From: Hyphomicrobiales bacterium
Lineage (GTDB): Bacteria; Pseudomonadota; Alphaproteobacteria; Rhizobiales; Xanthobacteraceae
Length of the DNA stretch: 64,000 bases
NCBI GenBank assembly: GCA_017305715.1
Contig: JAFKKG010000038.1
Coordinates: 1 to 64,000 of the forward strand
Direction of reading: 5' to 3'
The notes below the pieces were generated by a model that worked only from the letters and a program-made list of their open reading frames with translations, did not search any database and had not been told where the DNA came from. Made by a program: the position numbers and the translations under genes. Below are positions 1 to 64,000 of the stretch, piece after piece. Position 1 is the stretch's first letter. Every line of letters starts with the position of its first letter.

Positions 1-476
1 CATACAGGGCAGCGGAGAACATCCGACATTCCCTGCGCGATGGCTTTACGGCTTATAACGTGCTCTCCCCGGAGAACGGCTCTTTTGCCTCCGTCGCGCC
101 CTGGGAAGTCGAACGCCTCCAGGTGCATGGACGCCAGCAACGCGGCGTCGGGACCACACGTCTTTGCCGTACGCTTCAGCCGCGCGCGTCAAGCGCAACT
201 GTCACGTCCACCGCTCCCCGCCCAACGTCCGTGACGACGGCCGACGCCCTTCTGACCAGGACGGGATGGGCAAGGTCGTAGCCCTGATTTGCCATTTCTG
301 AAAAGCAAAATATTTTTTATTTTGGGGCTTGACACGCATTCTGAAAATACGAAGTGATTTGCCCGTCGGGTCAGCTTGTCGCATTCTGCGCAGCCCGGAC
401 GAGCAACGCGACATCCGGGACTTTTCCTGGTCCCGCATATCGCTACGCTCGTACAGGCTGCGAAACCTGCAGGATG
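1..476. repeat. non-coding leader, probable remnant of a dispersed intergenic repeat
   Basis: I see no credible gene in this stretch. Open frames exist on both strands, but they lack a ribosome binding site, and their translations are rich in Arg, Ser and Pro like random high-GC frames. From memory, the block at about 1-260 and the block at about 340-475 resemble non-coding segments that recur in many Bradyrhizobium genomes and are often mis-annotated as short hypothetical proteins. An AT-rich patch at 300-330 separates the blocks. The repeat identity is recollection, not something shown within this window, because no second copy is present here. Confidence 0.4.
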
Positions 477-1877
477 CTAGCTTCCCAGCAGCGACGTGCC
501 GAACGCGCGCTTCCAGACCGTCAGGAAACGCGGAAACCAGGAATGCGCGACGGCGCTCTGATAGGCCCAGGTACGGTATTTCAGGCCATTTTCGGAAATC
601 AGTTCCTGGTAGCCGCCGTGGGTTTCGGTCACGGTACGGATGTCGCGCAATATCGCGCAGGCATGGGCCCGGTAGGTCGCCGTGCCCGAACATTCATCAT
701 AGTCCAGCATGCGATCGGCGAATTCGACGTTGAAGGTCGGCCAGGAGGACCGGCCCTGATAGGCCGGCGCCGCGATCTTGTGAATGAGCTTGTTGAGCGG
801 ATTATCCGCCGACACCAGGAAGTGCGACGTACCGGGGATGCGAAACCGCGGCTCGGCGAGGATGAAATCCGTCGTGGCCGCGAACAGCGCGCGTTCGCTG
901 GCATCGGTCAGATCCCAAAAGCCCTGGTGCACATTGACGAAATCGAGCGCGATCGAAGCAACCGGCAACGCGCGGGAATCCAGGGAGTGGCTGACATGGC
1001 CGTGCCGGCCAAACAGATGGAGCAGTTCGCTCTTGTATTGTGCAAGCCCGCGTCCGAGCAATTGCTCCAGTTCGACCTGCTCGATCACCCCAAGCCTGAT
1101 GCCGCGCAGGAACGTCGCATACACAGAGGCATTGGTGACGAAACGCCGGCGTTCGGCGCGGGTATCGGTCGCCGCCGAACGGGGCGCGCTGACGTCGCAT
1201 AGAAGCGCCGTGATACCGTTGTCGTCGAAGCGCTGCAACGATCTGGCAAGCTCGAATACCGCTCGCTGCAGGTCGGCGCGATATTCCGACAGCAGCAGGC
1301 GGCCCGCATGGGCGCCTTGCGACATCGCCAGATACGAAGACGGCTTTTGTTCAGCGGTCAGCAGTTGCTCAAGGCCTGCAAGGATGCCGAGCAGCGTATC
1401 CGACGGCTGCGAAAAATAATTGATGCCGATGTAGCGGTTGCGCCCCGCCGGCACGATCGTCGTGGTGACGACGCCGGCGCGAACGGCTTCCAGCATCAGC
1501 CGGACGCTCTTTTCGAGCAGACGAACCCGGCGCACCGCATCCTGCGCATCCATGATGGTCTCGGGATCGAGCACATCCGGATAGAACCAGGCAAAGTCGC
1601 GCGGATAATAGGCCGAGGCGTGCGGCGCACCGGTGACGAGAAAGGCTTCTTCTTCCGCAAACGCCGCGTTGACCGAATGCCGGTACAGTTCTTCGATGCC
1701 CGCCGACAGATGATATTTTCGCAGAAACCGGTCGCCGAGAAAATTGACCGCCTGAATGCCGTTGGCGACGAAGCTGGCGAGCAGCCCCTGATGAAAGCGG
1801 TATCCGCGATGCGATGGAAATGTGATCTGGCTGTTCATGGCGTGAGGATGAGCACTGTCCGGCGTGTCTGGTATCAC
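477..1877 (-). CDS. hypothetical protein, possible six-hairpin glycosidase fold
   Basis: 466 residues from a GTG at 1877 with a GGAG motif about 9 bases upstream; an ATG at 1838 is the alternative start. No signal peptide or membrane segment is seen. The chain is rich in helices and aromatic residues. A segment near residue 100 (YYPRDFAWFYPD) resembles the W/Y-x-RD signature found in alpha/alpha six-hairpin glycosidases such as amylo-1,6-glucosidase-like proteins. This is a weak fold-level resemblance, so substrate and role are unknown. It ends next to the window start and points away from allantoate amidohydrolase, so there is no operon context to help. Confidence 0.6.
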   Translation of the reverse strand: MIPDTPDSAHPHAMNSQITFPSHRGYRFHQGLLASFVANGIQAVNFLGDRFLRKYHLSAGIEELYRHSVNAAFAEEEAFLVTGAPHASAYYPRDFAWFYPDVLDPETIMDAQDAVRRVRLLEKSVRLMLEAVRAGVVTTTIVPAGRNRYIGINYFSQPSDTLLGILAGLEQLLTAEQKPSSYLAMSQGAHAGRLLLSEYRADLQRAVFELARSLQRFDDNGITALLCDVSAPRSAATDTRAERRRFVTNASVYATFLRGIRLGVIEQVELEQLLGRGLAQYKSELLHLFGRHGHVSHSLDSRALPVASIALDFVNVHQGFWDLTDASERALFAATTDFILAEPRFRIPGTSHFLVSADNPLNKLIHKIAAPAYQGRSSWPTFNVEFADRMLDYDECSGTATYRAHACAILRDIRTVTETHGGYQELISENGLKYRTWAYQSAVAHSWFPRFLTVWKRAFGTSLLGS

Positions 1878-2088
1878 GCGTTGGTACTCCAGACATCATT
1901 GATTCGTCCCTCCGCGAGAGCGCGGAGGAAATGTCATCGAACTGTCATGAAGCCCCACATCGTCCGCGCGAAAAGCCGGGACCCATACCCACCGGCGGCA
2001 TTATTCTGCACGCTGATCGTTATCTTCCGCCTTCAACAACAACTGCCGCGGCGTATGGGTCGGCCGATGCGCAATTGCGCATCTGAGC

Positions 2089-3384
2089 TCAAGGCCGGGA
2101 CGACGAAGGCGATGATGCTTCCCTCGGCCGGAAATTCTCCACCAGCCGCAACAGCACCCTGGCCCCGGCATCCGCATCGGCCGTCTCGACATGCTCCGCC
2201 GGGTTGTGGCTGATGCCGCCGCGGCAGCGGACGAAGATCATGGCAACGTCGGCGACGTCGATCATCGCCATGCCGTCATGCCCCGCTCCGCTCGGCAGTT
2301 CGAACACGCCAAACCCTTCCGCGGCGACGGCATCCGCGACCTGCGCCTTCAGCCATGGCGCGCAGGGCACGGTGCGGTTTTCGTGGGTGACATCGAGTTG
2401 CAGGACGAGATCGCGGCGTTTGGCAATGGCCTCGATGCGGCGCACGATGTCGGCGACGGCCATCTTGCGGTGCGGATCGGACGGCGCGCGGATATCGAGG
2501 GTGAACGACACCATTCCGGGGATCACATTGGTGGCGCCGGGCATCGCGTCGATATAGCCGACGGTGCCGACGAGGCCGGCTTCATCGGTCTTGCAGAATT
2601 CCTCCACCATGCCGATGCATTCGGCGGCGCCCGCCAGCGCGTCGCGCCGCATCGCCATCGGCACGGTGCCGGCGTGACCGGCCATGCCGGTCAGCCTTGC
2701 CGCCAGCCGCGTGGCGCCGGCAATCGCGGTGACGACGCCGACCGCGAGGTCTTTTTGCTCCAGCACCGGCCCCTGCTCGATATGCAGTTCGACATAGGCG
2801 TGCAATTCGCGGCGGGCCCGCGCGGCGGCACCGATATGCTCGGGATCGAGGCCGAATTTCACCATTGCCTCGCGCATCGAGACGCCATCGCGGTCGCGCG
2901 CATTGAGCGCGCTCTCGACAAAGGTGCCGGCGACCGCCCGGCTGCCGAGCAACGTGGAGGCAAACCGCACGCCTTCCTCGTCCGCGAACCCGACCACTTC
3001 GACCGCGAACGGCAGCCGCCGCCCGCGCCGGTTCAGATCGGCGACGCAGGAGATCGCCGACAGCAATCCGAGCGGGCCGTCCCATTTGCCGGCGTCGCGC
3101 ACGGTGTCGTAATGGGAGCCCAGCATCAGGCACGGCAGGCCCGCATTTTCGCCTTCATAGCGCCCGCAGACATTGCCGATGGCGTCGAGATGCGCGGCCA
3201 TGCCGGCCTCGCGCATCCATGACAGAATGAGATCGGCGGCCGCGCGATGTTCTGATGACAGGAAGATCCGCGCCAGGTGCTCCGGCGTCTCTGAAATGGC
3301 CGCCAGCTGGTTGATGCGGGCGACGATCTCTTCGCCAAGCGCCGCCCTGCCCGATCCGCCGCTGGCCAATTCTGTCTTGCTCAT
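2089..3384 (-). CDS. allC: allantoate amidohydrolase (M20 peptidase family)
   Basis: 431 residues starting at ATG 3384. The family hydrolyses allantoate to ureidoglycine, ammonia and CO2 with two metal ions in the cytoplasm. The M20 metal-ligand motifs are all visible: GSHYDTV (H91), WDGPLG (D102), FADEEG (E136/E137), ELHIEQG (H201) and GGISHNPAE (H393). Length is normal for AllC and for the related N-carbamoyl-L-amino acid hydrolases, which cannot be told apart by these motifs alone. The purine island around it favours allantoate. It is divergent from the purine-type ABC operon across a 400-base spacer. I found no sigma-54 match on its own strand, so it may be expressed differently from its neighbours. 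Confidence 0.85.
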   Translation of the reverse strand: MSKTELASGGSGRAALGEEIVARINQLAAISETPEHLARIFLSSEHRAAADLILSWMREAGMAAHLDAIGNVCGRYEGENAGLPCLMLGSHYDTVRDAGKWDGPLGLLSAISCVADLNRRGRRLPFAVEVVGFADEEGVRFASTLLGSRAVAGTFVESALNARDRDGVSMREAMVKFGLDPEHIGAAARARRELHAYVELHIEQGPVLEQKDLAVGVVTAIAGATRLAARLTGMAGHAGTVPMAMRRDALAGAAECIGMVEEFCKTDEAGLVGTVGYIDAMPGATNVIPGMVSFTLDIRAPSDPHRKMAVADIVRRIEAIAKRRDLVLQLDVTHENRTVPCAPWLKAQVADAVAAEGFGVFELPSGAGHDGMAMIDVADVAMIFVRCRGGISHNPAEHVETADADAGARVLLRLVENFRPREASSPSSSRP

Positions 3385-3784
3385 GCTTTTCCAGTGCAGC
3401 GCCGCGCCGCCTGCGCTTGTCGATCGATACAAGTTCAATGCCAGCGATGATGACGCAAGTCACCGCTTCAGTCTGAGTGAGCAGCCGACAAAGGACGAAA
3501 ACCGGCGTCCATTTCAGCCGCTCCGCGGCCCTCGTCGACCTAACAATTGCTTAACGCTCTTGCATACAATCAAAAAATGGAGCCTAAAAATTGTACATTT
3601 TGGCTTTGCACAAAGTTTGAACTGAAGCTGTGATCACAAAATAACATAACATATTCATGTATTTATTTGCCGATGCCCATCAGATGCGCTCTGGCACGAA
3701 GATTGCGACATCCCTCCCAAGCCCGCCGTATCGGCGCGGCTGCGAAATATGGGGGCGGGTCTACCCGCCAGAGGGAGCAGGCAC
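3385..3784. promoter_or_regulatory. divergent control region between allC and the BMP-type ABC operon
   Basis: 400 bases without a gene. The part at 3540-3670 is clearly AT-rich against the surrounding GC-rich sequence, as expected for an upstream activator and promoter region. It contains a perfect 10-base palindrome TGTGATCACA at 3629-3638. A sigma-54 promoter for the rightward operon lies at 3692-3707 and is listed separately. A purine-rich ribosome binding site (AGAGGGAGCAGG) precedes the ATG at 3785. I could not identify a clear NtrC site. Confidence 0.6.
3692..3707 (+). promoter_or_regulatory. sigma-54 (-24/-12) promoter of the BMP ABC / biuret hydrolase operon
   Basis: TGGCACGAAGATTGCG matches the sigma-54 consensus TGGCACG-N4-TTGCW. 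The GG at 3693-3694 and GC at 3705-3706 have the required 10-base spacing. Transcription would start near 3718, leaving a leader of roughly 65 bases before the ATG at 3785. Sigma-54 control is the usual route for nitrogen-limitation genes in this group. Confidence 0.8.
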
Positions 3785-4897
3785 ATGGAATTTGGCAGGA
3801 TTTCACGACGGAATCTGTTGCAGGGCGGCGCGGCGCTGACACTCGGCTCCGCTTTCGGCATGGGGGCGGCGCGCGCAGCCGACACCACGATCGGCTTCAT
3901 CTATGTCGGCTCGCGTGACGACTACGGCTACAACCAGGCCCACGCCCAGGGCGCGGCGGCGCTGAAGAAGCTGCCCGGCCTCAAGGTGGTCGAGGAAGAG
4001 AAAGTCCCCGAGACCGACGCGGTCGAGAAGACCATCGAGTCCATGATCAATCTCGACGGCGCCTCCCTGCTGTTCCCGACCTCGTTTGGCTACTACAACC
4101 CGCACATGATCAAGATGGCCAAGAAGTTTCCAAAACTTCGCTTCGAACATTGCGGCGGGCTGTGGAGCGACACCGATCCCAAGAATGCCGGCAGCTATTT
4201 CGGTTATATCGACGAGGCCCAGTATATTTCCGGGATCGTTGCCGGCTACTCCTCCAAGAGCGGCAAGATCGGCTTCGTCGCGGCCAAACCGATCCCGCAG
4301 GTGCTGCGCAACATCAACGCGTTTGCGCTCGGTGCCAGGCTCGCCAATCCGAAGACCACCTGCCAGGTGATCTTCACCGGCGACTGGTCGATGCCGGTCA
4401 AGGAAGCCGAAGCCACCAACAGCCTGATCGACCAGGGCGTCGACGTCCTCACCTGTCACGTCGACGGTCCCAAGACCATGGTCGAGAACGCCGCGCGCCG
4501 CGGCGCCATGGTGTGCGGCTATCACGTCAACCAGTCGCCGCTGGCGCCGAAAGCCTACCTCACCGGCGCGGAGTGGAACTGGGAAGCGCTGTATCCGAAA
4601 TTCGTCAAGATGATCGCAGCCGGCGAAGCGATCCCGAACTTCTACCGCGGCGGTCTCAAGGAAGAGATCGTCAAATGCTCGCCCTATGGCGAGGCCGTCT
4701 CGGCCGAGGCGCGCAAGCACGCCGACGACGTCAAGGCAAAATTCCTGTCCGCGGAGGGCTACGCCGTCTTCAAGGGCGGCCAGCTCGACAACAAGGGCAA
4801 GACGGTGATCCCGGCCGGCACCGATCGCGGCCAGAAGGATCCCGAACTGGAGAAGATGGACTATCTGGTCGAGGGCGTGATCGGAGCGACTTCGTGA
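3785..4897 (+). CDS. BMP-family ABC transporter substrate-binding protein (purine/nucleoside or related N-compound)
   Basis: 370 residues. The start is ATG 3785, which follows a good ribosome binding site; upstream in-frame codons would put the signal peptide in the wrong place. It begins with a Tat-like signal (SRRNLLQGG, twin Arg at 8-9) and a probable cleavage after ARA at about residue 31. The rest is a PnrA/Med-type BMP domain, the periplasmic binding proteins of nucleoside and purine ABC importers. It is first in an operon of two permeases, a cysteine hydrolase, an ATPase and a deaminase. The ligand cannot be read from sequence; the neighbours suggest a purine, ureide or biuret-like nitrogen source. 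It is only distantly similar to the second BMP protein at 15206. Confidence 0.88.
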   Translation: MEFGRISRRNLLQGGAALTLGSAFGMGAARAADTTIGFIYVGSRDDYGYNQAHAQGAAALKKLPGLKVVEEEKVPETDAVEKTIESMINLDGASLLFPTSFGYYNPHMIKMAKKFPKLRFEHCGGLWSDTDPKNAGSYFGYIDEAQYISGIVAGYSSKSGKIGFVAAKPIPQVLRNINAFALGARLANPKTTCQVIFTGDWSMPVKEAEATNSLIDQGVDVLTCHVDGPKTMVENAARRGAMVCGYHVNQSPLAPKAYLTGAEWNWEALYPKFVKMIAAGEAIPNFYRGGLKEEIVKCSPYGEAVSAEARKHADDVKAKFLSAEGYAVFKGGQLDNKGKTVIPAGTDRGQKDPELEKMDYLVEGVIGATS

Positions 4898-6006
4898 CCA
4901 CCGAAACGGCGGATCGGGCGGAGGCGGCGGCCGGAGTTGCTCCGGCCGCCGATGCCGGCTTCCTGCAACGCTATGGTGCGACCATCGAATACATCCTGAT
5001 CCCGGGCGCCGCACTGGTCGGCGCGCTCGCGGTGTTCGGGATGTTCGTGGCGCTGTTCGGCAAGAACCCGCTCGATCTCTATTTCTACATGTACCAGGGC
5101 GCGTTCGGCACCTGGTTCTCCTGGCAGAACACGCTGACGCGCGCCGCGCCCCTGATCCTCACCGCGCTGTGTACGGCGCTGCCGGCGCAACTGGGCATGG
5201 TCATCATCGGCGGCGAGGGCGCGCTCCTGATCGGCGCGCTGTCGGCGACATCAGTCGCGCTGGCGATGCCCTGGGCGCCGCCGCTGGTCGTGCAAATCGC
5301 GATGGTGTGCGCCGGCGTGATCGGCGGCGGGCTGTGGATCACGCTGTCGGGCGCGCTTCGGCAATATCGCGGCGTCAACGAGACGATCTCGAGCCTGCTG
5401 CTGGTCTATATCGGGCTTGCGATCCTCAACCATCTGGTCGAGGGCATGATGCGCGACCCCGCCAGCCTCAACAAGCCGTCGACCCGCGAGATCGGCGCCG
5501 CCAACATGATCGGCAGCATTCCCGGCACCGACGTGCATTGGGGGCTGGTGTTCGGGCTGATCGCGGCATTCGCGTCCTACATCCTGATCTATCACACCGT
5601 GTTCGGGTTCTCGGCGCGCGTCGCCGGCGGCAACATCCGTGCGGCACGAATCGTCGGGCTCGGCGTCAACAAACTGATCCTGACGATCTGCTTCCTCGCC
5701 GGCGGGGCGGCGGGCCTGGCCGGCATGGTCGAGGTCGCCGCCGTGCAGGGCCGCACCAACGCCAACCTCGCCGCCGGCTATGGATTCACCGGCATCCTCG
5801 TCGCCTTCCTGGCGCGGCATAATCCGCTGGCGATCATTCCCGTCGCGATCCTGCTCGGCGGCATCAGCGCCAGCGGCGGGTTATTGCAGCGCCGGCTCGG
5901 CTTGCCGGATGCTTCGGTGCTGGTGCTGCAAGGCATCATCTTCGTGTTCGTGCTGGCGAGCGATGCGCTGTACGGCCGGATCGGCTTCCTGAAAGGAAAA
6001 ACCTGA
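4894..6006 (+). CDS. ABC transporter permease, BMP/nucleoside type, subunit 1
   Basis: 370 residues from a GTG at 4894 that overlaps the previous stop codon by four bases (GTGA), indicating translational coupling. After a short Ala-rich cytoplasmic N-terminus it shows about eight to ten hydrophobic segments. The cytoplasmic loop GGNIRAARIVG is the coupling region seen in permeases of the BPD_transp_2 (YufP/NupB) family. It pairs with the permease at 6008 to form the membrane channel of the importer. Confidence 0.88.
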   Translation: MTTETADRAEAAAGVAPAADAGFLQRYGATIEYILIPGAALVGALAVFGMFVALFGKNPLDLYFYMYQGAFGTWFSWQNTLTRAAPLILTALCTALPAQLGMVIIGGEGALLIGALSATSVALAMPWAPPLVVQIAMVCAGVIGGGLWITLSGALRQYRGVNETISSLLLVYIGLAILNHLVEGMMRDPASLNKPSTREIGAANMIGSIPGTDVHWGLVFGLIAAFASYILIYHTVFGFSARVAGGNIRAARIVGLGVNKLILTICFLAGGAAGLAGMVEVAAVQGRTNANLAAGYGFTGILVAFLARHNPLAIIPVAILLGGISASGGLLQRRLGLPDASVLVLQGIIFVFVLASDALYGRIGFLKGKT

Positions 6007-6007
6007 C

Positions 6008-6934
6008 ATGGCGGATGGATCGATCGGACTCTGGACCGTCCCATTGGCCGTATTCGGCGGCGCCATCCGCGTCTCGACGCCGTTCCTGTTCGTGAGCCTT
6101 GGCGAATGCATCACCGAGCGCTCCGGCCGCATCAATCTCGGCCTCGAAGGCACGCTGGTGATGGGCGCGATGAGCGCCTACGGCATTTCCTATCTGTCGG
6201 GCTCGCCCTGGCTCGGCGTGCTCGCCGCCGGCATCACCGGCGCGCTGCTCGGGGCGCTGCATGCCGGCATCTGTTCGCTGCCGCGGGTCAACGACATCGC
6301 GGTCGGCATCGCGCTGATGCTGTTCGGGACCGGCCTTGCCTTCTATCTCGGCAAGCCCTTGATCGAGCCCACGGCGGCACGATTGCCCGCGATCGATTTC
6401 GGCTGGTGGAGCGACGTGCCGCAGGTCCGCGCCGCGCTGCGGATCAACGTGCTGTTCCTGATCGGCGTGGCGCTGGCGCCGATATTGTACTGGGCGTTCA
6501 AGACCACCCGCTGGGGTCTGCTGATCCGCACCGCCGGCGAAAGTTCGGATGCGGCCCGCGCCATGGGCCATTCCGTGCTGGCGATCCGGCTGCGCGCCAC
6601 CATGGTCGGTGGTTTCCTGTCCGGGATCGGCGGCTCGTTCCTCTCGCTGTTCTATCCAGGTAGCTGGAACGAGGGGCTATCCTCGGGACAAGGCATCACG
6701 GCGGTGGCGCTGGTGATCTTCGCGCGCTGGGATCCGATGCTGTGTCTGTGGGCGTCGCTGGCGTTCGGCGGCGCGGCGGCGCTGGGGCCGGCGCTGCAAT
6801 CGGTCGGCGTCACCTCGGGCTATCATCTGTTCAACGCCGCGCCCTACATCCTGACGCTCGCGATCATGATCATCACCTGCTCGCCGAAGCGCACGCTGAC
6901 CGGCGCACCGGCCGAATTGTCCATCACCCGATAG
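6008..6934 (+). CDS. ABC transporter permease, BMP/nucleoside type, subunit 2
   Basis: 308 residues, ATG one base after the previous stop. A hydrophobic protein of the BPD_transp_2 (YufQ/NupC-like) family with the conserved early motif [18 protein letters not shown], also present in the equivalent permease of the second transporter at 14212. It forms the second half of the membrane channel. The gap of 13 bases to the cysteine hydrolase gene and the same strand place all six genes in one transcript. Confidence 0.88.
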
Positions 6935-6947
6935 GCGGAAGGAAGCC

Positions 6948-7631
6948 ATGCCCGAGCGCTACATCTCGTCCCAACCCTACGCCTGGCCCTATAATGGCGA
7001 CCTGCGCCCGCAAAATACCGCGATCATCATCATCGACATGCAGACCGATTTCTGCGGCGTCGGCGGCTATGTCGACAAGATGGGCTACGACCTGTCGCTG
7101 ACGCGCGCGCCGATCGAGCCGATCAAGAAGCTGCTCGCGGTGATGCGCGCGCAAGGCTTTCACATCATCCACACCCGCGAGGGCCACCGCCCCGACCTGA
7201 CCGACCTGCCCGCCAACAAGCAATGGCGCTCGCGGCAGATCGGCGCCGGGATCGGCGATCCCGGCCCCTGCGGCCGCGTGCTGGTGCGCGGCGAGGCCGG
7301 CTGGGAGATCATCCCTGATCTGGCGCCGCTGCCCGGCGAGCCGATCATCGACAAGCCCGGCAAGGGATCGTTCTGCGCCACCGATTTGGAGCTGATGCTG
7401 CGGCTGCGCGGCATCCAGAACATTGTGCTGACCGGCATCACCACCGACGTCTGCGTCCACACCACGATGCGGGAAGCCAACGATCGCGGCTTCGAATGCG
7501 TGCTGATCGAGGATTGCTGCGCCGCCACCGACAAGAGCAACCACGACCACGCGCTGAAGATGATCAAGATGCAGGGCGGCGTGTTCGGCGCGGTCGCGAC
7601 CTCGGCGGCGTTCATCGAGGCGGTGTCATGA
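6948..7631 (+). CDS. biuH: biuret amidohydrolase-like cysteine hydrolase (isochorismatase family)
   Basis: 227 residues, ribosome binding site GGCGGAAGG before ATG 6948. Isochorismatase-family fold. The catalytic triad is D30 (IIIDMQTDF), K136 (DKPGKGSF) and C169 (TTDVCVHT). The spacing equals what I recall for Rhizobium biuret hydrolase BiuH (D36, K142, C175), with a constant offset of six. The Gln reported there as a specificity residue (Q215) falls on Q209 here. The expected reaction is biuret to allophanate plus ammonia. A ureidoacrylate- or ureide-type amidase is the main alternative. Being placed between permease and ATPase genes of an importer suggests it acts on an imported compound. 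The ATPase gene overlaps its stop (ATGA). Confidence 0.7.
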
Positions 7632-9160
7632 TCATCGGCGAAGCGCCGCTCCCCGAAGGCCCGCTCGGCGTCGACGCCATCGCGGTCACCATGAAATTCG
7701 GCGATTTCCTGGCGCTCGACAATGTCGCGCTCAAGGTGCGGCCGGGTTCGTTCCATGCGCTGCTCGGCGAGAACGGCGCCGGCAAGAGCACGCTGGTGAA
7801 ATGCATCATGGGATATTACCACGCGACCGAGGGCGACATCCTGGTCGGCGGCCGCGAGCAGGCGATCGCCAACCCGAAGGACGCGCATGCGCTCGGGCTT
7901 GGCATGGTCTACCAGCACTTTACCCTGGTGCCGGCGATGACGGTCGCCGAAAACCTGGTGCTGGCGCGCGACGACGTTCCGGCGGTCGTCAATTGGGCGA
8001 AGGAAACGCAGGAGCTGGAAGCATTCCTGGCGCGGATGCCGTTCAAGGTGCCGCTCAATGCCAAGGTTTCCGACATTTCCGCCGGCGAGCGGCAGAAATG
8101 CGAGATTTTAAAGCAGCTTTACCTGAAGCGGCGCTTCCTCATCCTCGACGAGCCGACCTCGGTGCTGACGCCGGGCGAAGCCGACGAGGTGCTCGGCATG
8201 CTGCGCGACATGGTGGTTAGTGGCGGCCTGACCATCCTGATGATCACGCATAAATTCCGCGAGGTGATGGCGTTCGCCGACGAGGTCACGATCCTGCGCC
8301 GCGGCAAGCTGGCGGGCAACGGCAAGGTCGCCGACCTCACGCCCGACAGCATGGCGCGGATGATGATCGGCGCCGAGGAACTGACGGTGCAGCCGCCGCG
8401 CGTCGGGCAATTGGGCGAGGCGCGGCTGGAGCTGAGCCGGCTCAACGCCCTCGACGACGCCGGCGCCGTCGCGGTGCATGACGTCTCGCTCACCGTGCGC
8501 GGCGGCGAGATCGTCGGCATCGCCGGCGTCTCCGGCAACGGCCAGCGGCAACTGGTCGAGGTGCTCGCCGGCCAGCGCGAGGCCGAAAGCGGCGAGGTTC
8601 GTATTCGCGGCGACCTCTATTCGGCCAGCCGCGAGGAGATGCGGCGGCACAAGATGTCGCTGCTGCCGGAGGAGCCGCTGAAGAACGCCTGCGTCGGCGG
8701 CATGAGCGTCGCCGACAACATCGCATTCCGCGAATTCGACCGGGCGCCGTTTGCCAGCAAGGGCTGGTGGCTCAACAAATCGGCCTTCCGCAAGGTCGCC
8801 GAGCGCAAGATCGGGCTCTACAAGATCAAGACCCGCTCGCCGGACACGCCGATCTCGGCGCTCTCGGGCGGCAACGTGCAGCGCGCCGTGCTGGCGCGCG
8901 AACTCGGCGGCGAGGTCGAGGTGCTGATCGCGGCCAATCCCTGTTTCGGGCTGGATTTCGCCGCCGTCGCCCAGATCCATGCCGAGATCATGGCGGCCCG
9001 CAATCGCGGCGCCGCGGTGCTGCTGGTCAGCGAGGACCTCGACGAACTGCTCGAATTGTCGGATCGTCTGGTCGTGATGTTCCACGGGCAATTCGTCCAT
9101 GAAGCCCGCGCCAGCGAGGCCGATCTCACCGAGATCGGCCGGCACATGGCCGGGCATTAG
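7628..9160 (+). CDS. ABC transporter ATP-binding protein (two NBDs), BMP/nucleoside type
   Basis: 510 residues from ATG 7628, which overlaps the hydrolase stop by four bases. It contains two tandem nucleotide-binding domains, as in RbsA/YufO. The first is canonical: Walker [10 protein letters not shown] at about 47-55, signature ISAGERQ, Walker [10 protein letters not shown]. The second is degenerate, with SGNGQRQ replacing Walker A and IAANPCFG replacing Walker B, though its LSGGNVQR signature is kept. Such asymmetry is normal in this family. It powers the importer built from the products of 3785, 4894 and 6008. Confidence 0.9.
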
Positions 9161-9167
9161 GAGGCCG

Positions 9168-9668
9168 ATGGTCGATATTTCCGCGCTCAGTCCGGCGGAA
9201 CTCGACGCGCATTTCCTGCGGCGGTCGTTCGACGTCGCCCGCCGCGCCATGGCGCATGGCAATCATCCCTTTGGCGCGGTCCTGGTCGATCAACGCCGCA
9301 ACGTGCTGCTCGAGGCCGAGAACGGCTACATGCCCGCCCATGACGGCACCGCGCATGCCGAGCGCCTCCTGGCGACGCTGGCCTGCACCACCATCGACGC
9401 TCATGTCCTGCGCGGCGCCACGCTGTATTCGTCGGCCGAGCCCTGCGCGATGTGCGCCGGCGCGATCTACTGGGCCGGCATCGGCCGGCTGGTCTACGGC
9501 CTCAGCGAACACCGCCTGCGGGAAATGACCGGCAACCATCCGGAAAACCCGACGCTCGACCTGCCCTGCCGCGAGGTATTCGGCAGCGGCCAGCGCTCGA
9601 CCGAAGTGGTGGGGCCGCTGCTCGAGGATGAGGCTGCGGCGGTTCATGCCGGGGTGTGGGAGAAGTAG
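9168..9668 (+). CDS. nucleobase deaminase, guanine-deaminase-like (CDA fold)
   Basis: 166 residues; AGGAGG lies directly upstream of ATG 9168, eight bases after the ATPase stop. It is a cytidine-deaminase-fold zinc enzyme: the zinc ligand and proton shuttle are in TAHAERL, and the two cysteines are in EPCAMC. The overall layout (PFGAVLVD, HAE, PCxxC, AIYWAGIGRLVYG) matches small bacterial guanine deaminases and the related Nitrosomonas enzyme reported to deaminate guanine and ammeline. Guanine to xanthine would feed the xanthine dehydrogenase at 17987. tRNA adenosine deaminase is less likely, given length and context. Confidence 0.75.
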   Translation: MVDISALSPAELDAHFLRRSFDVARRAMAHGNHPFGAVLVDQRRNVLLEAENGYMPAHDGTAHAERLLATLACTTIDAHVLRGATLYSSAEPCAMCAGAIYWAGIGRLVYGLSEHRLREMTGNHPENPTLDLPCREVFGSGQRSTEVVGPLLEDEAAAVHAGVWEK

Positions 9669-9686
9669 CTGGGGCCGGTGGCTGCA

Positions 9687-9808
9687 TCCTTCGAGACGGC
9701 GCTTCGCGCCTCCTCAGGATGAGGTTTAGCAGTTTAGGATGAAGTTTTAGACCCTCATGGTGAGGAGCGCGCTCTTGCGCGCGTCTCGAACCATGAGGCC
9801 GAGGAAGC
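9687..9808. repeat. dispersed palindromic repeat, family A copy 1
   Basis: Intergenic element built from two hairpins. Typical pieces are CCTTCGAGACG, CTCCTCAGGATGAGG, CCTCATGGTGAGGAGCGCG and GTCTCGAACCATGAGG. Related copies lie at 24098-24202 and 26869-26974. It sits between the deaminase gene and the convergent outer membrane protein gene. From memory this is a common Bradyrhizobium intergenic repeat. Confidence 0.75.
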
Positions 9809-9825
9809 CCCGTCCAAACAAGAAA

Positions 9826-9855
9826 ATGGCGCCGCGGGGAACATCGCGGCGCCAT
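9826..9855 (-). terminator. intrinsic terminator of the outer membrane protein gene
   Basis: Perfect 11-base stem (ATGGCGCCGCG, 9826-9836, with 9845-9855) and an 8-base loop. Read on the minus strand, it is followed by a T-rich run (TTTTCTTG). It lies about 30 bases after the stop of the gene ending at 9886. Confidence 0.8.
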
Positions 9856-9885
9856 CGCTTTTCACCTGGGGAACGGGTCAGGTGA

Positions 9886-10992
9886 TCAGAACTTCACGGT
9901 CACGCCGGAGTACAGCGAGGACTCGGTGCAGGAGTTCGTGCTGACGCCGGTAGCCGCCAGCGTGCAGACGCCGGGCGTCGCGTTGTGATCGAGGCCGAAC
10001 TTGTTCTGCCAGTAGCGATAGGCGACCCAGACGTCGACGAAGTGCGAGTACTTCGCCCCCATGAATGCCTTGCTGGCATCGAAGGTCAGACGGATCGGTT
10101 CGCTGTTGAGCTCGGTGACGGACGCGGTCGAGAACCGGCCCGGACCCGACAGGAACGGAAGGCTGTTCGAATCGCCCTTCGGTCCGTACCAGCCGGCGCG
10201 GCCGCTGATCGAGAAGTACTGCATGTTCTCGGGGAGGAAGCCCAGATCCATGTAGTAATTGACCTCGACCGCCCATGTCGGCCGGAAGCTGGTATTGCCG
10301 TCCGAATTACAGGTCAGGCCGGGAATGCCGGGGCCGAACAGGCCGCACTGGCTGAACGAGTTGTGGTTCAAGTATTCCCAGTACACCAATGGTGCAACGT
10401 TGACGTAGCCCTTGTAGGGCAGATCGAACGCGAATTGCAGACCGGCGACGACGTCACGTTTGGCCGCACCGAAGAACCTGTTTTCGGTGTTGGCGTCCAT
10501 GCCGACTTCGAACGAAACGTTACGCAGCGGCCCCATGGTGAAGGCCTTGGTGTTGAAGATCTCGTTGAAGCCGAAGGTGGAGCGGAACAGGCCGTAGATT
10601 TCCGATGCGCCGGCGCAGTCCGATGCCGTGCCGAAGATGTTGACGCCCGCATTGGTGCATGGCGAGGCCGGATCGTTGTGGCCCGATTTGTAGAGCGAGA
10701 TCGTGAAGAAGTTGGTGCCGTAGGCCCACGCATCGAAATGGGTGAACGAATAGACCGACTTGGCCGTCTTGCCGTTTACCGTTCCATCCGGCCTGACGGT
10801 GTACGCACCGGGCTGAGCGGCGTTGAAGATGTAGGAATAGCTGACCCGGTCGTCGATCACGAAGAAGAACGGCACGTCGGCGATCGGCTTTTGCGCCTTG
10901 ACCACCAGATCGGCGGCGCTGGCAAAGCCCGCCGGTAGAAGCGTCGTGAGTGACAGCGCCGCTGCTGCCAACGTTCTGCGAAGAGAAGACAT
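9886..10992 (-). CDS. outer membrane beta-barrel protein, possible nucleoside channel
   Basis: 368 residues from ATG 10992, about eight bases after a GGGGG motif; ATG 10998 is nearly equivalent. A clear signal peptide ends at FASA|AD near residue 29. The mature chain alternates polar and aromatic residues and ends in VTVKF, the aromatic C-terminus of outer membrane barrels. I do not recognise the family firmly; the length and the DDRVSYSY opening recall Tsx-like nucleoside channels. Its position between two purine-type ABC importers would fit an uptake pore. It has its own terminator and no operon partner. Confidence 0.72.
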   Translation of the reverse strand: MSSLRRTLAAAALSLTTLLPAGFASAADLVVKAQKPIADVPFFFVIDDRVSYSYIFNAAQPGAYTVRPDGTVNGKTAKSVYSFTHFDAWAYGTNFFTISLYKSGHNDPASPCTNAGVNIFGTASDCAGASEIYGLFRSTFGFNEIFNTKAFTMGPLRNVSFEVGMDANTENRFFGAAKRDVVAGLQFAFDLPYKGYVNVAPLVYWEYLNHNSFSQCGLFGPGIPGLTCNSDGNTSFRPTWAVEVNYYMDLGFLPENMQYFSISGRAGWYGPKGDSNSLPFLSGPGRFSTASVTELNSEPIRLTFDASKAFMGAKYSHFVDVWVAYRYWQNKFGLDHNATPGVCTLAATGVSTNSCTESSLYSGVTVKF

Positions 10993-11578
10993 CCTCATTA
11001 CCCCCAAGTTGCTGATCGAATGATCGAGGCCCTTGGACGCAAGCCTTGCGCGCATCGAATAAAGTGAGAAGCCTCAACTTTCCCCACGGCCTGATGCAAG
11101 TTTCATCAAGCACGACAGGCGTATCGGCGTTTTGCACGAGGAGTCGCCGGATCCGCGAACGCAACAAGACAGGTTTTCAGCGGAACCGCTATTTCGATTT
11201 GGGCTTGAGTCCATTGGCTTTCTGCGACGATCGGGCGCAGGGCAAATACGCCGTCTCCCGAAAAAAAATGCAGCTCCGGCGACACGTACACAGCTGCGAC
11301 AAAATTGCTCAACTTCGCGCCAGCACTGACTAGGCCATTTCGAATTGTCTGGACCGTTACAATTCTGCAACAAGCCTTTACGTGTTTCTACGGAGGTCGA
11401 TCGGCTCACCGCGCGTCACCAAACGCTTCATCCAACGAAGCAATCGGGAATCATCGCGGCCGCAACTTGCTGAACAGTTGAGCAAAGACTGGCGCTTTTT
11501 CCCTACTTACACGCCGGCGAAACTAGCCCAGTATTGAGGCATTCATTGCTTGGGCCTCCTTGGGACGCGTGACCACGA
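10993..11578. other. 586-base spacer upstream of the outer membrane protein gene and the second ABC operon
   Basis: No gene that I can support; short frames here lack ribosome binding sites. Composition is less GC-rich than the flanks, with an A-run near 11261-11268. It must hold the divergent promoters of the outer membrane gene and the ABC operon at 11579. I searched for a sigma-54 match (GG-N10-GC with TTGC) on both strands near the two starts and found none of good quality, in contrast to the first ABC operon. Confidence 0.5.
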
Positions 11579-13133
<1,555 letters not shown>

Positions 13134-13150
<17 letters not shown>

Positions 13151-14225
13151 AAAACGCGCCGAACGCTCGAGCACGATCGCGCTGGTTTCGCCCCTGATCG
13201 CGATCGGCCTGACGCTCGTGACCATGAGCATCCTGTTTGCGATGCTCGGCAAAAACCCGATCTCGGCGCTCGCCGTCTACTTCATCCATCCTCTGGTCGA
13301 CAGCTATTCGTTGCAGGAGATCGCGGTGAAGGCGACGCCGCTCGTGATGATCGCGATCGGCCTGTCGCTGTGCTATCTCGCCAACGCCTGGAATATCGGC
13401 GCCGAAGGACAATTTCTCATTGGCGCCGTCGCCGGAAGCTGGCTCGCCGTGAAGACCAACGGCACCGAGGCCGGCCCATGGGTACTGCCGGCGATGCTGC
13501 TGCTGGGCGCCATCGGTGGCGCGCTCTATGCCCTGATCCCGGCGATCTGCAAGGTGCGGTTCGGCGCCAGCGAAATCCTCACCAGCCTGATGCTGGTCTA
13601 TGTCGCCGATCTCCTGCTCGATTACCTCGTGCGCGGTCCGTGGCGCGATCCCAAGGGTTTCAATTTCCCGACCACCGCCGAGTTCGACCCGGTCGCCACC
13701 GTGCCGGTGCTGATCGAAGGCGGCCGGCTGCATCTTGGCGGCGTGATTGCGCTGATCGTGGTCCTGGCCGGCGCAGTGCTGCTCGGCAAGACCATCAAGG
13801 GGTTTGAAATCCGCGTCGTCGGCGCCGCGCCCCGCGCCGCGCGGTTCGGCGGCTTCAACTCCAACCAGTTGATCCTCCTGACCTTTGCGATATCAGGGGC
13901 GCTGGCCGGAATGGCAGGGATTATCGAGGTCGCCGGTCCGGTCGGACATCTGCAACCCGGCATCTCGCCCGGCTACGGCTTTACCGCGATCATCGTCGCG
14001 TTTCTCGGCCGGCTGAACCCGGTTGGAATATTAATTGCAGGACTTTTCCTCGCACTCACCTTCATCGGCGGCGAGCAGGCGCAGATCGCAATGAAAATCC
14101 CGTTGGACGTCACCAAGGTCTTCCAGGGCATTCTGCTGTTCTTCGTTCTCGCCTGCGATTCCCTGATCCTCTACCGGTTCAAGCTCATTTTCGCGTCACC
14201 AAAGGTGTCCCGTGGGGCTCATTGA
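13134..14225 (+). CDS. ABC transporter permease, BMP/nucleoside type, second importer
   Basis: 363 residues, starting inside the 3' end of the ATPase gene. A multi-pass membrane protein of the BPD_transp_2 family with the motif NAWNIGAEGQFLIGAVAG and a cytoplasmic coupling segment (GAAPRAARFGGF). It would form the channel with the product of 14212. Substrate is not readable, but 8-oxoguanine deaminase next to the operon suggests oxidised or normal purines. Confidence 0.88.
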
Positions 14226-15129
14226 GGCCATCATCCTGGCGGTGCTGGCGGCTTCCACGCCGCTGCTGCTGGCTGCGACCGGCGAACTCGTGACCGAGCG
14301 GTCCGGCGTGCTCAACCTCGGCGTCGAGGGCATGATGATCGTGGGCGCGGCCTGCGGCTTCGGCGGCGCCTGGCTGTCCGGCTCGATCATTATCGGCGCA
14401 TTGTGCGGCATTGCCGCCGGCGTGCTGATGTCGCTGATCTTCGCGCTGATGACGCTGGGCCTTGCCGTCAATCAGGTCGCGACCGGCCTCGCGCTGACCA
14501 TTCTGGGGATCGGCCTGTCCGGCCTGATCGGCGCCCGGTTCGTCGGCGAGAAGATATCGCCGGCGCCGCGCCTCGCCATTCCCGGCCTCACCGATATCCC
14601 GATGATCGGGCGTATCCTGTTCGGCGAAGACGCCTTCGTGTATCTCTCGCTGGCGCTGGTCATCGGCGTCTGGTTCTTCCTCTACAAGACGCGTCCCGGC
14701 CTGATCCTGCGCGCCGCCGGCGACAATCACGCTTCCGCGCATGCGCTGGGCTATCCCGTGCTCAGGATCAGACTGTACGCGGTGATGTTCGGCGGCGCCT
14801 GCGCCGGTTTGGCCGGAGCCTACCTGCCGCTGGCCTATACGCCGTTCTTCATTCCCGGCATGACCGCCGGACGCGGCTGGATCGCGCTGGCGCTGGTCGT
14901 GTTCGCATCCTGGCTGCCGGGGCGCCTGGTGATCGGCGCCTATCTGTTCGGCGCGGTGACGATCCTGCAACTGCATGCGCAGGGCTGGGGCGTCGGCGTT
15001 CCCTCGCAATTGATGTCGGCACTGCCGTATCTGGCGACCGTCATTGTCCTTGTGCTGATTTCACGTGCACGAACCGGCGGCTCGACCGCGCCTGCGGCGC
15101 TCGGGACCGTGTTCGTGCCCGACCGCTAA
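14212..15129 (+). CDS. ABC transporter permease, BMP/nucleoside type, second importer, subunit 2
   Basis: 305 residues from GTG 14212, overlapping the previous gene by 14 bases. It has the family motif TERSGVLNLGVEGMMIVGA near the N-terminus, equivalent to the motif in the permease at 6008, and about eight hydrophobic segments. It completes the membrane domain of the importer. Confidence 0.88.
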   Translation: MGLIEAIILAVLAASTPLLLAATGELVTERSGVLNLGVEGMMIVGAACGFGGAWLSGSIIIGALCGIAAGVLMSLIFALMTLGLAVNQVATGLALTILGIGLSGLIGARFVGEKISPAPRLAIPGLTDIPMIGRILFGEDAFVYLSLALVIGVWFFLYKTRPGLILRAAGDNHASAHALGYPVLRIRLYAVMFGGACAGLAGAYLPLAYTPFFIPGMTAGRGWIALALVVFASWLPGRLVIGAYLFGAVTILQLHAQGWGVGVPSQLMSALPYLATVIVLVLISRARTGGSTAPAALGTVFVPDR

Positions 15130-15205
15130 ACATGCCCGAAGCGCGCGCGACGGGGCGCCGCGCAGCGGGAAGGAGTGTCCACCCGTCAGTCAAACGGAGA
15201 TATCC

Positions 15206-16285
15206 ATGAGAAAGATTCTCGTCGCGGCAACCGCAGCGATACTCGCCACCGGAGCCGGCCTCCTTAGCGCTTCCGCCGCCGACAAGCTCAAGATCGGGTT
15301 CATCTATCTCGGCCCGGTCGGCGATCTCGGCTGGACCTACCAGCATGACCTCGCCCGCCTCGCCATGGTCAAGGAATTCGGCGACAAGGTCGAAACCACA
15401 TTCCTGGAGAATGTCAGCGAAGGGCCGGACTCCGAACGTTCGATCGAGCAGCTTGCGCGCGCCGGCAACAAGCTGATCTTTACGACCTCGTTCGGCTACA
15501 TGGAGCCGACGCTGAAGGTCGCCAAGAAGTATCCGAACGTGCATTTCGAGCACGCCACCGGCTACAAGCGCGACAAGAACATGTCGACCTATTCGGGACG
15601 GTTCTATGAAGGCCGCTACATCCAGGGCGTCATCGCCGCCAAGATGTCGAAGTCGGGCGTGCTCGGCTACATCGCCTCGTTCCCGATTCCGGAAGTGGTC
15701 TCCGGTATCAACGCCACCATGCTCGGCGCGCAGACCATCAACCCCAATATCAAGATCAAGATCATCTGGGCCAATACCTGGTTCGATCCCGGCAAGGAAG
15801 CCGACGCCGCCAAGGCGCTGATCGACCAGGGCGCCGACATCATCATGCAGCACACGGATTCGCCGGCCGCGATGCAGGTCGCCGCCGAGCGCGGCAAGCT
15901 GGCGTTCGGCCAGGATTCCGAAATGATCAAGTTCGGACCGAAGACACAGCTCACCTCGATCATGAACAATTGGGGCCCCTATTACATCGAACGCGTCAAG
16001 GCCGAACTCGACGGCACCTGGAAGTCGGAAGATTTCTGGGGCGGCTTGAAGAGCAAGCTCGTCGTGATGGCGCCCTACACCAACATGCCCGACGATGTGA
16101 AGAAGCTGGCCGAAGAGACCGAGGCCGCCATCACCGAAGGCAAGCTGCAACCGTTCAAATGCCCGGTCATCGGCCAGGACGGCAAGGAAGTCGAATGCAA
16201 GGGCGGCACCCATCTCGACGACGGCCAGGTGCTCGGCATGAATTTTTACGTGAAAGGCATCGACGAGAAGATTCCGGGGAAGTGA
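15206..16285 (+). CDS. BMP-family ABC transporter substrate-binding protein, second importer
   Basis: 359 residues from ATG 15206, ribosome binding site ACGGAGA. A Sec signal peptide ends at SASA|AD (residue 24/25). BMP/PnrA-like domain with the family opening KIGFIYLGPVGDLGWTYQHD, which parallels TIGFIYVGSRDDYGYNQAH in the first importer. Three Cys near the C-terminus (FKCPV, EVECKGG) are unusual for a periplasmic binding protein and are not shared with the other one. It is last in its operon and followed by paired hairpin repeats that probably stop transcription. Confidence 0.88.
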   Translation: MRKILVAATAAILATGAGLLSASAADKLKIGFIYLGPVGDLGWTYQHDLARLAMVKEFGDKVETTFLENVSEGPDSERSIEQLARAGNKLIFTTSFGYMEPTLKVAKKYPNVHFEHATGYKRDKNMSTYSGRFYEGRYIQGVIAAKMSKSGVLGYIASFPIPEVVSGINATMLGAQTINPNIKIKIIWANTWFDPGKEADAAKALIDQGADIIMQHTDSPAAMQVAAERGKLAFGQDSEMIKFGPKTQLTSIMNNWGPYYIERVKAELDGTWKSEDFWGGLKSKLVVMAPYTNMPDDVKKLAEETEAAITEGKLQPFKCPVIGQDGKEVECKGGTHLDDGQVLGMNFYVKGIDEKIPGK

Positions 16286-16302
16286 GGGCGGGCGCCGCTT
16301 CA

Positions 16303-16349
16303 CCTCTCCCCGCTCCTTGCGGGGAGAGGTCGGATCGCCTCGGCGATCC
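16303..16349. repeat. family B hairpin repeat (first copy) / probable bidirectional terminator
   Basis: Two adjacent perfect hairpins: an 11-base stem of CCTCTCCCCGC (16303-16313 with 16319-16329) and an 8-base stem GGATCGCC (16332-16339 with 16342-16349). It lies between convergent genes. A related, more degenerate unit with inverted text (CCTCACCCCAACCCTCTCCCC) is at about 16441-16478 and another at 27447-27480. Confidence 0.75.
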
Positions 16350-16440
16350 GGGTGAGGGGCGAGGCACACTGCCTGCACGTCCGACGGTTTCTAGGAAGAC
16401 AGCACTCTAAAGACAATTAGCATCGCGCTTGGGGAGAGAG

Positions 16441-16500
16441 CCCCTCACCCCAACCCTCTCCCCGCAAGCGCGGGGCGAGGGAGCGCACCACCTCACCCCC
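16441..16500. repeat. family B hairpin repeat (second copy)
   Basis: Contains CCTCTCCCCGCAAGCGCGG and flanking CCTCACCCC text that mirrors the copy at 16303-16349 in opposite orientation. It ends at the stop codon of the 8-oxoguanine deaminase gene. From memory this CTCTCCCC palindrome is very common between genes in Bradyrhizobium. Confidence 0.65.
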
Positions 16501-17842
16501 CATGCATCCTCCGCGCGGCGGCGCTGTGGCGGCGGATCAGGTCTGATACGTCGAGGCCGGGGATGGCGCCATCCGTCACCACCCATCTGCCGCCGACCAT
16601 CACGCGGTCGGCGCGGTGTGCGCCGCAGAGCACCAATGCGGCCAGGGGATCGCCATGGCCGGAGAAGCGCAATTCATCGAGCTTGAACAGCGCGAGATCA
16701 GCCGCCTTGCCGACCGCGATCTCGCCGAGTTCTGGACGGCCGACGCAGGCCGCCGAGCCCTTGGTCGCCCAACGCAGCGCATCCTTGTGGCTGACGCGCC
16801 CGACGCCGTAGCGCGCCCGCTGCAACAGGAACGCGGCGCGGACTTCCTGCATCAAATTGGATTCGTCGTTCGAGGCCGAGCCGTCGACGCCAAGCCCGAT
16901 CGAAACCCCCGCCTCCTCCATCTCGCAGACCGGGCAGCAGCCGGACGCCAGGATCTGGTTGCTGCAGGCGCAATGGCTGATGGCGGTCTTGGCCTTGCCG
17001 AGCCGCTTCATCTCGTCGGGGTTGAAGAAGATCCCGTGCGCGAGCCAGGTCCGCGCATTGAGCCAGCCGCATTGTTCGAGATAGTCGAGCGGCCGGCAGC
17101 CGTGCATCTGCTCGCAGAATTTGTTCTCGTCCTCGGTCTCGGCCAGATGGGTATGCAGGCGGACATCGAGCCTGTCGGCCAGCGCCGCGGTGGCGCGCAT
17201 CAGCGACGTCGTCACCGAAAACGGCGAGCATGGCGCCAGCGCGATCTGCACCATCGCGTCCTCGCCGCGCTGGTGATGTTTTGCCACCACGCGTTCGCTG
17301 TCGGCCAAGATCGTGTCCTCGTCCTGCACCACGCTGTCGGGCGGCAGGCCGCCATCCTTCTGCGAACGGTCCATCGAGCCGCGGGTCAGCAACACGCGGA
17401 GGCCAAGCTTCTTGGCGGCGGCGACCTCGATATCGACGGCGTCCTCCAGCCCGGCGGGAAACACGTAATGATGGTCGGTGGTGGTGGTGCAGCCCGACAG
17501 CAGCAGTTCCGACATCGCCACGGTGACGCCGAGATGCAGCGATTCCGGCGTCAGCCGGGCCCAGACCGGATAAAGCGCCTGCAGCCAGGGAAACAGCTCG
17601 CGGTCGAGCGCGGCCGGCAGCGCCCGGGTCAGGGTCTGGTAGAAATGATGATGGGTGTTGATCAGCCCGGGCAGCACGACATGGGCGCCGGCGTCATAGA
17701 CGGCGGCATCGGCGGTTGCGGGTTCGCGGCCGCGCGGCACCAGCTCGACGATCTTGCCGCCGCGGACCACGATTCCGCGTTCGGCGCCGTCGGCAAGAAT
17801 AGAGAGGGGATCCTTGATCCATACCGCCTGCTTCTGGTCCAT
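16493..17842 (-). CDS. 8-oxoguanine deaminase (amidohydrolase superfamily)
   Basis: 449 residues from ATG 17842. Members convert 8-oxoguanine to urate, or act as related purine/hydroxy-triazine deaminases. It shows the amidohydrolase metal motifs: H64/H66 in GLINTHHHF, LHTHLAE for the third His and proton transfer Glu, LAHGIFF, and the Asp of GLGVDGSASND. The text GVDGSASNDESNLMQEVR and the Cys-rich segment HCACSNQILASGCCPV match 8-oxoguanine deaminase relatives; hydroxyatrazine hydrolase is a close cousin. It is convergent with the second purine importer and divergent from xanthine dehydrogenase, with a sigma-54 match of its own at 17894-17909. Confidence 0.82.
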   Translation of the reverse strand: MDQKQAVWIKDPLSILADGAERGIVVRGGKIVELVPRGREPATADAAVYDAGAHVVLPGLINTHHHFYQTLTRALPAALDRELFPWLQALYPVWARLTPESLHLGVTVAMSELLLSGCTTTTDHHYVFPAGLEDAVDIEVAAAKKLGLRVLLTRGSMDRSQKDGGLPPDSVVQDEDTILADSERVVAKHHQRGEDAMVQIALAPCSPFSVTTSLMRATAALADRLDVRLHTHLAETEDENKFCEQMHGCRPLDYLEQCGWLNARTWLAHGIFFNPDEMKRLGKAKTAISHCACSNQILASGCCPVCEMEEAGVSIGLGVDGSASNDESNLMQEVRAAFLLQRARYGVGRVSHKDALRWATKGSAACVGRPELGEIAVGKAADLALFKLDELRFSGHGDPLAALVLCGAHRADRVMVGGRWVVTDGAIPGLDVSDLIRRHSAAARRMHGG

Positions 17843-17893
17843 GATCCCACCTGATTTGCGTAGGGGGCAGCTACGAACGCCCACCCTCGACAA

Positions 17894-17909
17894 TGCAAAG
17901 ACCATCCCA
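17894..17909 (-). promoter_or_regulatory. sigma-54 promoter candidate for 8-oxoguanine deaminase
   Basis: On the minus strand TGGGATGGTCTTTGCA has GG and GC at the correct 10-base spacing and an ideal TTGCA at -12; two -24 bases differ from consensus. The -12 element is about 50 bases before ATG 17842. It is nearly the same string as the candidate at 26509-26524. Confidence 0.65.
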
Positions 17910-17923
17910 CGGCGATTGGCAAT

Positions 17924-17939
17924 TGGCGCTGGTCTTGCA
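17924..17939 (+). promoter_or_regulatory. sigma-54 promoter of the xanthine dehydrogenase operon
   Basis: TGGCGCTGGTCTTGCA carries TGGC and TTGCA with GG (17925-17926) and GC (17937-17938) separated by ten bases. Transcription would start near 17950, which argues for the ATG at 17987 rather than the one at 17957 as the start of the first gene. It is back-to-back with the minus-strand candidate at 17894-17909. Confidence 0.78.
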
Positions 17940-17986
17940 AGACTTCATAGTCAAAGATGCATCTTGTTGAAAGCGTTAGCGTATCC

Positions 17987-18805
17987 ATGGACCTGAACAC
18001 CATCCGCGCCGTTGCGCATCCAGCCTCCCGGGAGCAATTGCCCGTTTGGACGGCAGGCGATGCTTGGCTCGCGGGCGGCACCTGGCTGTTCTCGGAACCG
18101 CAGGCGCATTTGAGCCGGCTGATCGATCTTGCCGACTTGAAATGGCCGGCGCTGACCATCGGCGAGACCGAACTATCGATTGCCGCGACCTGCACGGTGG
18201 CGCAGCTCGATGCCCTGGCCTGCCCGCCGGAATGGATCGCCGCGCCACTGATCAACCAGTGCTGCCGGGCGTTCCTCGCCTCGTTCAAGATCTGGAAGAC
18301 CGCGACCGTGGGCGGCAACATCTGCATGTCCTTGCCGGCGGGGCCGATGATCTCGCTGACCGCGGCGCTGGGCGGCATCTGCACCATCTGGCAAGCCGAC
18401 GGCGGCGAGCGAAAGATTGCGGTGGCCGATTTCGTCACCGGCGACCAGCGCAATGTGCTGGCATCAGGCGATCTGCTGCGGCAGATCGACATCCCGCTTG
18501 CAGCGCTGAAACGCCGCGCGGCGTTCCGGCAGATTTCGCTGACGCCGGTCGGCCGCTCGGCTGCGCTGTTGATCGGCAGTGTGACCCGTGACGGCATGGC
18601 GCTGACGGTGACCGCGTCCACCGCGCGGCCCGTGCAATTTGACTTTGCCGGGATGCCGACGACCAGGGACCTTCGTGACGCGATCCTGCAGCGCATTCCC
18701 GACAACCTCTATCACACCGACGTGCACGGCAAACCGATGTGGCGCAAGGCGATGACGCTGCGCCTGGCGGAAGAAATCCGCGGCGAATTGCAGGCGGCGC
18801 CATGA
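17987..18805 (+). CDS. xanthine dehydrogenase FAD-binding subunit
   Basis: 272 residues from ATG 17987; ATG 17957 is possible but would sit almost on the predicted transcription start. It belongs to the molybdopterin dehydrogenase FAD-binding family: AGGTWLFSE corresponds to the FAD pyrophosphate motif AGGTDL, and KTATVGGNICMSLPAG corresponds to the second FAD motif. The C-terminal CO-dehydrogenase-flavoprotein domain is short. It passes electrons from the iron-sulfur centres to NAD or another acceptor. The stop overlaps the start of the large subunit gene (ATGA), so the two are translationally coupled. Confidence 0.85.
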   Translation: MDLNTIRAVAHPASREQLPVWTAGDAWLAGGTWLFSEPQAHLSRLIDLADLKWPALTIGETELSIAATCTVAQLDALACPPEWIAAPLINQCCRAFLASFKIWKTATVGGNICMSLPAGPMISLTAALGGICTIWQADGGERKIAVADFVTGDQRNVLASGDLLRQIDIPLAALKRRAAFRQISLTPVGRSAALLIGSVTRDGMALTVTASTARPVQFDFAGMPTTRDLRDAILQRIPDNLYHTDVHGKPMWRKAMTLRLAEEIRGELQAAP

Positions 18806-21525
18806 GCATCGACGTCAATGGCAAGGCCTTCTCCGAATCCCCGCGAGCGGGCCAATGCCTGCGCACGTTCCTGCGCGAGCTCGGCCATTTCGGCGTCAAG
18901 AAGGGCTGCGATGCCGGCGATTGCGGCGCCTGCACGGTGCTGCTCGACGGCGAGCCGGTGCATAGCTGCCTGATCCCGGCGTTCCGCGCCGATGGCCACG
19001 CCGTGACCACGATCGAAGGTCTTGCGCCCGACGGCGGCCTGCATGCCATGCAGCAGGCGTTTCTCGATGCGCAGGGCTTTCAATGCGGCTTCTGCACCTC
19101 GGGCATGATCCTGACCTGCGCGTCGCTGAACCAGGCGCAGCGCCAGGATCTTGGCGCCTCGCTGAAAGGCAATATCTGCCGTTGCACCGGCTATCGCTCG
19201 ATCGAGGACGCGCTCAACGGCAAGAGCAATATCGAGGTCGCCGATGCCGGCACCGCGTTCGGCCGCAGCCTGCCCGCGCCCGCGGGCCCGAACGTGGTGC
19301 GCGGCGCGGAACGGTATACTTTCGACGTCGCGCCGGAGGGTCTGCTGCATCTGAAGATGCTGCGCTCGCCGCATCCGCACGCGAAGATCATTTCGATCGA
19401 CAAGAGCGCGGCGCTCCGCGTTCCCGGCGTGCATGCCGTACTGACATCGGAAGACGCCCCAGGCCGGCTGTTCTCGACGGCGCGGCACGAATGGGACTGG
19501 ATGGATCCTGACGACACCAAGGTGCTCGACACTGTCGTCCGCTTCATTGGCCAGAAAGTCGCCGCGGTGATCGCCGAGACCGAGGCGGCTGCCGAGGAGG
19601 GCTGCCGCAGGCTCAGGGTCGAATACGAGATCCTGCCCAATGTGATCGATCCTGCCGCGGCGATTGCGCCGGGCGCGCCTCTGATTCACAGCGACAAGAC
19701 CTCGAAACACCGTGTCGCCAACGCGGCCCGCAATATCGCGGCGGAAATCCATGGGGAGTTCGGCGATGTCGCGGCGGCGCTGGCACAGTCCGCCGTGACG
19801 TATGAAGGCACTTTCGCAACGCAGCGCGTGCAGCATGCCGCGCTGGAAACCCATGGCGGGCTGGCCTGGGTCGACGCCGACGGCGTACTGCATGTCCGCT
19901 CCAGCACGCAGGTGCCGTTTCTGACCCGGCGCGCGCTGGCCGATATCTTTGATTTGCCGCCCGACAAAGTTCGGGTGTTCTGCGAGCGCGTCGGCGGCGG
20001 CTTTGGCGGCAAACAGGAAATGTTCGTCGAGGATATCCTTGCCCTCGCGGCACTGAAGACCGGCCGTCCCGTCAAGTTCGAACTGACGCGGGAAGAGCAA
20101 TTCATTTCGACCTCGACGCGGCACCCGATGCAGGTCACCGTGAAAGCCGGCGCCGACAAGGACGGCAAACTGAGGGCGCTGCAGCTCGACGTGCTCTCCA
20201 ACACCGGCGCCTATGGCAACCATGCCGGCCCGGTGCTGTTTCATTCGGTCGGCGAATGCGTCAGCGTCTATAATTGCCCGAACAAGAAAGTCGACGGCGT
20301 CGCCGCCTACACCAACACCGTGCCATCGGGCGCGTTTCGCGGTTACGGCCTGCCGCAGACCATCCTTGCCGTCGAGGCCGCGATCGACGAGCTGGCAAGG
20401 CAGCTCGGCATCAGCCCGTTCGAAATGCGCCGCCGCAACATCGTCAAACCCGGCGACCCCATGCTGTCGCCGCCGGAATCCGAATATCATGACGTGATGT
20501 ATGGCAGCTACGGCCTCGACCAGTGCCTCGATCTGGTCGAGCGTGCGATGGCAACCGACGCGCCAAAGCCCAACCTGTCGGACGACTGGCTCATCGGCGA
20601 CGGCATCGCGCTGACCATGATCGACACCGTGCCGCCGGCCGGGCATTTTGCCGATTGCAGCGTGGGGCTGCGCGACGATGGCGGCTTCGACCTCACGGTC
20701 GGCACCGCCGAATTCGGCAACGGCACCGCGACCGTGCATCGGCAGATCGCAGCATCCGCGCTGGCGACAACGGTCGATCGCATTCATCTGCGCCAATCCG
20801 ACACCGCGCATGGCGGCCACGACACCGGCGCCTATGGCAGCGCCGGCATTTTCGTCGCCGGCAATGCGACGCAGGCAGCCGCCGAGAAACTGGCCGGCGA
20901 GCTGAAGCAATTCGCGGCGTCCTTGCTGGGCGAAAATCCGGATGCATGTACGCTTGATAACCACGCCACGGTCTGCGCCGGACGCCGCACGCCCTACGCG
21001 CTGCTCGCTGCCTCGGCGCGGTCGCTCGGCAAGACGCTGAGCGCCAGCGGCAATTCGTCCGGCACGCCGCGCTCGGTCGCCTTCAACGTGCAGGGTTTTC
21101 GCGTGGCGGTGAACAAATTCACCGGCGAGCTCAAGATCCTGAAAAGCGTGCAGGCCGCCGACGCCGGCCGCGTCGCCAATCCGATGCAGTGCCGCGGCCA
21201 GGTCGAGGGCGGCGTCGCGCAGTCGCTGGGAGCTGCGCTGTACGAGGAGATGGTGATCGACCAAGGCGGCCGCGTCATCAACCCGAAATTCCGCGACTAT
21301 CATCTGCCGTCGTTCGCCGATGTGCCGCGCACGGAAGTGTTGTTTGCCGATACGACCGACGCGCTGGGGCCGATGGGCGCCAAATCGATGAGCGAGAGCC
21401 CCTACAACCCGGTTGCCGCCGCGCTCGGCAACGCGATCGCGAACGCGACAGGTATTCGTTTCACGGCGACGCCGTTCAAGCCGGATCGGCTATGGCCGAA
21501 GCTGAATGAGAAGTTCGGGAAGTAG
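18802..21525 (+). CDS. xanthine dehydrogenase, fused 2Fe-2S and molybdopterin subunit
   Basis: 907 residues from ATG 18802. Residues 1-150 are a two-cluster iron-sulfur subunit: GCDAGDCGACTV for the plant-type cluster and GFCTSGM with ICRCTGYRS for the second. From about 165 on is the molybdenum-cofactor subunit with GGGFGGKQE, AFRGYGLPQ and a C-terminal Glu (E865, in KSMSESP) at the position of the catalytic base. Separate XdhA and XdhB chains are more common in bacteria; here Fe-S and Mo parts are joined while FAD is separate. Expected reaction: hypoxanthine or xanthine to urate. No XdhC or other cofactor-insertion gene is in the window. Other purine or aldehyde substrates are possible, but uricase follows directly. 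Confidence 0.85.
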   Translation: MSIDVNGKAFSESPRAGQCLRTFLRELGHFGVKKGCDAGDCGACTVLLDGEPVHSCLIPAFRADGHAVTTIEGLAPDGGLHAMQQAFLDAQGFQCGFCTSGMILTCASLNQAQRQDLGASLKGNICRCTGYRSIEDALNGKSNIEVADAGTAFGRSLPAPAGPNVVRGAERYTFDVAPEGLLHLKMLRSPHPHAKIISIDKSAALRVPGVHAVLTSEDAPGRLFSTARHEWDWMDPDDTKVLDTVVRFIGQKVAAVIAETEAAAEEGCRRLRVEYEILPNVIDPAAAIAPGAPLIHSDKTSKHRVANAARNIAAEIHGEFGDVAAALAQSAVTYEGTFATQRVQHAALETHGGLAWVDADGVLHVRSSTQVPFLTRRALADIFDLPPDKVRVFCERVGGGFGGKQEMFVEDILALAALKTGRPVKFELTREEQFISTSTRHPMQVTVKAGADKDGKLRALQLDVLSNTGAYGNHAGPVLFHSVGECVSVYNCPNKKVDGVAAYTNTVPSGAFRGYGLPQTILAVEAAIDELARQLGISPFEMRRRNIVKPGDPMLSPPESEYHDVMYGSYGLDQCLDLVERAMATDAPKPNLSDDWLIGDGIALTMIDTVPPAGHFADCSVGLRDDGGFDLTVGTAEFGNGTATVHRQIAASALATTVDRIHLRQSDTAHGGHDTGAYGSAGIFVAGNATQAAAEKLAGELKQFAASLLGENPDACTLDNHATVCAGRRTPYALLAASARSLGKTLSASGNSSGTPRSVAFNVQGFRVAVNKFTGELKILKSVQAADAGRVANPMQCRGQVEGGVAQSLGAALYEEMVIDQGGRVINPKFRDYHLPSFADVPRTEVLFADTTDALGPMGAKSMSESPYNPVAAALGNAIANATGIRFTATPFKPDRLWPKLNEKFGK

Positions 21526-21543
21526 TGCGTGAAAACAAACCCT

Positions 21544-21631
21544 CGTCATGGCCGGGCTTGACCCACGGGTGTCCACGTCTTTGTCACAAGGAAGCAAGAC
21601 GTGGATGCCCGGCACAAGGCCGGGCATGACG
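21544..21631. repeat. long imperfect palindrome, family C intergenic element
   Basis: The outer arms CGTCATGGCCGGGCTTG (21544-21560) and CAAGGCCGGGCATGACG (21615-21631) are inverted copies with one difference. Inner arms CCACGTCTT and AAGACGTGG extend the hairpin, giving an 88-base cruciform-like unit. It lies between convergent genes and may act as a terminator. The GGCCGGGCATGACG motif is familiar from alphaproteobacterial intergenic repeats. Confidence 0.75.
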
Positions 21632-21650
21632 ACCCAATCATCCGGCAAGC

Positions 21651-22493
21651 TTACCCCCGCCCCACCGTGCACTCGATCTGGCCGTGCGGCTCGTCGGTCG
21701 GCAGGAACACGTCGTTGTTGTTATCGAGGCCGAACGCCGACAGGTTCATCGGGATGAAATGCATGTTCGGGCAGGCCATGCTGATCTCGGAAATCTCCGG
21801 CACCGCCGCCAGCGCCGCCTCGCCCATCCGGTAGAGGCTGTCCTGGACGCTCTTGCTGTAGGTCGTCGAAAACACTTCCAGCACGGTGTCCAAAATCTTC
21901 CTGTTGGCCACGGGATAGTTGGCCGGCTTGCCCGACCATTTCCACGACGCCACCATGCTGGTCGCGCACATCCGATCGGCGGTCGGCGGGATCGTGGTGT
22001 AGGAATCCTTGACGTAGTTCTCCCAGCCCGACTGCGTCGACTTCATGAAGGTAAAACCGTCGATGCCGGAGGCCATCGTGGTGGCGCCGCCGCGGACCGA
22101 CGACAATTCCACGGTCGGCTTGCCGTTGCTGTCGAGCACGAAGCTGTGCGGATGCGGCTTGCCGCCGAAACTCAAGCGGCTCCATTTGGTCTCATGCACG
22201 GTGAGCGCGACGGAGGCGATTTGCGGATAGGTGTCGAGATATTTCTTGGCCAGCACCTGGCAGAATTCCTCGGTGCAGAGGCCGGTGTTTTCACGGGCGA
22301 CGATGTTGACGACGTTCTTGATGGTGTCGGTCGAAACCGAGGTGGAATTGTCGCCGTGGGTATAGGCCGGCGCAAAGTCGCCTTCCATCATCGCCTTGAC
22401 GTTGAGCTGGCTGACCTCCTGGCGGTCGCCGTCGCGATGAATCCGCATCACGCGGACGCGGCCCTTCCCATATCTGTTCCTGATCAGCGGCAC
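21651..22493 (-). CDS. uricase (factor-independent urate hydroxylase)
   Basis: 280 residues from a GTG at 22493, chosen because a perfect GGAGG lies seven bases upstream. The open frame continues far upstream without coding character. Uricase oxidises urate to 5-hydroxyisourate with O2 and no cofactor. The charge-relay residues are in place: K10 (RYGKGRV), T55 (VSTDTIKN) and H245 (PNMHFIPMN). The FTFMKSTQSGW segment that binds substrate is also present. The product feeds the HIU hydrolase domain at 24207. A sigma-54 promoter lies at 22558-22573, and the gene is divergent from an NCS2 permease, presumably a urate/xanthine importer. Confidence 0.92.
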   Translation of the reverse strand: MPLIRNRYGKGRVRVMRIHRDGDRQEVSQLNVKAMMEGDFAPAYTHGDNSTSVSTDTIKNVVNIVARENTGLCTEEFCQVLAKKYLDTYPQIASVALTVHETKWSRLSFGGKPHPHSFVLDSNGKPTVELSSVRGGATTMASGIDGFTFMKSTQSGWENYVKDSYTTIPPTADRMCATSMVASWKWSGKPANYPVANRKILDTVLEVFSTTYSKSVQDSLYRMGEAALAAVPEISEISMACPNMHFIPMNLSAFGLDNNNDVFLPTDEPHGQIECTVGRG

Positions 22494-22557
22494 GTGGCAG
22501 CCTCCAATTCGCCGGTAATTTCGCGGGACACCGGTCGCCCGATATGGTCCAATATTG

Positions 22558-22573
22558 AGCAACGTTCGTGCCA
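22558..22573 (-). promoter_or_regulatory. sigma-54 promoter of uricase
   Basis: On the minus strand TGGCACGAACGTTGCT is a full match to TGGCACG-N4-TTGCW with correct spacing. The -12 element lies about 65 bases before the GTG at 22493. Confidence 0.85.
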
Positions 22574-22626
22574 TTGGGCAAGCTCGGGACCAGATTCCCG
22601 GAAGCCGGCTCCGGAAGGCCAGCGTC

Positions 22627-22642
22627 TGGCACGCGCCTTGTA
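22627..22642 (+). promoter_or_regulatory. probable sigma-54 promoter of the NCS2 permease
   Basis: TGGCACGCGCCTTGTA has a perfect -24 half (TGGCACG) and TTG at -12, but the invariant C is T (GT in place of GC), so activity is less certain. It is about 44 bases before ATG 22686, and back-to-back with the uricase promoter. Confidence 0.45.
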
Positions 22643-22685
22643 TTGGGTTGAACGGGCCGGGGGGCCCGCCAAAGGGGGCTCCGCC

Positions 22686-24089
22686 ATGACCACGACCAGC
22701 GACATCCATCCGGTCGACCAGACGCTGCCGGCGCCGCGGCTGCTGGCGCTCGGCCTGCAGCACGTGCTCGTGATGTATGCCGGCGCGGTCGCGGTGCCCC
22801 TGATCATCGGCCGGGCGCTGAAGCTGCCGCCCGAAGACGTCGCCTTCCTGATCTCGGCCGACCTGTTCGCCTGCGGCCTCGCCACGCTGGTGCAATGTCT
22901 CGGCTTTCCCGGCGTCGGCATCCGGCTTCCTGTCATGATGGGGGTGACGTTCGCCTCGGTCGGGCCAATGCTGTCGATGGCCGCCGCGCCCGATATCGGC
23001 CTGCTCGGCATCTATGGTTCGGTGATCGCTGCCGGAATATTCGGCATCATTGCCGCGCCCTTCATCAGCCGGCTGCTGCCGCTGTTTCCGCCCGTGGTCA
23101 CCGGAACCATCATCCTGGTGATCGGCATCTCGCTGATGCGGGTGGGTATCAACTGGGCCGGCGGCGGCCTGCCGACCCTGACCAAAATGGTCGACGGCGT
23201 CCCCGGCGCCTTTCCCAATCCCGCTTATGGCCAGTTGCAGGGGCTCGGCATCGCGCTGTTCGTGCTGCTGGTGATCCTCGCGCTGATCAAATGGGGCAAA
23301 GGTTTCGTCGCCAATGTGGCCGTGCTGCTCGGCATCATCGCCGGCGCGGTGCTCGCCAGTATATTCGGCGTCATGCATTTCGAAAAAGTCGCAGCGGCCC
23401 CCCGGGGCGCGCTGGTGGTCCCGTTCCACTTCGGCATGCCGACATTCCATCTGGTGCCCATCATCACCATGTGCATCGTGATGATCGTAGTCATGATCGA
23501 GTCGCTCGGCATGTTCCTGGCGCTCGGCGAGATCACCGGCAAGAAGATCGATCGCGAGGCGCTGACGCGCGGCCTGCGCGCCGACGGCGTCGGTACCCTG
23601 CTCGGCGGCATCTTCAACACGTTCCCCTATACCTCGTTCTCGCAGAATGTCGGCCTCGTCAGCGTCACCGGCGTGCGCTCGCGCTGGGTCACGATATCAG
23701 GCGGCGCCATCATGCTGCTGCTCGGGCTGTTGCCGAAGATGGCAGCGTTGGTCGAGGCGGTGCCGCTGGTCGTGCTCGGCGGCGCGGGGCTTGTGATGTT
23801 CGGCATGGTGGCCGCGACCGGCGCGCGGATCCTGGCCACGGTGGATTTCAGGAACAACCAGTTCAATTTGTTCGTGGTCGCGATCTCGGTCGGCTTCGGC
23901 ATGATCCCGCTGGTGGCGCCGAACTTCTTCAAGAACCTGCCGCACGACCTGCACCCGCTGCTGGAGTCGGGCATCCTGCTTTGCGCGCTGGTCGCGGTGG
24001 TGCTGAACGCCTTCTTCAATGGCGTCGGCAGCAAGGCGGCGGCGGAAGCCGATGCCGCGGCGGCGGCGTCATCGGCGCAGCATGTGTGA
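22686..24089 (+). CDS. NCS2-family purine (urate/xanthine) permease
   Basis: 467 residues, ATG 22686 after AAAGGGGG. Proton symporter of the nucleobase-ascorbate (NAT/NCS2) family with 12-14 membrane segments. The family signature is present as SQNVGLVSVTGVRSR, and the upstream segment with IESLGMFLALGEITG provides the conserved Glu. Bacterial relatives import xanthine, urate or uracil; being divergent from uricase favours urate or xanthine. The C-terminus is an Ala-rich tail (KAAAEADAAAAASSAQHV). A dispersed repeat follows the stop and separates it from the convergent ureide operon. Confidence 0.88.
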   Translation: MTTTSDIHPVDQTLPAPRLLALGLQHVLVMYAGAVAVPLIIGRALKLPPEDVAFLISADLFACGLATLVQCLGFPGVGIRLPVMMGVTFASVGPMLSMAAAPDIGLLGIYGSVIAAGIFGIIAAPFISRLLPLFPPVVTGTIILVIGISLMRVGINWAGGGLPTLTKMVDGVPGAFPNPAYGQLQGLGIALFVLLVILALIKWGKGFVANVAVLLGIIAGAVLASIFGVMHFEKVAAAPRGALVVPFHFGMPTFHLVPIITMCIVMIVVMIESLGMFLALGEITGKKIDREALTRGLRADGVGTLLGGIFNTFPYTSFSQNVGLVSVTGVRSRWVTISGGAIMLLLGLLPKMAALVEAVPLVVLGGAGLVMFGMVAATGARILATVDFRNNQFNLFVVAISVGFGMIPLVAPNFFKNLPHDLHPLLESGILLCALVAVVLNAFFNGVGSKAAAEADAAAAASSAQHV

Positions 24090-24097
24090 TTCAGATC

Positions 24098-24202
24098 CTC
24101 ATCCTGAGGAGCGGCGCCTTCGCCGCGTCTCGAAGGATGCAGGCCCGTCTGTGGCCTCATGGTTCGAGACGCGCGGAGACGCGCTCCTCACCACGAGGGG
24201 AA
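24098..24202. repeat. dispersed palindromic repeat, family A copy 2
   Basis: CTCATCCTGAGGAGCGGCG, GTCTCGAAGGATGCAGGCC, GGCCTCATGGTTCGAGACG and GCTCCTCACCACGAGG occur in order, forming two hairpins that face each other. It shares the central text GAAGGATGCAGGCCCGTCTG with copy 3 at 26869-26974. It sits between convergent genes. Confidence 0.8.
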
Positions 24203-24206
24203 AGAC

Positions 24207-25085
24207 CTAACTCCCCCGATACGTCGCGTAGCTCCACGGCGTCACCAGCAACGGCACGTGGAGGTGGCCTTCGGGATCGCTGACCGAAAAGCGCAGCGGG
24301 ATCTGATCGAGGAACGGCGGGTCCGACATCGGCACGTTACGCCGCGCAAAATATTCGCCGACGCGAAACAGCAGCTCATAATGCCCGATCGGCACCGGTC
24401 GGTCGCCGATCAGCGGCTGGTCGGTGCGGCCGTCGCTGTTGGTGACCGCACGCGCCACTACGCGGGACTCGCCGAGGTCGGACAGTTCGGTCAGGACGAC
24501 GGAAATTCCCGCCGCGGGTTTGCCGCTGTGGGTATCCAGCACATGGGTCGACAGCCGTCCGTTCACGGGCAAGCGATCATCCGCCGCGATCAGTTGGTCG
24601 AGACGCAGCGCCGCGATCCGGTATATTTCCGACAGCGAAACCTGGGTCTCGGTCTTCGCATCGTTCGGCAGCCGGCGTTCGAAATCGCGCAGGATGGAAT
24701 CCCGGGTCTGCCGGCGCGCGCAGACGATATAGGGGAAACCGAATTTGGCGCGGTAGGCATTGTTGGCACGCTCGAACGCCTCAAATTCCGCATCCGACAA
24801 CCGGTCGAGGCCGACGCTGTTTTGTTCGGCGCTGGATTCGGCGGTCAATCCGGCGGCGCGCTGGGTCTTGTTGGCCAGATCAGGATGCGCCTGGATCAGT
24901 GCAAGGTGGATGTCTGACGGCGCGCGATCGACCACGGCCCGCATCGCGTCGAACAGGGATTTGACGCTGACGAACGGCCGGGCGGCGGCGGCCTGTTCGG
25001 CGATCCATGGCGAATATTCAAAAATGTTGCCGAGAGCTTTGACGAAATCGTCCTGGCTGGCCGTGTTGAGATCGGAAAGCTTCAT
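24207..25085 (-). CDS. bifunctional OHCU decarboxylase / 5-hydroxyisourate hydrolase
   Basis: 292 residues from ATG 25085; ATG 25091 is also possible, but its GGGGA would then be too close. Residues 1-165 are OHCU decarboxylase (UraD): catalytic H67 in LIQAHPDLA, SSAEQ at 85-88 and the signature NAYRAKFGFPYIVCARR. Residues 175-292 are HIU hydrolase (UraH, transthyretin-like): LSTHVLDTHSGKPAAG with H181, R220, H276 and the diagnostic C-terminal YRGS. The order is decarboxylase then hydrolase, as in the plant allantoin synthase. Together the domains convert uricase product to (S)-allantoin. The protein contains no peroxisomal or other export signal. It is the third gene of the DUF3830-puuE operon. 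Confidence 0.93.
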   Translation of the reverse strand: MKLSDLNTASQDDFVKALGNIFEYSPWIAEQAAAARPFVSVKSLFDAMRAVVDRAPSDIHLALIQAHPDLANKTQRAAGLTAESSAEQNSVGLDRLSDAEFEAFERANNAYRAKFGFPYIVCARRQTRDSILRDFERRLPNDAKTETQVSLSEIYRIAALRLDQLIAADDRLPVNGRLSTHVLDTHSGKPAAGISVVLTELSDLGESRVVARAVTNSDGRTDQPLIGDRPVPIGHYELLFRVGEYFARRNVPMSDPPFLDQIPLRFSVSDPEGHLHVPLLVTPWSYATYRGS

Positions 25086-25099
25086 CGACATTCCCCGGC

Positions 25100-26032
25100 C
25101 TATCCAATGCTTGCGGCGTTCTCGGCCAGATGGGCAAGATGGGTGTGGAAATGCTGAGCGATCTGCAGCCGCGTCGGCACCCACACGCGATCATGCTTCT
25201 GGACGTAATCGAGGAAGCGTATCAGCGACGCCGCGCGGCCGGGCCGGCCGACGACGCGGCAATGCAGGCCGACCGACATCATCTTCGGCGAGGTCGCGCC
25301 TTCGGCGTAGAGCACATCAAAGCTGTCCTTCAAATAGGTGAAGAACTCGTCGCCGCCGCCAAAGCCCTGCGCGTTCACGAACCGCATGTCGTTGGCGTCG
25401 AGCGTATAGGGAATGACCAGATGCGGCGGCAGAGCGGGCGTCTTGATCCAGTATGGCAGATCATCGGCATAGGAATCGCAGAGATAAAGCAGGCCGCCGG
25501 CTTCCATCAGAAGCCGTAGCGTATTGATCGAGGAACGCCCGGTGTACCAGCCGAGCGGACGCTCGCCCGTCGCCTCGGTATGAACGCGGATCGCCTCGGC
25601 GATTTCCCGGCGCTCCTCGGCTTCCGACATGTCCTTGTGCTCGATCCATTTCAGGCCGTGGCTGGCGATATCCCAGTCCGCTTCCTTCATGGCGGCGACC
25701 ACTTCGGGATTGCGTTGCAGCGCGGTGGCGACGCCGAACACGGTGGCCGGCATCTTGCGTTCGGTGAACATCCGCCACAGCCGCCAGAAGCCAGCGCGTG
25801 AACCATATTCGAACATCGATTCGATATTGGCGTGGCGCTGGCCCGGCCAGGGCTGCGCGCCCAGCACATCGGACAGGAACGCCTCCGAGGCCTTGTCCCC
25901 GTGCAAAATGTTGTTCTCGCCGCCCTCTTCGAAATTCACCACGAACTGCACGGCGACCCGTGCATTACCGGGCCAGTGCGGATCGGGCGGGTTGCGGCCG
26001 TAGCCGCGCAGATCGCGCGGGTAACCCGTCAC
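25100..26032 (-). CDS. puuE: allantoinase PuuE (polysaccharide deacetylase-like)
   Basis: 310 residues starting at a GTG at 26032 that directly follows the stop codon of the DUF3830 gene (TAG then GTG). Metal-independent allantoinase of the NodB-like fold, as known from Pseudomonas. Visible landmarks are FVVNFEEGGENN, GSRAGFWRLWRMF, the conserved DIASHGLKW segment, LGWYTGRSS and CDSYADDLPYW. The reaction is (S)-allantoin plus water to allantoate, which feeds AllC at 2089. The 14-base gap to the OHCU/HIU gene shows a single transcript. Confidence 0.9.
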   Translation of the reverse strand: MTGYPRDLRGYGRNPPDPHWPGNARVAVQFVVNFEEGGENNILHGDKASEAFLSDVLGAQPWPGQRHANIESMFEYGSRAGFWRLWRMFTERKMPATVFGVATALQRNPEVVAAMKEADWDIASHGLKWIEHKDMSEAEERREIAEAIRVHTEATGERPLGWYTGRSSINTLRLLMEAGGLLYLCDSYADDLPYWIKTPALPPHLVIPYTLDANDMRFVNAQGFGGGDEFFTYLKDSFDVLYAEGATSPKMMSVGLHCRVVGRPGRAASLIRFLDYVQKHDRVWVPTRLQIAQHFHTHLAHLAENAASIG

Positions 26033-26446
26033 CTAGACTTCCTCGAAACGGATTTTTTGCGCGCCCTTCCACAGCACGGTCTTGCCGAAGGCGGTGAGAT
26101 TCTCCAGCCCCGAGGTCAGGGTGATGAAATGGTTGCCGGCGAGTTGGCCCATCTTGCTGGCGAAATGCACGCCGCCATAGGCGAGCAGGATTTCGGTTTC
26201 GCTGATGCCGCCGGGATAGAGGATGATCTGGCCCGGCGCGGGATAGCTCGTGTGGTTCTCGTAGGAGACGCCGAAATCGAGATCGCCGAGCGGCATCCAG
26301 ACGCCCTCGCCGCTCCAGCGGACATGGATCGCCTGGCTTTCGAACGGCATCGCCTTGCGAAAGGCGGCCGCCGTCTTGGGCGCCAGTTGCTCCTCAAAAC
26401 GGGCTTCAAAGGTGAAGTCGCCGGCGCGGACGATCAGTTTGCTCAT
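26033..26446 (-). CDS. DUF3830 family protein (cyclophilin-like)
   Basis: 137 residues from ATG 26446. I recognise DUF3830 from the pattern FEARFEEQLAPKTAAAFRKAMPF and the ending segment, a cyclophilin-like beta-barrel. The family has no established function that I know of, although it is repeatedly found beside ureide and hydantoin-type genes. Here it leads the operon with PuuE allantoinase and the OHCU/HIU enzyme, zero bases apart from puuE, which points to a role in allantoin handling such as a racemase or a chaperone-like step. This role is inference. A sigma-54 candidate lies upstream. Confidence 0.8.
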   Translation of the reverse strand: MSKLIVRAGDFTFEARFEEQLAPKTAAAFRKAMPFESQAIHVRWSGEGVWMPLGDLDFGVSYENHTSYPAPGQIILYPGGISETEILLAYGGVHFASKMGQLAGNHFITLTSGLENLTAFGKTVLWKGAQKIRFEEV

Positions 26447-26508
26447 CGATCTCTTCTCTCGGGTGCGGACAGGGTTCAGCCCTATCCATTGCAGCCGGGA
26501 TTAGCGGA

Positions 26509-26524
26509 AGCAAGGACCATTCCA
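26509..26524 (-). promoter_or_regulatory. sigma-54 promoter of the DUF3830-puuE-OHCU/HIU operon
   Basis: On the minus strand TGGAATGGTCCTTGCT has TGG at -24 and TTGCT at -12, with ten bases between GG and GC. The -12 end is about 63 bases before ATG 26446. It closely resembles the candidate of 8-oxoguanine deaminase (17894-17909). Confidence 0.65.
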
Positions 26525-26539
26525 GCCAAAAAACCCCGG

Positions 26540-26833
26540 CTATTCCTTTGGCCGCCGGTCATAGGACCAGCCGAAAATGCCGCCGCGCTGCACCTCCGGT
26601 TCCGGCGCTGGGGCCGCCGCAGGCGCTTCTCGCACCTCGGCCTGCACGGGCGGCGGCACCGGCAGGTTGTCGCACTTCATGGAATAGACCAGTTCGCCCC
26701 TGGCGGTACGGCCGATCGGCGCGCAGGGATCGGCGGCGCGCGCGGTGTTCTTCGGCACGGCCTTGGGCGCCGGCTGGGTCTGGGCCCATGCCGGGGAAGC
26801 TATCAGCACCATCACGAGCAAAATTTTCTTCAT
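26540..26833 (-). CDS. small secreted hypothetical protein
   Basis: 97 residues, ATG 26833 after GCGAGG. The signal peptide MKKILLVMVLIASPAWA is cleaved before QTQ. The mature part is Pro/Ala-rich with two Cys (DPCAPIG and SMKCDNL) that could pair in a disulfide, and a charged C-terminus (SYDRRPKE). I do not recognise a family. It lies between the ureide operon and a family A repeat, and has no obvious partner. Confidence 0.65.
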   Translation of the reverse strand: MKKILLVMVLIASPAWAQTQPAPKAVPKNTARAADPCAPIGRTARGELVYSMKCDNLPVPPPVQAEVREAPAAAPAPEPEVQRGGIFGWSYDRRPKE

Positions 26834-26868
26834 CGGCCTCGCTCTACGAACGCATTCTCTGGCTGATA

Positions 26869-26974
26869 GACCTCATCCGGAGGAGCGCGCGCTAGCGCGC
26901 CTCGAAGGATGCAGGCCCGTCTGTGGCCCCATGGTCCGAGACGGCGCAAGAGCGTCTCCTCACCATGAGGGTCG
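26869..26974. repeat. dispersed palindromic repeat, family A copy 3
   Basis: CTCATCCGGAGGAGCGCGCGC, CTCGAAGGATGCAGGCCCG, GGTCCGAGACGGCGC and CTCCTCACCATGAGGGTC occur in the same order as in the copy at 24098-24202. It lies in the 347-base gap 26834-27180, in which I see no gene. Confidence 0.8.
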
Positions 26975-27180
26975 TTCCGGGAGCGCAGTCTACGACAGGA
27001 CCGGGAACGCCGCTGCTGAATATTTAGCCTGACAACGCGTCTGACCAAGAAATTTGCTCGCCACTTCGTGATGTCGGCGCCCGTCAAAATTCGCAGCCGC
27101 CATCGCTATGTGCAGTGACCAAGCTAGGCAGCGGGGTCCGAAAGCCTCGCTAGCGAACAAAGGCCAAAGGGAGAACCACC

Positions 27181-27396
27181 ATGCGAAAGACCATCCTCAC
27201 ACTGCTCGGCACGGCGCTGCTGGTGACCGCGACCGTGCAGATCGCCGACGCCGCGCAAAAGGGCCGCAAGGCGCAGCGCGCGCCGGCCACCGCCAGCGAA
27301 CCCTTCCGCAACTCGAACGCCGCATGGCCGAGCCCGGAGCCGGACTCTTACTGGTCGCGCTATTTGGGCGGCTACTCGGCGCCTGCGGGACACTGA
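27181..27396 (+). CDS. small secreted hypothetical protein
   Basis: 71 residues, ATG 27181 preceded by GGGAGAACC. The N-terminal signal peptide ends at IADA|AQ. The mature peptide is about 46 residues: a basic stretch (KGRKAQR) followed by an aromatic, Ser/Pro-rich tail (YWSRYLGGY). No family is recognised; similar short exported peptides are common in Bradyrhizobium. It is monocistronic. Confidence 0.6.
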   Translation: MRKTILTLLGTALLVTATVQIADAAQKGRKAQRAPATASEPFRNSNAAWPSPEPDSYWSRYLGGYSAPAGH

Positions 27397-27446
27397 CGAT
27401 TTTTTGGCGCACGATATCATCGGATCGACCTTGCACCCACGATGAA

Positions 27447-27480
27447 GCGGCGCTCCCTCTCCCGCTTGCGGGAGAGGGCA
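27447..27480. repeat. family B hairpin repeat (third copy)
   Basis: CTCCCTCTCCCGCTTGCGGGAGAGGG forms a nearly perfect hairpin (arms CCCTCTCCCGC and GCGGGAGAGGG) in the gap between a small exported-protein gene and the convergent epimerase gene. It may terminate both. Confidence 0.7.
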
Positions 27481-27522
27481 CCGCGTTCGCGGCCACACCA
27501 ATTCAATCGATCGGCTTCGCTG

Positions 27523-28395
27523 TCAGTCGAGACGGACCCGATAACCGAGCGATCGCATTTCACCGGGCGCGATCTGCATCAGGCCGGGCTTGTCGGCAAA
27601 CTCGCCATCGAAATCGGACGGGCTGGCAAAACCGTGCCAGGGCTCGATGCAGACAAACCCGGCACCACCCGGCTTCGACCACACGCCGAGTTGGGGCAGT
27701 CCTTCCCAGAACATTTCGATCGACGGTCCACGATCCGCCGCATAGCGAACCGAATGGCTCGCCAGCCGGTCAATAATGACGGCGTCATCGTCGAACAGTC
27801 GCTCCGACAGCGGAAGCACCTTGCCCCTGACAGGCGATGGCTCCGATCTGGCGCGCATCAGGCCGCCTTCGAGCCGCCGGATCGGCGCGGACTCCTCGCT
27901 GGAGAAAGTGAGCGCGTAGGCTTGCTTTTCCAATTCGGGCAACAGCGGCCAGTTGAACGCCGGATGCGCCCCGATCGAAGCCGGCAGATTTTCATCGCCG
28001 GTATTGGTGATATCGAATGCCACTTTCAGATCGGCGTCATCGATGCGGTAGGCGACTTCGAGCCGGAATGCGAACGGATAGCGGGCGCGCGTGGCTTCGC
28101 TATCGACGAGCGCCAGCCTGCACGAGCCAGCCCCCTGCTCTACCCACTCGAACCTGACATCCCTGGCAAAACCGTGCTGCGTCATCGGATAGGTTTTGCC
28201 CCGATGCCGCAGTCGATCGTCCTTCAGGCGGCCAACGATCGGAAACAGCAGCGGGGAATGACGCGGCCATGCGGGGCCGGCCTGCCACAGCAATTCGATC
28301 CCTTCGGCAGTCTTGAGCGAACACAGTTCGGCGCCGTCGGCTTTGATGATTGCCGCCATCGCGCCGCTGCGAAGCGTGTGCCTGTCCGTACTCAT
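27523..28395 (-). CDS. aldose 1-epimerase family protein
   Basis: 290 residues, ATG 28395 with AGG upstream. Galactose mutarotase-like beta-sandwich: LLFPIVGRL near the substrate pocket, YPMTQHGFAR with the first catalytic His, GAHPAFNWPL with the second, and CIEPWHGFASP carrying the catalytic Glu. The family interconverts alpha and beta anomers of sugars or of glucose-6-phosphate-like substrates. No sugar operon surrounds it, so the substrate is unknown. It is divergent from the luciferase-like monooxygenase gene. Confidence 0.85.
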   Translation of the reverse strand: MSTDRHTLRSGAMAAIIKADGAELCSLKTAEGIELLWQAGPAWPRHSPLLFPIVGRLKDDRLRHRGKTYPMTQHGFARDVRFEWVEQGAGSCRLALVDSEATRARYPFAFRLEVAYRIDDADLKVAFDITNTGDENLPASIGAHPAFNWPLLPELEKQAYALTFSSEESAPIRRLEGGLMRARSEPSPVRGKVLPLSERLFDDDAVIIDRLASHSVRYAADRGPSIEMFWEGLPQLGVWSKPGGAGFVCIEPWHGFASPSDFDGEFADKPGLMQIAPGEMRSLGYRVRLD

Positions 28396-28616
28396 TGCCT
28401 CACCGCGCCGACACCCATAAAACCCGCCTCCCTCTTAAGGCATCACCTTTTCGCCGGCAATCGCCGCCGCGCAGGGCGATCTGAACACCGCGTCGTCCGT
28501 TTTCCGATGGGGTGGTTGCAGGATTGGCAGGGCTCTTTGGCCCGTGAAATACTTGCATTCCGCCATTGTTGCGCGTTTCATTCCGGTCAAAGCATTGAGA
28601 GTCCGAGGAAACAGCC

Positions 28617-29690
28617 ATGCCCGCAAAAATCATCGGTATGATCGGCACCCAGCAGGAGGGCGTCGCGGTTCACCTGATCAAGGGCAAGATCTCGCGTCAG
28701 TGGGTGATCGATTTCACCCGGCTGCATGAGCAGTGGAATTATGATTCCGTGCTGGTCGGATATTATGCTTCCGCCGCCGAAGGTTTTGCCATCGCGCTGT
28801 ACGCCGCCGACCACACCGAGCGCATCAAATTTCTGATCGCGCACCGCCCGGGCTCGGTGGCGCCCGCGCTGGCGGCGCGGCAGATCGCGACCTTCGACCA
28901 GCTCACGCAGGGGCGGATGTCGCTGCACGTGATTGCCGGCACCAGCGACCAGGACCAGGCCAGCGAAGGCGACTTCCTGCCCAAGAACGATCGCTACCGC
29001 CGCGCCGGCGAGTATCTCGAATTGATGCGCCGGATCTGGACCAGCGACGGCCCGTTCGACCACAAGGGCGAGTTCTATCGCATCGAGGGTGCCTATTCGG
29101 ACATCAAGCCGCACCAGCAGCCCTATCCACAACTGTTCTTCGGTGGTTCATCGGAAGGCGCGCTGGAAATGGGCGCGGCGCATTGCGACGTGTTCGCGAT
29201 CTTCGGCGAACCGCTCGCCGAGACCCGCGCCCGGGTCGAGGATTTTCGCCGCCGCGCGGCGGCGTTCGGACGCAGGGTCGGTTTCAACATGTCGCTGCGG
29301 CCGATCATGGCGAACACCGAGGGCGCGGCATGGGACAAGGCCCACGCCTTGCTGGCCGACGTCGAGCGCAAGACCGGCGAGGCGCCGAAAGCGACCAACC
29401 ATTCCGCCGAACGCCTGCTCGGCTACGCCGCGCGCGCCGACGTCCATGACGAGCGGCTGTGGATGGGGATCGCGCGCGCCACCGGCGCGCCCGGCAATAC
29501 GTCGTGCCTGGTTGGCACACCGGAACAGATCGCGGCCGCGGTGCTGGAGTATTACCGGCTCGGCATCCACTCCTTCCTGCTGCGCGGGTTTGAAAACCCG
29601 CATGACACGATGGCGATCGGACGCGACCTCATTCCGTTGATCAAGGCCGGCGCGGAGGCCATCGACCGTCAGGCCGAGGCCGCGGAGTAG
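28617..29690 (+). CDS. LLM-class flavin-dependent oxidoreductase (alkanesulfonate monooxygenase-like)
   Basis: 357 residues from ATG 28617 with GAGGAAAC upstream. Bacterial-luciferase-like TIM barrel of the SsuD type: GYYASAAEGFAIA near the N-terminus, the QIATFDQLTQGRMSLHVIAGTSDQDQ core and the LELMRRIWTS segment typical of LLM enzymes. It should use FMNH2 from a partner reductase to oxidise an alkanesulfonate or a similar substrate. No ssuE or sulfonate transporter adjoins it, so the substrate is open. It is followed, 67 bases on, by a quinone oxidoreductase gene. Confidence 0.85.
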   Translation: MPAKIIGMIGTQQEGVAVHLIKGKISRQWVIDFTRLHEQWNYDSVLVGYYASAAEGFAIALYAADHTERIKFLIAHRPGSVAPALAARQIATFDQLTQGRMSLHVIAGTSDQDQASEGDFLPKNDRYRRAGEYLELMRRIWTSDGPFDHKGEFYRIEGAYSDIKPHQQPYPQLFFGGSSEGALEMGAAHCDVFAIFGEPLAETRARVEDFRRRAAAFGRRVGFNMSLRPIMANTEGAAWDKAHALLADVERKTGEAPKATNHSAERLLGYAARADVHDERLWMGIARATGAPGNTSCLVGTPEQIAAAVLEYYRLGIHSFLLRGFENPHDTMAIGRDLIPLIKAGAEAIDRQAEAAE

Positions 29691-29757
29691 CGTTGCACGG
29701 AAGAATGTGCGAACACCACAGGAGGCCGGCGCTCCGCACGGCGCAGGGAACGATGGC

Positions 29758-30735
29758 ATGAAGGCCGTGGTGGTCGAGAACTACGATTCGATTGACGGCA
29801 TCTCGATCAGGGAGATGGAACTGCCCGGTATCCCGTCCGGCCATGTGCGGGTCCGCATCGGCGCCGCCGCGGTCGGTTTCGTCGACGGGCTGAAGGTGCA
29901 GGGTCTCTACCAGACCAAGGATCCCCTCCCCTTCGTGCCGGGCACGGAATTCGCGGGCGTGGTCGATGCCGCAGCCGGCGATGTCGCCGCGTTCAAGACG
30001 GGCATGCCGGTGATTGGCATGACGCGTTCCGGCGCGCTCGCCGAATACATCTCGGTGCCATCAGCAGCGCTGAAGCATTTGCCGCCAAATGTTGCCTTTG
30101 AAGCCGGCGCCTCGTTTCAGGCCAATTATCTCACCGGACTTTATGCGCTGGATGCCCGCGCCGGTCTTCAGCGCGGCGAAACGCTGCTGGTGCTGGGCGC
30201 TGCGGGGGGCGTCGGGATCGCGGCCGTGCAGCTCGGTAAGCTGATGGGCGCCAAGGTCATCGCGGCGGCATCGACGCCGCAGAAGCGTGAATTCGCCGCC
30301 GGTTACGGCGCCGATGAAACCATCGACTACACCAAGGCGGATTGGCGCGACACGCTGAAGGCCCTGACCGGCGGCAACGGGCCAGATGTCATTTTCGATC
30401 CGGTCGGCGGCGAGGTGGCGCTGCAGGCGTTTCGCTCGATCGCCTGGCGCGGGCGGCACCTCGTGGTCGGGTTTGCCTCCGGCACCATTCCGGCCCTGGC
30501 ATTCAACCTTCCGCTGCTCAAGGGCGGCGCGCTCCTTGGTGTGGATCTCGCGCAAATCCAGAAGCGGGAGCCGGAAACGCATAGCCGTCTGATCGCGCAA
30601 TTGTTCGACTGGCTCGCCGCGGGCCAATTGAAGCCGGTGGTCGGCAAGGTGGTGCCGTTCGAGAATTTTCGCGAGGCCTTCAAGACCATGCAGTCGCGGT
30701 CCGCGCTCGGCAAAATGATCGTCAAATTTGGTTGA
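29758..30735 (+). CDS. NADPH:quinone oxidoreductase, zinc-independent MDR family
   Basis: 325 residues from ATG 29758, AGGGAA upstream. Medium-chain dehydrogenase/reductase without zinc-binding Cys clusters: a GroES-like domain (1-120) and a Rossmann domain with GAAGGVGIAAVQLGK and the following YGADETIDYT. Reduces quinones or enones with NADPH. It lies in a short run with the luciferase-like gene and the DUF2889 gene, which starts ten bases after its stop, so these may be co-transcribed. Confidence 0.85.
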   Translation: MKAVVVENYDSIDGISIREMELPGIPSGHVRVRIGAAAVGFVDGLKVQGLYQTKDPLPFVPGTEFAGVVDAAAGDVAAFKTGMPVIGMTRSGALAEYISVPSAALKHLPPNVAFEAGASFQANYLTGLYALDARAGLQRGETLLVLGAAGGVGIAAVQLGKLMGAKVIAAASTPQKREFAAGYGADETIDYTKADWRDTLKALTGGNGPDVIFDPVGGEVALQAFRSIAWRGRHLVVGFASGTIPALAFNLPLLKGGALLGVDLAQIQKREPETHSRLIAQLFDWLAAGQLKPVVGKVVPFENFREAFKTMQSRSALGKMIVKFG

Positions 30736-30745
30736 GGACAACAAG

Positions 30746-31333
30746 ATGCCCGAAGAGAAAATTGGCAGCGGAACCGGGCGTCGCCTGATGCATACGCGAA
30801 CGGTCGAGTGCAACGGCTACCTCAGGGACGACGGGCTTTGGGAAGTCGAGGCGCGGCTGGTGGATACAAAACCCTTCACGCTGGCCGCCGACCGCTATCG
30901 CGAGGAGCTGAAGCCCGGCGACCCCGTGCACGATATCCGCCTGCGGCTCGCGGTCGACGGCGCCATGAGGATTCGCGAGGCGCAGGCCACCATGGCAGAG
31001 ACGCCCTATCCCACCTGCATCGAGGTTGAGCCTGTGCTGCAGCGGCTGGTCGGCGAGAGCGTCGGCAAGGGCTGGCGCGAGGTGGTCCGGCGCAAGATCG
31101 GCCGCCTCGAGGGCTGCACGCATCTGTCGGAATTGCTGGGTCCGGCGGTGACCACGCTGTTCCAGACCATGTCGCACGGCAGCGCGCCGGAAGGACGCGG
31201 CGCGCTGGAAACCCAGCAAAATTCCGGCAAGCGGCCGTTCTTCATCGGCGGCTGTCATTCCTGGCGGACCGACGGCCCTGTGGTCGCCGACAAATTCCCG
31301 CAATTTGCCACCAAGCCGGCGGCGCTAGATTAA
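30746..31333 (+). CDS. DUF2889 domain-containing protein
   Basis: 195 residues from ATG 30746, GAGGA seven bases upstream. It matches the DUF2889 pattern: HTRTVECNGYLRDDGLWEVEARLVDTKP at the start, then LTLAADRYR-like, and the ending GCHSWRTDGPVV with a conserved Cys-His. Function is unknown in the literature I know; members often sit near oxidoreductases and CoA-dependent genes. Here it follows a quinone oxidoreductase by ten bases. Confidence 0.82.
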   Translation: MPEEKIGSGTGRRLMHTRTVECNGYLRDDGLWEVEARLVDTKPFTLAADRYREELKPGDPVHDIRLRLAVDGAMRIREAQATMAETPYPTCIEVEPVLQRLVGESVGKGWREVVRRKIGRLEGCTHLSELLGPAVTTLFQTMSHGSAPEGRGALETQQNSGKRPFFIGGCHSWRTDGPVVADKFPQFATKPAALD

Positions 31334-31480
31334 TGTCCTCGCAACCATCCGCGAGCGAATCCCATCACGAAAATTCGACCGGCGACCGTCGCCGGCGTGT
31401 GAACCCACGCGCTTGACAACTCGAAAACCTGTGGTTGTCTTTTTCCCCGACCGGCTTGCAAGGCGACAGCGGGGGATCTC

Positions 31481-33712
31481 ATGTCGAGAAGGGTTGGCAG
31501 ATGGGTCTACGCCCTGACGGCGGTCATCATGCCTGTCCTGCTGGTATTCAGCCTTGCGATCTTGCTTCACAAGCAAGCCATCCAATCCATCTACAGGAAT
31601 GTCGACGATATCTCTGACGGCGAGATGCCGGCCACGGTCACGTCCTTCCAATCGGGGCCGGAGGTGGTCAGCACCATCGGCGGCAGCGGCGAAGGGGTAA
31701 ACTGCAGCCTTCCGCCCATCGTCAATGTGTTCTTCGACGGCAGCAAGGACGAGGAAGGCAAACGCCACCTGGTATTGCAACGCTTCAGACAGGCATGCGT
31801 CTTTCACGATCTCTGCTACAGGCACGGTCTGGCGACCTATGGCTATAACCAGAACGATTGCGATCGCGTTCTGCAAAACGAGGCTTTCCGGCTTTGCCTG
31901 TATATTCGAAACAGCCGTGCGGCGGACCAGGCGGAACGGTGTCAAACCGATTCAAAGATGGTCCTGGCGGGCGTGAGCCTCGGAGGCGCCGGCGCCTACC
32001 GCGCCTGGGACCGGTCGACCTATTTTGAATTCGAATCCGACCCTTCGCGCTCGAACGGATTTCTCGTCAGCCGGGTGGTCGACCATCCGTTCAAATCGGT
32101 CGACCCGGCGAAGTATCGTGACGATCCCGATCAGGTCATCCTCACCTTCGAAAACATCAGGTCCAGCCTGACCGTCACCTGCGTCACCTGCAAGAAGGTG
32201 CCGATCCTGCACTGGACCCGCGACCCCAACGACGTCACTCCCGAATACCGCTCGGTCGGGTTCAACACGCTTCCCGAAGCCCTGCTGAAGCACCAGGATC
32301 AGCTATTGTCCGAGACAAACGCGGTCTGGCTGCCGCCGCGCCGCCGCCACGCGGCGCCGCATCTGCTGGTCGATGGCACGGGCAAAAACCATTTGATCTG
32401 GATGAGCCGGAACAATCCGGGAGACACCATGAACTGCGTCGTCATCACCGATGCAGCGAAACTTCTGACCCACACGCTGCCGCGGGAGGACTACTGCGCC
32501 ACCGGCGCCGCAGCAAGGCTCACGATGGTCGAAGTCGACATGTTTGCAACCTCTCCGCTCCCGATGGAAGTTCCGGGAACGCCCGAGAAGGACCGCATTT
32601 ACGCAACCAGCCTCAGCGCGCAAATAACGACGGGCCGCGAATTGAGCTTCTGTTCACGGTCGGCATCCAGACCCGTCGATCGCAACGATGGCAGCAACGA
32701 CGACCAGGCCAAATGCCATACCTTCTTCGACAGCAGGATTTCCAAGGGGGCGGGCCTCGGCGCGTTTCAGAACTTTGCCATCGTGCGTCCCGGGCAGCAG
32801 ATATTCTTCGCACGTGACCTCGTCCTGCCGTCGGATTCGCTGCTTGAAAGCGCGCGACAACGAATTCTCGGTGAAACCTACTCGCCAAGCGGCATCATGC
32901 TGGCGATCGACCTTGGCCCGCCTCCGTCCACCAAGAAGCCGCTGACGTCGACGATTCAGAAAATGGTGCCGTTCAAGATCGACGACCGTTTCGATCCGAT
33001 GATGCCGATCACGCGCGCCAAGGATGACCTGCGTTTCCTGAGCTTGCTGACATCGGACACCGCGGTCAGCGTCCATATGACCGACTTTTCGAAAGACAAT
33101 CCGGCTGTCGGCAAATTGACCCTGACCATGAATGGCAGTCCGGTCGACCTGCATCCGTCCTGGGCACTGCGGCCGGTGCTCGTGCTCGAAACCAGGGAGG
33201 CCACCCCGAAGACAAAGCTGGTGTTCTCGCGCGGAGAGATCGCGATCGATCCGGACAAGCCGATCGACCCCGCGGCCACCAGCGAGGTGATGGGCCTGGA
33301 GACGCTGGTGTTCGAACGCGACGCGGCGGCCTCCGACAAGCCCTTCCAGAAAGCCGCCGCGGCCTCCTGCACGGTGACATACGAGTTCAAGACCAACAGC
33401 GATTTTCCATGCTACCGCGCGTTCGACCCGAAACGTCCGATGCGGGCTTCGCCCGCGACGCGGATGCAGGCGTCGCAACTGCTGGTCGGACATTTTGCCG
33501 GGCACGACGGCCAGGGCATCGCCTTCCCCGATTCCTGCCGGCAAGCCGATCCGATCATCCTGCAGCCGAAAGGCGATACGTTCGTGCAGACCGTCGAATC
33601 CATCGGCAAGGGGAATGAACTCAAGCGCAAGGTCACCTGCGTTCCGCTCAACTCGAATGCGGATGTCAGCGGGCCGCTGAAACAGCCCAAGCCGCCTGAT
33701 CGAGCCGGTTAG
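31481..33712 (+). CDS. membrane-anchored protein with phospholipase A2-like motif
   Basis: 743 residues, ATG 31481. A single N-terminal membrane helix (about 9-29) anchors a large exported domain. Residues 106-128 contain C-V-F-H-D-L-C-Y (C106, H109, D110, C112, Y113) and a downstream N-D-C-D (C127, D128), the arrangement of the catalytic His-Asp pair in secreted phospholipase A2. About 18 Cys in all suggest disulfides and a periplasmic or extracellular location. The remaining 550 residues match nothing I recognise and look like beta-rich repeats. GVSLGG at 164-169 resembles a lipase elbow but is more likely part of the PLA2 helix. Monocistronic; function inferred only from the motif. Confidence 0.7.
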   Translation: MSRRVGRWVYALTAVIMPVLLVFSLAILLHKQAIQSIYRNVDDISDGEMPATVTSFQSGPEVVSTIGGSGEGVNCSLPPIVNVFFDGSKDEEGKRHLVLQRFRQACVFHDLCYRHGLATYGYNQNDCDRVLQNEAFRLCLYIRNSRAADQAERCQTDSKMVLAGVSLGGAGAYRAWDRSTYFEFESDPSRSNGFLVSRVVDHPFKSVDPAKYRDDPDQVILTFENIRSSLTVTCVTCKKVPILHWTRDPNDVTPEYRSVGFNTLPEALLKHQDQLLSETNAVWLPPRRRHAAPHLLVDGTGKNHLIWMSRNNPGDTMNCVVITDAAKLLTHTLPREDYCATGAAARLTMVEVDMFATSPLPMEVPGTPEKDRIYATSLSAQITTGRELSFCSRSASRPVDRNDGSNDDQAKCHTFFDSRISKGAGLGAFQNFAIVRPGQQIFFARDLVLPSDSLLESARQRILGETYSPSGIMLAIDLGPPPSTKKPLTSTIQKMVPFKIDDRFDPMMPITRAKDDLRFLSLLTSDTAVSVHMTDFSKDNPAVGKLTLTMNGSPVDLHPSWALRPVLVLETREATPKTKLVFSRGEIAIDPDKPIDPAATSEVMGLETLVFERDAAASDKPFQKAAAASCTVTYEFKTNSDFPCYRAFDPKRPMRASPATRMQASQLLVGHFAGHDGQGIAFPDSCRQADPIILQPKGDTFVQTVESIGKGNELKRKVTCVPLNSNADVSGPLKQPKPPDRAG

Positions 33713-33730
33713 CGGCGATGGCCCGGCCGT

Positions 33731-34327
33731 TCAATTCTCCTTCGCATTGGCCCTGACGATCGCCGCGTGCGGATCGTCGGCCGGCAGGATATTCCGGATA
33801 TAATCGCGGCCCTTCCATTCAGGCGGCGGCGGTGGTCCCTGCCCTTCGCGTGGAACGTAAGGCGACGGCTGCGCGCCGGCGAGATCAGGCACATAGCGCG
33901 GGCAGTTCGGATAGATCTCGCACTCGATCCGCACCACGAGCTGCGCACCGTAATGCCGGCCGATCGCCGCGGCTTCGTCGAGGATCGCGGCGCGCCCGTT
34001 GATGCGCATGCGCCGGCTCTTGCCGTCGAAACGCACGAACAACAGGCCGACATTCGGATTTTTCGAGAGATTTCCCAGCGTCCGGTACATCGAATTGCCG
34101 TCATATTCCGGGTATTCGATGATGTTCGGCCCAACGACCTTCACAAATCCGGGGTCGCCCGACTTGATGTTGCAGTCGACATAATCGGCAAAGGAAGTGC
34201 CGATGAAGAAGAACGGCGAGGTCTCGATCAGCGCCTTCTCGTCGTCCCAGAATTCGTAGTGCTTGCGGTGCCGCTCGATCGCTTCGGCGACACGCCGGCC
34301 GTCGAACCGGTCCTGCAGCTCACTCAT
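33731..34327 (-). CDS. pyridoxamine 5'-phosphate oxidase-like FMN-binding protein
   Basis: 198 residues from ATG 34327. Split-barrel flavin-binding fold: an N-terminal helix, FFFIGTSFADYVDCNIKSGDPGFVKVVGPN and RTLGNLSKNPNVGLLFVRFDG, a pattern found in PNPOx-like proteins that reduce or sequester small molecules. A Pro-rich C-terminal tail (GPPPPPEWKGRDYIRN) follows. Substrate is unknown. A second split-barrel protein gene follows upstream on the same strand (34427-35062). Confidence 0.8.
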   Translation of the reverse strand: MSELQDRFDGRRVAEAIERHRKHYEFWDDEKALIETSPFFFIGTSFADYVDCNIKSGDPGFVKVVGPNIIEYPEYDGNSMYRTLGNLSKNPNVGLLFVRFDGKSRRMRINGRAAILDEAAAIGRHYGAQLVVRIECEIYPNCPRYVPDLAGAQPSPYVPREGQGPPPPPEWKGRDYIRNILPADDPHAAIVRANAKEN

Positions 34328-34426
34328 GCCTTCATGATAGAACGCCCGCTGCCACATCGGCCTGCCCCCTTTTTTCCAAGGCGAGACTAACGCCGATCCG
34401 ATACCGCCGCCAGCCGCAGCATGCCG

Positions 34427-35062
34427 CTAATATTCGAGATGGGGACGAAGCGCTTTCAGTCTGGCCGCGATCTCGCGGGAGTCTGCGGCATTCGACTTCG
34501 AAAGGTGCCGGGTGATCGAGACGTAATCCTCGTCGGATTTGTGCTGATTGAGCTTGCGCTGCCCTTCGACCTGCGTGACGTCCATTTCGAGCACGACGAT
34601 CGAACGCAGCATCGTCTCGCGCTTTGCCTCCTCCATCGTCGACAATGACCATGGCTGTTTCGGCATCAACCGCTCTTCGAATGTCGCGAGCAGGGCGTCG
34701 CCGTGGCCGCGATGACTCTCGATCGGGAGCCGCCGCACCGGACCGGACAGATGCACGGCCTCATAGAGCCAGGTGGAGACGTGATCCGGTGTCGCGTACC
34801 AATCGTTGGAGACATAGGCATCCGGACCCCAGACGATCAGCAGGAATGGATTTTTCCCATCGGCGAGTTCGGCCAGCCTGTTCCGCGCGGTGAGGTGGAA
34901 CTGCACCGTGACAGCATCGCCCGTGCGGTTGATCGTGAACGGCACATGCGAGCTGATCGGCCCGGCGTCACCGCTCGCAATCATCGCGCCGAAGCCGCGC
35001 GACGCGGCGAACGCCAGCGCGCCGTCGCGGTCCCAGGCAAACATCGGACGAAGGACATGCAC
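34427..35062 (-). CDS. PaiB-family FMN-binding protein
   Basis: 211 residues from a GTG at 35062; GGAGGGA lies about five bases upstream and no better start is seen. It matches the PaiB/FMN-binding negative transcriptional regulator family: SSHVPFTI, FHLTARN, VWGPDAYVSNDWY, VSTWLYEAVHLSG and a C-terminal ALRPHLEY. In Bacillus PaiB affects sporulation and protease genes. Elsewhere the role is unclear, and a flavin-linked enzyme is as likely as a regulator. It is 13 bases downstream of the SulP transporter gene, probably co-transcribed. Confidence 0.85.
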   Translation of the reverse strand: MHVLRPMFAWDRDGALAFAASRGFGAMIASGDAGPISSHVPFTINRTGDAVTVQFHLTARNRLAELADGKNPFLLIVWGPDAYVSNDWYATPDHVSTWLYEAVHLSGPVRRLPIESHRGHGDALLATFEERLMPKQPWSLSTMEEAKRETMLRSIVVLEMDVTQVEGQRKLNQHKSDEDYVSITRHLSKSNAADSREIAARLKALRPHLEY

Positions 35063-35075
35063 GGCGATCCCTCCA

Positions 35076-36359
35076 TCACTCGGGAGCGGCGGGCGGCCTG
35101 ACGCGGTCGCATATCGCGAACGCGGCCGCCAGCACACATCCGGCGATGATACCGAAGGTGAGATCCTCGATCAGCGTGAGGCCGAAGGTGGCGAGCAGCA
35201 CGCTGGCGCCACGCCATTCGTGCAGCAGATGAAGGAATTCCTCCTTCTCCGCCATGTTCCAGCACACCACGACCAGCACGCCTGCGAGCGCCGAGAGCGG
35301 GATGAAACCTGCGAGCGGGGCTGCGATCAGCATGAAGACCAGCACGAACAGCGCATGCAGCATGCCGGAGACCGGGCTGCAGGCGCCGGCGCGAATATTG
35401 GTGGCGGTGCGCGCGATCGTCCCGGTGACGCTGATGCCGCCGAACAGGGCGGAGGCGATGTTGGCGACGCCTTGCGCCACGACCTCCATGTTGTAGCGGT
35501 GCTTGCGTCCGGTCATGCCGTCGGCGACCTTGGCGGAGAGCAGGCTCTCGACCGCGCCCAGCAGCGTGAAGGAGAGCGCGGCCGGCAACACTTCGAGTAC
35601 GGAAGCATAGGAGATCGACGGCAATCGCGGTCCCGGCAGGCCATCGGGGAGCCGGCCGAAATGACTGCCGATGGTCTCGACCGGCAGGCCGAACAACGCT
35701 GCCGCCAGCGCGGCCAGTATCACGGCGAACAGCATGCCCGGCCAGTTCGGCGATATCCGTCGCAGCAGAAAAATCAGGGCGGCCGAGCCGACACCGATCG
35801 CAAGCGCGGCCGGGCTGATGGTCGGCAGCGCCTGCCCGAGCATCGCCAGCTTCGGCAACAAATGCCCGGGCTCGGCACCGGGTAATTTCAGGCCGCCAAG
35901 ATCCTTGAGTTGGCTGGCAAAGATCGTCACCGCGATGCCGCAGGTGAAGCCGACGGTCACGGCGTGCGGGATATAGCGAATGAGCGATCCGAGCCGCAGC
36001 AGGCCGATCAGGGACAGCATGAACCCGGAGAGGAAGACCGTCAGCAACAGCCCTTCCAGCCCGAATTTGCTCACGGTCGCCGCGACCAGCACGATGAACG
36101 CGCCGGCCGGACCGCCGATCTGATAGCGGCTGCCGCCGAGCGCCGAAACCAGAAAGCCGCCGATGACGGCGGCATATAATCCCCGCTCGGGCGAAACGCC
36201 CGAGGCCACCGCAATGGCCATCGACAGCGGCAGCGCCACGATCGCAACGGTCAGCGCGGCCAAGACATCCCGGCGCAGATGGCCGAGATTGTAGCCCTCG
36301 GCCAGCACGGTGGCGAGTTTCGGACGATAGAGATGAGCGGAGGCGGAGCCGTCGGGCAT
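35076..36359 (-). CDS. SulP-family anion transporter lacking a STAS domain
   Basis: 427 residues. Multi-pass membrane protein with the SulP opening RRDVLAALTVAIVALPLSMAIAVASGVSPERGLYAAV and the conserved GGSRYQIGGPAGAF segment. SulP members carry sulfate, bicarbonate, fumarate or other anions. The usual 550-residue proteins end in a cytoplasmic STAS domain. This one stops shortly after the last membrane segment (AICDRVRPPAAPE), so STAS is absent by design or lost. The downstream gene is not a separate STAS protein. Substrate not readable. Confidence 0.85.
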   Translation of the reverse strand: MPDGSASAHLYRPKLATVLAEGYNLGHLRRDVLAALTVAIVALPLSMAIAVASGVSPERGLYAAVIGGFLVSALGGSRYQIGGPAGAFIVLVAATVSKFGLEGLLLTVFLSGFMLSLIGLLRLGSLIRYIPHAVTVGFTCGIAVTIFASQLKDLGGLKLPGAEPGHLLPKLAMLGQALPTISPAALAIGVGSAALIFLLRRISPNWPGMLFAVILAALAAALFGLPVETIGSHFGRLPDGLPGPRLPSISYASVLEVLPAALSFTLLGAVESLLSAKVADGMTGRKHRYNMEVVAQGVANIASALFGGISVTGTIARTATNIRAGACSPVSGMLHALFVLVFMLIAAPLAGFIPLSALAGVLVVVCWNMAEKEEFLHLLHEWRGASVLLATFGLTLIEDLTFGIIAGCVLAAAFAICDRVRPPAAPE

Positions 36360-36468
36360 TGCGGGAAACCGATCTGGATTCGGGGATCATAGCGGAGAGC
36401 CGGACGCCAGACCATGCGTGAAAAATGGGCCCCCTCGGTGTTTTTCGCTTGATCCAGATCAAGCGCGG

Positions 36469-37359
36469 TCAGCATTTTCCCGCGTCCTTCAGGCTGCGAT
36501 AGGCCGATATCGCCGCGCTTCGCAATTTTCGCCGCTGCCGGCGATAGCCCGGCGGACGGTGCCGGCCCGGATTGTCAGCTTCAGCCGACAGCGCCGGCCT
36601 CGCAAAACGCCTGAGATCGCGAAGGTCGCCCAGGGTGCGTTGCAGCCGCTTGGCAGGCCCGTGGACGTGACGGAATTGGCCCGGGGCGAACACCGGAACG
36701 GTATCGGTCAGCGCTTCGAGCATGTAGCGAAAGCGCTTCGCCCTGATCCGCAGCCGATGGCAATCCGACGCGCCGAGGCTTTTGAGCGAACGCCCGTTGC
36801 GGATCAGCCGCTTGCGCCAACGATCGAGCCGGCGCTCACAATAGGCCTGCGGGGGCTTTGCGGGCTTGCCGCGCGCTTTGCGCTCCCAACGCCGGAACCA
36901 TGGCCCGCGTTCGATCCAGCCCGAGAGCGCCTCGATCAGGGCATCGAAGCGCAGGGAATGCAGGCAGCGAACCATTCGGCGATGATCGCGCGCCTGACGC
37001 GCTGCGAGATGCTCACCGTTCAACCTCCGCGCCCAGGCCCGATAGCGTTTGCGGCCCGCATATTCCACCACCACATCGCTGTCGCGCGCGGCGCCGAGCG
37101 CGGCGTTCAGCCATTTGAGCTCCTTCTTGAGGCGCCGCCATTCCTCATCGGCCGTGACCGGCGCGAAGAAGGACACCGCGGCCCGCAGGCGGGCGATGGC
37201 GACACGTAGCTGATGCACGGCTTCGGCATCGGCGGCGCAGGCCCGGCTGTGATGCAGCCTGACCTTGGCGACGCAATCCAGCGCGATTTTCTGGAATGCC
37301 GTTGCGCAATCGAGCAAGGGTCGGTCCTCGTCAGGGGCATCGATCGATCCCCCTAGCAT
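36469..37359 (-). CDS. CHAD domain protein
   Basis: 296 residues from ATG 37359; a GTG at 37413 gives an 18-residue longer form with less convincing sequence. Conserved histidine alpha-helical domain: AVHQLRVAIARLRAAVSFF opens the first four-helix unit and DCHRLRIRAKRFRYMLEAL the second. CHAD proteins bind polyphosphate and other polyanions through these His/Arg helices. No polyphosphate kinase gene is adjacent. The sequence is very Arg-rich, consistent with polyanion binding. Confidence 0.83.
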   Translation of the reverse strand: MLGGSIDAPDEDRPLLDCATAFQKIALDCVAKVRLHHSRACAADAEAVHQLRVAIARLRAAVSFFAPVTADEEWRRLKKELKWLNAALGAARDSDVVVEYAGRKRYRAWARRLNGEHLAARQARDHRRMVRCLHSLRFDALIEALSGWIERGPWFRRWERKARGKPAKPPQAYCERRLDRWRKRLIRNGRSLKSLGASDCHRLRIRAKRFRYMLEALTDTVPVFAPGQFRHVHGPAKRLQRTLGDLRDLRRFARPALSAEADNPGRHRPPGYRRQRRKLRSAAISAYRSLKDAGKC

Positions 37360-37488
37360 GGCCCGACCTGCCGCACCGCACCAGCCCGTACGATCCGGCA
37401 AAAAGCCGGTCACGGTTTCGCGAAGAATGATCGCCGCGACCGCCCACCCGGGTTAGAAGAGACCTCGTCAGGCCCATCAGGAGTTGAA

Positions 37489-37887
37489 ATGCCTCCCCTC
37501 ACCAGGCCCATCGCGTTTGCGATCCTGCTCGCGTCTCCGTCGGCGGCATTGGCGGAGCCGGCCTTCGAGGCCAAGGCGATCTGCCGCGCGGCGATGGCGG
37601 CGATCACGGGGCGCGACCTCAAACTGTTCCAGGCCGCTGACGCCCCCGACGGCACCATCGCGCTGACCTATGCGCGCCCGTTCGACAATTTCGTGTGGGC
37701 CTATCACTGCCGGCTGGAAGGCAATCGGGTGATCTGGGCGGACGAGCCCGGACGCTGGCGGCAGGACGCCAAGGACGAGAAGATTTCCTTTGAGGTGGCG
37801 GGCTCGCAGCTCCGCATCACCAGGACGCCCGTCAACGGCGCGGCGATGCAGGAAGTGTTCGATCGCGACAAATTTCTGGAGCGCTGA
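37489..37887 (+). CDS. small secreted hypothetical protein
   Basis: 132 residues, AGGAG before ATG 37489. The signal peptide ends at AALA|EP. The mature domain is a single compact unit with two Cys (AICRAA and YHCRLEG) likely paired in the periplasm, and alternating beta-type pattern near the end. I do not recognise the family; similar proteins are common in Bradyrhizobium. Its stop meets the stop of mannonate dehydratase, which is convergent. Confidence 0.68.
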   Translation: MPPLTRPIAFAILLASPSAALAEPAFEAKAICRAAMAAITGRDLKLFQAADAPDGTIALTYARPFDNFVWAYHCRLEGNRVIWADEPGRWRQDAKDEKISFEVAGSQLRITRTPVNGAAMQEVFDRDKFLER

Positions 37888-39081
37888 CTATCCCGCGTGC
37901 TCGATGGCGCGGATCGCGCCGCGCAGCTCGGCGAGGCCGCGCAGCCGGCCGATCGCGGTGTAGCCGGGATTGGTGCGCTTGGTCTCGGCGAGATCGTCGA
38001 GCATGCGATGGCCATGGTCCGGCCGGAATATGATTTTGTCGCCGGCCGGACGCTTGCCGTTTTCCGCGAGCAACGCCTTCAGCACCGCGATCATGTCGAC
38101 GTCGCCGTCGAGGTGATCGGATTCGAAGAACGACAGCCCGTCTGTCTCGCGTTTGGTCGCGCGCAAATGCGCAAAACCGATCCGCGGCGCGAATTGTCTG
38201 GCCATCGCCGGCAGATTGTTCTCCGCGCGCACGCCGAGCGAGCCGGTGCAGAAGCAGATGCCGTTCGCTTTGGAAGGCACCGCATCGAACAGCGCCTGAT
38301 AATCCTCCGCCGAAGAGGCGATGCGCGGCAGGCCGAACAGCGGCCGCGGCGGGTCGTCGGGATGCAGCGTCAGCGTAACGCCAAGCCGTTCGGCGACCGG
38401 CGTCACGCGCGCCAGAAACTCGATCAGATGCCGGCGCAGCACCGTGGAGTTAATTCCGCGATATTGCTGCAGGCGGTCGCGGAACTGCGGAATGGTCAGG
38501 GGATCGGTGGTGGAGCCCGGCAGTGCGCTGGCGATGTTGGTGACGAGGACATCGATATCGGCCTGCGTCATCCGCGAATAGACGTCCTTGGCCCGCGCCC
38601 GCGCGGCCTCCGAATATTCCGCCGCCGCTTCCGGACGCTGCAAAATGTGCAGATCGAACGCCGCGAAGCGTTCCTGGTCGAACCGCATCGCCTTGGCGCC
38701 GTTCGGCAGCTCCCATTCGAGATCGGTGCGGCACCAGTCGACCACGGGCATGAAATTATAGCAGATGATCTTGATGCCGGCCGAGGCCACCGCCTCCAGG
38801 CTCGCGATCCAGGCCTCGATCGACCGCGTGGCCTTGCCCCCTAACCGCTTGACGTCGTCCGGAATCGGAATCGATTCCACCACCGACCAGGTCAGCTGCG
38901 AACGGCCGGGTTGGCTTTTTTCGATGATGTGCCTGCGTTCCTCGACGGCGGATCGCGTCCAGGCTTCGCCGATCGGCACCTGATGCAGCGCGGTGACCAC
39001 GTCGGTGGCGCCGGCCTGGCGGATATCGTCGAGCGACACCGGATCGTCCGGCCCGTACCACCGCCATCCCTGCAGCATCAT
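37888..39081 (-). CDS. uxuA: mannonate dehydratase
   Basis: 397 residues from ATG 39081, with AGGAGA at a good distance. It dehydrates D-mannonate to 2-keto-3-deoxygluconate using a divalent metal. Family landmarks: GWRWYGPDDPVSLDDIRQAG at the start, YNFMPVVDWCRTDL, LTLHPDDPPRPLFGLPRI with metal ligands, NGICFCTGSLG and FRPDHGHRMLDD. Normal length. It is the last gene of the minus-strand hexuronate operon, following a zinc dehydrogenase. No KDG kinase or aldolase is in the window. Confidence 0.92.
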   Translation of the reverse strand: MMLQGWRWYGPDDPVSLDDIRQAGATDVVTALHQVPIGEAWTRSAVEERRHIIEKSQPGRSQLTWSVVESIPIPDDVKRLGGKATRSIEAWIASLEAVASAGIKIICYNFMPVVDWCRTDLEWELPNGAKAMRFDQERFAAFDLHILQRPEAAAEYSEAARARAKDVYSRMTQADIDVLVTNIASALPGSTTDPLTIPQFRDRLQQYRGINSTVLRRHLIEFLARVTPVAERLGVTLTLHPDDPPRPLFGLPRIASSAEDYQALFDAVPSKANGICFCTGSLGVRAENNLPAMARQFAPRIGFAHLRATKRETDGLSFFESDHLDGDVDMIAVLKALLAENGKRPAGDKIIFRPDHGHRMLDDLAETKRTNPGYTAIGRLRGLAELRGAIRAIEHAG

Positions 39082-39110
39082 GGAAATCTCCTGAATCCGG
39101 ACGAACGGTA

Positions 39111-40151
39111 TCAATGCGCCGTGAGGACGACCTTGACGCTTTGCGAGCGGTCGAGCGCGAGGCGAACCGCATCGGGGGCGACCGACAACGGGCGCTCGGC
39201 CGTCACCAGCGACAGCACGTCGACGCCACCGCTGGCGATCAATTCGACCGCGGTCATGAATTCCGGCCCGAAGCGGAACGAGCCGCGCAGATCGATCTCC
39301 TTCGCCATGACGGCATTGGCCGGGGCCGGAATCTGCCCGCCCGGCAGGTTGCCGATCTGAACGACGATGCCGCCGCGCCTGACCGCGCCGATGGCGCTGG
39401 CAAGGCCGGCTGCGGTGCCCGAGACTTCGAACGCCACGTCGTAGGGCGCCACCGCTTTCAGCGCTTCATCGCCGTTGGAGATATCGACGACGTGGTTGGC
39501 GCCGAGCCGGGTGGCGAAGGCGAGCGGCACCGCGGCGATGTCGACGACGGTCGTCTCGGCAATGCCGGCGCGCCGCGCGGCCAGCATCGTCAGGAGCCCA
39601 ATCGGGCCTGAGCCGAACAGCACCGCACGCTTGCCGTTGATATCGCCGGCGCGCGCGACCGCATGCAGGCAAACCGCCAGTGGTTCGGCCAGGGCTGCGG
39701 CCTGATAGGAGACGTGGTCCGGTATCTTGACGCATTGCGCCGGGATGGCGTCGAACAGGCTGGAAAACCCGCCCTGCATGTGCGGCGTCTTCGACGCCGA
39801 GCCCATGAAGAAGATGTTTTCGCAGAGGTTCAAGCGGCCCTCGCGGCACGGCGTACAATGCCCGCACCAGCGCGATGGATTGACGGCGACGCGATCGCCG
39901 GTCTTCAGGCCGGGCGCGCTGCCCGATATCTCGACGACTTCGCCCGCGATCTCGTGGCCGAGCACCAGCGGCGAGGTGACGACGAAATCGCCGGTGCGGG
40001 CATGGCGGTAGTAGTGCAGGTCGGAGCCGCAAATGCCGCCGGCGCCGAAGCGGATGCGCACCATGCCGGAGCCAAGCGGATCGAGCGGCCGCTCGACCAT
40101 GCGCAGGTCCTCAGGACCAAACAATGTTGCAGCCAGAGCCATCGATGTCAT
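39111..40151 (-). CDS. zinc-dependent sugar-acid dehydrogenase (L-idonate/L-gulonate 5-dehydrogenase type)
   Basis: 346 residues. Medium-chain zinc dehydrogenase: catalytic zinc C41, H66 and E67; structural zinc C96, C99, C102 and C110 with the correct spacing; NAD site GSGPIG. Closest by eye to L-idonate 5-dehydrogenase (IdnD). The 5-ketogluconate reductase that IdnD needs is absent, but the next enzymes here handle D-fructuronate, the product of L-gulonate 5-oxidation, so the L-gulonate enzyme is the better fit. This is inference from context. It lies between the TRAP permease gene and uxuA. Confidence 0.85.
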   Translation of the reverse strand: MTSMALAATLFGPEDLRMVERPLDPLGSGMVRIRFGAGGICGSDLHYYRHARTGDFVVTSPLVLGHEIAGEVVEISGSAPGLKTGDRVAVNPSRWCGHCTPCREGRLNLCENIFFMGSASKTPHMQGGFSSLFDAIPAQCVKIPDHVSYQAAALAEPLAVCLHAVARAGDINGKRAVLFGSGPIGLLTMLAARRAGIAETTVVDIAAVPLAFATRLGANHVVDISNGDEALKAVAPYDVAFEVSGTAAGLASAIGAVRRGGIVVQIGNLPGGQIPAPANAVMAKEIDLRGSFRFGPEFMTAVELIASGGVDVLSLVTAERPLSVAPDAVRLALDRSQSVKVVLTAH

Positions 40152-40164
40152 TTGGCGAGTCCTA

Positions 40165-41571
40165 TCACTTGGCGAGTCCCATGTATTTCGGCAGCCAGAG
40201 CGTCAGCTCCGGGATGTAGGTGATGGCGACCAGCGCCAGCAGCAGCGGCACCAGCCAGGGCAGGATCGCCATCGTCGTGCGCTCGACCGAGAGCTTTGCG
40301 ACGCGGGCGAGCACGAACAGCACCATGCCGAGCGGCGGATGCAACAGGCCGATCATCAGGTTGAGCGTCATGATCAGCCCGAAATGGATCGGGTCGATGC
40401 CCAGCTTCAGCACGATCGGCAGCAGGATCGGCACCAGAATGGTGATCGCCGCGATGGTGTCGATGAAGCAGCCGACGAACAGGATCAGGATGTTCGCCAG
40501 CAGCAGGAACACCCATTTGTTGTGGGTGATCCCCAGGATCGTATCGGTCAGGATTTGCGCGGCCTGCGACACCGTCAACAGCCAGGCGAAGATCGAGGCC
40601 GCGGTGACGATGAACAGCACGGAGGCCGTGGTCTCGATGGTGTCGAAGGTCGCCTTTGCCACCGTCTGCAGCGTCATCGAACGATAGCGCACCAGCCCCA
40701 GGAACAGCGACCAGATCACGGCAGCGACGGCGGCTTCCGTCGGCGTGAACCAGCCGAGCGTCATGCCGCCGATCAGGATCACCGGCGCCATCAGCGCCAT
40801 CACGGCCGAGAAATCGAAATACCAGTCGAGCGCCAGCAGCGCCGCGAGCCCGATGCCGACCGCCATGTTGGTCGAGAGCCCGGCAAGCACCATGAGCCAG
40901 ACGGCCATTGGAAACGCCAGCACGACCAGGACTTCGAGCCCGGCCGACCCGATCTGCCGCCACGAGAACGGCGTATCGCTGCCCCAGCCGTTCTTGTGGG
41001 CGAAATAGGCGACGGTTGCCATCATCAGCAAGGTCATGACGACGCCCGGAATGACGCCGCCGAGAAACAGCGCGCCGATCGAGACGTTCGCCATCATGCC
41101 GTAGATCACGAACGGCAAGGACGGCGGGATGATCGGGCCGAGGGTGGCGGACGCCGCGGTGACGCCGACGGAAAACTCGGTCGAATAGCCATGGTCCTTC
41201 ATCGCCTTGATCTCGATGGTACCGAGGCCCGCAGCGTCCGCGATCGCGGTGCCGGACATCCCGGAAAAGATCACGGAACCGACGATGTTGACGTGGCCGA
41301 GGCCGCCGCGCATCCAGCCGACCAGCGCGACCGCAAAGCTGTAGATGCGCCCGGTGACGCCGGCGATGTTCATCAGATTGCCGGCGAGGATGAAGAAGGG
41401 GACGGCGAGCAGCGGAAAGCTCTCGACACCCGCGATCATGCGCTGCGCCAACGTCACGTCCGGCGTGATGCCGGTCACGAGAATGTACAGCAGCGACGAC
41501 ACCGCCATCGACAGCGCGACCGGCAGGCCGAGCAGCATCAGAAGCAGAAATCCCCCAAGCAGCAGCAACAT
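40165..41571 (-). CDS. TRAP transporter large permease (DctM type)
   Basis: 468 residues. Twelve or more membrane segments with the DctM family features: FPLLAVPFFILAGNLMN, FSGMSGTAIADAAGLGTIEIKAMKDHGYS and ATLGPIIPPSLPFVIYGMM. It is the ion-coupled channel of the TRAP importer with the DctQ gene four bases upstream. The operon suggests a hexuronate or aldonate such as L-gulonate or mannonate as cargo. Confidence 0.9.
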   Translation of the reverse strand: MLLLLGGFLLLMLLGLPVALSMAVSSLLYILVTGITPDVTLAQRMIAGVESFPLLAVPFFILAGNLMNIAGVTGRIYSFAVALVGWMRGGLGHVNIVGSVIFSGMSGTAIADAAGLGTIEIKAMKDHGYSTEFSVGVTAASATLGPIIPPSLPFVIYGMMANVSIGALFLGGVIPGVVMTLLMMATVAYFAHKNGWGSDTPFSWRQIGSAGLEVLVVLAFPMAVWLMVLAGLSTNMAVGIGLAALLALDWYFDFSAVMALMAPVILIGGMTLGWFTPTEAAVAAVIWSLFLGLVRYRSMTLQTVAKATFDTIETTASVLFIVTAASIFAWLLTVSQAAQILTDTILGITHNKWVFLLLANILILFVGCFIDTIAAITILVPILLPIVLKLGIDPIHFGLIMTLNLMIGLLHPPLGMVLFVLARVAKLSVERTTMAILPWLVPLLLALVAITYIPELTLWLPKYMGLAK

Positions 41572-41575
41572 CGCC

Positions 41576-42151
41576 TTACCCTTCCGTTCCGTCGAAGGCG
41601 CCGGGGCGCTCCAGTATCGAATAACCGCGCCGCCAGTTTTCGATCGCGATCTGGATCGAGCGGCCGAACATCAGCACGAAGCCGAGCAGCACGGCGTAGT
41701 AGACGAAGCCTTTTTCGATCTTGATCGTCGTCATCCGCTCTTCGCCGATGATCTGGATGTAGACCCAGACCAGCTTGATCGCGTACCCGAAGAAAGCGAT
41801 GCGGATCAGGTCGATCACGGTCGAGAGCGCCCGCGCCGGCAGATGCGGCAGATAACGGAACAGCAGATCGACCTGGATGTGCCGCGACAGGCGCACGCAC
41901 ATCGATGAGCCGATGAACACCACGCCGATCAGGCAATAGGTCGCAATCTCCTCGGTCCAGGCATAGCTGTCGTTGAGGACATAGCGGGTGAAGAATTGCA
42001 GGAAGACGCACAGCGCCATGAACCAGAAGATCGCCAGCGCCAGCCAGTCCTCGAACGCATACGCGCTCAGGTCAGCGTCCTTCGGCGCCTCGTCCTCGAA
42101 CGTGTGGGCGATCTCCTCTGCCGTGATCTGCTTGTGCACTTCAGCCGACAT
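41576..42151 (-). CDS. TRAP transporter small permease (DctQ type)
   Basis: 191 residues from ATG 42151. Four membrane helices, with the DctQ-like pattern FFTRYVLNDSYAWTEEIATYCLIGVVFIGS and charged loop RLSRHIQVDL. A longer form starting further upstream would overlap the binding-protein gene. It bridges DctP and DctM. A 35-residue hydrophilic N-terminus rich in Asp/Glu precedes the first helix. Confidence 0.88.
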   Translation of the reverse strand: MSAEVHKQITAEEIAHTFEDEAPKDADLSAYAFEDWLALAIFWFMALCVFLQFFTRYVLNDSYAWTEEIATYCLIGVVFIGSSMCVRLSRHIQVDLLFRYLPHLPARALSTVIDLIRIAFFGYAIKLVWVYIQIIGEERMTTIKIEKGFVYYAVLLGFVLMFGRSIQIAIENWRRGYSILERPGAFDGTEG

Positions 42152-42234
42152 GGGTTTTCTTTCAAAAACTGGATCGAGGTAGCTCGCCCCTGCCCGCCGC
42201 AGCGATGCGGCGGACAGGGACGAGACCTGTCCGT

Positions 42235-43212
42235 TCATTTCACAGCCTGGATGCGATCCCAGTCGGCCTTGCGGTAATCAAAGCTCTCAAAGCTCGTGGT
42301 CTTGATCACGGTATCGCGGAACTCATCCTTGTTGACCTCGGTGACGGTGAGCCCCTTCTGCTTGAAGAAATCGATCAGCTTGGCCTCGTTGACCTTGATC
42401 TCGCCGGTGGCCTTGGCGGCGGCTTCCTGGGCGACCTCGGTGAAGATCTTGCGGTCTTCTTCGCTGAGCTTCTTCCAGAGCCCGCTGGAAATGATCGTGT
42501 TGAGATGGTCGACGATGTGACCGGTCAGCACGATGTGCTTCTGCACCTCATAAAACTTCTTCGCCTCGATGGTGGTGAGCGGGTTCTCCTGGGCTTCCAC
42601 GGTGCCGTTCTGCAGCGCCAGATAAACCTCGGCGAAGGCAATCGGCGCGGTATTGGCGCCGCAGGCGCGCGGCATGGCGAGATAGGCCGGCACGTCGGGC
42701 ACGCGCATCTTGAGGCCCTTCATGTCGGCGCAGACCTTGATCGGGCGGTTCGACGAGGTGTGCCGCACGCCGTAATAGGTCACCGCCACGATGTGGTGGC
42801 CGGTCTTGTCTTCATAACCCTTGGTGAGATCCTTGAAGACGTCGCTCTTGGTGTAAGCCAGGAGATGATCGGCATCGCGAAAGGTGTAGGGATAATAAGT
42901 CACGCCGATCGGGGGAAAACTCTTGGCCGCGAAGCTGGAGCCGGAAATGATGATATCGACCGAGCCCAGCGAAAGGCCCTGGTTGATATCGGCTTCCTTG
43001 CCGAGCTGCGAGGCCGGATAGACGTCAATCGCATAACGCCCGTTGGTGCGCTTGCCGATCTCCTGCGCGGCCCACACCGACGCGGTATGGAACGGCTCCG
43101 ACGTCTCATAGACATGCGCCCATTTGAGTTTGGTTTGCGCCATGCCGGCACTGGTGGCGGCCATCAGCGCGACTACGGACGCGGCCGCTACAATCGTCAA
43201 TTTCTTAAACAA
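42235..43212 (-). CDS. TRAP transporter substrate-binding protein (DctP type)
   Basis: 325 residues from a TTG at 43212. GGGAGGAAG lies seven bases upstream and no other start fits both the ribosome binding site and signal peptide. The signal ends at AGMA|QT. DctP family: KLKWAHVYETSEPFHTA, IDVYPASQLGKEAD, DMKGLKMRVPD with the carboxylate-binding Arg, and EVYLALQNGTVEAQENPLTTI. It binds organic acids in the periplasm; context suggests a hexonate or hexuronate. Confidence 0.9.
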   Translation of the reverse strand: MFKKLTIVAAASVVALMAATSAGMAQTKLKWAHVYETSEPFHTASVWAAQEIGKRTNGRYAIDVYPASQLGKEADINQGLSLGSVDIIISGSSFAAKSFPPIGVTYYPYTFRDADHLLAYTKSDVFKDLTKGYEDKTGHHIVAVTYYGVRHTSSNRPIKVCADMKGLKMRVPDVPAYLAMPRACGANTAPIAFAEVYLALQNGTVEAQENPLTTIEAKKFYEVQKHIVLTGHIVDHLNTIISSGLWKKLSEEDRKIFTEVAQEAAAKATGEIKVNEAKLIDFFKQKGLTVTEVNKDEFRDTVIKTTSFESFDYRKADWDRIQAVK

Positions 43213-43289
43213 AGCACTTCCTCCCTTGTTACATCTTCTTTTCCTACTCAACCGGTTCAGCTTTCCTGCCGAACCGTTCGAATGCCTGA

Positions 43290-44027
43290 TCAGCCGCTGC
43301 CTGCCCGCTTGCGAGGGCTCGAAGCGGCTTCCGTTCCAAAACTCTGTGCAAAGCGTTCCTGCGAACGCACCAGATGTTCGCGCATCTTGATGCGGGCGGC
43401 TTCGGGATCGCGGGCGACGATGGCGTCGCGGATCGCCTGATGTTCGCTGAGCGCAGCGCGCCAGGATTCCGGGTTCTCGAAATAATGCGCCAGTTTTGCG
43501 AAATAGGGATTGAGCCGCTGATCAAAGAGTTCGCCGACGACGCGGACCAAGACGGCGTTGTCGAGGCAGCCGGCCACCGCGACGTGGAAGGCCCGGTCGT
43601 GGATCATCGAGGCGTCGCCGGGATGCTGGGTGTTGGCCATGGCGTGAAGCGAGGCGTCGATGCGGGCGATGTCGTCGGGCCTGGCCAATGTCGCCGCCTG
43701 CTCGGCGATCGCGCCTTCGACGAATTCACGGGCGCGCAGCAGTTCGAACGGACCTTCGATCATCGCCGTCGCCGGCAAGGGCGACGCCAACGCGGCCGGC
43801 TCGCTGACATAGATGCCGGAGCCGACGCGAATCCGCACGCGGCCTTCGACCTCGAGCGCGATCAGCGCTTCGCGCACCGTCGGCCGCGATACTTTCAACT
43901 GCTCGGCAATGTCGCGTTCGGTCGGGAGCCTGGAGCCGACGGCATATTCGCCGCTGTCGATCAGGGCGCGCAGCTGATCGGCAACCTGGCGGTATAGACG
44001 TCGTGCTTCCACTGCCTCTAGCGGCAC
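43290..44027 (-). CDS. GntR-family (FCD) transcriptional regulator of the hexuronate locus
   Basis: 245 residues from a GTG at 44027 preceded by GGGGA at seven bases. The longer start at 44117 would run over the operator-like palindrome at 44092-44106. N-terminal winged helix GSRLPTERDIAEQLKVSRPTVREALIALEVEGRV; C-terminal FCD ligand domain with His in DRAFHVAVA and SEHQAIRDAI. Similar to UxuR/ExuR-type FadR regulators. It is first in the minus-strand TRAP operon and divergent from uxuB, so it probably regulates both and senses a sugar acid. Confidence 0.88.
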   Translation of the reverse strand: MPLEAVEARRLYRQVADQLRALIDSGEYAVGSRLPTERDIAEQLKVSRPTVREALIALEVEGRVRIRVGSGIYVSEPAALASPLPATAMIEGPFELLRAREFVEGAIAEQAATLARPDDIARIDASLHAMANTQHPGDASMIHDRAFHVAVAGCLDNAVLVRVVGELFDQRLNPYFAKLAHYFENPESWRAALSEHQAIRDAIVARDPEAARIKMREHLVRSQERFAQSFGTEAASSPRKRAGSG

Positions 44028-44091
44028 GCTGATTTCCCCGGACGGTCCCTTGTCGTTATCTTGCTTGGGTTCAGCCTGCCAAAATCGGCAA

Positions 44092-44106
44092 ATTGGCCTT
44101 ACCAAT
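44092..44106. promoter_or_regulatory. operator-like palindrome in the GntR/uxuB divergent spacer
   Basis: ATTGG-CCTTA-CCAAT is a perfect 5-base inverted repeat around a 5-base centre; together with the bases TTGACCAA just after, it resembles TTGGT/ACCAA sites of FadR-type regulators. It is 65 bases upstream of the regulator start and 83 bases upstream of the uxuB-like start. Confidence 0.6.
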
Positions 44107-44188
44107 TGACCAAGCATTGACGCTATGGATGCCCTATGTCAAGGCAAATGGCTGATATCCCCCGCTTCCAACCCCAAAGGGGGCCGAT

Positions 44189-45658
44189 TTGCGCCTTTCA
44201 TCCGCCAATCTCGACCGCGTCCCCGGCCATGTCCGCCGCCCCGGCTACGACCGGACCCGGGTCACATCAGGCATCGTTCATCTCGGAATCGGCGCGTTCC
44301 ACCGGGCGCATCAGGCGGTCGTGATCGACGACCTCCTTGCCGCTGGCGCCACGGATTGGGGAATCATCGGCGCCAGCCTGCGAAGTTCCGACACCTACGA
44401 CGCGCTCGCCCCGCAGGATTGTCTTTATACGGTCGCCGTGCGCAGCGGCGCCGGGACGGAGCATCGGATCATCGGCTCGGTATTGCAGACGGAAGTCGCG
44501 AAGACCAACCCCGCGCATCTGATCGCAGGGATGGCCGATCCGGCGACGCGCATCGTTTCGCTGACGGTCACCGAAAAGGGCTATTGCCACACGCCGCAAA
44601 CCAGCGAACTGGATGCTGACCATCCCGACATCGTCCATGACCTCGCCCATCCCGACGCGCCGCGATCGGCGCCGGGATTCATCGTGGCCGCCCTTTCGCG
44701 GCGGCGGGCGGCGGGCGTCGCGCCCTTCACGGTTCTGTCCTGCGACAATCTTTCGGCCAATGGCCGTACCGTGAAGCGTATCCTGACGCAGTTCGCTGAG
44801 CTGCGCTCGACGGAGCTCGCAAAGTGGATCGCGGATAAAGTCGCCTGCCCGTCGACGATGGTGGACCGCATCGTGCCGGAGACCACCGACGCCGATCGCG
44901 CGGCGGTCACCACCGAGCTTGGCCTGACCGACGCCTGGCCGGTGGTCACCGAACCCTTCACGCAATGGATCGTCGAGGACGATTTTGCCGCGGGCCGGCC
45001 GGACTTCGCCCGCGCCGGCGTGCAACTCGTCGCTGACGTCACGCCATTCGAGCACATGAAGCTGCGGCTGCTCAATGCCAGCCATTCGGCGCTGGCCTAT
45101 CTCGGCTATCTCGCAGGCCATGAGACCATTGCCGCTACCATGACCGACGATCGCTTTGCCGCCTTTGCCCGCGGCATCATGGCAGATGCCGCCGTGACAC
45201 TGTCGATGCCCGTGGGAACGGATCTTCCCGCCTACAGCACCTCGCTTCTCGAGCGCTTTGCCAACCCTGCCCTGCGCCATCGCACCTGGCAGATCGCGAT
45301 GGATGGTTCGCAGAAATTGCCGCCGCGGCTGCTCGGCACCATGCAAGACCGGCTACGGCAGGGCCTATCGATCGATACCCACGCGCTCGCCGTCGCAGGC
45401 TGGATGCGCTATGTCACCGCCAGCGACGAAAACGGACAGGCCATCGATGTCCGCGATCCCCTTGCGGGGGAACTTGCGGCGATTACAAAGGTAGCCGGTC
45501 CTGTGGCGGAGCGGCTGGTGCCAGCGCTATTGGACATCCGTTCGATTTTCGGCGCGCTGGGAACCGATCCTCGCATGCGCAGCGCCGTCACCCGCGCGCT
45601 GGCGCGGCTTTACGAGCAGGGTTCACGTCAGGCCGTGCAGGCATGGCGGCCGGAATGA
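44189..45658 (+). CDS. uxuB: fructuronate reductase / mannitol dehydrogenase family
   Basis: 489 residues from a TTG at 44189 after AAAGGGGG. Polyol-specific long-chain dehydrogenase: NAD domain GIVHLGIGAFHRAHQAVVID, TVTEKGYCHTPQ, FTVLSCDNLSANG and the catalytic Lys motif HMKLRLLNASHSALAYLG. D-fructuronate reductase, D-mannitol and D-arabinitol dehydrogenases share these. Mannonate dehydratase in the same locus supports fructuronate to mannonate. It is divergent from the GntR/TRAP operon. Confidence 0.85.
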   Translation: MRLSSANLDRVPGHVRRPGYDRTRVTSGIVHLGIGAFHRAHQAVVIDDLLAAGATDWGIIGASLRSSDTYDALAPQDCLYTVAVRSGAGTEHRIIGSVLQTEVAKTNPAHLIAGMADPATRIVSLTVTEKGYCHTPQTSELDADHPDIVHDLAHPDAPRSAPGFIVAALSRRRAAGVAPFTVLSCDNLSANGRTVKRILTQFAELRSTELAKWIADKVACPSTMVDRIVPETTDADRAAVTTELGLTDAWPVVTEPFTQWIVEDDFAAGRPDFARAGVQLVADVTPFEHMKLRLLNASHSALAYLGYLAGHETIAATMTDDRFAAFARGIMADAAVTLSMPVGTDLPAYSTSLLERFANPALRHRTWQIAMDGSQKLPPRLLGTMQDRLRQGLSIDTHALAVAGWMRYVTASDENGQAIDVRDPLAGELAAITKVAGPVAERLVPALLDIRSIFGALGTDPRMRSAVTRALARLYEQGSRQAVQAWRPE

Positions 45659-45726
45659 GTCGATCGACGACCGCGCTGTCGTCGCGATCCAACGCGTCGC
45701 AGACGTTTGCGGTCGCATCCTCCTGC

Positions 45727-45876
45727 CTAATGTCTTTTGAAGTACTGCACCTCGCGCTCGTGCTTTTCGGCCGCACCGCGCGACTTGAAGGTGCCAAGAT
45801 TGCGCCGCTTGCCCGTTTTCGGATTGATCTTGCGAGAATAGAGCCTGTATTCGCCCGAGGCTAGCCTGCGGATCAT
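45727..45876 (-). CDS. 49-residue basic conserved-looking protein
   Basis: 49 residues, GGGAGGACATC directly before ATG 45876. The sequence is strongly basic and helical in the second half (RNLGTFKSRGAAEKHEREVQ). The N-terminus MIRRLASGEYRLYSRK plus NPKTGKRRN looks like a short beta hairpin of a nucleic-acid-binding peptide. I believe similar short proteins occur widely in Bradyrhizobium, but I cannot name a family. A clean ribosome binding site and codon use argue that it is real. Confidence 0.72.
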   Translation of the reverse strand: MIRRLASGEYRLYSRKINPKTGKRRNLGTFKSRGAAEKHEREVQYFKRH

Positions 45877-45894
45877 GATGTCCTCCCATGAAGA

Positions 45895-45920
45895 GCAAGG
45901 CGGCCCGAAGGCCGCCTTGC
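45895..45920 (-). terminator. intrinsic terminator of the DUF1236 gene
   Basis: Perfect 11-base stem GCAAGGCGGCC / GGCCGCCTTGC with a CGAA loop (TTCG on the minus strand), 14 bases after the stop codon of the gene ending at 45934, followed by a short T-containing stretch (TCTTCAT). Confidence 0.75.
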
Positions 45921-45933
45921 AATCCGAATGCCG

Positions 45934-46986
45934 TCAGTCGAAGTCATCGATCACCGTTCGCTCGTCCGGATCGACGAGATACGTGCGGTTTTCGCGATGG
46001 ATGTACCGATACTCACGGAGCGCGGGGGCCTCCCGATACACGGTCTCCGGAAACTCCTCCATCTCGACCGTTTCGGGCAAACGCTCGCCACGACGGATGA
46101 CTACCTTCGCCGTGCTGCCGGTGGTCTGGCGTTCGGTTCTGGTCCTGACATGCTTGCGCACGACATCGCGGTCCTTGTCGGTAAACGAGACCCTCGACTG
46201 CGAACGTGCCGGAGCGGCGGCCGTTGAGCCGCCCGAACGCGGAAGAACCGTCACGATCTTGTAGGTGGACGGTTCGACGATCACGATCTCGTCGCGCACC
46301 ACGAAGAAGCTATATCCGCGGTATTGCGGAACGACTTCCACGACGTCGGCAGGCAACGTCTGCAGCCGAACATCACGCGGAACGGCGGTGCCAACTGAAA
46401 GCGAGAAGTTGACACTGGTAAGAGGCTGCACGTTCAGCCGCGCGATCGATTGAGTCACCCGCGTTCGCTGCTGGTCGTTGATATTGATCGACGCATTCAC
46501 ATTGGTGGACGAGGACTGCGCCGTGTTCGACGGCGGATTCGTTGACTGGGCAGGCTGCTGCGCGGTGGTGCTCTGCGACGGCTGTTGCGCAGTCGTATTC
46601 TGCGACGCCTGCTGCGCGGTTGTGCTGGAGCTTGCCGGCGCCTGCTGCGCCTGATTGCCCGAGGTACCGGCTGCCGGAGCCTGCTGAGCCTGGTTGGTCG
46701 ACGGCGGGGGGGCGCTGGTCTGGGCCTGAGCCGGAGCAGACGATCCACTGGGTTGGGAAGAAGCGGAAGGCGTTGTCTGCGCCTGCGACTGGCCGCTGGA
46801 CGCAGCGGGCGCCGTGGCGTTGGAAGCCGGCGCCTGATTGGTTGTGGTCTCAGGAGCCTTTTGCTGCGCAGCGGGCGTCTGGGTTTGCGTTGTCGGCGAC
46901 GTCGTCGAATCCTTCGGGGCCTGCGCAAGCGCCGCGGTGGCGAACACAAGCCCGACGGCGGTGGTTAATAGAAGACGCGTTTTCAT
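45934..46986 (-). CDS. DUF1236 domain protein with long low-complexity linker
   Basis: 350 residues, GGAGGAGGAG before ATG 46986. The signal peptide ends at AALA|QA. Residues 25-160 are a low-complexity stretch of Ala, Gln, Ser, Thr and Pro, with repeating units like TTAQQPSQS and QAQQAPA. From about 165 come DUF1236-type modules: VNASININDQQRTRVTQSIARL and two ending motifs RGYSFFVVRDEIVIVEP and YIHRENRTYLVDP, i.e. a duplicated short beta unit. Expected to be periplasmic or surface-associated. The role is unknown. Confidence 0.82.
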   Translation of the reverse strand: MKTRLLLTTAVGLVFATAALAQAPKDSTTSPTTQTQTPAAQQKAPETTTNQAPASNATAPAASSGQSQAQTTPSASSQPSGSSAPAQAQTSAPPPSTNQAQQAPAAGTSGNQAQQAPASSSTTAQQASQNTTAQQPSQSTTAQQPAQSTNPPSNTAQSSSTNVNASININDQQRTRVTQSIARLNVQPLTSVNFSLSVGTAVPRDVRLQTLPADVVEVVPQYRGYSFFVVRDEIVIVEPSTYKIVTVLPRSGGSTAAAPARSQSRVSFTDKDRDVVRKHVRTRTERQTTGSTAKVVIRRGERLPETVEMEEFPETVYREAPALREYRYIHRENRTYLVDPDERTVIDDFD

Positions 46987-47161
46987 TTGGAACTCCTCCT
47001 CCTTGTTGTTCGGCTTGAACTAGCGCGGAGCTGTCGAGTTCCAACTTTGCAGCGCCAAAAATTCCAGCGATCGGAAACATTACAAAATCGGGAACATTCG
47101 GCAATTGCTCGGGTTGGATCACATCGCACCGTGAACACGTCGAACCCGAAGGAATTCAGTC

Positions 47162-47494
47162 ATGAAGAAATTGATCGTCTCGCTCGCGATAGGTGCAAGC
47201 GCACTGCTCGCTAGCGGTGCAAATGCGGCGCCGCTTTCCAATGGTATTGCCGTGATGCCGGATAACGGCATCGAGAATGTCAGAATGGTCTGCGACGAAT
47301 ATGGTCAATGCTATCGTACCCGCGGCGGGCGCCGCGTCGTCGTCGAGCAGAGTTATGGTGACAGCTACAATTATTATGCGCCGCGCGAGCGTTACATCGA
47401 GCGCCGCGGCTATTATGACAGCGGCCCAAGCGTCGGCATCGGCATAGGACCGGGCGGAGTCGGCGTCGGAGTTGGTGTCGGTCCGCGCTGGTAG
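47162..47494 (+). CDS. small secreted Gly-rich hypothetical protein
   Basis: 110 residues, GAAGGAATTC before ATG 47162. The signal peptide ends at ANAA|PL. A middle segment holds two Cys (MVCDEYGQCYRTRGG) likely paired, then a Tyr/Arg-rich stretch, and a C-terminal Gly/Val tail (GIGPGGVGVGVGVGPRW). Such proteins are abundant and uncharacterised in Bradyrhizobium. It is followed by a strong hairpin. Confidence 0.72.
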   Translation: MKKLIVSLAIGASALLASGANAAPLSNGIAVMPDNGIENVRMVCDEYGQCYRTRGGRRVVVEQSYGDSYNYYAPRERYIERRGYYDSGPSVGIGIGPGGVGVGVGVGPRW

Positions 47495-47515
47495 AATCCA
47501 GTTTCGTTGAATGAA

Positions 47516-47539
47516 AGGCCGCAGAGAAATCTGCGGCCT
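47516..47539 (+). terminator. terminator-like hairpin with GAAA loop
   Basis: Perfect 10-base stem AGGCCGCAGA / TCTGCGGCCT and a GAAA tetraloop, 22 bases after the stop of the gene ending at 47494. No T-run follows, so it may work with other factors. Confidence 0.65.
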
Positions 47540-47581
47540 CTCAAGCGCAGATGATTTCCCGACGAGTTGAGGGGCTTGCCG

Positions 47582-47776
47582 ATGGACCAAAATCAATTCG
47601 CTGCCCTGCTTGGGCACGCGGCCCTCAAGGTCTGGCCGGAGCTGCCACGCGACGCCCAGGAAATATTATTTGCCGCTGCCGTCGACGACGGCGTCATTGC
47701 AAATGCACTCGCAACCTATCTGCACGATCATCATCCCCGCACCGCGCATCCGCCAAAGCCGACGGCGCTGGCCTGA
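47582..47776 (+). CDS. small cytoplasmic hypothetical protein
   Basis: 64 residues from ATG 47582; GAGGGGCTT is upstream. Acidic-helical sequence (QFAALLGHAALKVWPELPRDAQEILFAAAVDD) without signal peptide, then a His-rich tail (HDHHPRTAHPP). No family recognised. The 220 bases after it, up to 47999, hold nothing I can support. Confidence 0.55.
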   Translation: MDQNQFAALLGHAALKVWPELPRDAQEILFAAAVDDGVIANALATYLHDHHPRTAHPPKPTALA

Positions 47777-47999
47777 CGCGCCGACAGCATCTTGCGGCCA
47801 CGCAAGGGGGCGATTTTTCTGCCTCTCGCAGCGCACACCCTGCTGATAATTCTTTCAGAAAACGCAACCCTGTGTTTCAATCCGTCCTGCGGAATCTGGA
47901 ACAGCGTGCGTCCGTCGGCTGGATTCATCCCCAGATCGCAAGTGCCGGCCCCCAGAAGAAATAGCGCACGGTCTCAAAACCATAACAACGGAGGAAGGC

Positions 48000-48464
48000 A
48001 TGATTATCGATCGTCGTCAGCTTGCATTGCCGGCACTTGCCATCGGATTGCTCGGCGTGATCCCGGGCGTCGTGATGCCCGCCTTCGCCGGCGCCGATGA
48101 AGATGCCGTCGCCAAGAACCTCGAAGCGTTCCGCACCGCCCAGGCCGCCGCCAACGCCGAGGGGCTCGCCTCGCTATGCGCCGCCGAACTCAGCTACAGC
48201 CACTCCAGCGGCGTGGTCGAGGACAAGGCGACCTTCATCGCCAATGCAACGAACGGAAAATCGAAGTGGCTGTCGCTGGTCTATGAAGACCCGAAGATCC
48301 GCGTCGTCGGTCCGGCCGCGATCGTCCGCTTCCACTGGCTTGGCGAGCAGGAAGCCGTCGCCGACGGCAAGAAGAGCTCGACCAACCTCCACATCCTGAT
48401 GAACTGGCAGAAGCAGGGATCGGACTGGAAGCTGTTGTCGCGTTCGGCAACCAAGCTCGGATAG
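48000..48464 (+). CDS. secreted DUF4440 / SnoaL-like (NTF2 fold) protein
   Basis: 154 residues, GGAGGAAGGC before ATG 48000. A signal peptide of about 30 residues ends at AFAG|AD. The mature part is a single cone-shaped NTF2-like domain: AVAKNLEAFRTAQAAANAEGLASLCAAELSYSHSSG and ILMNWQKQGSDWKLLSRSATKL are characteristic of DUF4440 proteins, which bind small molecules or act as isomerases. It precedes an alpha/beta hydrolase gene by 98 bases. A functional link is possible but unproven. Confidence 0.8.
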   Translation: MIIDRRQLALPALAIGLLGVIPGVVMPAFAGADEDAVAKNLEAFRTAQAAANAEGLASLCAAELSYSHSSGVVEDKATFIANATNGKSKWLSLVYEDPKIRVVGPAAIVRFHWLGEQEAVADGKKSSTNLHILMNWQKQGSDWKLLSRSATKLG

Positions 48465-48562
48465 CACCCCGAACGCCCCGTCAACCGCAACCGGCGCACG
48501 ATATGCGCCGGTCGTATGTCTCCGACAAGAAAAAACAGGCGGATAAAAGTCGGGAAAGCAGA

Positions 48563-49354
48563 ATGGACTTCATTGAACTGAACGGCGTTGGATTACGCTA
48601 CGAGCTCAGTGGCAAAGGCGACCGCACCCTGGTGCTGGTGCACGAAATGGCCGGATCGCTGGAGAGTTTTGACGACGTCGCGCCACTGTTCGCGAAATCC
48701 CACCGAGTCTTGCGCTACGACACCAGGGGCGCGGGACTGTCCCAGAAGGTGCGTGGCGAGCTTGCCATCGATACGATGGCGGACGATATCGCAGCCCTGC
48801 TCGATGCGCTCGGCATCGCCGGCAAGGTCGCACTGGCCGGCGTCGCCCTCGGCGGCGCGATCGCGCTGCATTTCGCCGCCCGATATCAGGAGCGTACCAG
48901 CGCGGTTGCGGTCTCGAGCCCGGCCACCGGCGTCGCGGCGGAACGGCGCCCGGCCGCGCTTGAACGGCTGCTCAAGATCGAGGCCGCCGGCATGGCCTTC
49001 GCGGTCGCCGATTCCATGCAGAACGGTTACGCGCCGGAACTTCGCGACGACATCGCGCGCTTCGAACGATACCGCGCGCGTTGGCTCGGCAACGACCCCG
49101 CCAGCTATGCAACGATCTGGCGCATGCTGGCGGGCCTCGACATGCAGGACGAACTGGCGAAGCTGCGCTGCCCGGTGCTCGTGATCGGCGGCCGTTTTGA
49201 CCGTGTGCGACCGCCGGCGCTTTCGGAAGCCACGGCCAAAACGATTCCCGGCGCGCGCTACGTCGAAATTGGCTCCGGCCATTATATGGCGGTGCAGACG
49301 CCCGACCTGTTTGCCGATTGTGTCGGCGAATTCCTCAAAACGGTCGGTGCCTGA
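48563..49354 (+). CDS. alpha/beta hydrolase-fold protein lacking the nucleophile serine
   Basis: 263 residues from ATG 48563 with CGGGAAAG upstream. It looks like 3-oxoadipate enol-lactonase and related hydrolases: oxyanion segment VLVHEMAGSLESF, RYDTRGAGLS, acid loop VIGGRFDRVRPP and catalytic His in GSGHYMAV. The nucleophile elbow reads G93-V94-A95-L96-G97, so Ser is replaced by Ala (GCC at 48845-48847). Loss of hydrolase activity, or a different mechanism, is expected. The MBL-fold hydrolase gene follows by 41 bases. Confidence 0.82.
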   Translation: MDFIELNGVGLRYELSGKGDRTLVLVHEMAGSLESFDDVAPLFAKSHRVLRYDTRGAGLSQKVRGELAIDTMADDIAALLDALGIAGKVALAGVALGGAIALHFAARYQERTSAVAVSSPATGVAAERRPAALERLLKIEAAGMAFAVADSMQNGYAPELRDDIARFERYRARWLGNDPASYATIWRMLAGLDMQDELAKLRCPVLVIGGRFDRVRPPALSEATAKTIPGARYVEIGSGHYMAVQTPDLFADCVGEFLKTVGA

Positions 49355-49395
49355 TCGAGGCCGGCCACATCCTCCATCACACAGAGTCTTTCACC

Positions 49396-50265
49396 ATGTT
49401 CACACAGCAGATTCCCGGCGTCTATCACCGCAAGATCGGAGACATCATCGTCACGGCAATCAGCGACGGCTATCTCGACGGGAACCTCGAGGTGATGCGC
49501 AATGTCGATGTCGAAAAGGCGCGGCAGATCCTGCAGGACGCCTTCCGGCCGGCGCGGCGAACCAGCGTCAACACGTTCCTGGTTCATTCGAAGGGCCGCA
49601 CCGCAATCATCGACACCGGATCGGGCAATTATCTGCAACCGACCGCCGGCCACGTTCAGCGCAATCTCAAGGCCGCCGGTATCGATCCGAAGTCGATCGA
49701 CACGGTCTTGCTGACCCACATGCACCCGGATCATTCGGCCGGCCTGACCAACATGTCGAACGGCGAGCGCCTGTTTCCGAACGCGGAACTGATGATGCAC
49801 GAAAACGAACGGGCGCACTGGTTCGACGACGGCGCGATGGCCAGGGTCGACGAGCGATCGCGGCAGCTCTATTTTGGCGCCGGCCGCGAGCAGGTCGAGC
49901 CCTACAAGGACCGCACGCGATTGTTCCAGCAAGGCGAGGTCTTTCCCGGGGTGACGGCGGTGCCGAGCCACGGCCACACGCCGGGCCATACCGCCTATCT
50001 GATTGCATCCGGCAATGATCAGTTGATGATCTGGGGCGACACGGTGCATGTGCCGGAAGTGCAGACCGCGTTTCCCGAAGCCGGCATGGCCTTCGATACC
50101 GACCTTGCGGCCGCCGCGGCATCGCGCAAACGCATGTTCGACCGCGTCAGCGCCGACGGCATCCTGATCGCCGGGATGCACCTGCATTTTCCGGCCTTCT
50201 CGCGGCTGGCGCGGCGCGGCGACGCCTACGCGCTGTATCCGGAGGCCTGGGTTCACAATCTCTGA
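49396..50265 (+). CDS. MBL-fold metallo-hydrolase
   Basis: 289 residues from ATG 49396. Metallo-beta-lactamase fold with metal motif THMHPDH (H108, H110, D112, H113), SHGHTPGHT for the third His, and MIWGDTVH for the bridging Asp. NTFLVHSKGRTAIIDTG is the typical start of the core. The layout is that of AttM/lactonase-like hydrolases rather than of beta-lactamases. No signal peptide. It probably shares a transcript with the alpha/beta hydrolase gene upstream. Substrate unknown. Confidence 0.85.
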   Translation: MFTQQIPGVYHRKIGDIIVTAISDGYLDGNLEVMRNVDVEKARQILQDAFRPARRTSVNTFLVHSKGRTAIIDTGSGNYLQPTAGHVQRNLKAAGIDPKSIDTVLLTHMHPDHSAGLTNMSNGERLFPNAELMMHENERAHWFDDGAMARVDERSRQLYFGAGREQVEPYKDRTRLFQQGEVFPGVTAVPSHGHTPGHTAYLIASGNDQLMIWGDTVHVPEVQTAFPEAGMAFDTDLAAAAASRKRMFDRVSADGILIAGMHLHFPAFSRLARRGDAYALYPEAWVHNL

Positions 50266-50376
50266 TGCGATCCGGCGCCCATCCCGAACACGGGATTGTT
50301 GGCCGCGCCAAACTGGCGCAGATACAAAATCGAACTATATCGGGGGTCATAGTCCTCAGTCACCCTCGCGGCTCCC

Positions 50377-51117
50377 TTGATCAAACCGGTCATCATCTTC
50401 CTGTCGTTGGTCTTCGTGCCGATCGGCGTATCGGCCGCGCGCTATTTGTCCGCGGAACCCCGCGGCGGCTGGCAGACTGCCGACCGCTCCAGCGCCGGGC
50501 TTTTGCCCGAGGCGTCCCGCTATCCGGACGCCGTCGTCCGGATCTATGGCGCGCGGACGCTGCGATGGAAGGCGATTTTTGCGATCCACACCTGGATCGT
50601 CGTCAAGGAGAAGAACGCAACGAGCTACACCCGTTATGACTACACCGCCTGGGGCGAGCCGATCCGGACCAACGGATTCGCCGCCGATGCGCGCTGGTTC
50701 GGCGCCAGCCCGGAGACCATCGTCGCCGTCGATGGCGAAGAGGCCAGCCGTCTGATTCCCAGGATTCGTCACGTTGTCGAAAACTATCGGTTCCGTGCCT
50801 ATGGCGATTACAGCCCGTGGCCGGGTCCGAACTCCAACACCTTCGTCCAGGCCGTGCTCGATGCGATCCCCGAACTGATGGCGGTGTTGCCGCCGACCGC
50901 GATCGGAAAGGATTTTCCTTACGAGGGCAAATCGTTCGGACTGACGCCATCCGGTACCGGCGTGTTTGCGACGCTCGGAGGCTATCTCGGCGTCACCATC
51001 GGATGGATCGAGGGCTTTGAAATCAACTTCCTCGGCGCGGTGCTGGGATTCGACATCCGCCGGCCGGCGCTGAAATTTCCGGGCATCGGCCGATTGGGAA
51101 TGACGGCCGGGATCTAG
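50377..51117 (+). CDS. DUF3750 family protein
   Basis: 246 residues from a TTG at 50377. The first 20 residues form a hydrophobic helix (VIIFLSLVFVPIGVSAA), signal or anchor. The body matches DUF3750: AVVRIYGARTLRWKAIFAIHTWIVVKE, YDYTAWG, ARWFGASPETI and GPNSNTFVQAVLD, with a conserved Asn-Ser-Asn-Thr-Phe segment that recalls NlpC-like amidase relatives. The role is unknown. It stands alone, with AT-richer sequence up- and downstream. Confidence 0.8.
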   Translation: MIKPVIIFLSLVFVPIGVSAARYLSAEPRGGWQTADRSSAGLLPEASRYPDAVVRIYGARTLRWKAIFAIHTWIVVKEKNATSYTRYDYTAWGEPIRTNGFAADARWFGASPETIVAVDGEEASRLIPRIRHVVENYRFRAYGDYSPWPGPNSNTFVQAVLDAIPELMAVLPPTAIGKDFPYEGKSFGLTPSGTGVFATLGGYLGVTIGWIEGFEINFLGAVLGFDIRRPALKFPGIGRLGMTAGI

Positions 51118-51290
51118 GCACGCGAGCAGGCATGAGACGATGTCGCGCTGATGCGGATCATACCTAACGATCAGGCGCAAATTCATACGTGATGCGCGCT
51201 ATTTGAACTCGCATTACGCACAACGCACCCTATCTTCCAGTCAAGGCAGGATTCGTCCCAGGGATAACTCCGAAGAAAAGGAGCCATCCA

Positions 51291-51500
51291 ATGGCGAACG
51301 TATCAACATCTGGGGCCTGGCTTTCTGCCCCGACCAAAAAACCCTCATTTTTCGCAAGATTGTTGCGCGCTCATATCGAGTCCAGCGAGCGACGCGCTGG
51401 CCGCGTCGTCGAGGGCTACATTGCCGAACACGGGCTGCAGACGCTCTCCGACAATGCGGAGCGCCAGATCGGCCGGCTGCTCTCCAAAGGGAGCCATTAG
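51291..51500 (+). CDS. small hypothetical protein
   Basis: 69 residues; AAGGAGCCATCC before ATG 51291. Hydrophilic, no signal peptide. Basic middle (SSERRAGRVVEGYIAEHGLQTLSDNAERQIGRLL) predicted as two helices. Similar short DUF1127-like proteins exist in rhizobia, but the key residues do not fit well enough to name it. It is two bases upstream of a second small frame, so the pair may be co-translated. Confidence 0.6.
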   Translation: MANVSTSGAWLSAPTKKPSFFARLLRAHIESSERRAGRVVEGYIAEHGLQTLSDNAERQIGRLLSKGSH

Positions 51501-51502
51501 TC

Positions 51503-51625
51503 ATGGTCACACTCATCGTCATACAGGTCGCGAGCAAGCTCGCGCATTTTGGCAAAGAGGTTCGCGAGACCTGGCGTGAAACCCAGCAGCTTCGCCGGCG
51601 CCTCGCCGGCCCGACGGAAGAATAG
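51503..51625 (+). CDS. 40-residue hypothetical protein
   Basis: 40 residues, ATG 51503 just after the previous stop, with AAGGGAG about 12 bases upstream. A hydrophobic start (VTLIVIQVASKLAHF) then a charged amphipathic helix (GKEVRETWRETQQLRRRLAG). It may be a small membrane-associated peptide. Support comes from the spacing and ribosome binding site only. Confidence 0.45.
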   Translation: MVTLIVIQVASKLAHFGKEVRETWRETQQLRRRLAGPTEE

Positions 51626-51684
51626 CTCGCCGTCGCCGCTTCGCGGCTATGGCGCGGCATGCCCGCGCCATAGCGAAGCCAGGC

Positions 51685-53883
51685 TTACGTCAACTTCACG
51701 TTCTTCAGCGGCAGGCTGCGCACCGGCTTGCCGGTGGCGGCGAAGATGGCGTTGAGCACCGCCGGCGCCACCACGCAGATGGTCGGCTCGCCGACACCGC
51801 CCCAGAAATCGTAGGTCGGCACAACAACGGTTTCGACCTTCGGCATCTCCGCCAGCCGCAAGATCTCGTACGAGTCGAAATTGAGGCTCGTCATCCGGCC
51901 GTTCTCGACCGGCATCTCGCCATAGAGCGTGGCGGACAGACCATAGGCCACCGATCCCTCGACCTGCGCTGCGATCTGGCCCGGATTGACCGCATGACCG
52001 CAATTGAGCGCCAGCACCATGCGATGGATTTTCAGCTTGCCTTGCGCGCTCACCGAGACCTCGGCGGTCGCAGCCGAGTAGCTGCCATAGCCCATGAACT
52101 GGGCGATGCCACGATGCACGCCCGCCGGCAGCGGCTTGCCCCAATCGCCCTTCTCGGCGGCCGCGTTGAGCACGGCGAGGTGTTTTGGGAAATCCTTCAT
52201 CAGCGCGCGGCGAAACTCGAGCGGGTCCTTGCCGGCCGCCTTCGCCACCTCGTCCATGAAGCATTCCATGTAGACGCCGTTCTGGTTGGTGTTGACGCCG
52301 CGCCACGGCCCGACCGGCACATGGGTGTTGCGCATCGCATATTCGATCAGCAGGTTCGGCACGCTGTAACCGAGCTGCGCGTCGCCGGGCGTCGCCGAAT
52401 AGCCCTGCAACTGGCGCATGTCCTTGCCGTCCAGGATGCCTTTCGGATTGAGCATGGCGTTGATCGATTGCCCGGAGACACGAACATGAAGGCCCACCAG
52501 ATTGCCGCCGGCATCGAGCCCGGCCGACAATTTGCATTGCGAGATCGGCCGGTAGAAATCATGCGCCTGGTCTTCCTCGCGGCTCCAGATCAGCTTGACC
52601 GGCACGTCCGGGAACGCCTTGGCGATCTCGACCGCCTGATGCACGAAGTCCTGCGTGCCGCCGCGCCGGCCAAAACCGCCGCCGAGGTCGATCCGATGCA
52701 CTTCGCATTTGTCGAGCGGAATGCCTGACGTTTCCGACAACGCCGCCAGCGAGGCTTCCAGATTTTGCGTGGGCACCCAGGCCTCGGCCCTGTCGGCCGA
52801 GAGTTTTACGGTGCAGTTCATCACCTCCATGCAGGCATGCGCCAGGAAGGGCGTCGCATAGACCGCCTCGATTTTCGTGGCGGCCTCGGCGATCGCTTTC
52901 GGCGCGTCACCGTTTCGGCGATCGCCATTGGTCGCTGACGCGTTGAGGCCGTCTTGCAGCATGCCCGCGATGGTGGCGCTGGATTGCGACGCGTTCGGGC
53001 CTTCATCCCAGACGATGGGGAGCGCATCGAGCGCCTTCCTGGCGCGCCACCAGGTGTCGGCCACCACGGCGACGGCGGTATCCTTCACCCGCACGACCTT
53101 CTTCACGCCGGGCATGCCGGCGATCTTGCTCTCGTCGTAGCTTTTCAGCTTGCCGCCAAAGACCGGACAATCCTTGATCGCGGCGTTGAGCATGCCGGGC
53201 AGTTTCAGGTCGATGGCGAAGACCTTGCTGCCGTCGAGCTTGTCCGCGGTATCAAGCCGCTTCAGCGGCTGGCCCGCGATCTTCCAGCTCTTGGGATCCT
53301 TGAGCTTGATGGATTTGGGATCCGGCGGCGTCAGCTTGGCGGCGGCAGCCGCAATCTCGCCGTAACGGATCGAGCGCTTGCTCGCTGCGTGCGTAATCAC
53401 GCCGTCGGAGACGGCGAGGTCCCCGGCCGGTACGTTCCATTGCTCGGCCGCCGCTTGCAGCAGCATCACGCGCGCCGCCGCCCCGCCGCGGCGGACATAA
53501 TCCTCCGAGGTGCGGATGCCGCGGCTGCCGCCGGTGCCCATCTCGCCCCAGGCGCGCTTGCTCGCGAGATTGCGCGCCGGCGTGATGCCTTCGGTCGTCA
53601 CTTTATTCCAGTCGCATTCCAGTTCTTCCGCGACGAGTTGCGCTAATCCCGTGAGTGTCCCCTGCCCCATCTCCGAGCGCGCGACGCGGATCACGCAGGT
53701 ATCGTCGGGCTTGATCGCCACCCAGATGTTGACTTCGGTCGCAGCCCCCTGCGCCTGCGCCGGGCGGATGCCGAACGGAACATTCATCCCCAGCGCCAGG
53801 CCGCCGCCCGCGACGGCTGCCGAGCCGACGATGAAATCGCGGCGGGAAAGTTTCGTGCGCTTTGCAATGACTACGCTTTGCAT
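51685..53883 (-). CDS. IorB-type molybdopterin oxidoreductase large subunit
   Basis: 732 residues from ATG 53883. Twin-arginine signal SRRDFIVGSAAVAGG (RR at about 14-15) indicates export of the folded cofactor-loaded enzyme to the periplasm. Aldehyde dehydrogenase-like molybdenum subunit as in isoquinoline 1-oxidoreductase: GGGFGRRGG for cofactor binding, GPWRGVNTNQN, and GGVGEPTICV with the catalytic Glu near the C-terminus. Substrate could be an aldehyde or N-heterocycle. Partner is the 2Fe-2S gene two bases upstream. No cytochrome gene follows. Confidence 0.88.
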   Translation of the reverse strand: MQSVVIAKRTKLSRRDFIVGSAAVAGGGLALGMNVPFGIRPAQAQGAATEVNIWVAIKPDDTCVIRVARSEMGQGTLTGLAQLVAEELECDWNKVTTEGITPARNLASKRAWGEMGTGGSRGIRTSEDYVRRGGAAARVMLLQAAAEQWNVPAGDLAVSDGVITHAASKRSIRYGEIAAAAAKLTPPDPKSIKLKDPKSWKIAGQPLKRLDTADKLDGSKVFAIDLKLPGMLNAAIKDCPVFGGKLKSYDESKIAGMPGVKKVVRVKDTAVAVVADTWWRARKALDALPIVWDEGPNASQSSATIAGMLQDGLNASATNGDRRNGDAPKAIAEAATKIEAVYATPFLAHACMEVMNCTVKLSADRAEAWVPTQNLEASLAALSETSGIPLDKCEVHRIDLGGGFGRRGGTQDFVHQAVEIAKAFPDVPVKLIWSREEDQAHDFYRPISQCKLSAGLDAGGNLVGLHVRVSGQSINAMLNPKGILDGKDMRQLQGYSATPGDAQLGYSVPNLLIEYAMRNTHVPVGPWRGVNTNQNGVYMECFMDEVAKAAGKDPLEFRRALMKDFPKHLAVLNAAAEKGDWGKPLPAGVHRGIAQFMGYGSYSAATAEVSVSAQGKLKIHRMVLALNCGHAVNPGQIAAQVEGSVAYGLSATLYGEMPVENGRMTSLNFDSYEILRLAEMPKVETVVVPTYDFWGGVGEPTICVVAPAVLNAIFAATGKPVRSLPLKNVKLT

Positions 53884-53885
53884 GA

Positions 53886-54365
53886 CTAACCTCCCTGCGC
53901 CCGGCGACCGGTGGTGCCCGCGTCGGCGGCCAGATGCACGGCCTGTCGAATGCGCTGATAGGTGCCGCACCGGCAGATGTTGGTCATCGCAGCATCGATG
54001 TCCCCGTCCGTCGGTCGCGGCGTTTTCTTCAGGAGCGCCGCGGCCGCCATGATCTGCCCGGACTGGCAATAACCGCATTGCGGCACGTCGACCGCGGCCC
54101 AGGCCTTTTGCACGGGATGGGATGAACCGACCCACAACCCTTCGATGGTGACGATCATATCCGTAGGCTTCACGTCGCCCACGGCGATCGAACAGGAGCG
54201 CTGCACTTCGTCGTTGATGTGAACCGAGCAGGCGCCGCACTGCGCCACGCCACAGCCATACTTGGTGCCGGTCAGGCCGACATGCTCCCGGATTACCCAG
54301 AGCAACGGTGTATCGGGTTCAACGGCGACATCTCTGACTGTTCCATTGATATTGAGTTTGGCCAT
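53886..54365 (-). CDS. IorA-type 2Fe-2S subunit
   Basis: 159 residues from ATG 54365 with GGAGGAAG upstream. Two 2Fe-2S clusters: plant-type GCGVAQCGACSV and the helical-domain cluster GYCQSG with CRCGTYQRI. It transfers electrons from the IorB-type molybdenum subunit to an acceptor. It has no Tat signal of its own and would be co-exported with IorB. Confidence 0.9.
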   Translation of the reverse strand: MAKLNINGTVRDVAVEPDTPLLWVIREHVGLTGTKYGCGVAQCGACSVHINDEVQRSCSIAVGDVKPTDMIVTIEGLWVGSSHPVQKAWAAVDVPQCGYCQSGQIMAAAALLKKTPRPTDGDIDAAMTNICRCGTYQRIRQAVHLAADAGTTGRRAQGG

Positions 54366-54608
54366 GGGCTTCCTCCGTTTCACGGCAGGTTCGACCACGC
54401 ACACACATCGAGCTAGGTCGCCGACCGCGGTGTTCTTAAAATCGAATACTCAAAATCGAACGGAGACTATCAGCAATTTCGGGCCGGTGGCGACCCTATT
54501 CGGCGCTATTGGATTCACAGAGGCGTGGCAAATGGCCTGTTCCCAGGGACGCGATGTTGGCTACTCTGCCGTCCGTGCCAACAAAAAAATCCAGGGGAAG
54601 GGAATAAA

Positions 54609-55583
54609 ATGCGAATGGGCATCATTGGGGCTACAGCGGCGGCAGGCATTTTCGTGGCATTGACCGTCGCCGCGCACGCGCAGGGAACGGAAAACTATCC
54701 GGATCGACCGATCAAGGTGGTTGTTCCGGCCGCAGCCGGAGGTGTTACCGATACGCCCGCGCGCGTCGTGACCAACCGCATGCGCGAGAATCTCGGTCAG
54801 ACATTCGTCATCGAGAATCAGGGTGGCGCCGGTGGAATCCTGGCGTCCGAAAGCGTCAAGCGCGCGGCGCCGGACGGTTACACGCTGCTATACGTCAACG
54901 CCGCCACCCATGGCCTGTTGCCGGCGCTGAAAAAATCGATGCCGTATGACGCCTTGAAGGATTTCGTCCCCATCGCGATGGCGGTGCGGGCGCCGCTGGC
55001 GATCGTGGTGCGCAGCGACTCCCCCTACAAGACGCTGGCCGATCTGGTGAAGGGCGCCGGCGATCCGCCAAAATCCCTGAACTACGGTTCGCCCGGTCCC
55101 GGCAACACGTCGCATCTGATCGGCCTGATGCTCTCGCAGGCCGGCAAGACGCCGATGCAGGCCGTGCATTATCGCGGCGAAGCGCCGATGATCCAGGACC
55201 TGATTTCGGGACAGATCGATTTCGCCGCATCGAACATCATCCGCAGCCATGTCGAGGCCGGCACGCTGCGCGTGTTGGCGACCACGGGCGAAAAGCGCTG
55301 GTTCGCATTCCCGGACGCGCCGACATTGAAGGAATTGGGGTACACGGCGGAATACTATGCCTGGTCGGGCTTCGTCGCACCGGCCGGAACGCCGCAAGCG
55401 ATCATCGATCGCATCAACAAATCTGCGAATATCGCGCTTGCGGAACCGGAGGTGATCAAGGCCCTGACCGCCAACGGTTTCGAAATCGTCGGCGGCCAGC
55501 CTGAAATATTCGCAAAAGCCATGAACGCCTATATCAGCGACGTCAGCGAGATCGGCCGCAAGAACAACCTCGCGATCGATTAG
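54609..55583 (+). CDS. Bug/TctC-family substrate-binding protein
   Basis: 324 residues from ATG 54609; AGGGGAAGGGA precedes it. The signal peptide ends at AHA|QG. Tripartite tricarboxylate transporter receptor family: YPDRPIKVVVPAAAGGVTDTPARVV, FVIENQGGAGGI, LNYGSPGPGNTSHL and YAWSGFVAPAGTP. These bind carboxylates and other small acids in the periplasm. No TctA or TctB gene is nearby, so it is an orphan, as many are in this group. It may sense or deliver the substrate of the divergent IorAB enzyme, but that is only proximity. Confidence 0.88.
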   Translation: MRMGIIGATAAAGIFVALTVAAHAQGTENYPDRPIKVVVPAAAGGVTDTPARVVTNRMRENLGQTFVIENQGGAGGILASESVKRAAPDGYTLLYVNAATHGLLPALKKSMPYDALKDFVPIAMAVRAPLAIVVRSDSPYKTLADLVKGAGDPPKSLNYGSPGPGNTSHLIGLMLSQAGKTPMQAVHYRGEAPMIQDLISGQIDFAASNIIRSHVEAGTLRVLATTGEKRWFAFPDAPTLKELGYTAEYYAWSGFVAPAGTPQAIIDRINKSANIALAEPEVIKALTANGFEIVGGQPEIFAKAMNAYISDVSEIGRKNNLAID

Positions 55584-55613
55584 CGGCGCGCGACGACAAT
55601 TCCTCAGGAAATG

Positions 55614-56318
55614 CTACTCGAACCCCAGATACGCATTCTTGACCTTCGGATCGGACAACAGCGCCGACGCCTTGTCCGAAAAGGCGATACGGCCGGTCTC
55701 GATCACATAACCACGATCGGAGATCTCCAGGGCGGCCGCCGCATTCTGTTCGACCAACAGCACCGTGACACCATCGCCGCGCAGCGCCGCGATCGCGGCC
55801 AGGATCTGATCCACGAGCAGGGGTGAAAGGCCGAGGGACGGCTCGTCCAAAAGAAGAAGCTTCGGTTTGCCCATCAGCGCACGGCCGATGGCCAGCATCT
55901 GCTGCTGTCCACCGGATAGCCCACCCGCGAGCAGATGCCGCTTCTCGTGAAGTATCGGAAACATCGCATAGACCCGTTGACGATCGGCTTCGATCTCCTT
56001 GTCGCGACGGACGTAACCGCCGAGACTTAGATTGTCCTCGACGCTCAATGGCGCGAAGACGTGCCGGCCTTCCGGCGACTGCACCACGCCGCGCTTGACG
56101 CGGGCGTGCGCGGGCAGTCGCTCGATCCGTTCGCCAAGAAATTTGATCGAGCCGGCGGTGATCGGTTGCACGCCCGACAGCGCCCGCATCAGCGTCGTCT
56201 TGCCGGCACCGTTGGATCCGATCAAGGCCACGACCTCCCCGGCCTGGACCTGGAGGTTGACGCCCTTGAGCACTTCGATGCGTCCGTAGGCGCTGTGCAA
56301 GCCATCGATCTCAAGCAC
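55614..56318 (-). CDS. livF: Liv-type ABC transporter ATP-binding protein LivF
   Basis: 234 residues from a GTG at 56318 with AGGAGG six bases upstream. Single NBD: Walker A GSNGAGKTT, signature LSGGQQQ, Walker B LLLLDEPSLG. It is the second ATPase of a branched-chain amino-acid type importer; start overlaps the end of livG by eight bases. The locus, with paaG and paaZ divergent, suggests an aromatic acid such as phenylacetate rather than an amino acid. Confidence 0.9.
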   Translation of the reverse strand: MLEIDGLHSAYGRIEVLKGVNLQVQAGEVVALIGSNGAGKTTLMRALSGVQPITAGSIKFLGERIERLPAHARVKRGVVQSPEGRHVFAPLSVEDNLSLGGYVRRDKEIEADRQRVYAMFPILHEKRHLLAGGLSGGQQQMLAIGRALMGKPKLLLLDEPSLGLSPLLVDQILAAIAALRGDGVTVLLVEQNAAAALEISDRGYVIETGRIAFSDKASALLSDPKVKNAYLGFE

Positions 56319-57090
56319 CTTGCACCTCCTTCGCGCCGCGGTTGCCGAGATAAGCCTGGTGGACGACCGGATTCTCGCGCACTTGGTCTGGCGTCCCCTC
56401 CGCAAGGAACTTCCCGCGATCAAGCACAAGAATGCGATGCGAGATCTTCATGACGAGCTTCATGTCGTGCTCGACCAGGACGACCGCGATCCCCTTCTCG
56501 GCGACGCGGCAGATCAGCCGGTCGATTTCCTCGGTCTCAACCGCATTGCACCCGGCCGCCGGCTCGTCCAGCAGCAATACGCGCGGTCCGGTAGCCAGCG
56601 CCCGTGCGATCTCGAGCCGCTTGCATCCGCCATAGGAAAGGTCGCCGGCAAGGACATCCGCCTTGTCGGCAAGGCCGACCTCCTCCAGCAATTGCAGCGC
56701 GACCTCCCTCGTCTCGCGATTCTGCCGGCCCACGGACGGCAGCCGCAACAGGTCGGCGAACAGATTGCGGCGCTCCTTGAGGTGACGGCCGACCATGACG
56801 TTTTGCGCCACGGTCATGCGCTGAAAGATCTGCAGGTTCTGGAAGGTGCGCGACATGCCGCGGGCCGCAAGCGCGTCCGGAGCAAGGCTGGTGACGTCCT
56901 CTCCGTCCAACTCGACGCGTCCGTGACTGGCGACGTAGACGCCCGATATCACGTTGAAAAGCGTCGTCTTGCCGGCGCCGTTCGGACCGATGACCGTCAG
57001 AATCTGCCCGGCGTTGGCCGAGAAGCTGACATCGTCGATCGCCTTTAGCGCCCCGAACGATATTCCGATGTTCCTGACCGCGAGCATCAC
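56311..57090 (-). CDS. livG: Liv-type ABC transporter ATP-binding protein LivG
   Basis: 259 residues from the GTG at 57090, overlapping the livM stop (GTGA); ATG 57087 is the alternative. Walker A GPNGAGKTT, LivG-typical RTFQNLQIFQRMTVAQNVMVG, signature LSYGGCKR (variant of LSGGQ, with G-G-C), Walker B LLLLDEPAAGCN. The changed signature is noteworthy, but the Walker motifs are intact. It partners LivF. Confidence 0.9.
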   Translation of the reverse strand: MMLAVRNIGISFGALKAIDDVSFSANAGQILTVIGPNGAGKTTLFNVISGVYVASHGRVELDGEDVTSLAPDALAARGMSRTFQNLQIFQRMTVAQNVMVGRHLKERRNLFADLLRLPSVGRQNRETREVALQLLEEVGLADKADVLAGDLSYGGCKRLEIARALATGPRVLLLDEPAAGCNAVETEEIDRLICRVAEKGIAVVLVEHDMKLVMKISHRILVLDRGKFLAEGTPDQVRENPVVHQAYLGNRGAKEVQGA

Positions 57091-58028
57091 CGGGCCCTCG
57101 CGATCAGCTTCGATATCATGGGAACGATGCCGTCCCGCATGAAGACCATCGAGACGATGATGATGAAACCCAGCATCAGGTTCTCGTATTCCTGAAACAC
57201 GGTGAGCGCCTGCGGCAATACGACCAGCACGGCGGCGCCGACGATGCTGCCCACGATCGAGCCCAGCCCCCCGAGAACCACCATCGTCACCAGTTCGACC
57301 GAATGCTGGAAGCCGGCCAAATCGGGGTTGACGAAGCCGTTCATCATGGCGAGCAGCGAACCTGCGATCGACGCGTAGACGGCCGCGATGACGAAGGCGC
57401 GCAGCTTGAGCGCGGCGACGTCGATGCCGACCACACGCGCCGCGACCTCGCTGTCGTGCAGCGCGAGAAACGCCCGGCCCGTCGGTGTGTCATCAAGATT
57501 GAGCGCTATCCATGCCCCCACCAGGAGAAATGCGGCAGACAACCAGTACCACGCGTACGCGGTTCCGATGCGCCATCCGAACACGGTCAGTTTGGCCACC
57601 GGCATGCCGTCCGGTCCACCGGTCCAGCGGCTTTCCGTCGTGATGACGAGCGCAATCAGCACGCCAAAACCCAGCGTCGCTATCGCAAGATAGTGCCCCT
57701 TCAGGCGAAGGATCGGCCTTCCTACGAAATAGGCCAGCAGCCCCGAGATGCAGGCGCCGATCGCAAGCGACGCCCACGACGGCAGACCGAGATGGGCGGG
57801 GCCGATCGCCGCCGAATAGGCTCCGATGCCGAAGAAGGCGGCGTGACCGAGACTGACCTGGCCGGCCTTGCCCATCAGCACGTTCAATCCGATGGCCGCG
57901 AAGGCGGACACCCAGACCAGCGAAGCGACCCGCAGATAGTAGTTCGATGGAAAGGTGAACGGGAGAACAGCGATGACGACCGCGAGCGCCGCCAGGATTG
58001 CGTATCGATTGTTCAGCAAAGTGGTCAT
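57087..58028 (-). CDS. livM: Liv-type ABC transporter permease LivM
   Basis: 313 residues, about ten membrane segments. LivM-family core: GLNVLMGKAGQVSLGHAAFFGIGAYSAA and the coupling loop LRLKGHYLAIATLGFGVLIALV, with VVGIDVAALKLRAFVIAA later. Three bases after the livH stop. It forms the channel with LivH. Confidence 0.9.
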   Translation of the reverse strand: MTTLLNNRYAILAALAVVIAVLPFTFPSNYYLRVASLVWVSAFAAIGLNVLMGKAGQVSLGHAAFFGIGAYSAAIGPAHLGLPSWASLAIGACISGLLAYFVGRPILRLKGHYLAIATLGFGVLIALVITTESRWTGGPDGMPVAKLTVFGWRIGTAYAWYWLSAAFLLVGAWIALNLDDTPTGRAFLALHDSEVAARVVGIDVAALKLRAFVIAAVYASIAGSLLAMMNGFVNPDLAGFQHSVELVTMVVLGGLGSIVGSIVGAAVLVVLPQALTVFQEYENLMLGFIIIVSMVFMRDGIVPMISKLIARAR

Positions 58029-58031
58029 CGC

Positions 58032-58904
58032 CTAGACCCGGTCCACGGTACGCCGGCCGAGCAGTCCCTGCGGCATGGCGAAAAGGATCACCAGGATCAT
58101 CACGAATGCGAACCCGTCCTTGTAGGTCGAGCTGACGTAGCCGGCACCCAGGGTCTCCAGCAGGCCAAGAAGCAGGCCGCCGACGACGGCACCGAGCGGA
58201 TTGCCCATTCCGCCCAGCATGGCCGCGGCAAACCCCTTCAGCGCCATCATTGTTCCGACGTCGTAGCTGGTCAGCGTGATCGGCGTGACGAGGATGCCCG
58301 CGATCGCGCCGATCGCCGCCGATCCGCCGAAAGCCAGCGCCATGATCGTCGCCGTGTTGATCCCCACGAGACGCGCCGCGAGCCGATTGGCGGAGGTCGC
58401 CAGCACCGCCTTGCCGACCAGCGTCTTCTCAAGGAAGACGTACAGGATCAGGACGGCGGCCAGCGTCCCGCCCAGCACCCAAAAGCTCTGCGGGAGGATC
58501 GACGCGCCGAGCACATCGATAGGGGCATCGCCCGAGAAAGACGGCAGCTTGTGGAATTGCTTGTCGAATGCGACCTGGGCACCCCCCTTCAGAAATATCG
58601 ACGCGCCGATCGTGATGATGATGATCGAAACGGCTGATGCTCCGCGCGCCGGGGCGATCGCAAGCCAATAGAGCAACAGGCCGACCGCGACCGCGACGCA
58701 GATTGCGATCAGCGCCGCGAGCGGCAACGGGACGCCCGCGGCCGAGGCGAACACCGTCACCATCCCGCCGAGCATCACGAACTCGCCCTGCGCGAAATTT
58801 ACGACGTCGGACGCATTGTAGATCAGCGTGAATCCGAGTGCGACCAGCGCATAGACGGCGCCGACCGTCAGACCCGAAAAGAAAAACTGCAGGAATTCAG
58901 ACAT
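58032..58904 (-). CDS. livH: Liv-type ABC transporter permease LivH
   Basis: 290 residues from ATG 58904. LivH pattern: GLTVGAVYALVALGFTLIYNASDVVNFAQGEFVMLGG and GKAVLATSANRLAARLVGINTATIMALAF, followed by GNPLGAVVGGLLLGLLET. It begins the permease/ATPase part of the operon. A strong hairpin (58933-58958) lies between it and the binding-protein gene. Confidence 0.9.
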   Translation of the reverse strand: MSEFLQFFFSGLTVGAVYALVALGFTLIYNASDVVNFAQGEFVMLGGMVTVFASAAGVPLPLAALIAICVAVAVGLLLYWLAIAPARGASAVSIIIITIGASIFLKGGAQVAFDKQFHKLPSFSGDAPIDVLGASILPQSFWVLGGTLAAVLILYVFLEKTLVGKAVLATSANRLAARLVGINTATIMALAFGGSAAIGAIAGILVTPITLTSYDVGTMMALKGFAAAMLGGMGNPLGAVVGGLLLGLLETLGAGYVSSTYKDGFAFVMILVILFAMPQGLLGRRTVDRV

Positions 58905-58932
58905 GCTCGCGTAACGCCCCCCTATATCGATG

Positions 58933-58958
58933 TGGCGCCGCGAAAATTCGCGGCGCCA
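58933..58958 (-). terminator. hairpin between binding-protein and permease genes
   Basis: Perfect 12-base stem TGGCGCCGCGAA / TTCGCGGCGCCA with AA between, in the 94-base gap between the stop of the binding-protein gene (58999) and ATG of livH. Such structures attenuate or stabilise so that the binding protein is made in excess. Confidence 0.75.
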
Positions 58959-58998
58959 GTGACGCACTTCCGATTATCCTGGTTACTCTCGGGTCGGT

Positions 58999-60186
58999 TC
59001 AGCTTCCAGGCTGGATCAGCGTCCAGTCCCCGCCCTTGATCTCCAGCATCCGGAACGCCGAAAGATCGAGCCCGAGATGGTCCGTCGGAGACATCGTCAC
59101 GATGCCCCCGGTTCCGACAAAACCCTTGGTCTTCTCGATCTCGTCGCGCACCTTGCCGGAATCGGCCGAGTTCGCGCCCTTGATCGCGTCGACCAGGATG
59201 AAGAGTCCGTCATAGGCATGACCGCCAAACGTGGAAACCGGCTGCTTGGCCGACGCCTCGTAGGCCTGCTTGTATTCCACGACGACCTTCTTCTGCGGAT
59301 CGGAGTCGGGCAACTTGTCGCCGACCAGGAGCGCCGCCGCCGGAAGGCGGACGCCATCGGCCGCAGGTCCAGCGAGTTCGATGAAGCTCTTCGAGGCGAC
59401 GCCGTGGCTCTGGTAGAGCGGCGTTCCCGACATCCCCAACTGGGCATAGTTGCGGGTGACGATCGCCGGGCCCTGCCCGAAGCCGGGATTGACCACCGCC
59501 TGAACGCCGGCGGTACCCTTGATCTTGGTCAACTGCGCCGTCATGTCGGTGTCGCGCGGACCGTAGGTCTCCTCGGCAACGATCTGGATGCCGTAGTCTC
59601 CTGCGACCTTGAGACACTGCGCGCGCATCGACGCGCCAAATCCATCGGTACCGGAGATCATCGCGACCTTGGTGAAGCTGCGCTGCTTGAGGTTCTCGAA
59701 GATCTTCTCGCACGCCATCTTGTCGGTGTGCGGGGTCTTGAAGACGTATTTCCGGACGGGGTCGACCACCTCGATGGCGCCCGCGAGCGAAATGAACGGC
59801 ACCTTGGCTTCTTCGAAGGCCGGGATCATCGCCATCGTCGTGCCGGTGGTCGAGCCGCCGACCATGGCGACCACCTTGTCGTCCTCGATCAGGCGCGTTG
59901 CGAATGTGCGCGCCTTGTTGGCATCGCCACCATCGTCATACACCACCAACTCGATCTTCTTGCCCGCGACGCCACCCGCGGCGTTAATCTTGTCGACATA
60001 CAGTTTCAGCGTCCTGTCCTCAGGATCGCCCAGGAACGACGCGGGCCCGGTGATCGAAAGCACCGATCCGATCTTGATTGTTTCCGCAGCGTAGGCTGGA
60101 CCGCAAACAGCGAGCCCAAAGACGGAGATGCCCAGCAGGCAGCCGACGGCGCGTCGATTCAACTGATTCAGATTATGGATTTTCAT
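58999..60186 (-). CDS. Liv-type ABC transporter substrate-binding protein
   Basis: 395 residues from ATG 60186 with GGGAGGGATT upstream. The signal peptide ends at YAA|ET. Periplasmic binding protein type 1 as in LivJ/aromatic-acid binders: TIKIGSVLSITGPASFLGDPEDRTLKLYVDKINAAGGV and MVGGSTTGTTMAMIP. Ligand cannot be read; paaGZ across the palindrome suggest phenylacetate or another aromatic acid. It is first gene of the minus operon and sits right behind the palindromic operator. Confidence 0.88.
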   Translation of the reverse strand: MKIHNLNQLNRRAVGCLLGISVFGLAVCGPAYAAETIKIGSVLSITGPASFLGDPEDRTLKLYVDKINAAGGVAGKKIELVVYDDGGDANKARTFATRLIEDDKVVAMVGGSTTGTTMAMIPAFEEAKVPFISLAGAIEVVDPVRKYVFKTPHTDKMACEKIFENLKQRSFTKVAMISGTDGFGASMRAQCLKVAGDYGIQIVAEETYGPRDTDMTAQLTKIKGTAGVQAVVNPGFGQGPAIVTRNYAQLGMSGTPLYQSHGVASKSFIELAGPAADGVRLPAAALLVGDKLPDSDPQKKVVVEYKQAYEASAKQPVSTFGGHAYDGLFILVDAIKGANSADSGKVRDEIEKTKGFVGTGGIVTMSPTDHLGLDLSAFRMLEIKGGDWTLIQPGS

Positions 60187-60240
60187 CAATCCCTCCCTTG
60201 TCGGGAAGCCTTCGCTTCCACCCATCTTGTTGGTCGGACA

Positions 60241-60274
60241 ATTACTATTGACCGACCGGTTGGTCAATAGTAAT
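60241..60274. promoter_or_regulatory. 34-bp near-perfect palindrome, probable TetR-family operator
   Basis: Left arm ATTACTATTGACCGACC (60241-60257) and right arm GGTTGGTCAATAGTAAT (60258-60274) are exact inverted copies except at one position. The core ACCGACCGGTTGGT is of the type bound by PaaR-like TetR regulators. It lies between the divergent livK-type gene and paaG, and could control both. A TetR gene ends the window. Confidence 0.8.
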
Positions 60275-60326
60275 TCATCGGCAGATTTTCGAATCGCGGC
60301 CGTCAGAGTCGCTGCGGGAGGCGGAC

Positions 60327-61118
60327 GTGGAGAAAGACCTCGTATTGACCGATGTCCGGCACGGATATCGGGTCTTGACGCTGAACCGGCCCGACCGTCT
60401 CAACTCCTTCACGTCGGCCATGCACGCTGCGCTTTTTGTCGCACTGTCCGATGCGGAGGACGACAAGACCTGCCGCGCCCTGATCCTGACCGGAGCGGGA
60501 CGCGGATTTTGCGCGGGCCAGGATCTGTCAGACGGCGTCTTCACGCCGGGCGAGACGCCCGATCTCTCGGTTACGATTGCCAAATATTACAATCCGCTGG
60601 TGCGCAAACTGCGTCAGTTGCCGATGCCGGTCGTCTGCGCGGTCAACGGCGTGGCCGCCGGCGCCGGCGCGAACGTCGCGTTCGCCTGCGACATCGTGAT
60701 CGCCGCGCGCTCGGCCAAATTCAGTCAGTCCTTCGCGAAGCTCGGTCTGGTCCCCGACGCGGGCGGCACCTGGTTTCTGCCACGCCTCGTCGGTGGCGCG
60801 CGGGCGCAAGCGCTGGCCCTGCTTGCCGAGACCATCCCTGCCGAAAAGGCCGAAGCCTGGGGCATGATCTGGAAGATGGTGGAGGACCAGGAATTGATGG
60901 CGGAGGCCGATCGGCTGGGTGCCTATTTCGCCGCCCAACCGACCGACGGACTGGCGCGGATCAAGCGGGCATTCGTCGTCTCCCAGACCAACAGCCTCGA
61001 CCAGCAACTCGATCTCGAACGCGATCTTCAGGGCGAGGCCGGCCGCAGCCCCGACTACGCGGAAGGTGTCAGCGCGTTCCTGGAAAAGCGTTCGCCGAAA
61101 TTCGCGGGAAGGCGTTAG
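60327..61118 (+). CDS. paaG: PaaG-type enoyl-CoA isomerase/hydratase
   Basis: 263 residues from a GTG at 60327, GGGAGG five bases upstream. Crotonase fold: ALILTGAGRGFCAGQDL oxyanion loop, MPVVCAVNGVAAGAGANVAFACDIVIA second loop, and LVPDAGGTWFLPRLVG, the PaaG-like 1,2-epoxyphenylacetyl-CoA isomerase pattern (Asp where hydratases have Glu). It acts in phenylacetate degradation to form oxepin-CoA. Directly followed by paaZ. Confidence 0.88.
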   Translation: MEKDLVLTDVRHGYRVLTLNRPDRLNSFTSAMHAALFVALSDAEDDKTCRALILTGAGRGFCAGQDLSDGVFTPGETPDLSVTIAKYYNPLVRKLRQLPMPVVCAVNGVAAGAGANVAFACDIVIAARSAKFSQSFAKLGLVPDAGGTWFLPRLVGGARAQALALLAETIPAEKAEAWGMIWKMVEDQELMAEADRLGAYFAAQPTDGLARIKRAFVVSQTNSLDQQLDLERDLQGEAGRSPDYAEGVSAFLEKRSPKFAGRR

Positions 61119-61155
61119 GCGACCCGCGCCGACAAGTCCAAAGGAGCAGATTTCG

Positions 61156-63234
61156 ATGACACAGCCTCAAACGAACCGCGCGCTGCCGGGCCAATCGACG
61201 GAGGACGTCGTGAAGCTTGCGAGCTTCATCCGCGGAAGCTGGTCGGCCGGCCGGGATTCGACGGAAGTGCACAGCGCCGTCACCGGCAATGTCGTGGCGG
61301 TCGCGACCGGCGGCGGTTTCGACATGCGAGAAATCCTGAGCTACGGACGCACGGTCGGCGGCGGCAATCTGCGACGGCTGACCTTCCATCAACGCGCCGC
61401 CATGCTGAAGAAGCTCGCCGAACATCTCAACGGACAGAAGGATGCGCTTTACAAGCTGTCGTTCCAGACCGGCGCGACGCGGACCGACGCCATGATCGAC
61501 GTCGACGGCGGCATCGGCACGCTGTTCGCCTATGCCAGCAAGGGCCGCCGCGAACTTCCGAATTCGAAGTTCCTGCTCGACGGAGACATCGAAGGGCTGT
61601 CCAAGGGCGGCACGTTCGCCGGCCAGCACGTCGTGATGCCGCTGCGCGGCGTGGCGGTCCACATCAACGCCTTCAACTTTCCCTGCTGGGGCATGCTGGA
61701 GAAGCTGGCCCCTGCCCTGCTCGCCGGCGTTCCCGTCGTTACCAAGCCTGCGACGGTCACGTCCTACGTCGCCCATGAACTGATGCGAACGATCAGCGCG
61801 TCCGGTATCCTGCCGGAAGGCGCGCTGCAATTCGTCGTCGGCTCCACCGGAGACCTGTTCGACCACCTCACCTGCCAGGACGTCGTTTCCTTTACCGGAT
61901 CGGCCGATACGTCGCAGAAGCTGCAACGGCATCCGGTGATCGCGCGCGAAGCCGTCCGCTTCGTCGCGGAGCGGGATTCGCTCAATGCCGCCATTCTCGC
62001 ACCGGATGCGACGCCCGGAAGCCCCGAGTTCGACCTGTTCATCAAGGAAGTGGCAAAGGAGATGACGGTGAAGGCCGGGCAGAAATGCACGGCGATCCGC
62101 CGCGCGCTCGCACCGGCGTTCCACATCGATGCCGTCATATCGGCGCTGCGCGAGCGTCTGTCGAAGGTGACTGTCGGCAATCCCGAACTGGATTCCGTCA
62201 GGATGGGACCGCTGGTGGGAACAGCTCAACGAAGCGACGTGCTGTCCAATCTGAAGCAGCTTCGTACCGAAGCCGAGATCGTCGCCGGAGATATCGACAA
62301 CTTCCAGGTCATCCAGGCCGACGCCGCGCGGGGCGCGTTCCTTCCGCCGATCCTGTTGCATTGCCCCAATCCGCGCGATGCCACCCGCGTCCACGAGATC
62401 GAAGCGTTCGGTCCGATCTGCACCGTCATGGGCTATGACGGCCTGGACGACGCCGTGGCGCTCGCGAACCACGGCGGCGGCAGCCTCGTCGCCTCGGTTT
62501 ACACGCACGACGCCGCGACCGCCGCCGAGCTTGCCTTTGGCATCGGCAGCTTCCATGGCCGCATAGTCTTCATCGACCGCGACTGCGCCAGGGAGCAGAC
62601 AGGTCACGGGTCGCCGCTGCCGCAAATGGTCCATGGCGGGCCCGGCCGGGCCGGCGGCGGCGAGGAGCTGGGCGGCGTCCGCAGCCTCCATCACTACATG
62701 CAGCGCTCCGCGTTACAGGGCTCGCCCGCGATGCTCGCCGGCATCACCGGACGCTGGTCCAAGGGCGCTCCCATCCTCGATGGGGACCTGCATCCCTTCC
62801 GCTATCACTTCGAGGATCTCGACATCGGCCGGACGTTCGTCTCGAAGGAGCGCACGATCACGCTCGACGATGTCGAACACTTCGCCCACTTCACCGGCGA
62901 CACCTTTTACGCCCACATGGACGAGGAAGCGACCAAGGGGCATCCGTTCTTTCCGGGCCGCGTCGCGCACGGATATCTTCTGCTGTCGTTTGCGGCCGGC
63001 CTGTTCGTCGATCCCGAATACGGACCGGTGCTGGCCAATTACGGCCTCGACTCCCTGCGTTTCCTGAAACCGGTACAGCCCGGAGAGGCTATCAAGGTCA
63101 GGTTGACCGCCAAGGAGAAGGCGCCGCGCAACAAGCAGTATGGTGAGGTGCGCTGGGACGTCGAGATCACCACCGGGACAGGTGAGACCGCCGCGACCTA
63201 CGAGCTCCTGACGATGAATGCGATGCGGGTCTAG
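61156..63234 (+). CDS. paaZ: PaaZ, oxepin-CoA hydrolase / semialdehyde dehydrogenase
   Basis: 692 residues from ATG 61156, AAGGAGC upstream. N-terminal aldehyde dehydrogenase domain (about 1-525): catalytic Cys C311 (GQKCTAI), Glu E272 (VAERDSLN). C-terminal MaoC-like R-hydratase domain (about 540-692): D582 and H587 in GDTFYAHMDEEA. The domains open the oxepin-CoA ring and oxidise the resulting semialdehyde. Normal length for PaaZ. The other phenylacetate genes (paaABCDE, F, H, J, K) are not in the window. Confidence 0.93.
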   Translation: MTQPQTNRALPGQSTEDVVKLASFIRGSWSAGRDSTEVHSAVTGNVVAVATGGGFDMREILSYGRTVGGGNLRRLTFHQRAAMLKKLAEHLNGQKDALYKLSFQTGATRTDAMIDVDGGIGTLFAYASKGRRELPNSKFLLDGDIEGLSKGGTFAGQHVVMPLRGVAVHINAFNFPCWGMLEKLAPALLAGVPVVTKPATVTSYVAHELMRTISASGILPEGALQFVVGSTGDLFDHLTCQDVVSFTGSADTSQKLQRHPVIAREAVRFVAERDSLNAAILAPDATPGSPEFDLFIKEVAKEMTVKAGQKCTAIRRALAPAFHIDAVISALRERLSKVTVGNPELDSVRMGPLVGTAQRSDVLSNLKQLRTEAEIVAGDIDNFQVIQADAARGAFLPPILLHCPNPRDATRVHEIEAFGPICTVMGYDGLDDAVALANHGGGSLVASVYTHDAATAAELAFGIGSFHGRIVFIDRDCAREQTGHGSPLPQMVHGGPGRAGGGEELGGVRSLHHYMQRSALQGSPAMLAGITGRWSKGAPILDGDLHPFRYHFEDLDIGRTFVSKERTITLDDVEHFAHFTGDTFYAHMDEEATKGHPFFPGRVAHGYLLLSFAAGLFVDPEYGPVLANYGLDSLRFLKPVQPGEAIKVRLTAKEKAPRNKQYGEVRWDVEITTGTGETAATYELLTMNAMRV

Positions 63235-63341
63235 TATCCGGAACAGAATGGAGTCGCATTTCCGTTCGATTTTTGGTGCGCTCGGCGGCTGGCCGCAACG
63301 CGTTACATGGTGACGCGCTTCAAGACCTGGGAGGAAAGCGT

Positions 63342-64000
63342 CTAGAGCAGTTCTTTCTGCCGGGCTTTGCTCGCGGGCTTCGACTTGCCGTTCGACCGCG
63401 TCACCGTGGCAGCGGCATCGGCGGCCCCGGCAAGGACGAGGCGCGTGACGAAATCCGCGTATTCGGCCCGCGTCATCGGGCCGCCATCGCGGAACCACAG
63501 ATAGTGCCAATTCAGCATCCCGAAGACCGTCATGGTAAGCGGCTTCAGAACACGCTTGTGGCTGACACTGGGCCGCGCGGCGGCAAGTGCGGCGGCCAGG
63601 ATGTCAACGAGAACGCGCTCCATCGCCAATAGCGGCTGCTGCTTTTCCTTCGGCAAAAGCCTGAGGCTGGCGATCTGCACCTGATGCTCGGCATCGGCGT
63701 GTCGGTATTGTTCGAGCAGGGTCGAAATGATTGTCTTCAGGCGCGCCTGGGGATTTGCTGCCTCGTCATCGGCCTCCTCGACGGCCGCGACCAGCTTTTC
63801 AAGATGGGCAGACAGGATGTCGAAAAGGATCGCCTCCTTGTCCGGATAGTAATGATAGAGCAGCGCCTTCGAGACGCGACAGGCATCGGCGATCGTATTC
63901 ATCGACGTGCCGACGTAACCGGCTTCCGCGAACAGCTGAGCCGAACGATGCAGGATCATGAGACGTTTATCGTCATAATCCTTGGCGCGGGATCGAGCCA
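63342..64000 (-). CDS. TetR-family transcriptional regulator, cut at the window edge
   Basis: Frame open to the window end; at least 219 residues. Reading upstream of the internal ATG at 63959 gives ARSRAKDYDDKRLM, and the first two bases at the edge (TG on the minus strand) would complete an ATG, GTG or TTG with one base beyond 64000, so the start codon itself is probably split by the edge. HTH: RSAQLFAEAGYVGTSMNTIADACRVSKALLYHYYPDK. Likely PaaR-like regulator of the paa/liv genes, convergent with paaZ. Confidence 0.85.
   Translation of the reverse strand, partial: ARSRAKDYDDKRLMILHRSAQLFAEAGYVGTSMNTIADACRVSKALLYHYYPDKEAILFDILSAHLEKLVAAVEEADDEAANPQARLKTIISTLLEQYRHADAEHQVQIASLRLLPKEKQQPLLAMERVLVDILAAALAAARPSVSHKRVLKPLTMTVFGMLNWHYLWFRDGGPMTRAEYADFVTRLVLAGAADAAATVTRSNGKSKPASKARQKELL

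What the first reader, a model, noticed from the sequence alone, without database searches (positions are those of the whole stretch)
2089..26524. A 24-kb purine-to-allantoate island that looks like one RpoN regulon
The island contains almost every step from guanine/8-oxoguanine to allantoate plus two ABC importers and a permease, in at least seven transcription units. Five of them have sigma-54 matches (3692, 17894, 17924, 22558/22627, 26509). allC and the second ABC operon lack an obvious match, suggesting different control. I have not seen this set described as a single sigma-54 regulon; that statement rests on memory only.
Basis: partly seen in the sequence, partly recalled or inferred. 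Interest (0 to 1): 0.75.

Follow-up and report, generated by a model that had tools for sequence, protein, structure and literature searches.

The report
Sigma-54 purine and triuret scavenging genes
A soil bacterium of the Bradyrhizobium group carries a cluster of purine-eating genes most of whose switches look like the 'nitrogen is scarce' type and are kept in its relatives, and the same type of switch also sits before genes for breaking down triuret and biuret, possible leftovers of damaged uric acid.

Summary
Internal genes give 0/19, 0/24, 0/17. ABC operon B has none (0/30) but another conserved promoter region; allC has no conserved site of its own, yet lies directly behind uricase in nine relatives. 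So it is mostly, not wholly, one RpoN regulon. Part is in print: a 2026 Bradyrhizobium DOA9 paper lists what looks like operon A's site, and Burkholderia cenocepacia xdh and urate oxidase genes are sigma-54/NtrC targets. New here: operon A encodes a biuret hydrolase; the same genome, probably just left of the window, encodes a triuret hydrolase with a sigma-54 site in 30/30 genus loci; its allophanate hydrolase gene has one too (one genome). The regulon seems to join purine breakdown to triuret-biuret salvage, which makes urate oxidation a testable natural source of triuret. The activator (NtrC?) and all expression are inferred, not shown.

The parts
2089..3384 (-). allC-like allantoate amidohydrolase
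   Evidence: NF006775 556 bits, cut-off 479. No conserved sigma-54 site; directly behind uox in nine relatives.
3547..3570 (+). Conserved upstream block TTGCTTAACGCTCTTGCATACAAT, possible regulator site
   Evidence: Conserved in the 32-row alignment; unique in the window, 0 expected.
3692..3707 (+). sigma-54 site of operon A
   Evidence: 30 of 30 genus loci, 71-77 nt before the start.
3785..9668 (+). Operon A: BMP-type binding protein, permease, permease, biuret hydrolase (6948-7631), ATPase, CDA-family deaminase
   Evidence: binding protein best PDB match AtzT 6PI5; BiuH 419 bits, cut-off 370, best PDB match 6AZO, BiuH diagnostic residues YYSDTV.
9886..10992 (-). Unidentified conserved ORF between operons A and B, outer-membrane-like by eye
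   Evidence: No Pfam or NCBIfam (389-aa ORF form) or PDB match; orthologue in the same place in several relatives; AlphaFold model unusable, pLDDT 30.
11305..11485 (+). Conserved non-sigma-54 upstream region of operon B, with TTGCTCAAC (11305, +) and TTGCTGAACAGTTGAGCAA (11467-11485)
   Evidence: no sigma-54 site in 30 of 30 loci.
11579..16285 (+). Operon B: ATPase, permease, permease, BMP-type binding protein
   Evidence: binding protein best PDB match 3S99.
16493..17842 (-). 8-oxoguanine deaminase
   Evidence: NF006055 672 bits, cut-off 532; PDB matches 3HPA, 7WW2.
17894..17909 (-). sigma-54 site of the deaminase gene
   Evidence: 20 of 23 loci, two or so of them in another register.
17924..17939 (+). 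sigma-54 site of xdh
   Evidence: 23 of 24 loci; 14 nt from the divergent site, 3-28 nt in relatives.
17987..21525 (+). Xanthine-dehydrogenase-like FAD subunit and fused FeS-Mo subunit
   Evidence: Pfam and NCBIfam domains, below Xdh equivalog cut-offs.
21651..22493 (-). Uricase
   Evidence: TIGR03383 295 bits, cut-off 168.
22558..22573 (-). sigma-54 site of uricase
   Evidence: 34 of 34 loci, 55-67 nt before the start.
22627..22642 (+). sigma-54-like site of the permease, TTGTA at -12
   Evidence: 16 of 17 with G[CT], 4 of 17 with GC.
22686..24089 (+). Xanthine/uracil-type permease
   Evidence: PF00860 325 bits.
24207..26446 (-). DUF3830 - puuE - uraD/HIU hydrolase operon
26509..26524 (-). 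sigma-54 site of the DUF3830 operon
   Evidence: 11 of 19 loci strict; GGAA...CTTGC kept in 16 of 19 (alignment); lost in L020, L021, L033.

Best explanation
The island is a purine nitrogen-scavenging cluster of Bradyrhizobium. Six promoters of the -24/-12 type drive a guanine-type ABC importer with biuret hydrolase and a deaminase (operon A), 8-oxoguanine deaminase, xanthine dehydrogenase, uricase, a purine permease and allantoin synthesis and opening. Under nitrogen shortage sigma-54 polymerase, opened most likely by phosphorylated NtrC, transcribes them together (inferred). Operon B is on a separate, non-sigma-54 promoter; allC is not on a conserved one in this arrangement. The regulon reaches beyond the island: a triuret hydrolase gene and the allophanate hydrolase gene of the same genome also have sigma-54 sites, so that triuret -> biuret -> allophanate -> ammonia can run alongside urate -> allantoate. 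Shown here: gene families, site positions, conservation. Inferred: use of the promoters, the activator, the flow of metabolites.
For: Position and chance: 6 of 50 upstream regions reach 85%, 0.7 expected, and the 2 antisense hits are two of the same sites. Conservation by one strict rule (GG-N10-GC, at least 9 of 12 consensus letters, within 110 nt): uox 34/34, xdhF 23/24, 8ogd 20/23, duf3830 11/19, uap 4/17 (16/17 if GT is allowed), A_bmp 30/30, trtA 30/30; negative controls puuE 0/19, xdhM 0/24, B_perm2 0/17, B_atp 0/30. The uox site persists although the neighbouring gene changes, and little else in that spacer is conserved. Independent data: PMC13207237 Table 1 lists TGGCACGAAGCTTGC at -73/-76 of a BMP-family binding protein and at -76 of a cytidine/dCMP deaminase, BRADOA9_v1_51377 and 51382, six consecutive tags as in six-gene operon A; that these are operon A is my inference (passages and part 1 of the table section seen). 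It also reports atzF down in rpoN mutants. PMC5491218: xdh and a urate oxidase cluster are common sigma-54/NtrC targets in B. cenocepacia (passages). Activator by elimination: of 8 PF00158 hits in the genome 5 are strong: NtrC and NtrX by passing their models, one unnamed response regulator and one AcoR-like protein passing none, one FlbD-like by eye; none lies in the window. AtzF present at 802 bits, cut-off 511, with an 11-of-12 site 124 nt before its ORF.
Against: No expression data. The raw pattern is not enriched in the window. NtrC-type sites (consensus recalled) are not significantly enriched (26 against 18.3 expected, 10 of 100 shuffles reach 26) and none lies in an island spacer; a GC-N11-GC dyad idea failed (9 places against 13 for the control). 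The DUF3830 site is lost in close relatives L020 and L021; the permease site lacks the canonical GC in 13 of 17. The 8ogd and xdh sites lie so close that both can hardly be occupied at once. Orthologues are related by descent, so counts are not independent events, and a few loci may be of one species.
Confidence: 0.75

Rival explanations
1. The sites are real sigma-54 promoters but the activator is not NtrC: NtrX, the unnamed response regulator (L051) or a purine-sensing activator opens them, so the trigger is the substrate rather than general nitrogen shortage.
For: No NtrC-like site in the spacers; operon A has its own conserved far-upstream block.
Against: Only five strong activator genes in the genome and none in or near the island; in B. 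cenocepacia NtrC is the activator of the equivalent genes.
Confidence: 0.25
2. Two layers: sigma-54 for nitrogen shortage plus a GntR/FCD-type repressor for the substrate. TTGTACACAA abuts the -24 element of trtA, and TTGCATACAA lies about 120 nt before the -24 of operon A.
For: ATTGTACACAATGGCA at trtA in 26 of 30 loci; a GntR-FCD gene lies beside trtA in some genomes, the own one included.
Against: The own genome and G109, G012 lack the trtA element; L170-L172 keep it without the GntR gene in the fetched stretch, so gene and element do not go together.
Confidence: 0.3
3. Operon A serves cyanuric acid or s-triazine use and only happens to lie beside purine genes.
For: Its binding protein resembles AtzT and its hydrolase is biuret hydrolase; the AtzD/barbiturase family occurs in 89 of 146 genus genomes and lies near the cluster in G031 and G004.
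Against: The own genome has no PF09663 gene; AtzT binds guanine best of the compounds tested, KD 0.11 uM (PMC6834077, passages); the same neighbours surround operon A in G008, G162, G100 and G022.
Confidence: 0.12
4. The -24/-12 sites are chance matches.
For: Raw counts in the window are not above chance.
Against: Position and conservation with negative controls at 0.
Confidence: 0.04

Closest known systems
NtrC/sigma-54 purine genes of Burkholderia cenocepacia H111 (PMC5491218)
   Same: xanthine dehydrogenase and a urate oxidase cluster depend on sigma-54 and NtrC.
   Different: Genes are at separate loci there by their numbers; in the passages seen no operon A or triuret hydrolase is named, and there the ntrC mutant grew better on biuret and uric acid in Biolog plates.
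RpoN targets of Bradyrhizobium sp. DOA9 (PMC13207237)
   Same: Table 1 lists the -24/-12 site of a BMP binding protein and deaminase that look like operon A.
   Different: Listed as separate transport and other genes; no purine cluster, uricase or trtA named in what I saw.
atz operons of Pseudomonas sp. ADP (AtzRSTUVW, AtzDEGHF)
   Same: AtzT-like importer, biuret or allophanate chemistry, sigma-54 promoters induced by nitrogen starvation (PMC6834077).
   Different: Cyanuric acid pathway with the AtzR regulator; no purine enzymes.
trtA-biuH-atzF operons of Herbaspirillum, Rhizobium leguminosarum and nitrifiers (PMC7948467, PMC12625717)
   Same: Triuret and biuret hydrolases, and in nitrifiers a BMP-type transporter.
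   Different: Here biuH lies in the purine cluster and trtA beside allC or uox, each with its own sigma-54 site.

Membership tests
sigma-54-dependent promoter | GG and GC doublets ten bases apart in TGGCACG-N4-TTGCW, before the gene on its strand | tested here: met
   Five of six sites have GG-N10-GC; uap has GT.
sigma-54-dependent promoter | Conserved in orthologous spacers beyond controls | tested here: met
   weaker for duf3830 (11/19) and uap (4/17 strict).
sigma-54-dependent promoter | Transcription lost without rpoN; 5' end about 12 nt after GC | not testable with these tools
   Only DOA9 data for what looks like operon A.
NtrC regulon | NtrC binding site upstream | tested here: not met
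   No match of the recalled consensus in an island spacer.
NtrC regulon | ntrC gene present | tested here: met
   TIGR01818 744 bits, cut-off 559.
NtrC regulon | Expression lost in an ntrC mutant | not testable with these tools
   -
Single purine regulon including allC and operon B | All units share the promoter type | tested here: not met
   B_atp 0/30; allC 0/10 strict, the nine relatives of that set having allC behind uox.
Biuret hydrolase (BiuH), window 6948-7631 | Curated family score and the six published BiuH-type residues | tested here: met
   419 bits, cut-off 370; YYSDTV (residue list from PMC7948467).
Triuret hydrolase (TrtA), G000:C1:567880-568587 | Closer to TrtA than BiuH, and the six TrtA-type residues | tested here: met
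   280 against 224 bits; FNAEYI in the own gene and in 30 of 30 genus loci.
Xanthine dehydrogenase | Curated Xdh score | tested here: not met
   530 against 780 bits; works like one by domains and context.

The most novel reading that the evidence does not exclude
One nitrogen-shortage (sigma-54) regulon in Bradyrhizobium joins enzymatic purine breakdown to salvage of oxidised urate: triuret hydrolase, biuret hydrolase and allophanate hydrolase genes carry the same promoter type as uricase and 8-oxoguanine deaminase, and trtA is inherited beside allC or uox. Triuret, whose natural source is called unknown in the TrtA paper, would then be an expected by-product of living on purines.
Probability: 0.35. 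Interest if true: 0.7.

Novelty: new variant of a known kind. Interest (0 to 1): 0.5.

Why it matters
It gives a genus-wide, testable picture of how a major group of soil and root-nodule bacteria turns on purine use, in plants that move nitrogen as ureides. It ties the triuret and biuret hydrolases, so far linked mostly to fertiliser impurities and herbicides, to purine metabolism, and so makes the open question of where triuret comes from in nature directly testable.

Tried and rejected
Riboswitch in the leaders: no Rfam match of weight in the window, best below its gathering score. NtrC dyads: not found in spacers. A shared GC-N11-GC dyad TGCTYA-N5-TRAGCA: 9 places against 13 for the reversed control, rejected. 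TTGCTYAAC as an element common to operons A and B: 3 in the window, 0.39 expected, 1 of 100 shuffles reaches 3, kept only as a lead. allC's own site TGGCATTGAACTTGTA (3428-3443): only 76% and not found in L007 or L017, rejected. sigma-54 at trtA as a general feature of the order: 9 of 9 further genus loci, 5 of 18 outside the genus, so it is a feature of the genus and its close kin. My note says 4 of 17 there; the correct count is 5 of 18. Outer-membrane ORF: no PDB match, AlphaFold model useless with 3 sequences, so no fold search was made. Franck et al. on the B. japonicum NtrC regulon (recalled) is not held, so overlap with it is unknown. Papers PMC4842269 and PMC5748707 gave nothing on these genes in the passages seen; their supplements were not available to me.
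Full report
What is there. The window is the start of contig 29 of a 7.45 Mb genome whose relatives by uricase are named Bradyrhizobium in 28 of 29 records, one being an unnamed 'bacterium'. Between 2089 and 26524 lie allC, a six-gene ABC operon A with biuret hydrolase and a small deaminase, an unidentified conserved ORF, a four-gene ABC operon B, 8-oxoguanine deaminase, xdh-like genes, uricase, a purine permease and a DUF3830-puuE-uraD operon. The six sigma-54 sites are all present.

More than chance? The pattern as such is not enriched. The six sites are nevertheless the six best of 50 upstream regions, with 0.7 expected at that score; the two antisense hits are the back-to-back 8ogd and xdhF sites themselves.

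I took orthologues from 8 relatives with uricase (9 of 60 searched genomes have it, the own one included, all 9 within the 36 of the genus), from 29 named records, and, for operons A and B, 30 loci each out of the 94 and 107 of 146 genus genomes with a match. With one strict rule: uox 34/34, xdhF 23/24, 8ogd 20/23 (L033 and L041 in a shifted register), duf3830 11/19, uap 4/17 (16/17 with GT), A_bmp 30/30, B_atp 0/30, allC 0/10; internal genes puuE 0/19, xdhM 0/24, B_perm2 0/17. Re-fetched copies of the same record were dropped before counting, by the skip list in those scripts. In the uox spacer little but the two sites is conserved. The permease site keeps TTGTA at -12, which is unusual. The 8ogd and xdhF sites lie back to back, 14 nt apart here and 3-28 nt in relatives.

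Where the single-regulon idea stops. Operon B has a long conserved promoter region of another type. allC has no conserved site here, but in nine relatives it follows uox at a short gap on the same strand, so there it is probably read from the uox promoter.

What operon A is. Its binding protein is closest in the PDB to AtzT (6PI5), which holds guanine at 0.11 uM (PMC6834077, passages); operon B's is closest to 3S99, in which adenine was modelled. Its hydrolase is a biuret hydrolase by family score, best structure match and all six discriminating residues (in four of eight relatives my pattern could not read one of the six). The small deaminase matches several deaminases, guanine deaminase among them at lower score, so guanine as its substrate is a guess.

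Beyond the window. The same genome has a second isochorismatase-family gene at C1:567880-568587 that is closer to the triuret hydrolase TrtA (6XIX, 280 bits) than to biuret hydrolase (224 bits) and carries all six TrtA residues, as do 30 of 30 genus loci. 138 of 146 genus genomes have a match. All 30 loci examined have a strict sigma-54 site 26-69 nt before it; outside the genus only 5 of 18 do. It lies 5-16 kb from operon A in G109, G126, G162, G025, G156 and G032, but about 3 Mb away in G008. In lineages with uox-allC it follows them (L024, L026, L027, L028). Contig C1 ends with trtA, a BMP gene, a GntR gene, DUF1989 and a CN-hydrolase gene, and contig 29 begins with the ORF at 477-1838, allC and operon A; G109 and G162 have this order in one piece, G109 without the BMP, GntR and DUF1989 genes. 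So trtA probably lies a few kb left of the window; this is an inference from synteny across an assembly gap. The own genome lacks the AtzD family, has allophanate hydrolase, and that gene has an 11-of-12 sigma-54 match 124 nt upstream (one genome, conservation not tested).

Mechanism. Nitrogen shortage, NtrC by elimination among five strong activator genes, sigma-54 polymerase at the six promoters. No activator site could be found, which counts against a confident NtrC claim. Leads for a second layer: the TTGCATACAA block of operon A, ATTGTACACAAT abutting the trtA -24 element in 26 of 30 loci, the half-site TTGCTYAAC before A and B.

Known and new. sigma-54/NtrC control of xdh and urate oxidase genes is known in B. 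cenocepacia. What looks like operon A is listed as an RpoN target in DOA9; whether it was itself among the changed genes I did not see. BMP transporters beside biuH and trtA are known in nitrifiers. I found no description of the Bradyrhizobium purine cluster as a sigma-54 regulon in searches, and no mention of sigma-54 in the passages on trtA (the hits for 'sigma' there are a supplier's name and crystallography terms). The natural source of triuret is called unknown and suspected to be urate oxidation in PMC7948467; the shared promoter type and neighbourhood described here are genetic evidence in that direction, not proof.

Noticed in passing
window 9886-10992 (-): Conserved ORF without family match between operons A and B; possibly an outer-membrane channel.
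   Followed up: partly
window 477-1838 (-): ORF without Pfam or NCBIfam match that lies next to allC in several relatives.
   Followed up: no
window 17894-17939: Two divergent sigma-54 sites 14 nt apart (3-28 nt in relatives), too close for both to be occupied at once.
   Followed up: partly
window 22627-22642: sigma-54-like site conserved with GT in place of GC at -12.
   Followed up: partly
window 11305-11578: Long, strongly conserved non-sigma-54 promoter region of operon B, including a palindrome-like element found once in the genome at up to one mismatch.
   Followed up: partly
L006 (G031:C1:2090247-2091335) and G004:C1:486492-487580: AtzD/barbiturase-family gene inside or near the purine cluster in these genomes.
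   Followed up: no
L134:9895-10608 (-): GntR/FCD regulator gene beside trtA in the own genome.
   Followed up: partly
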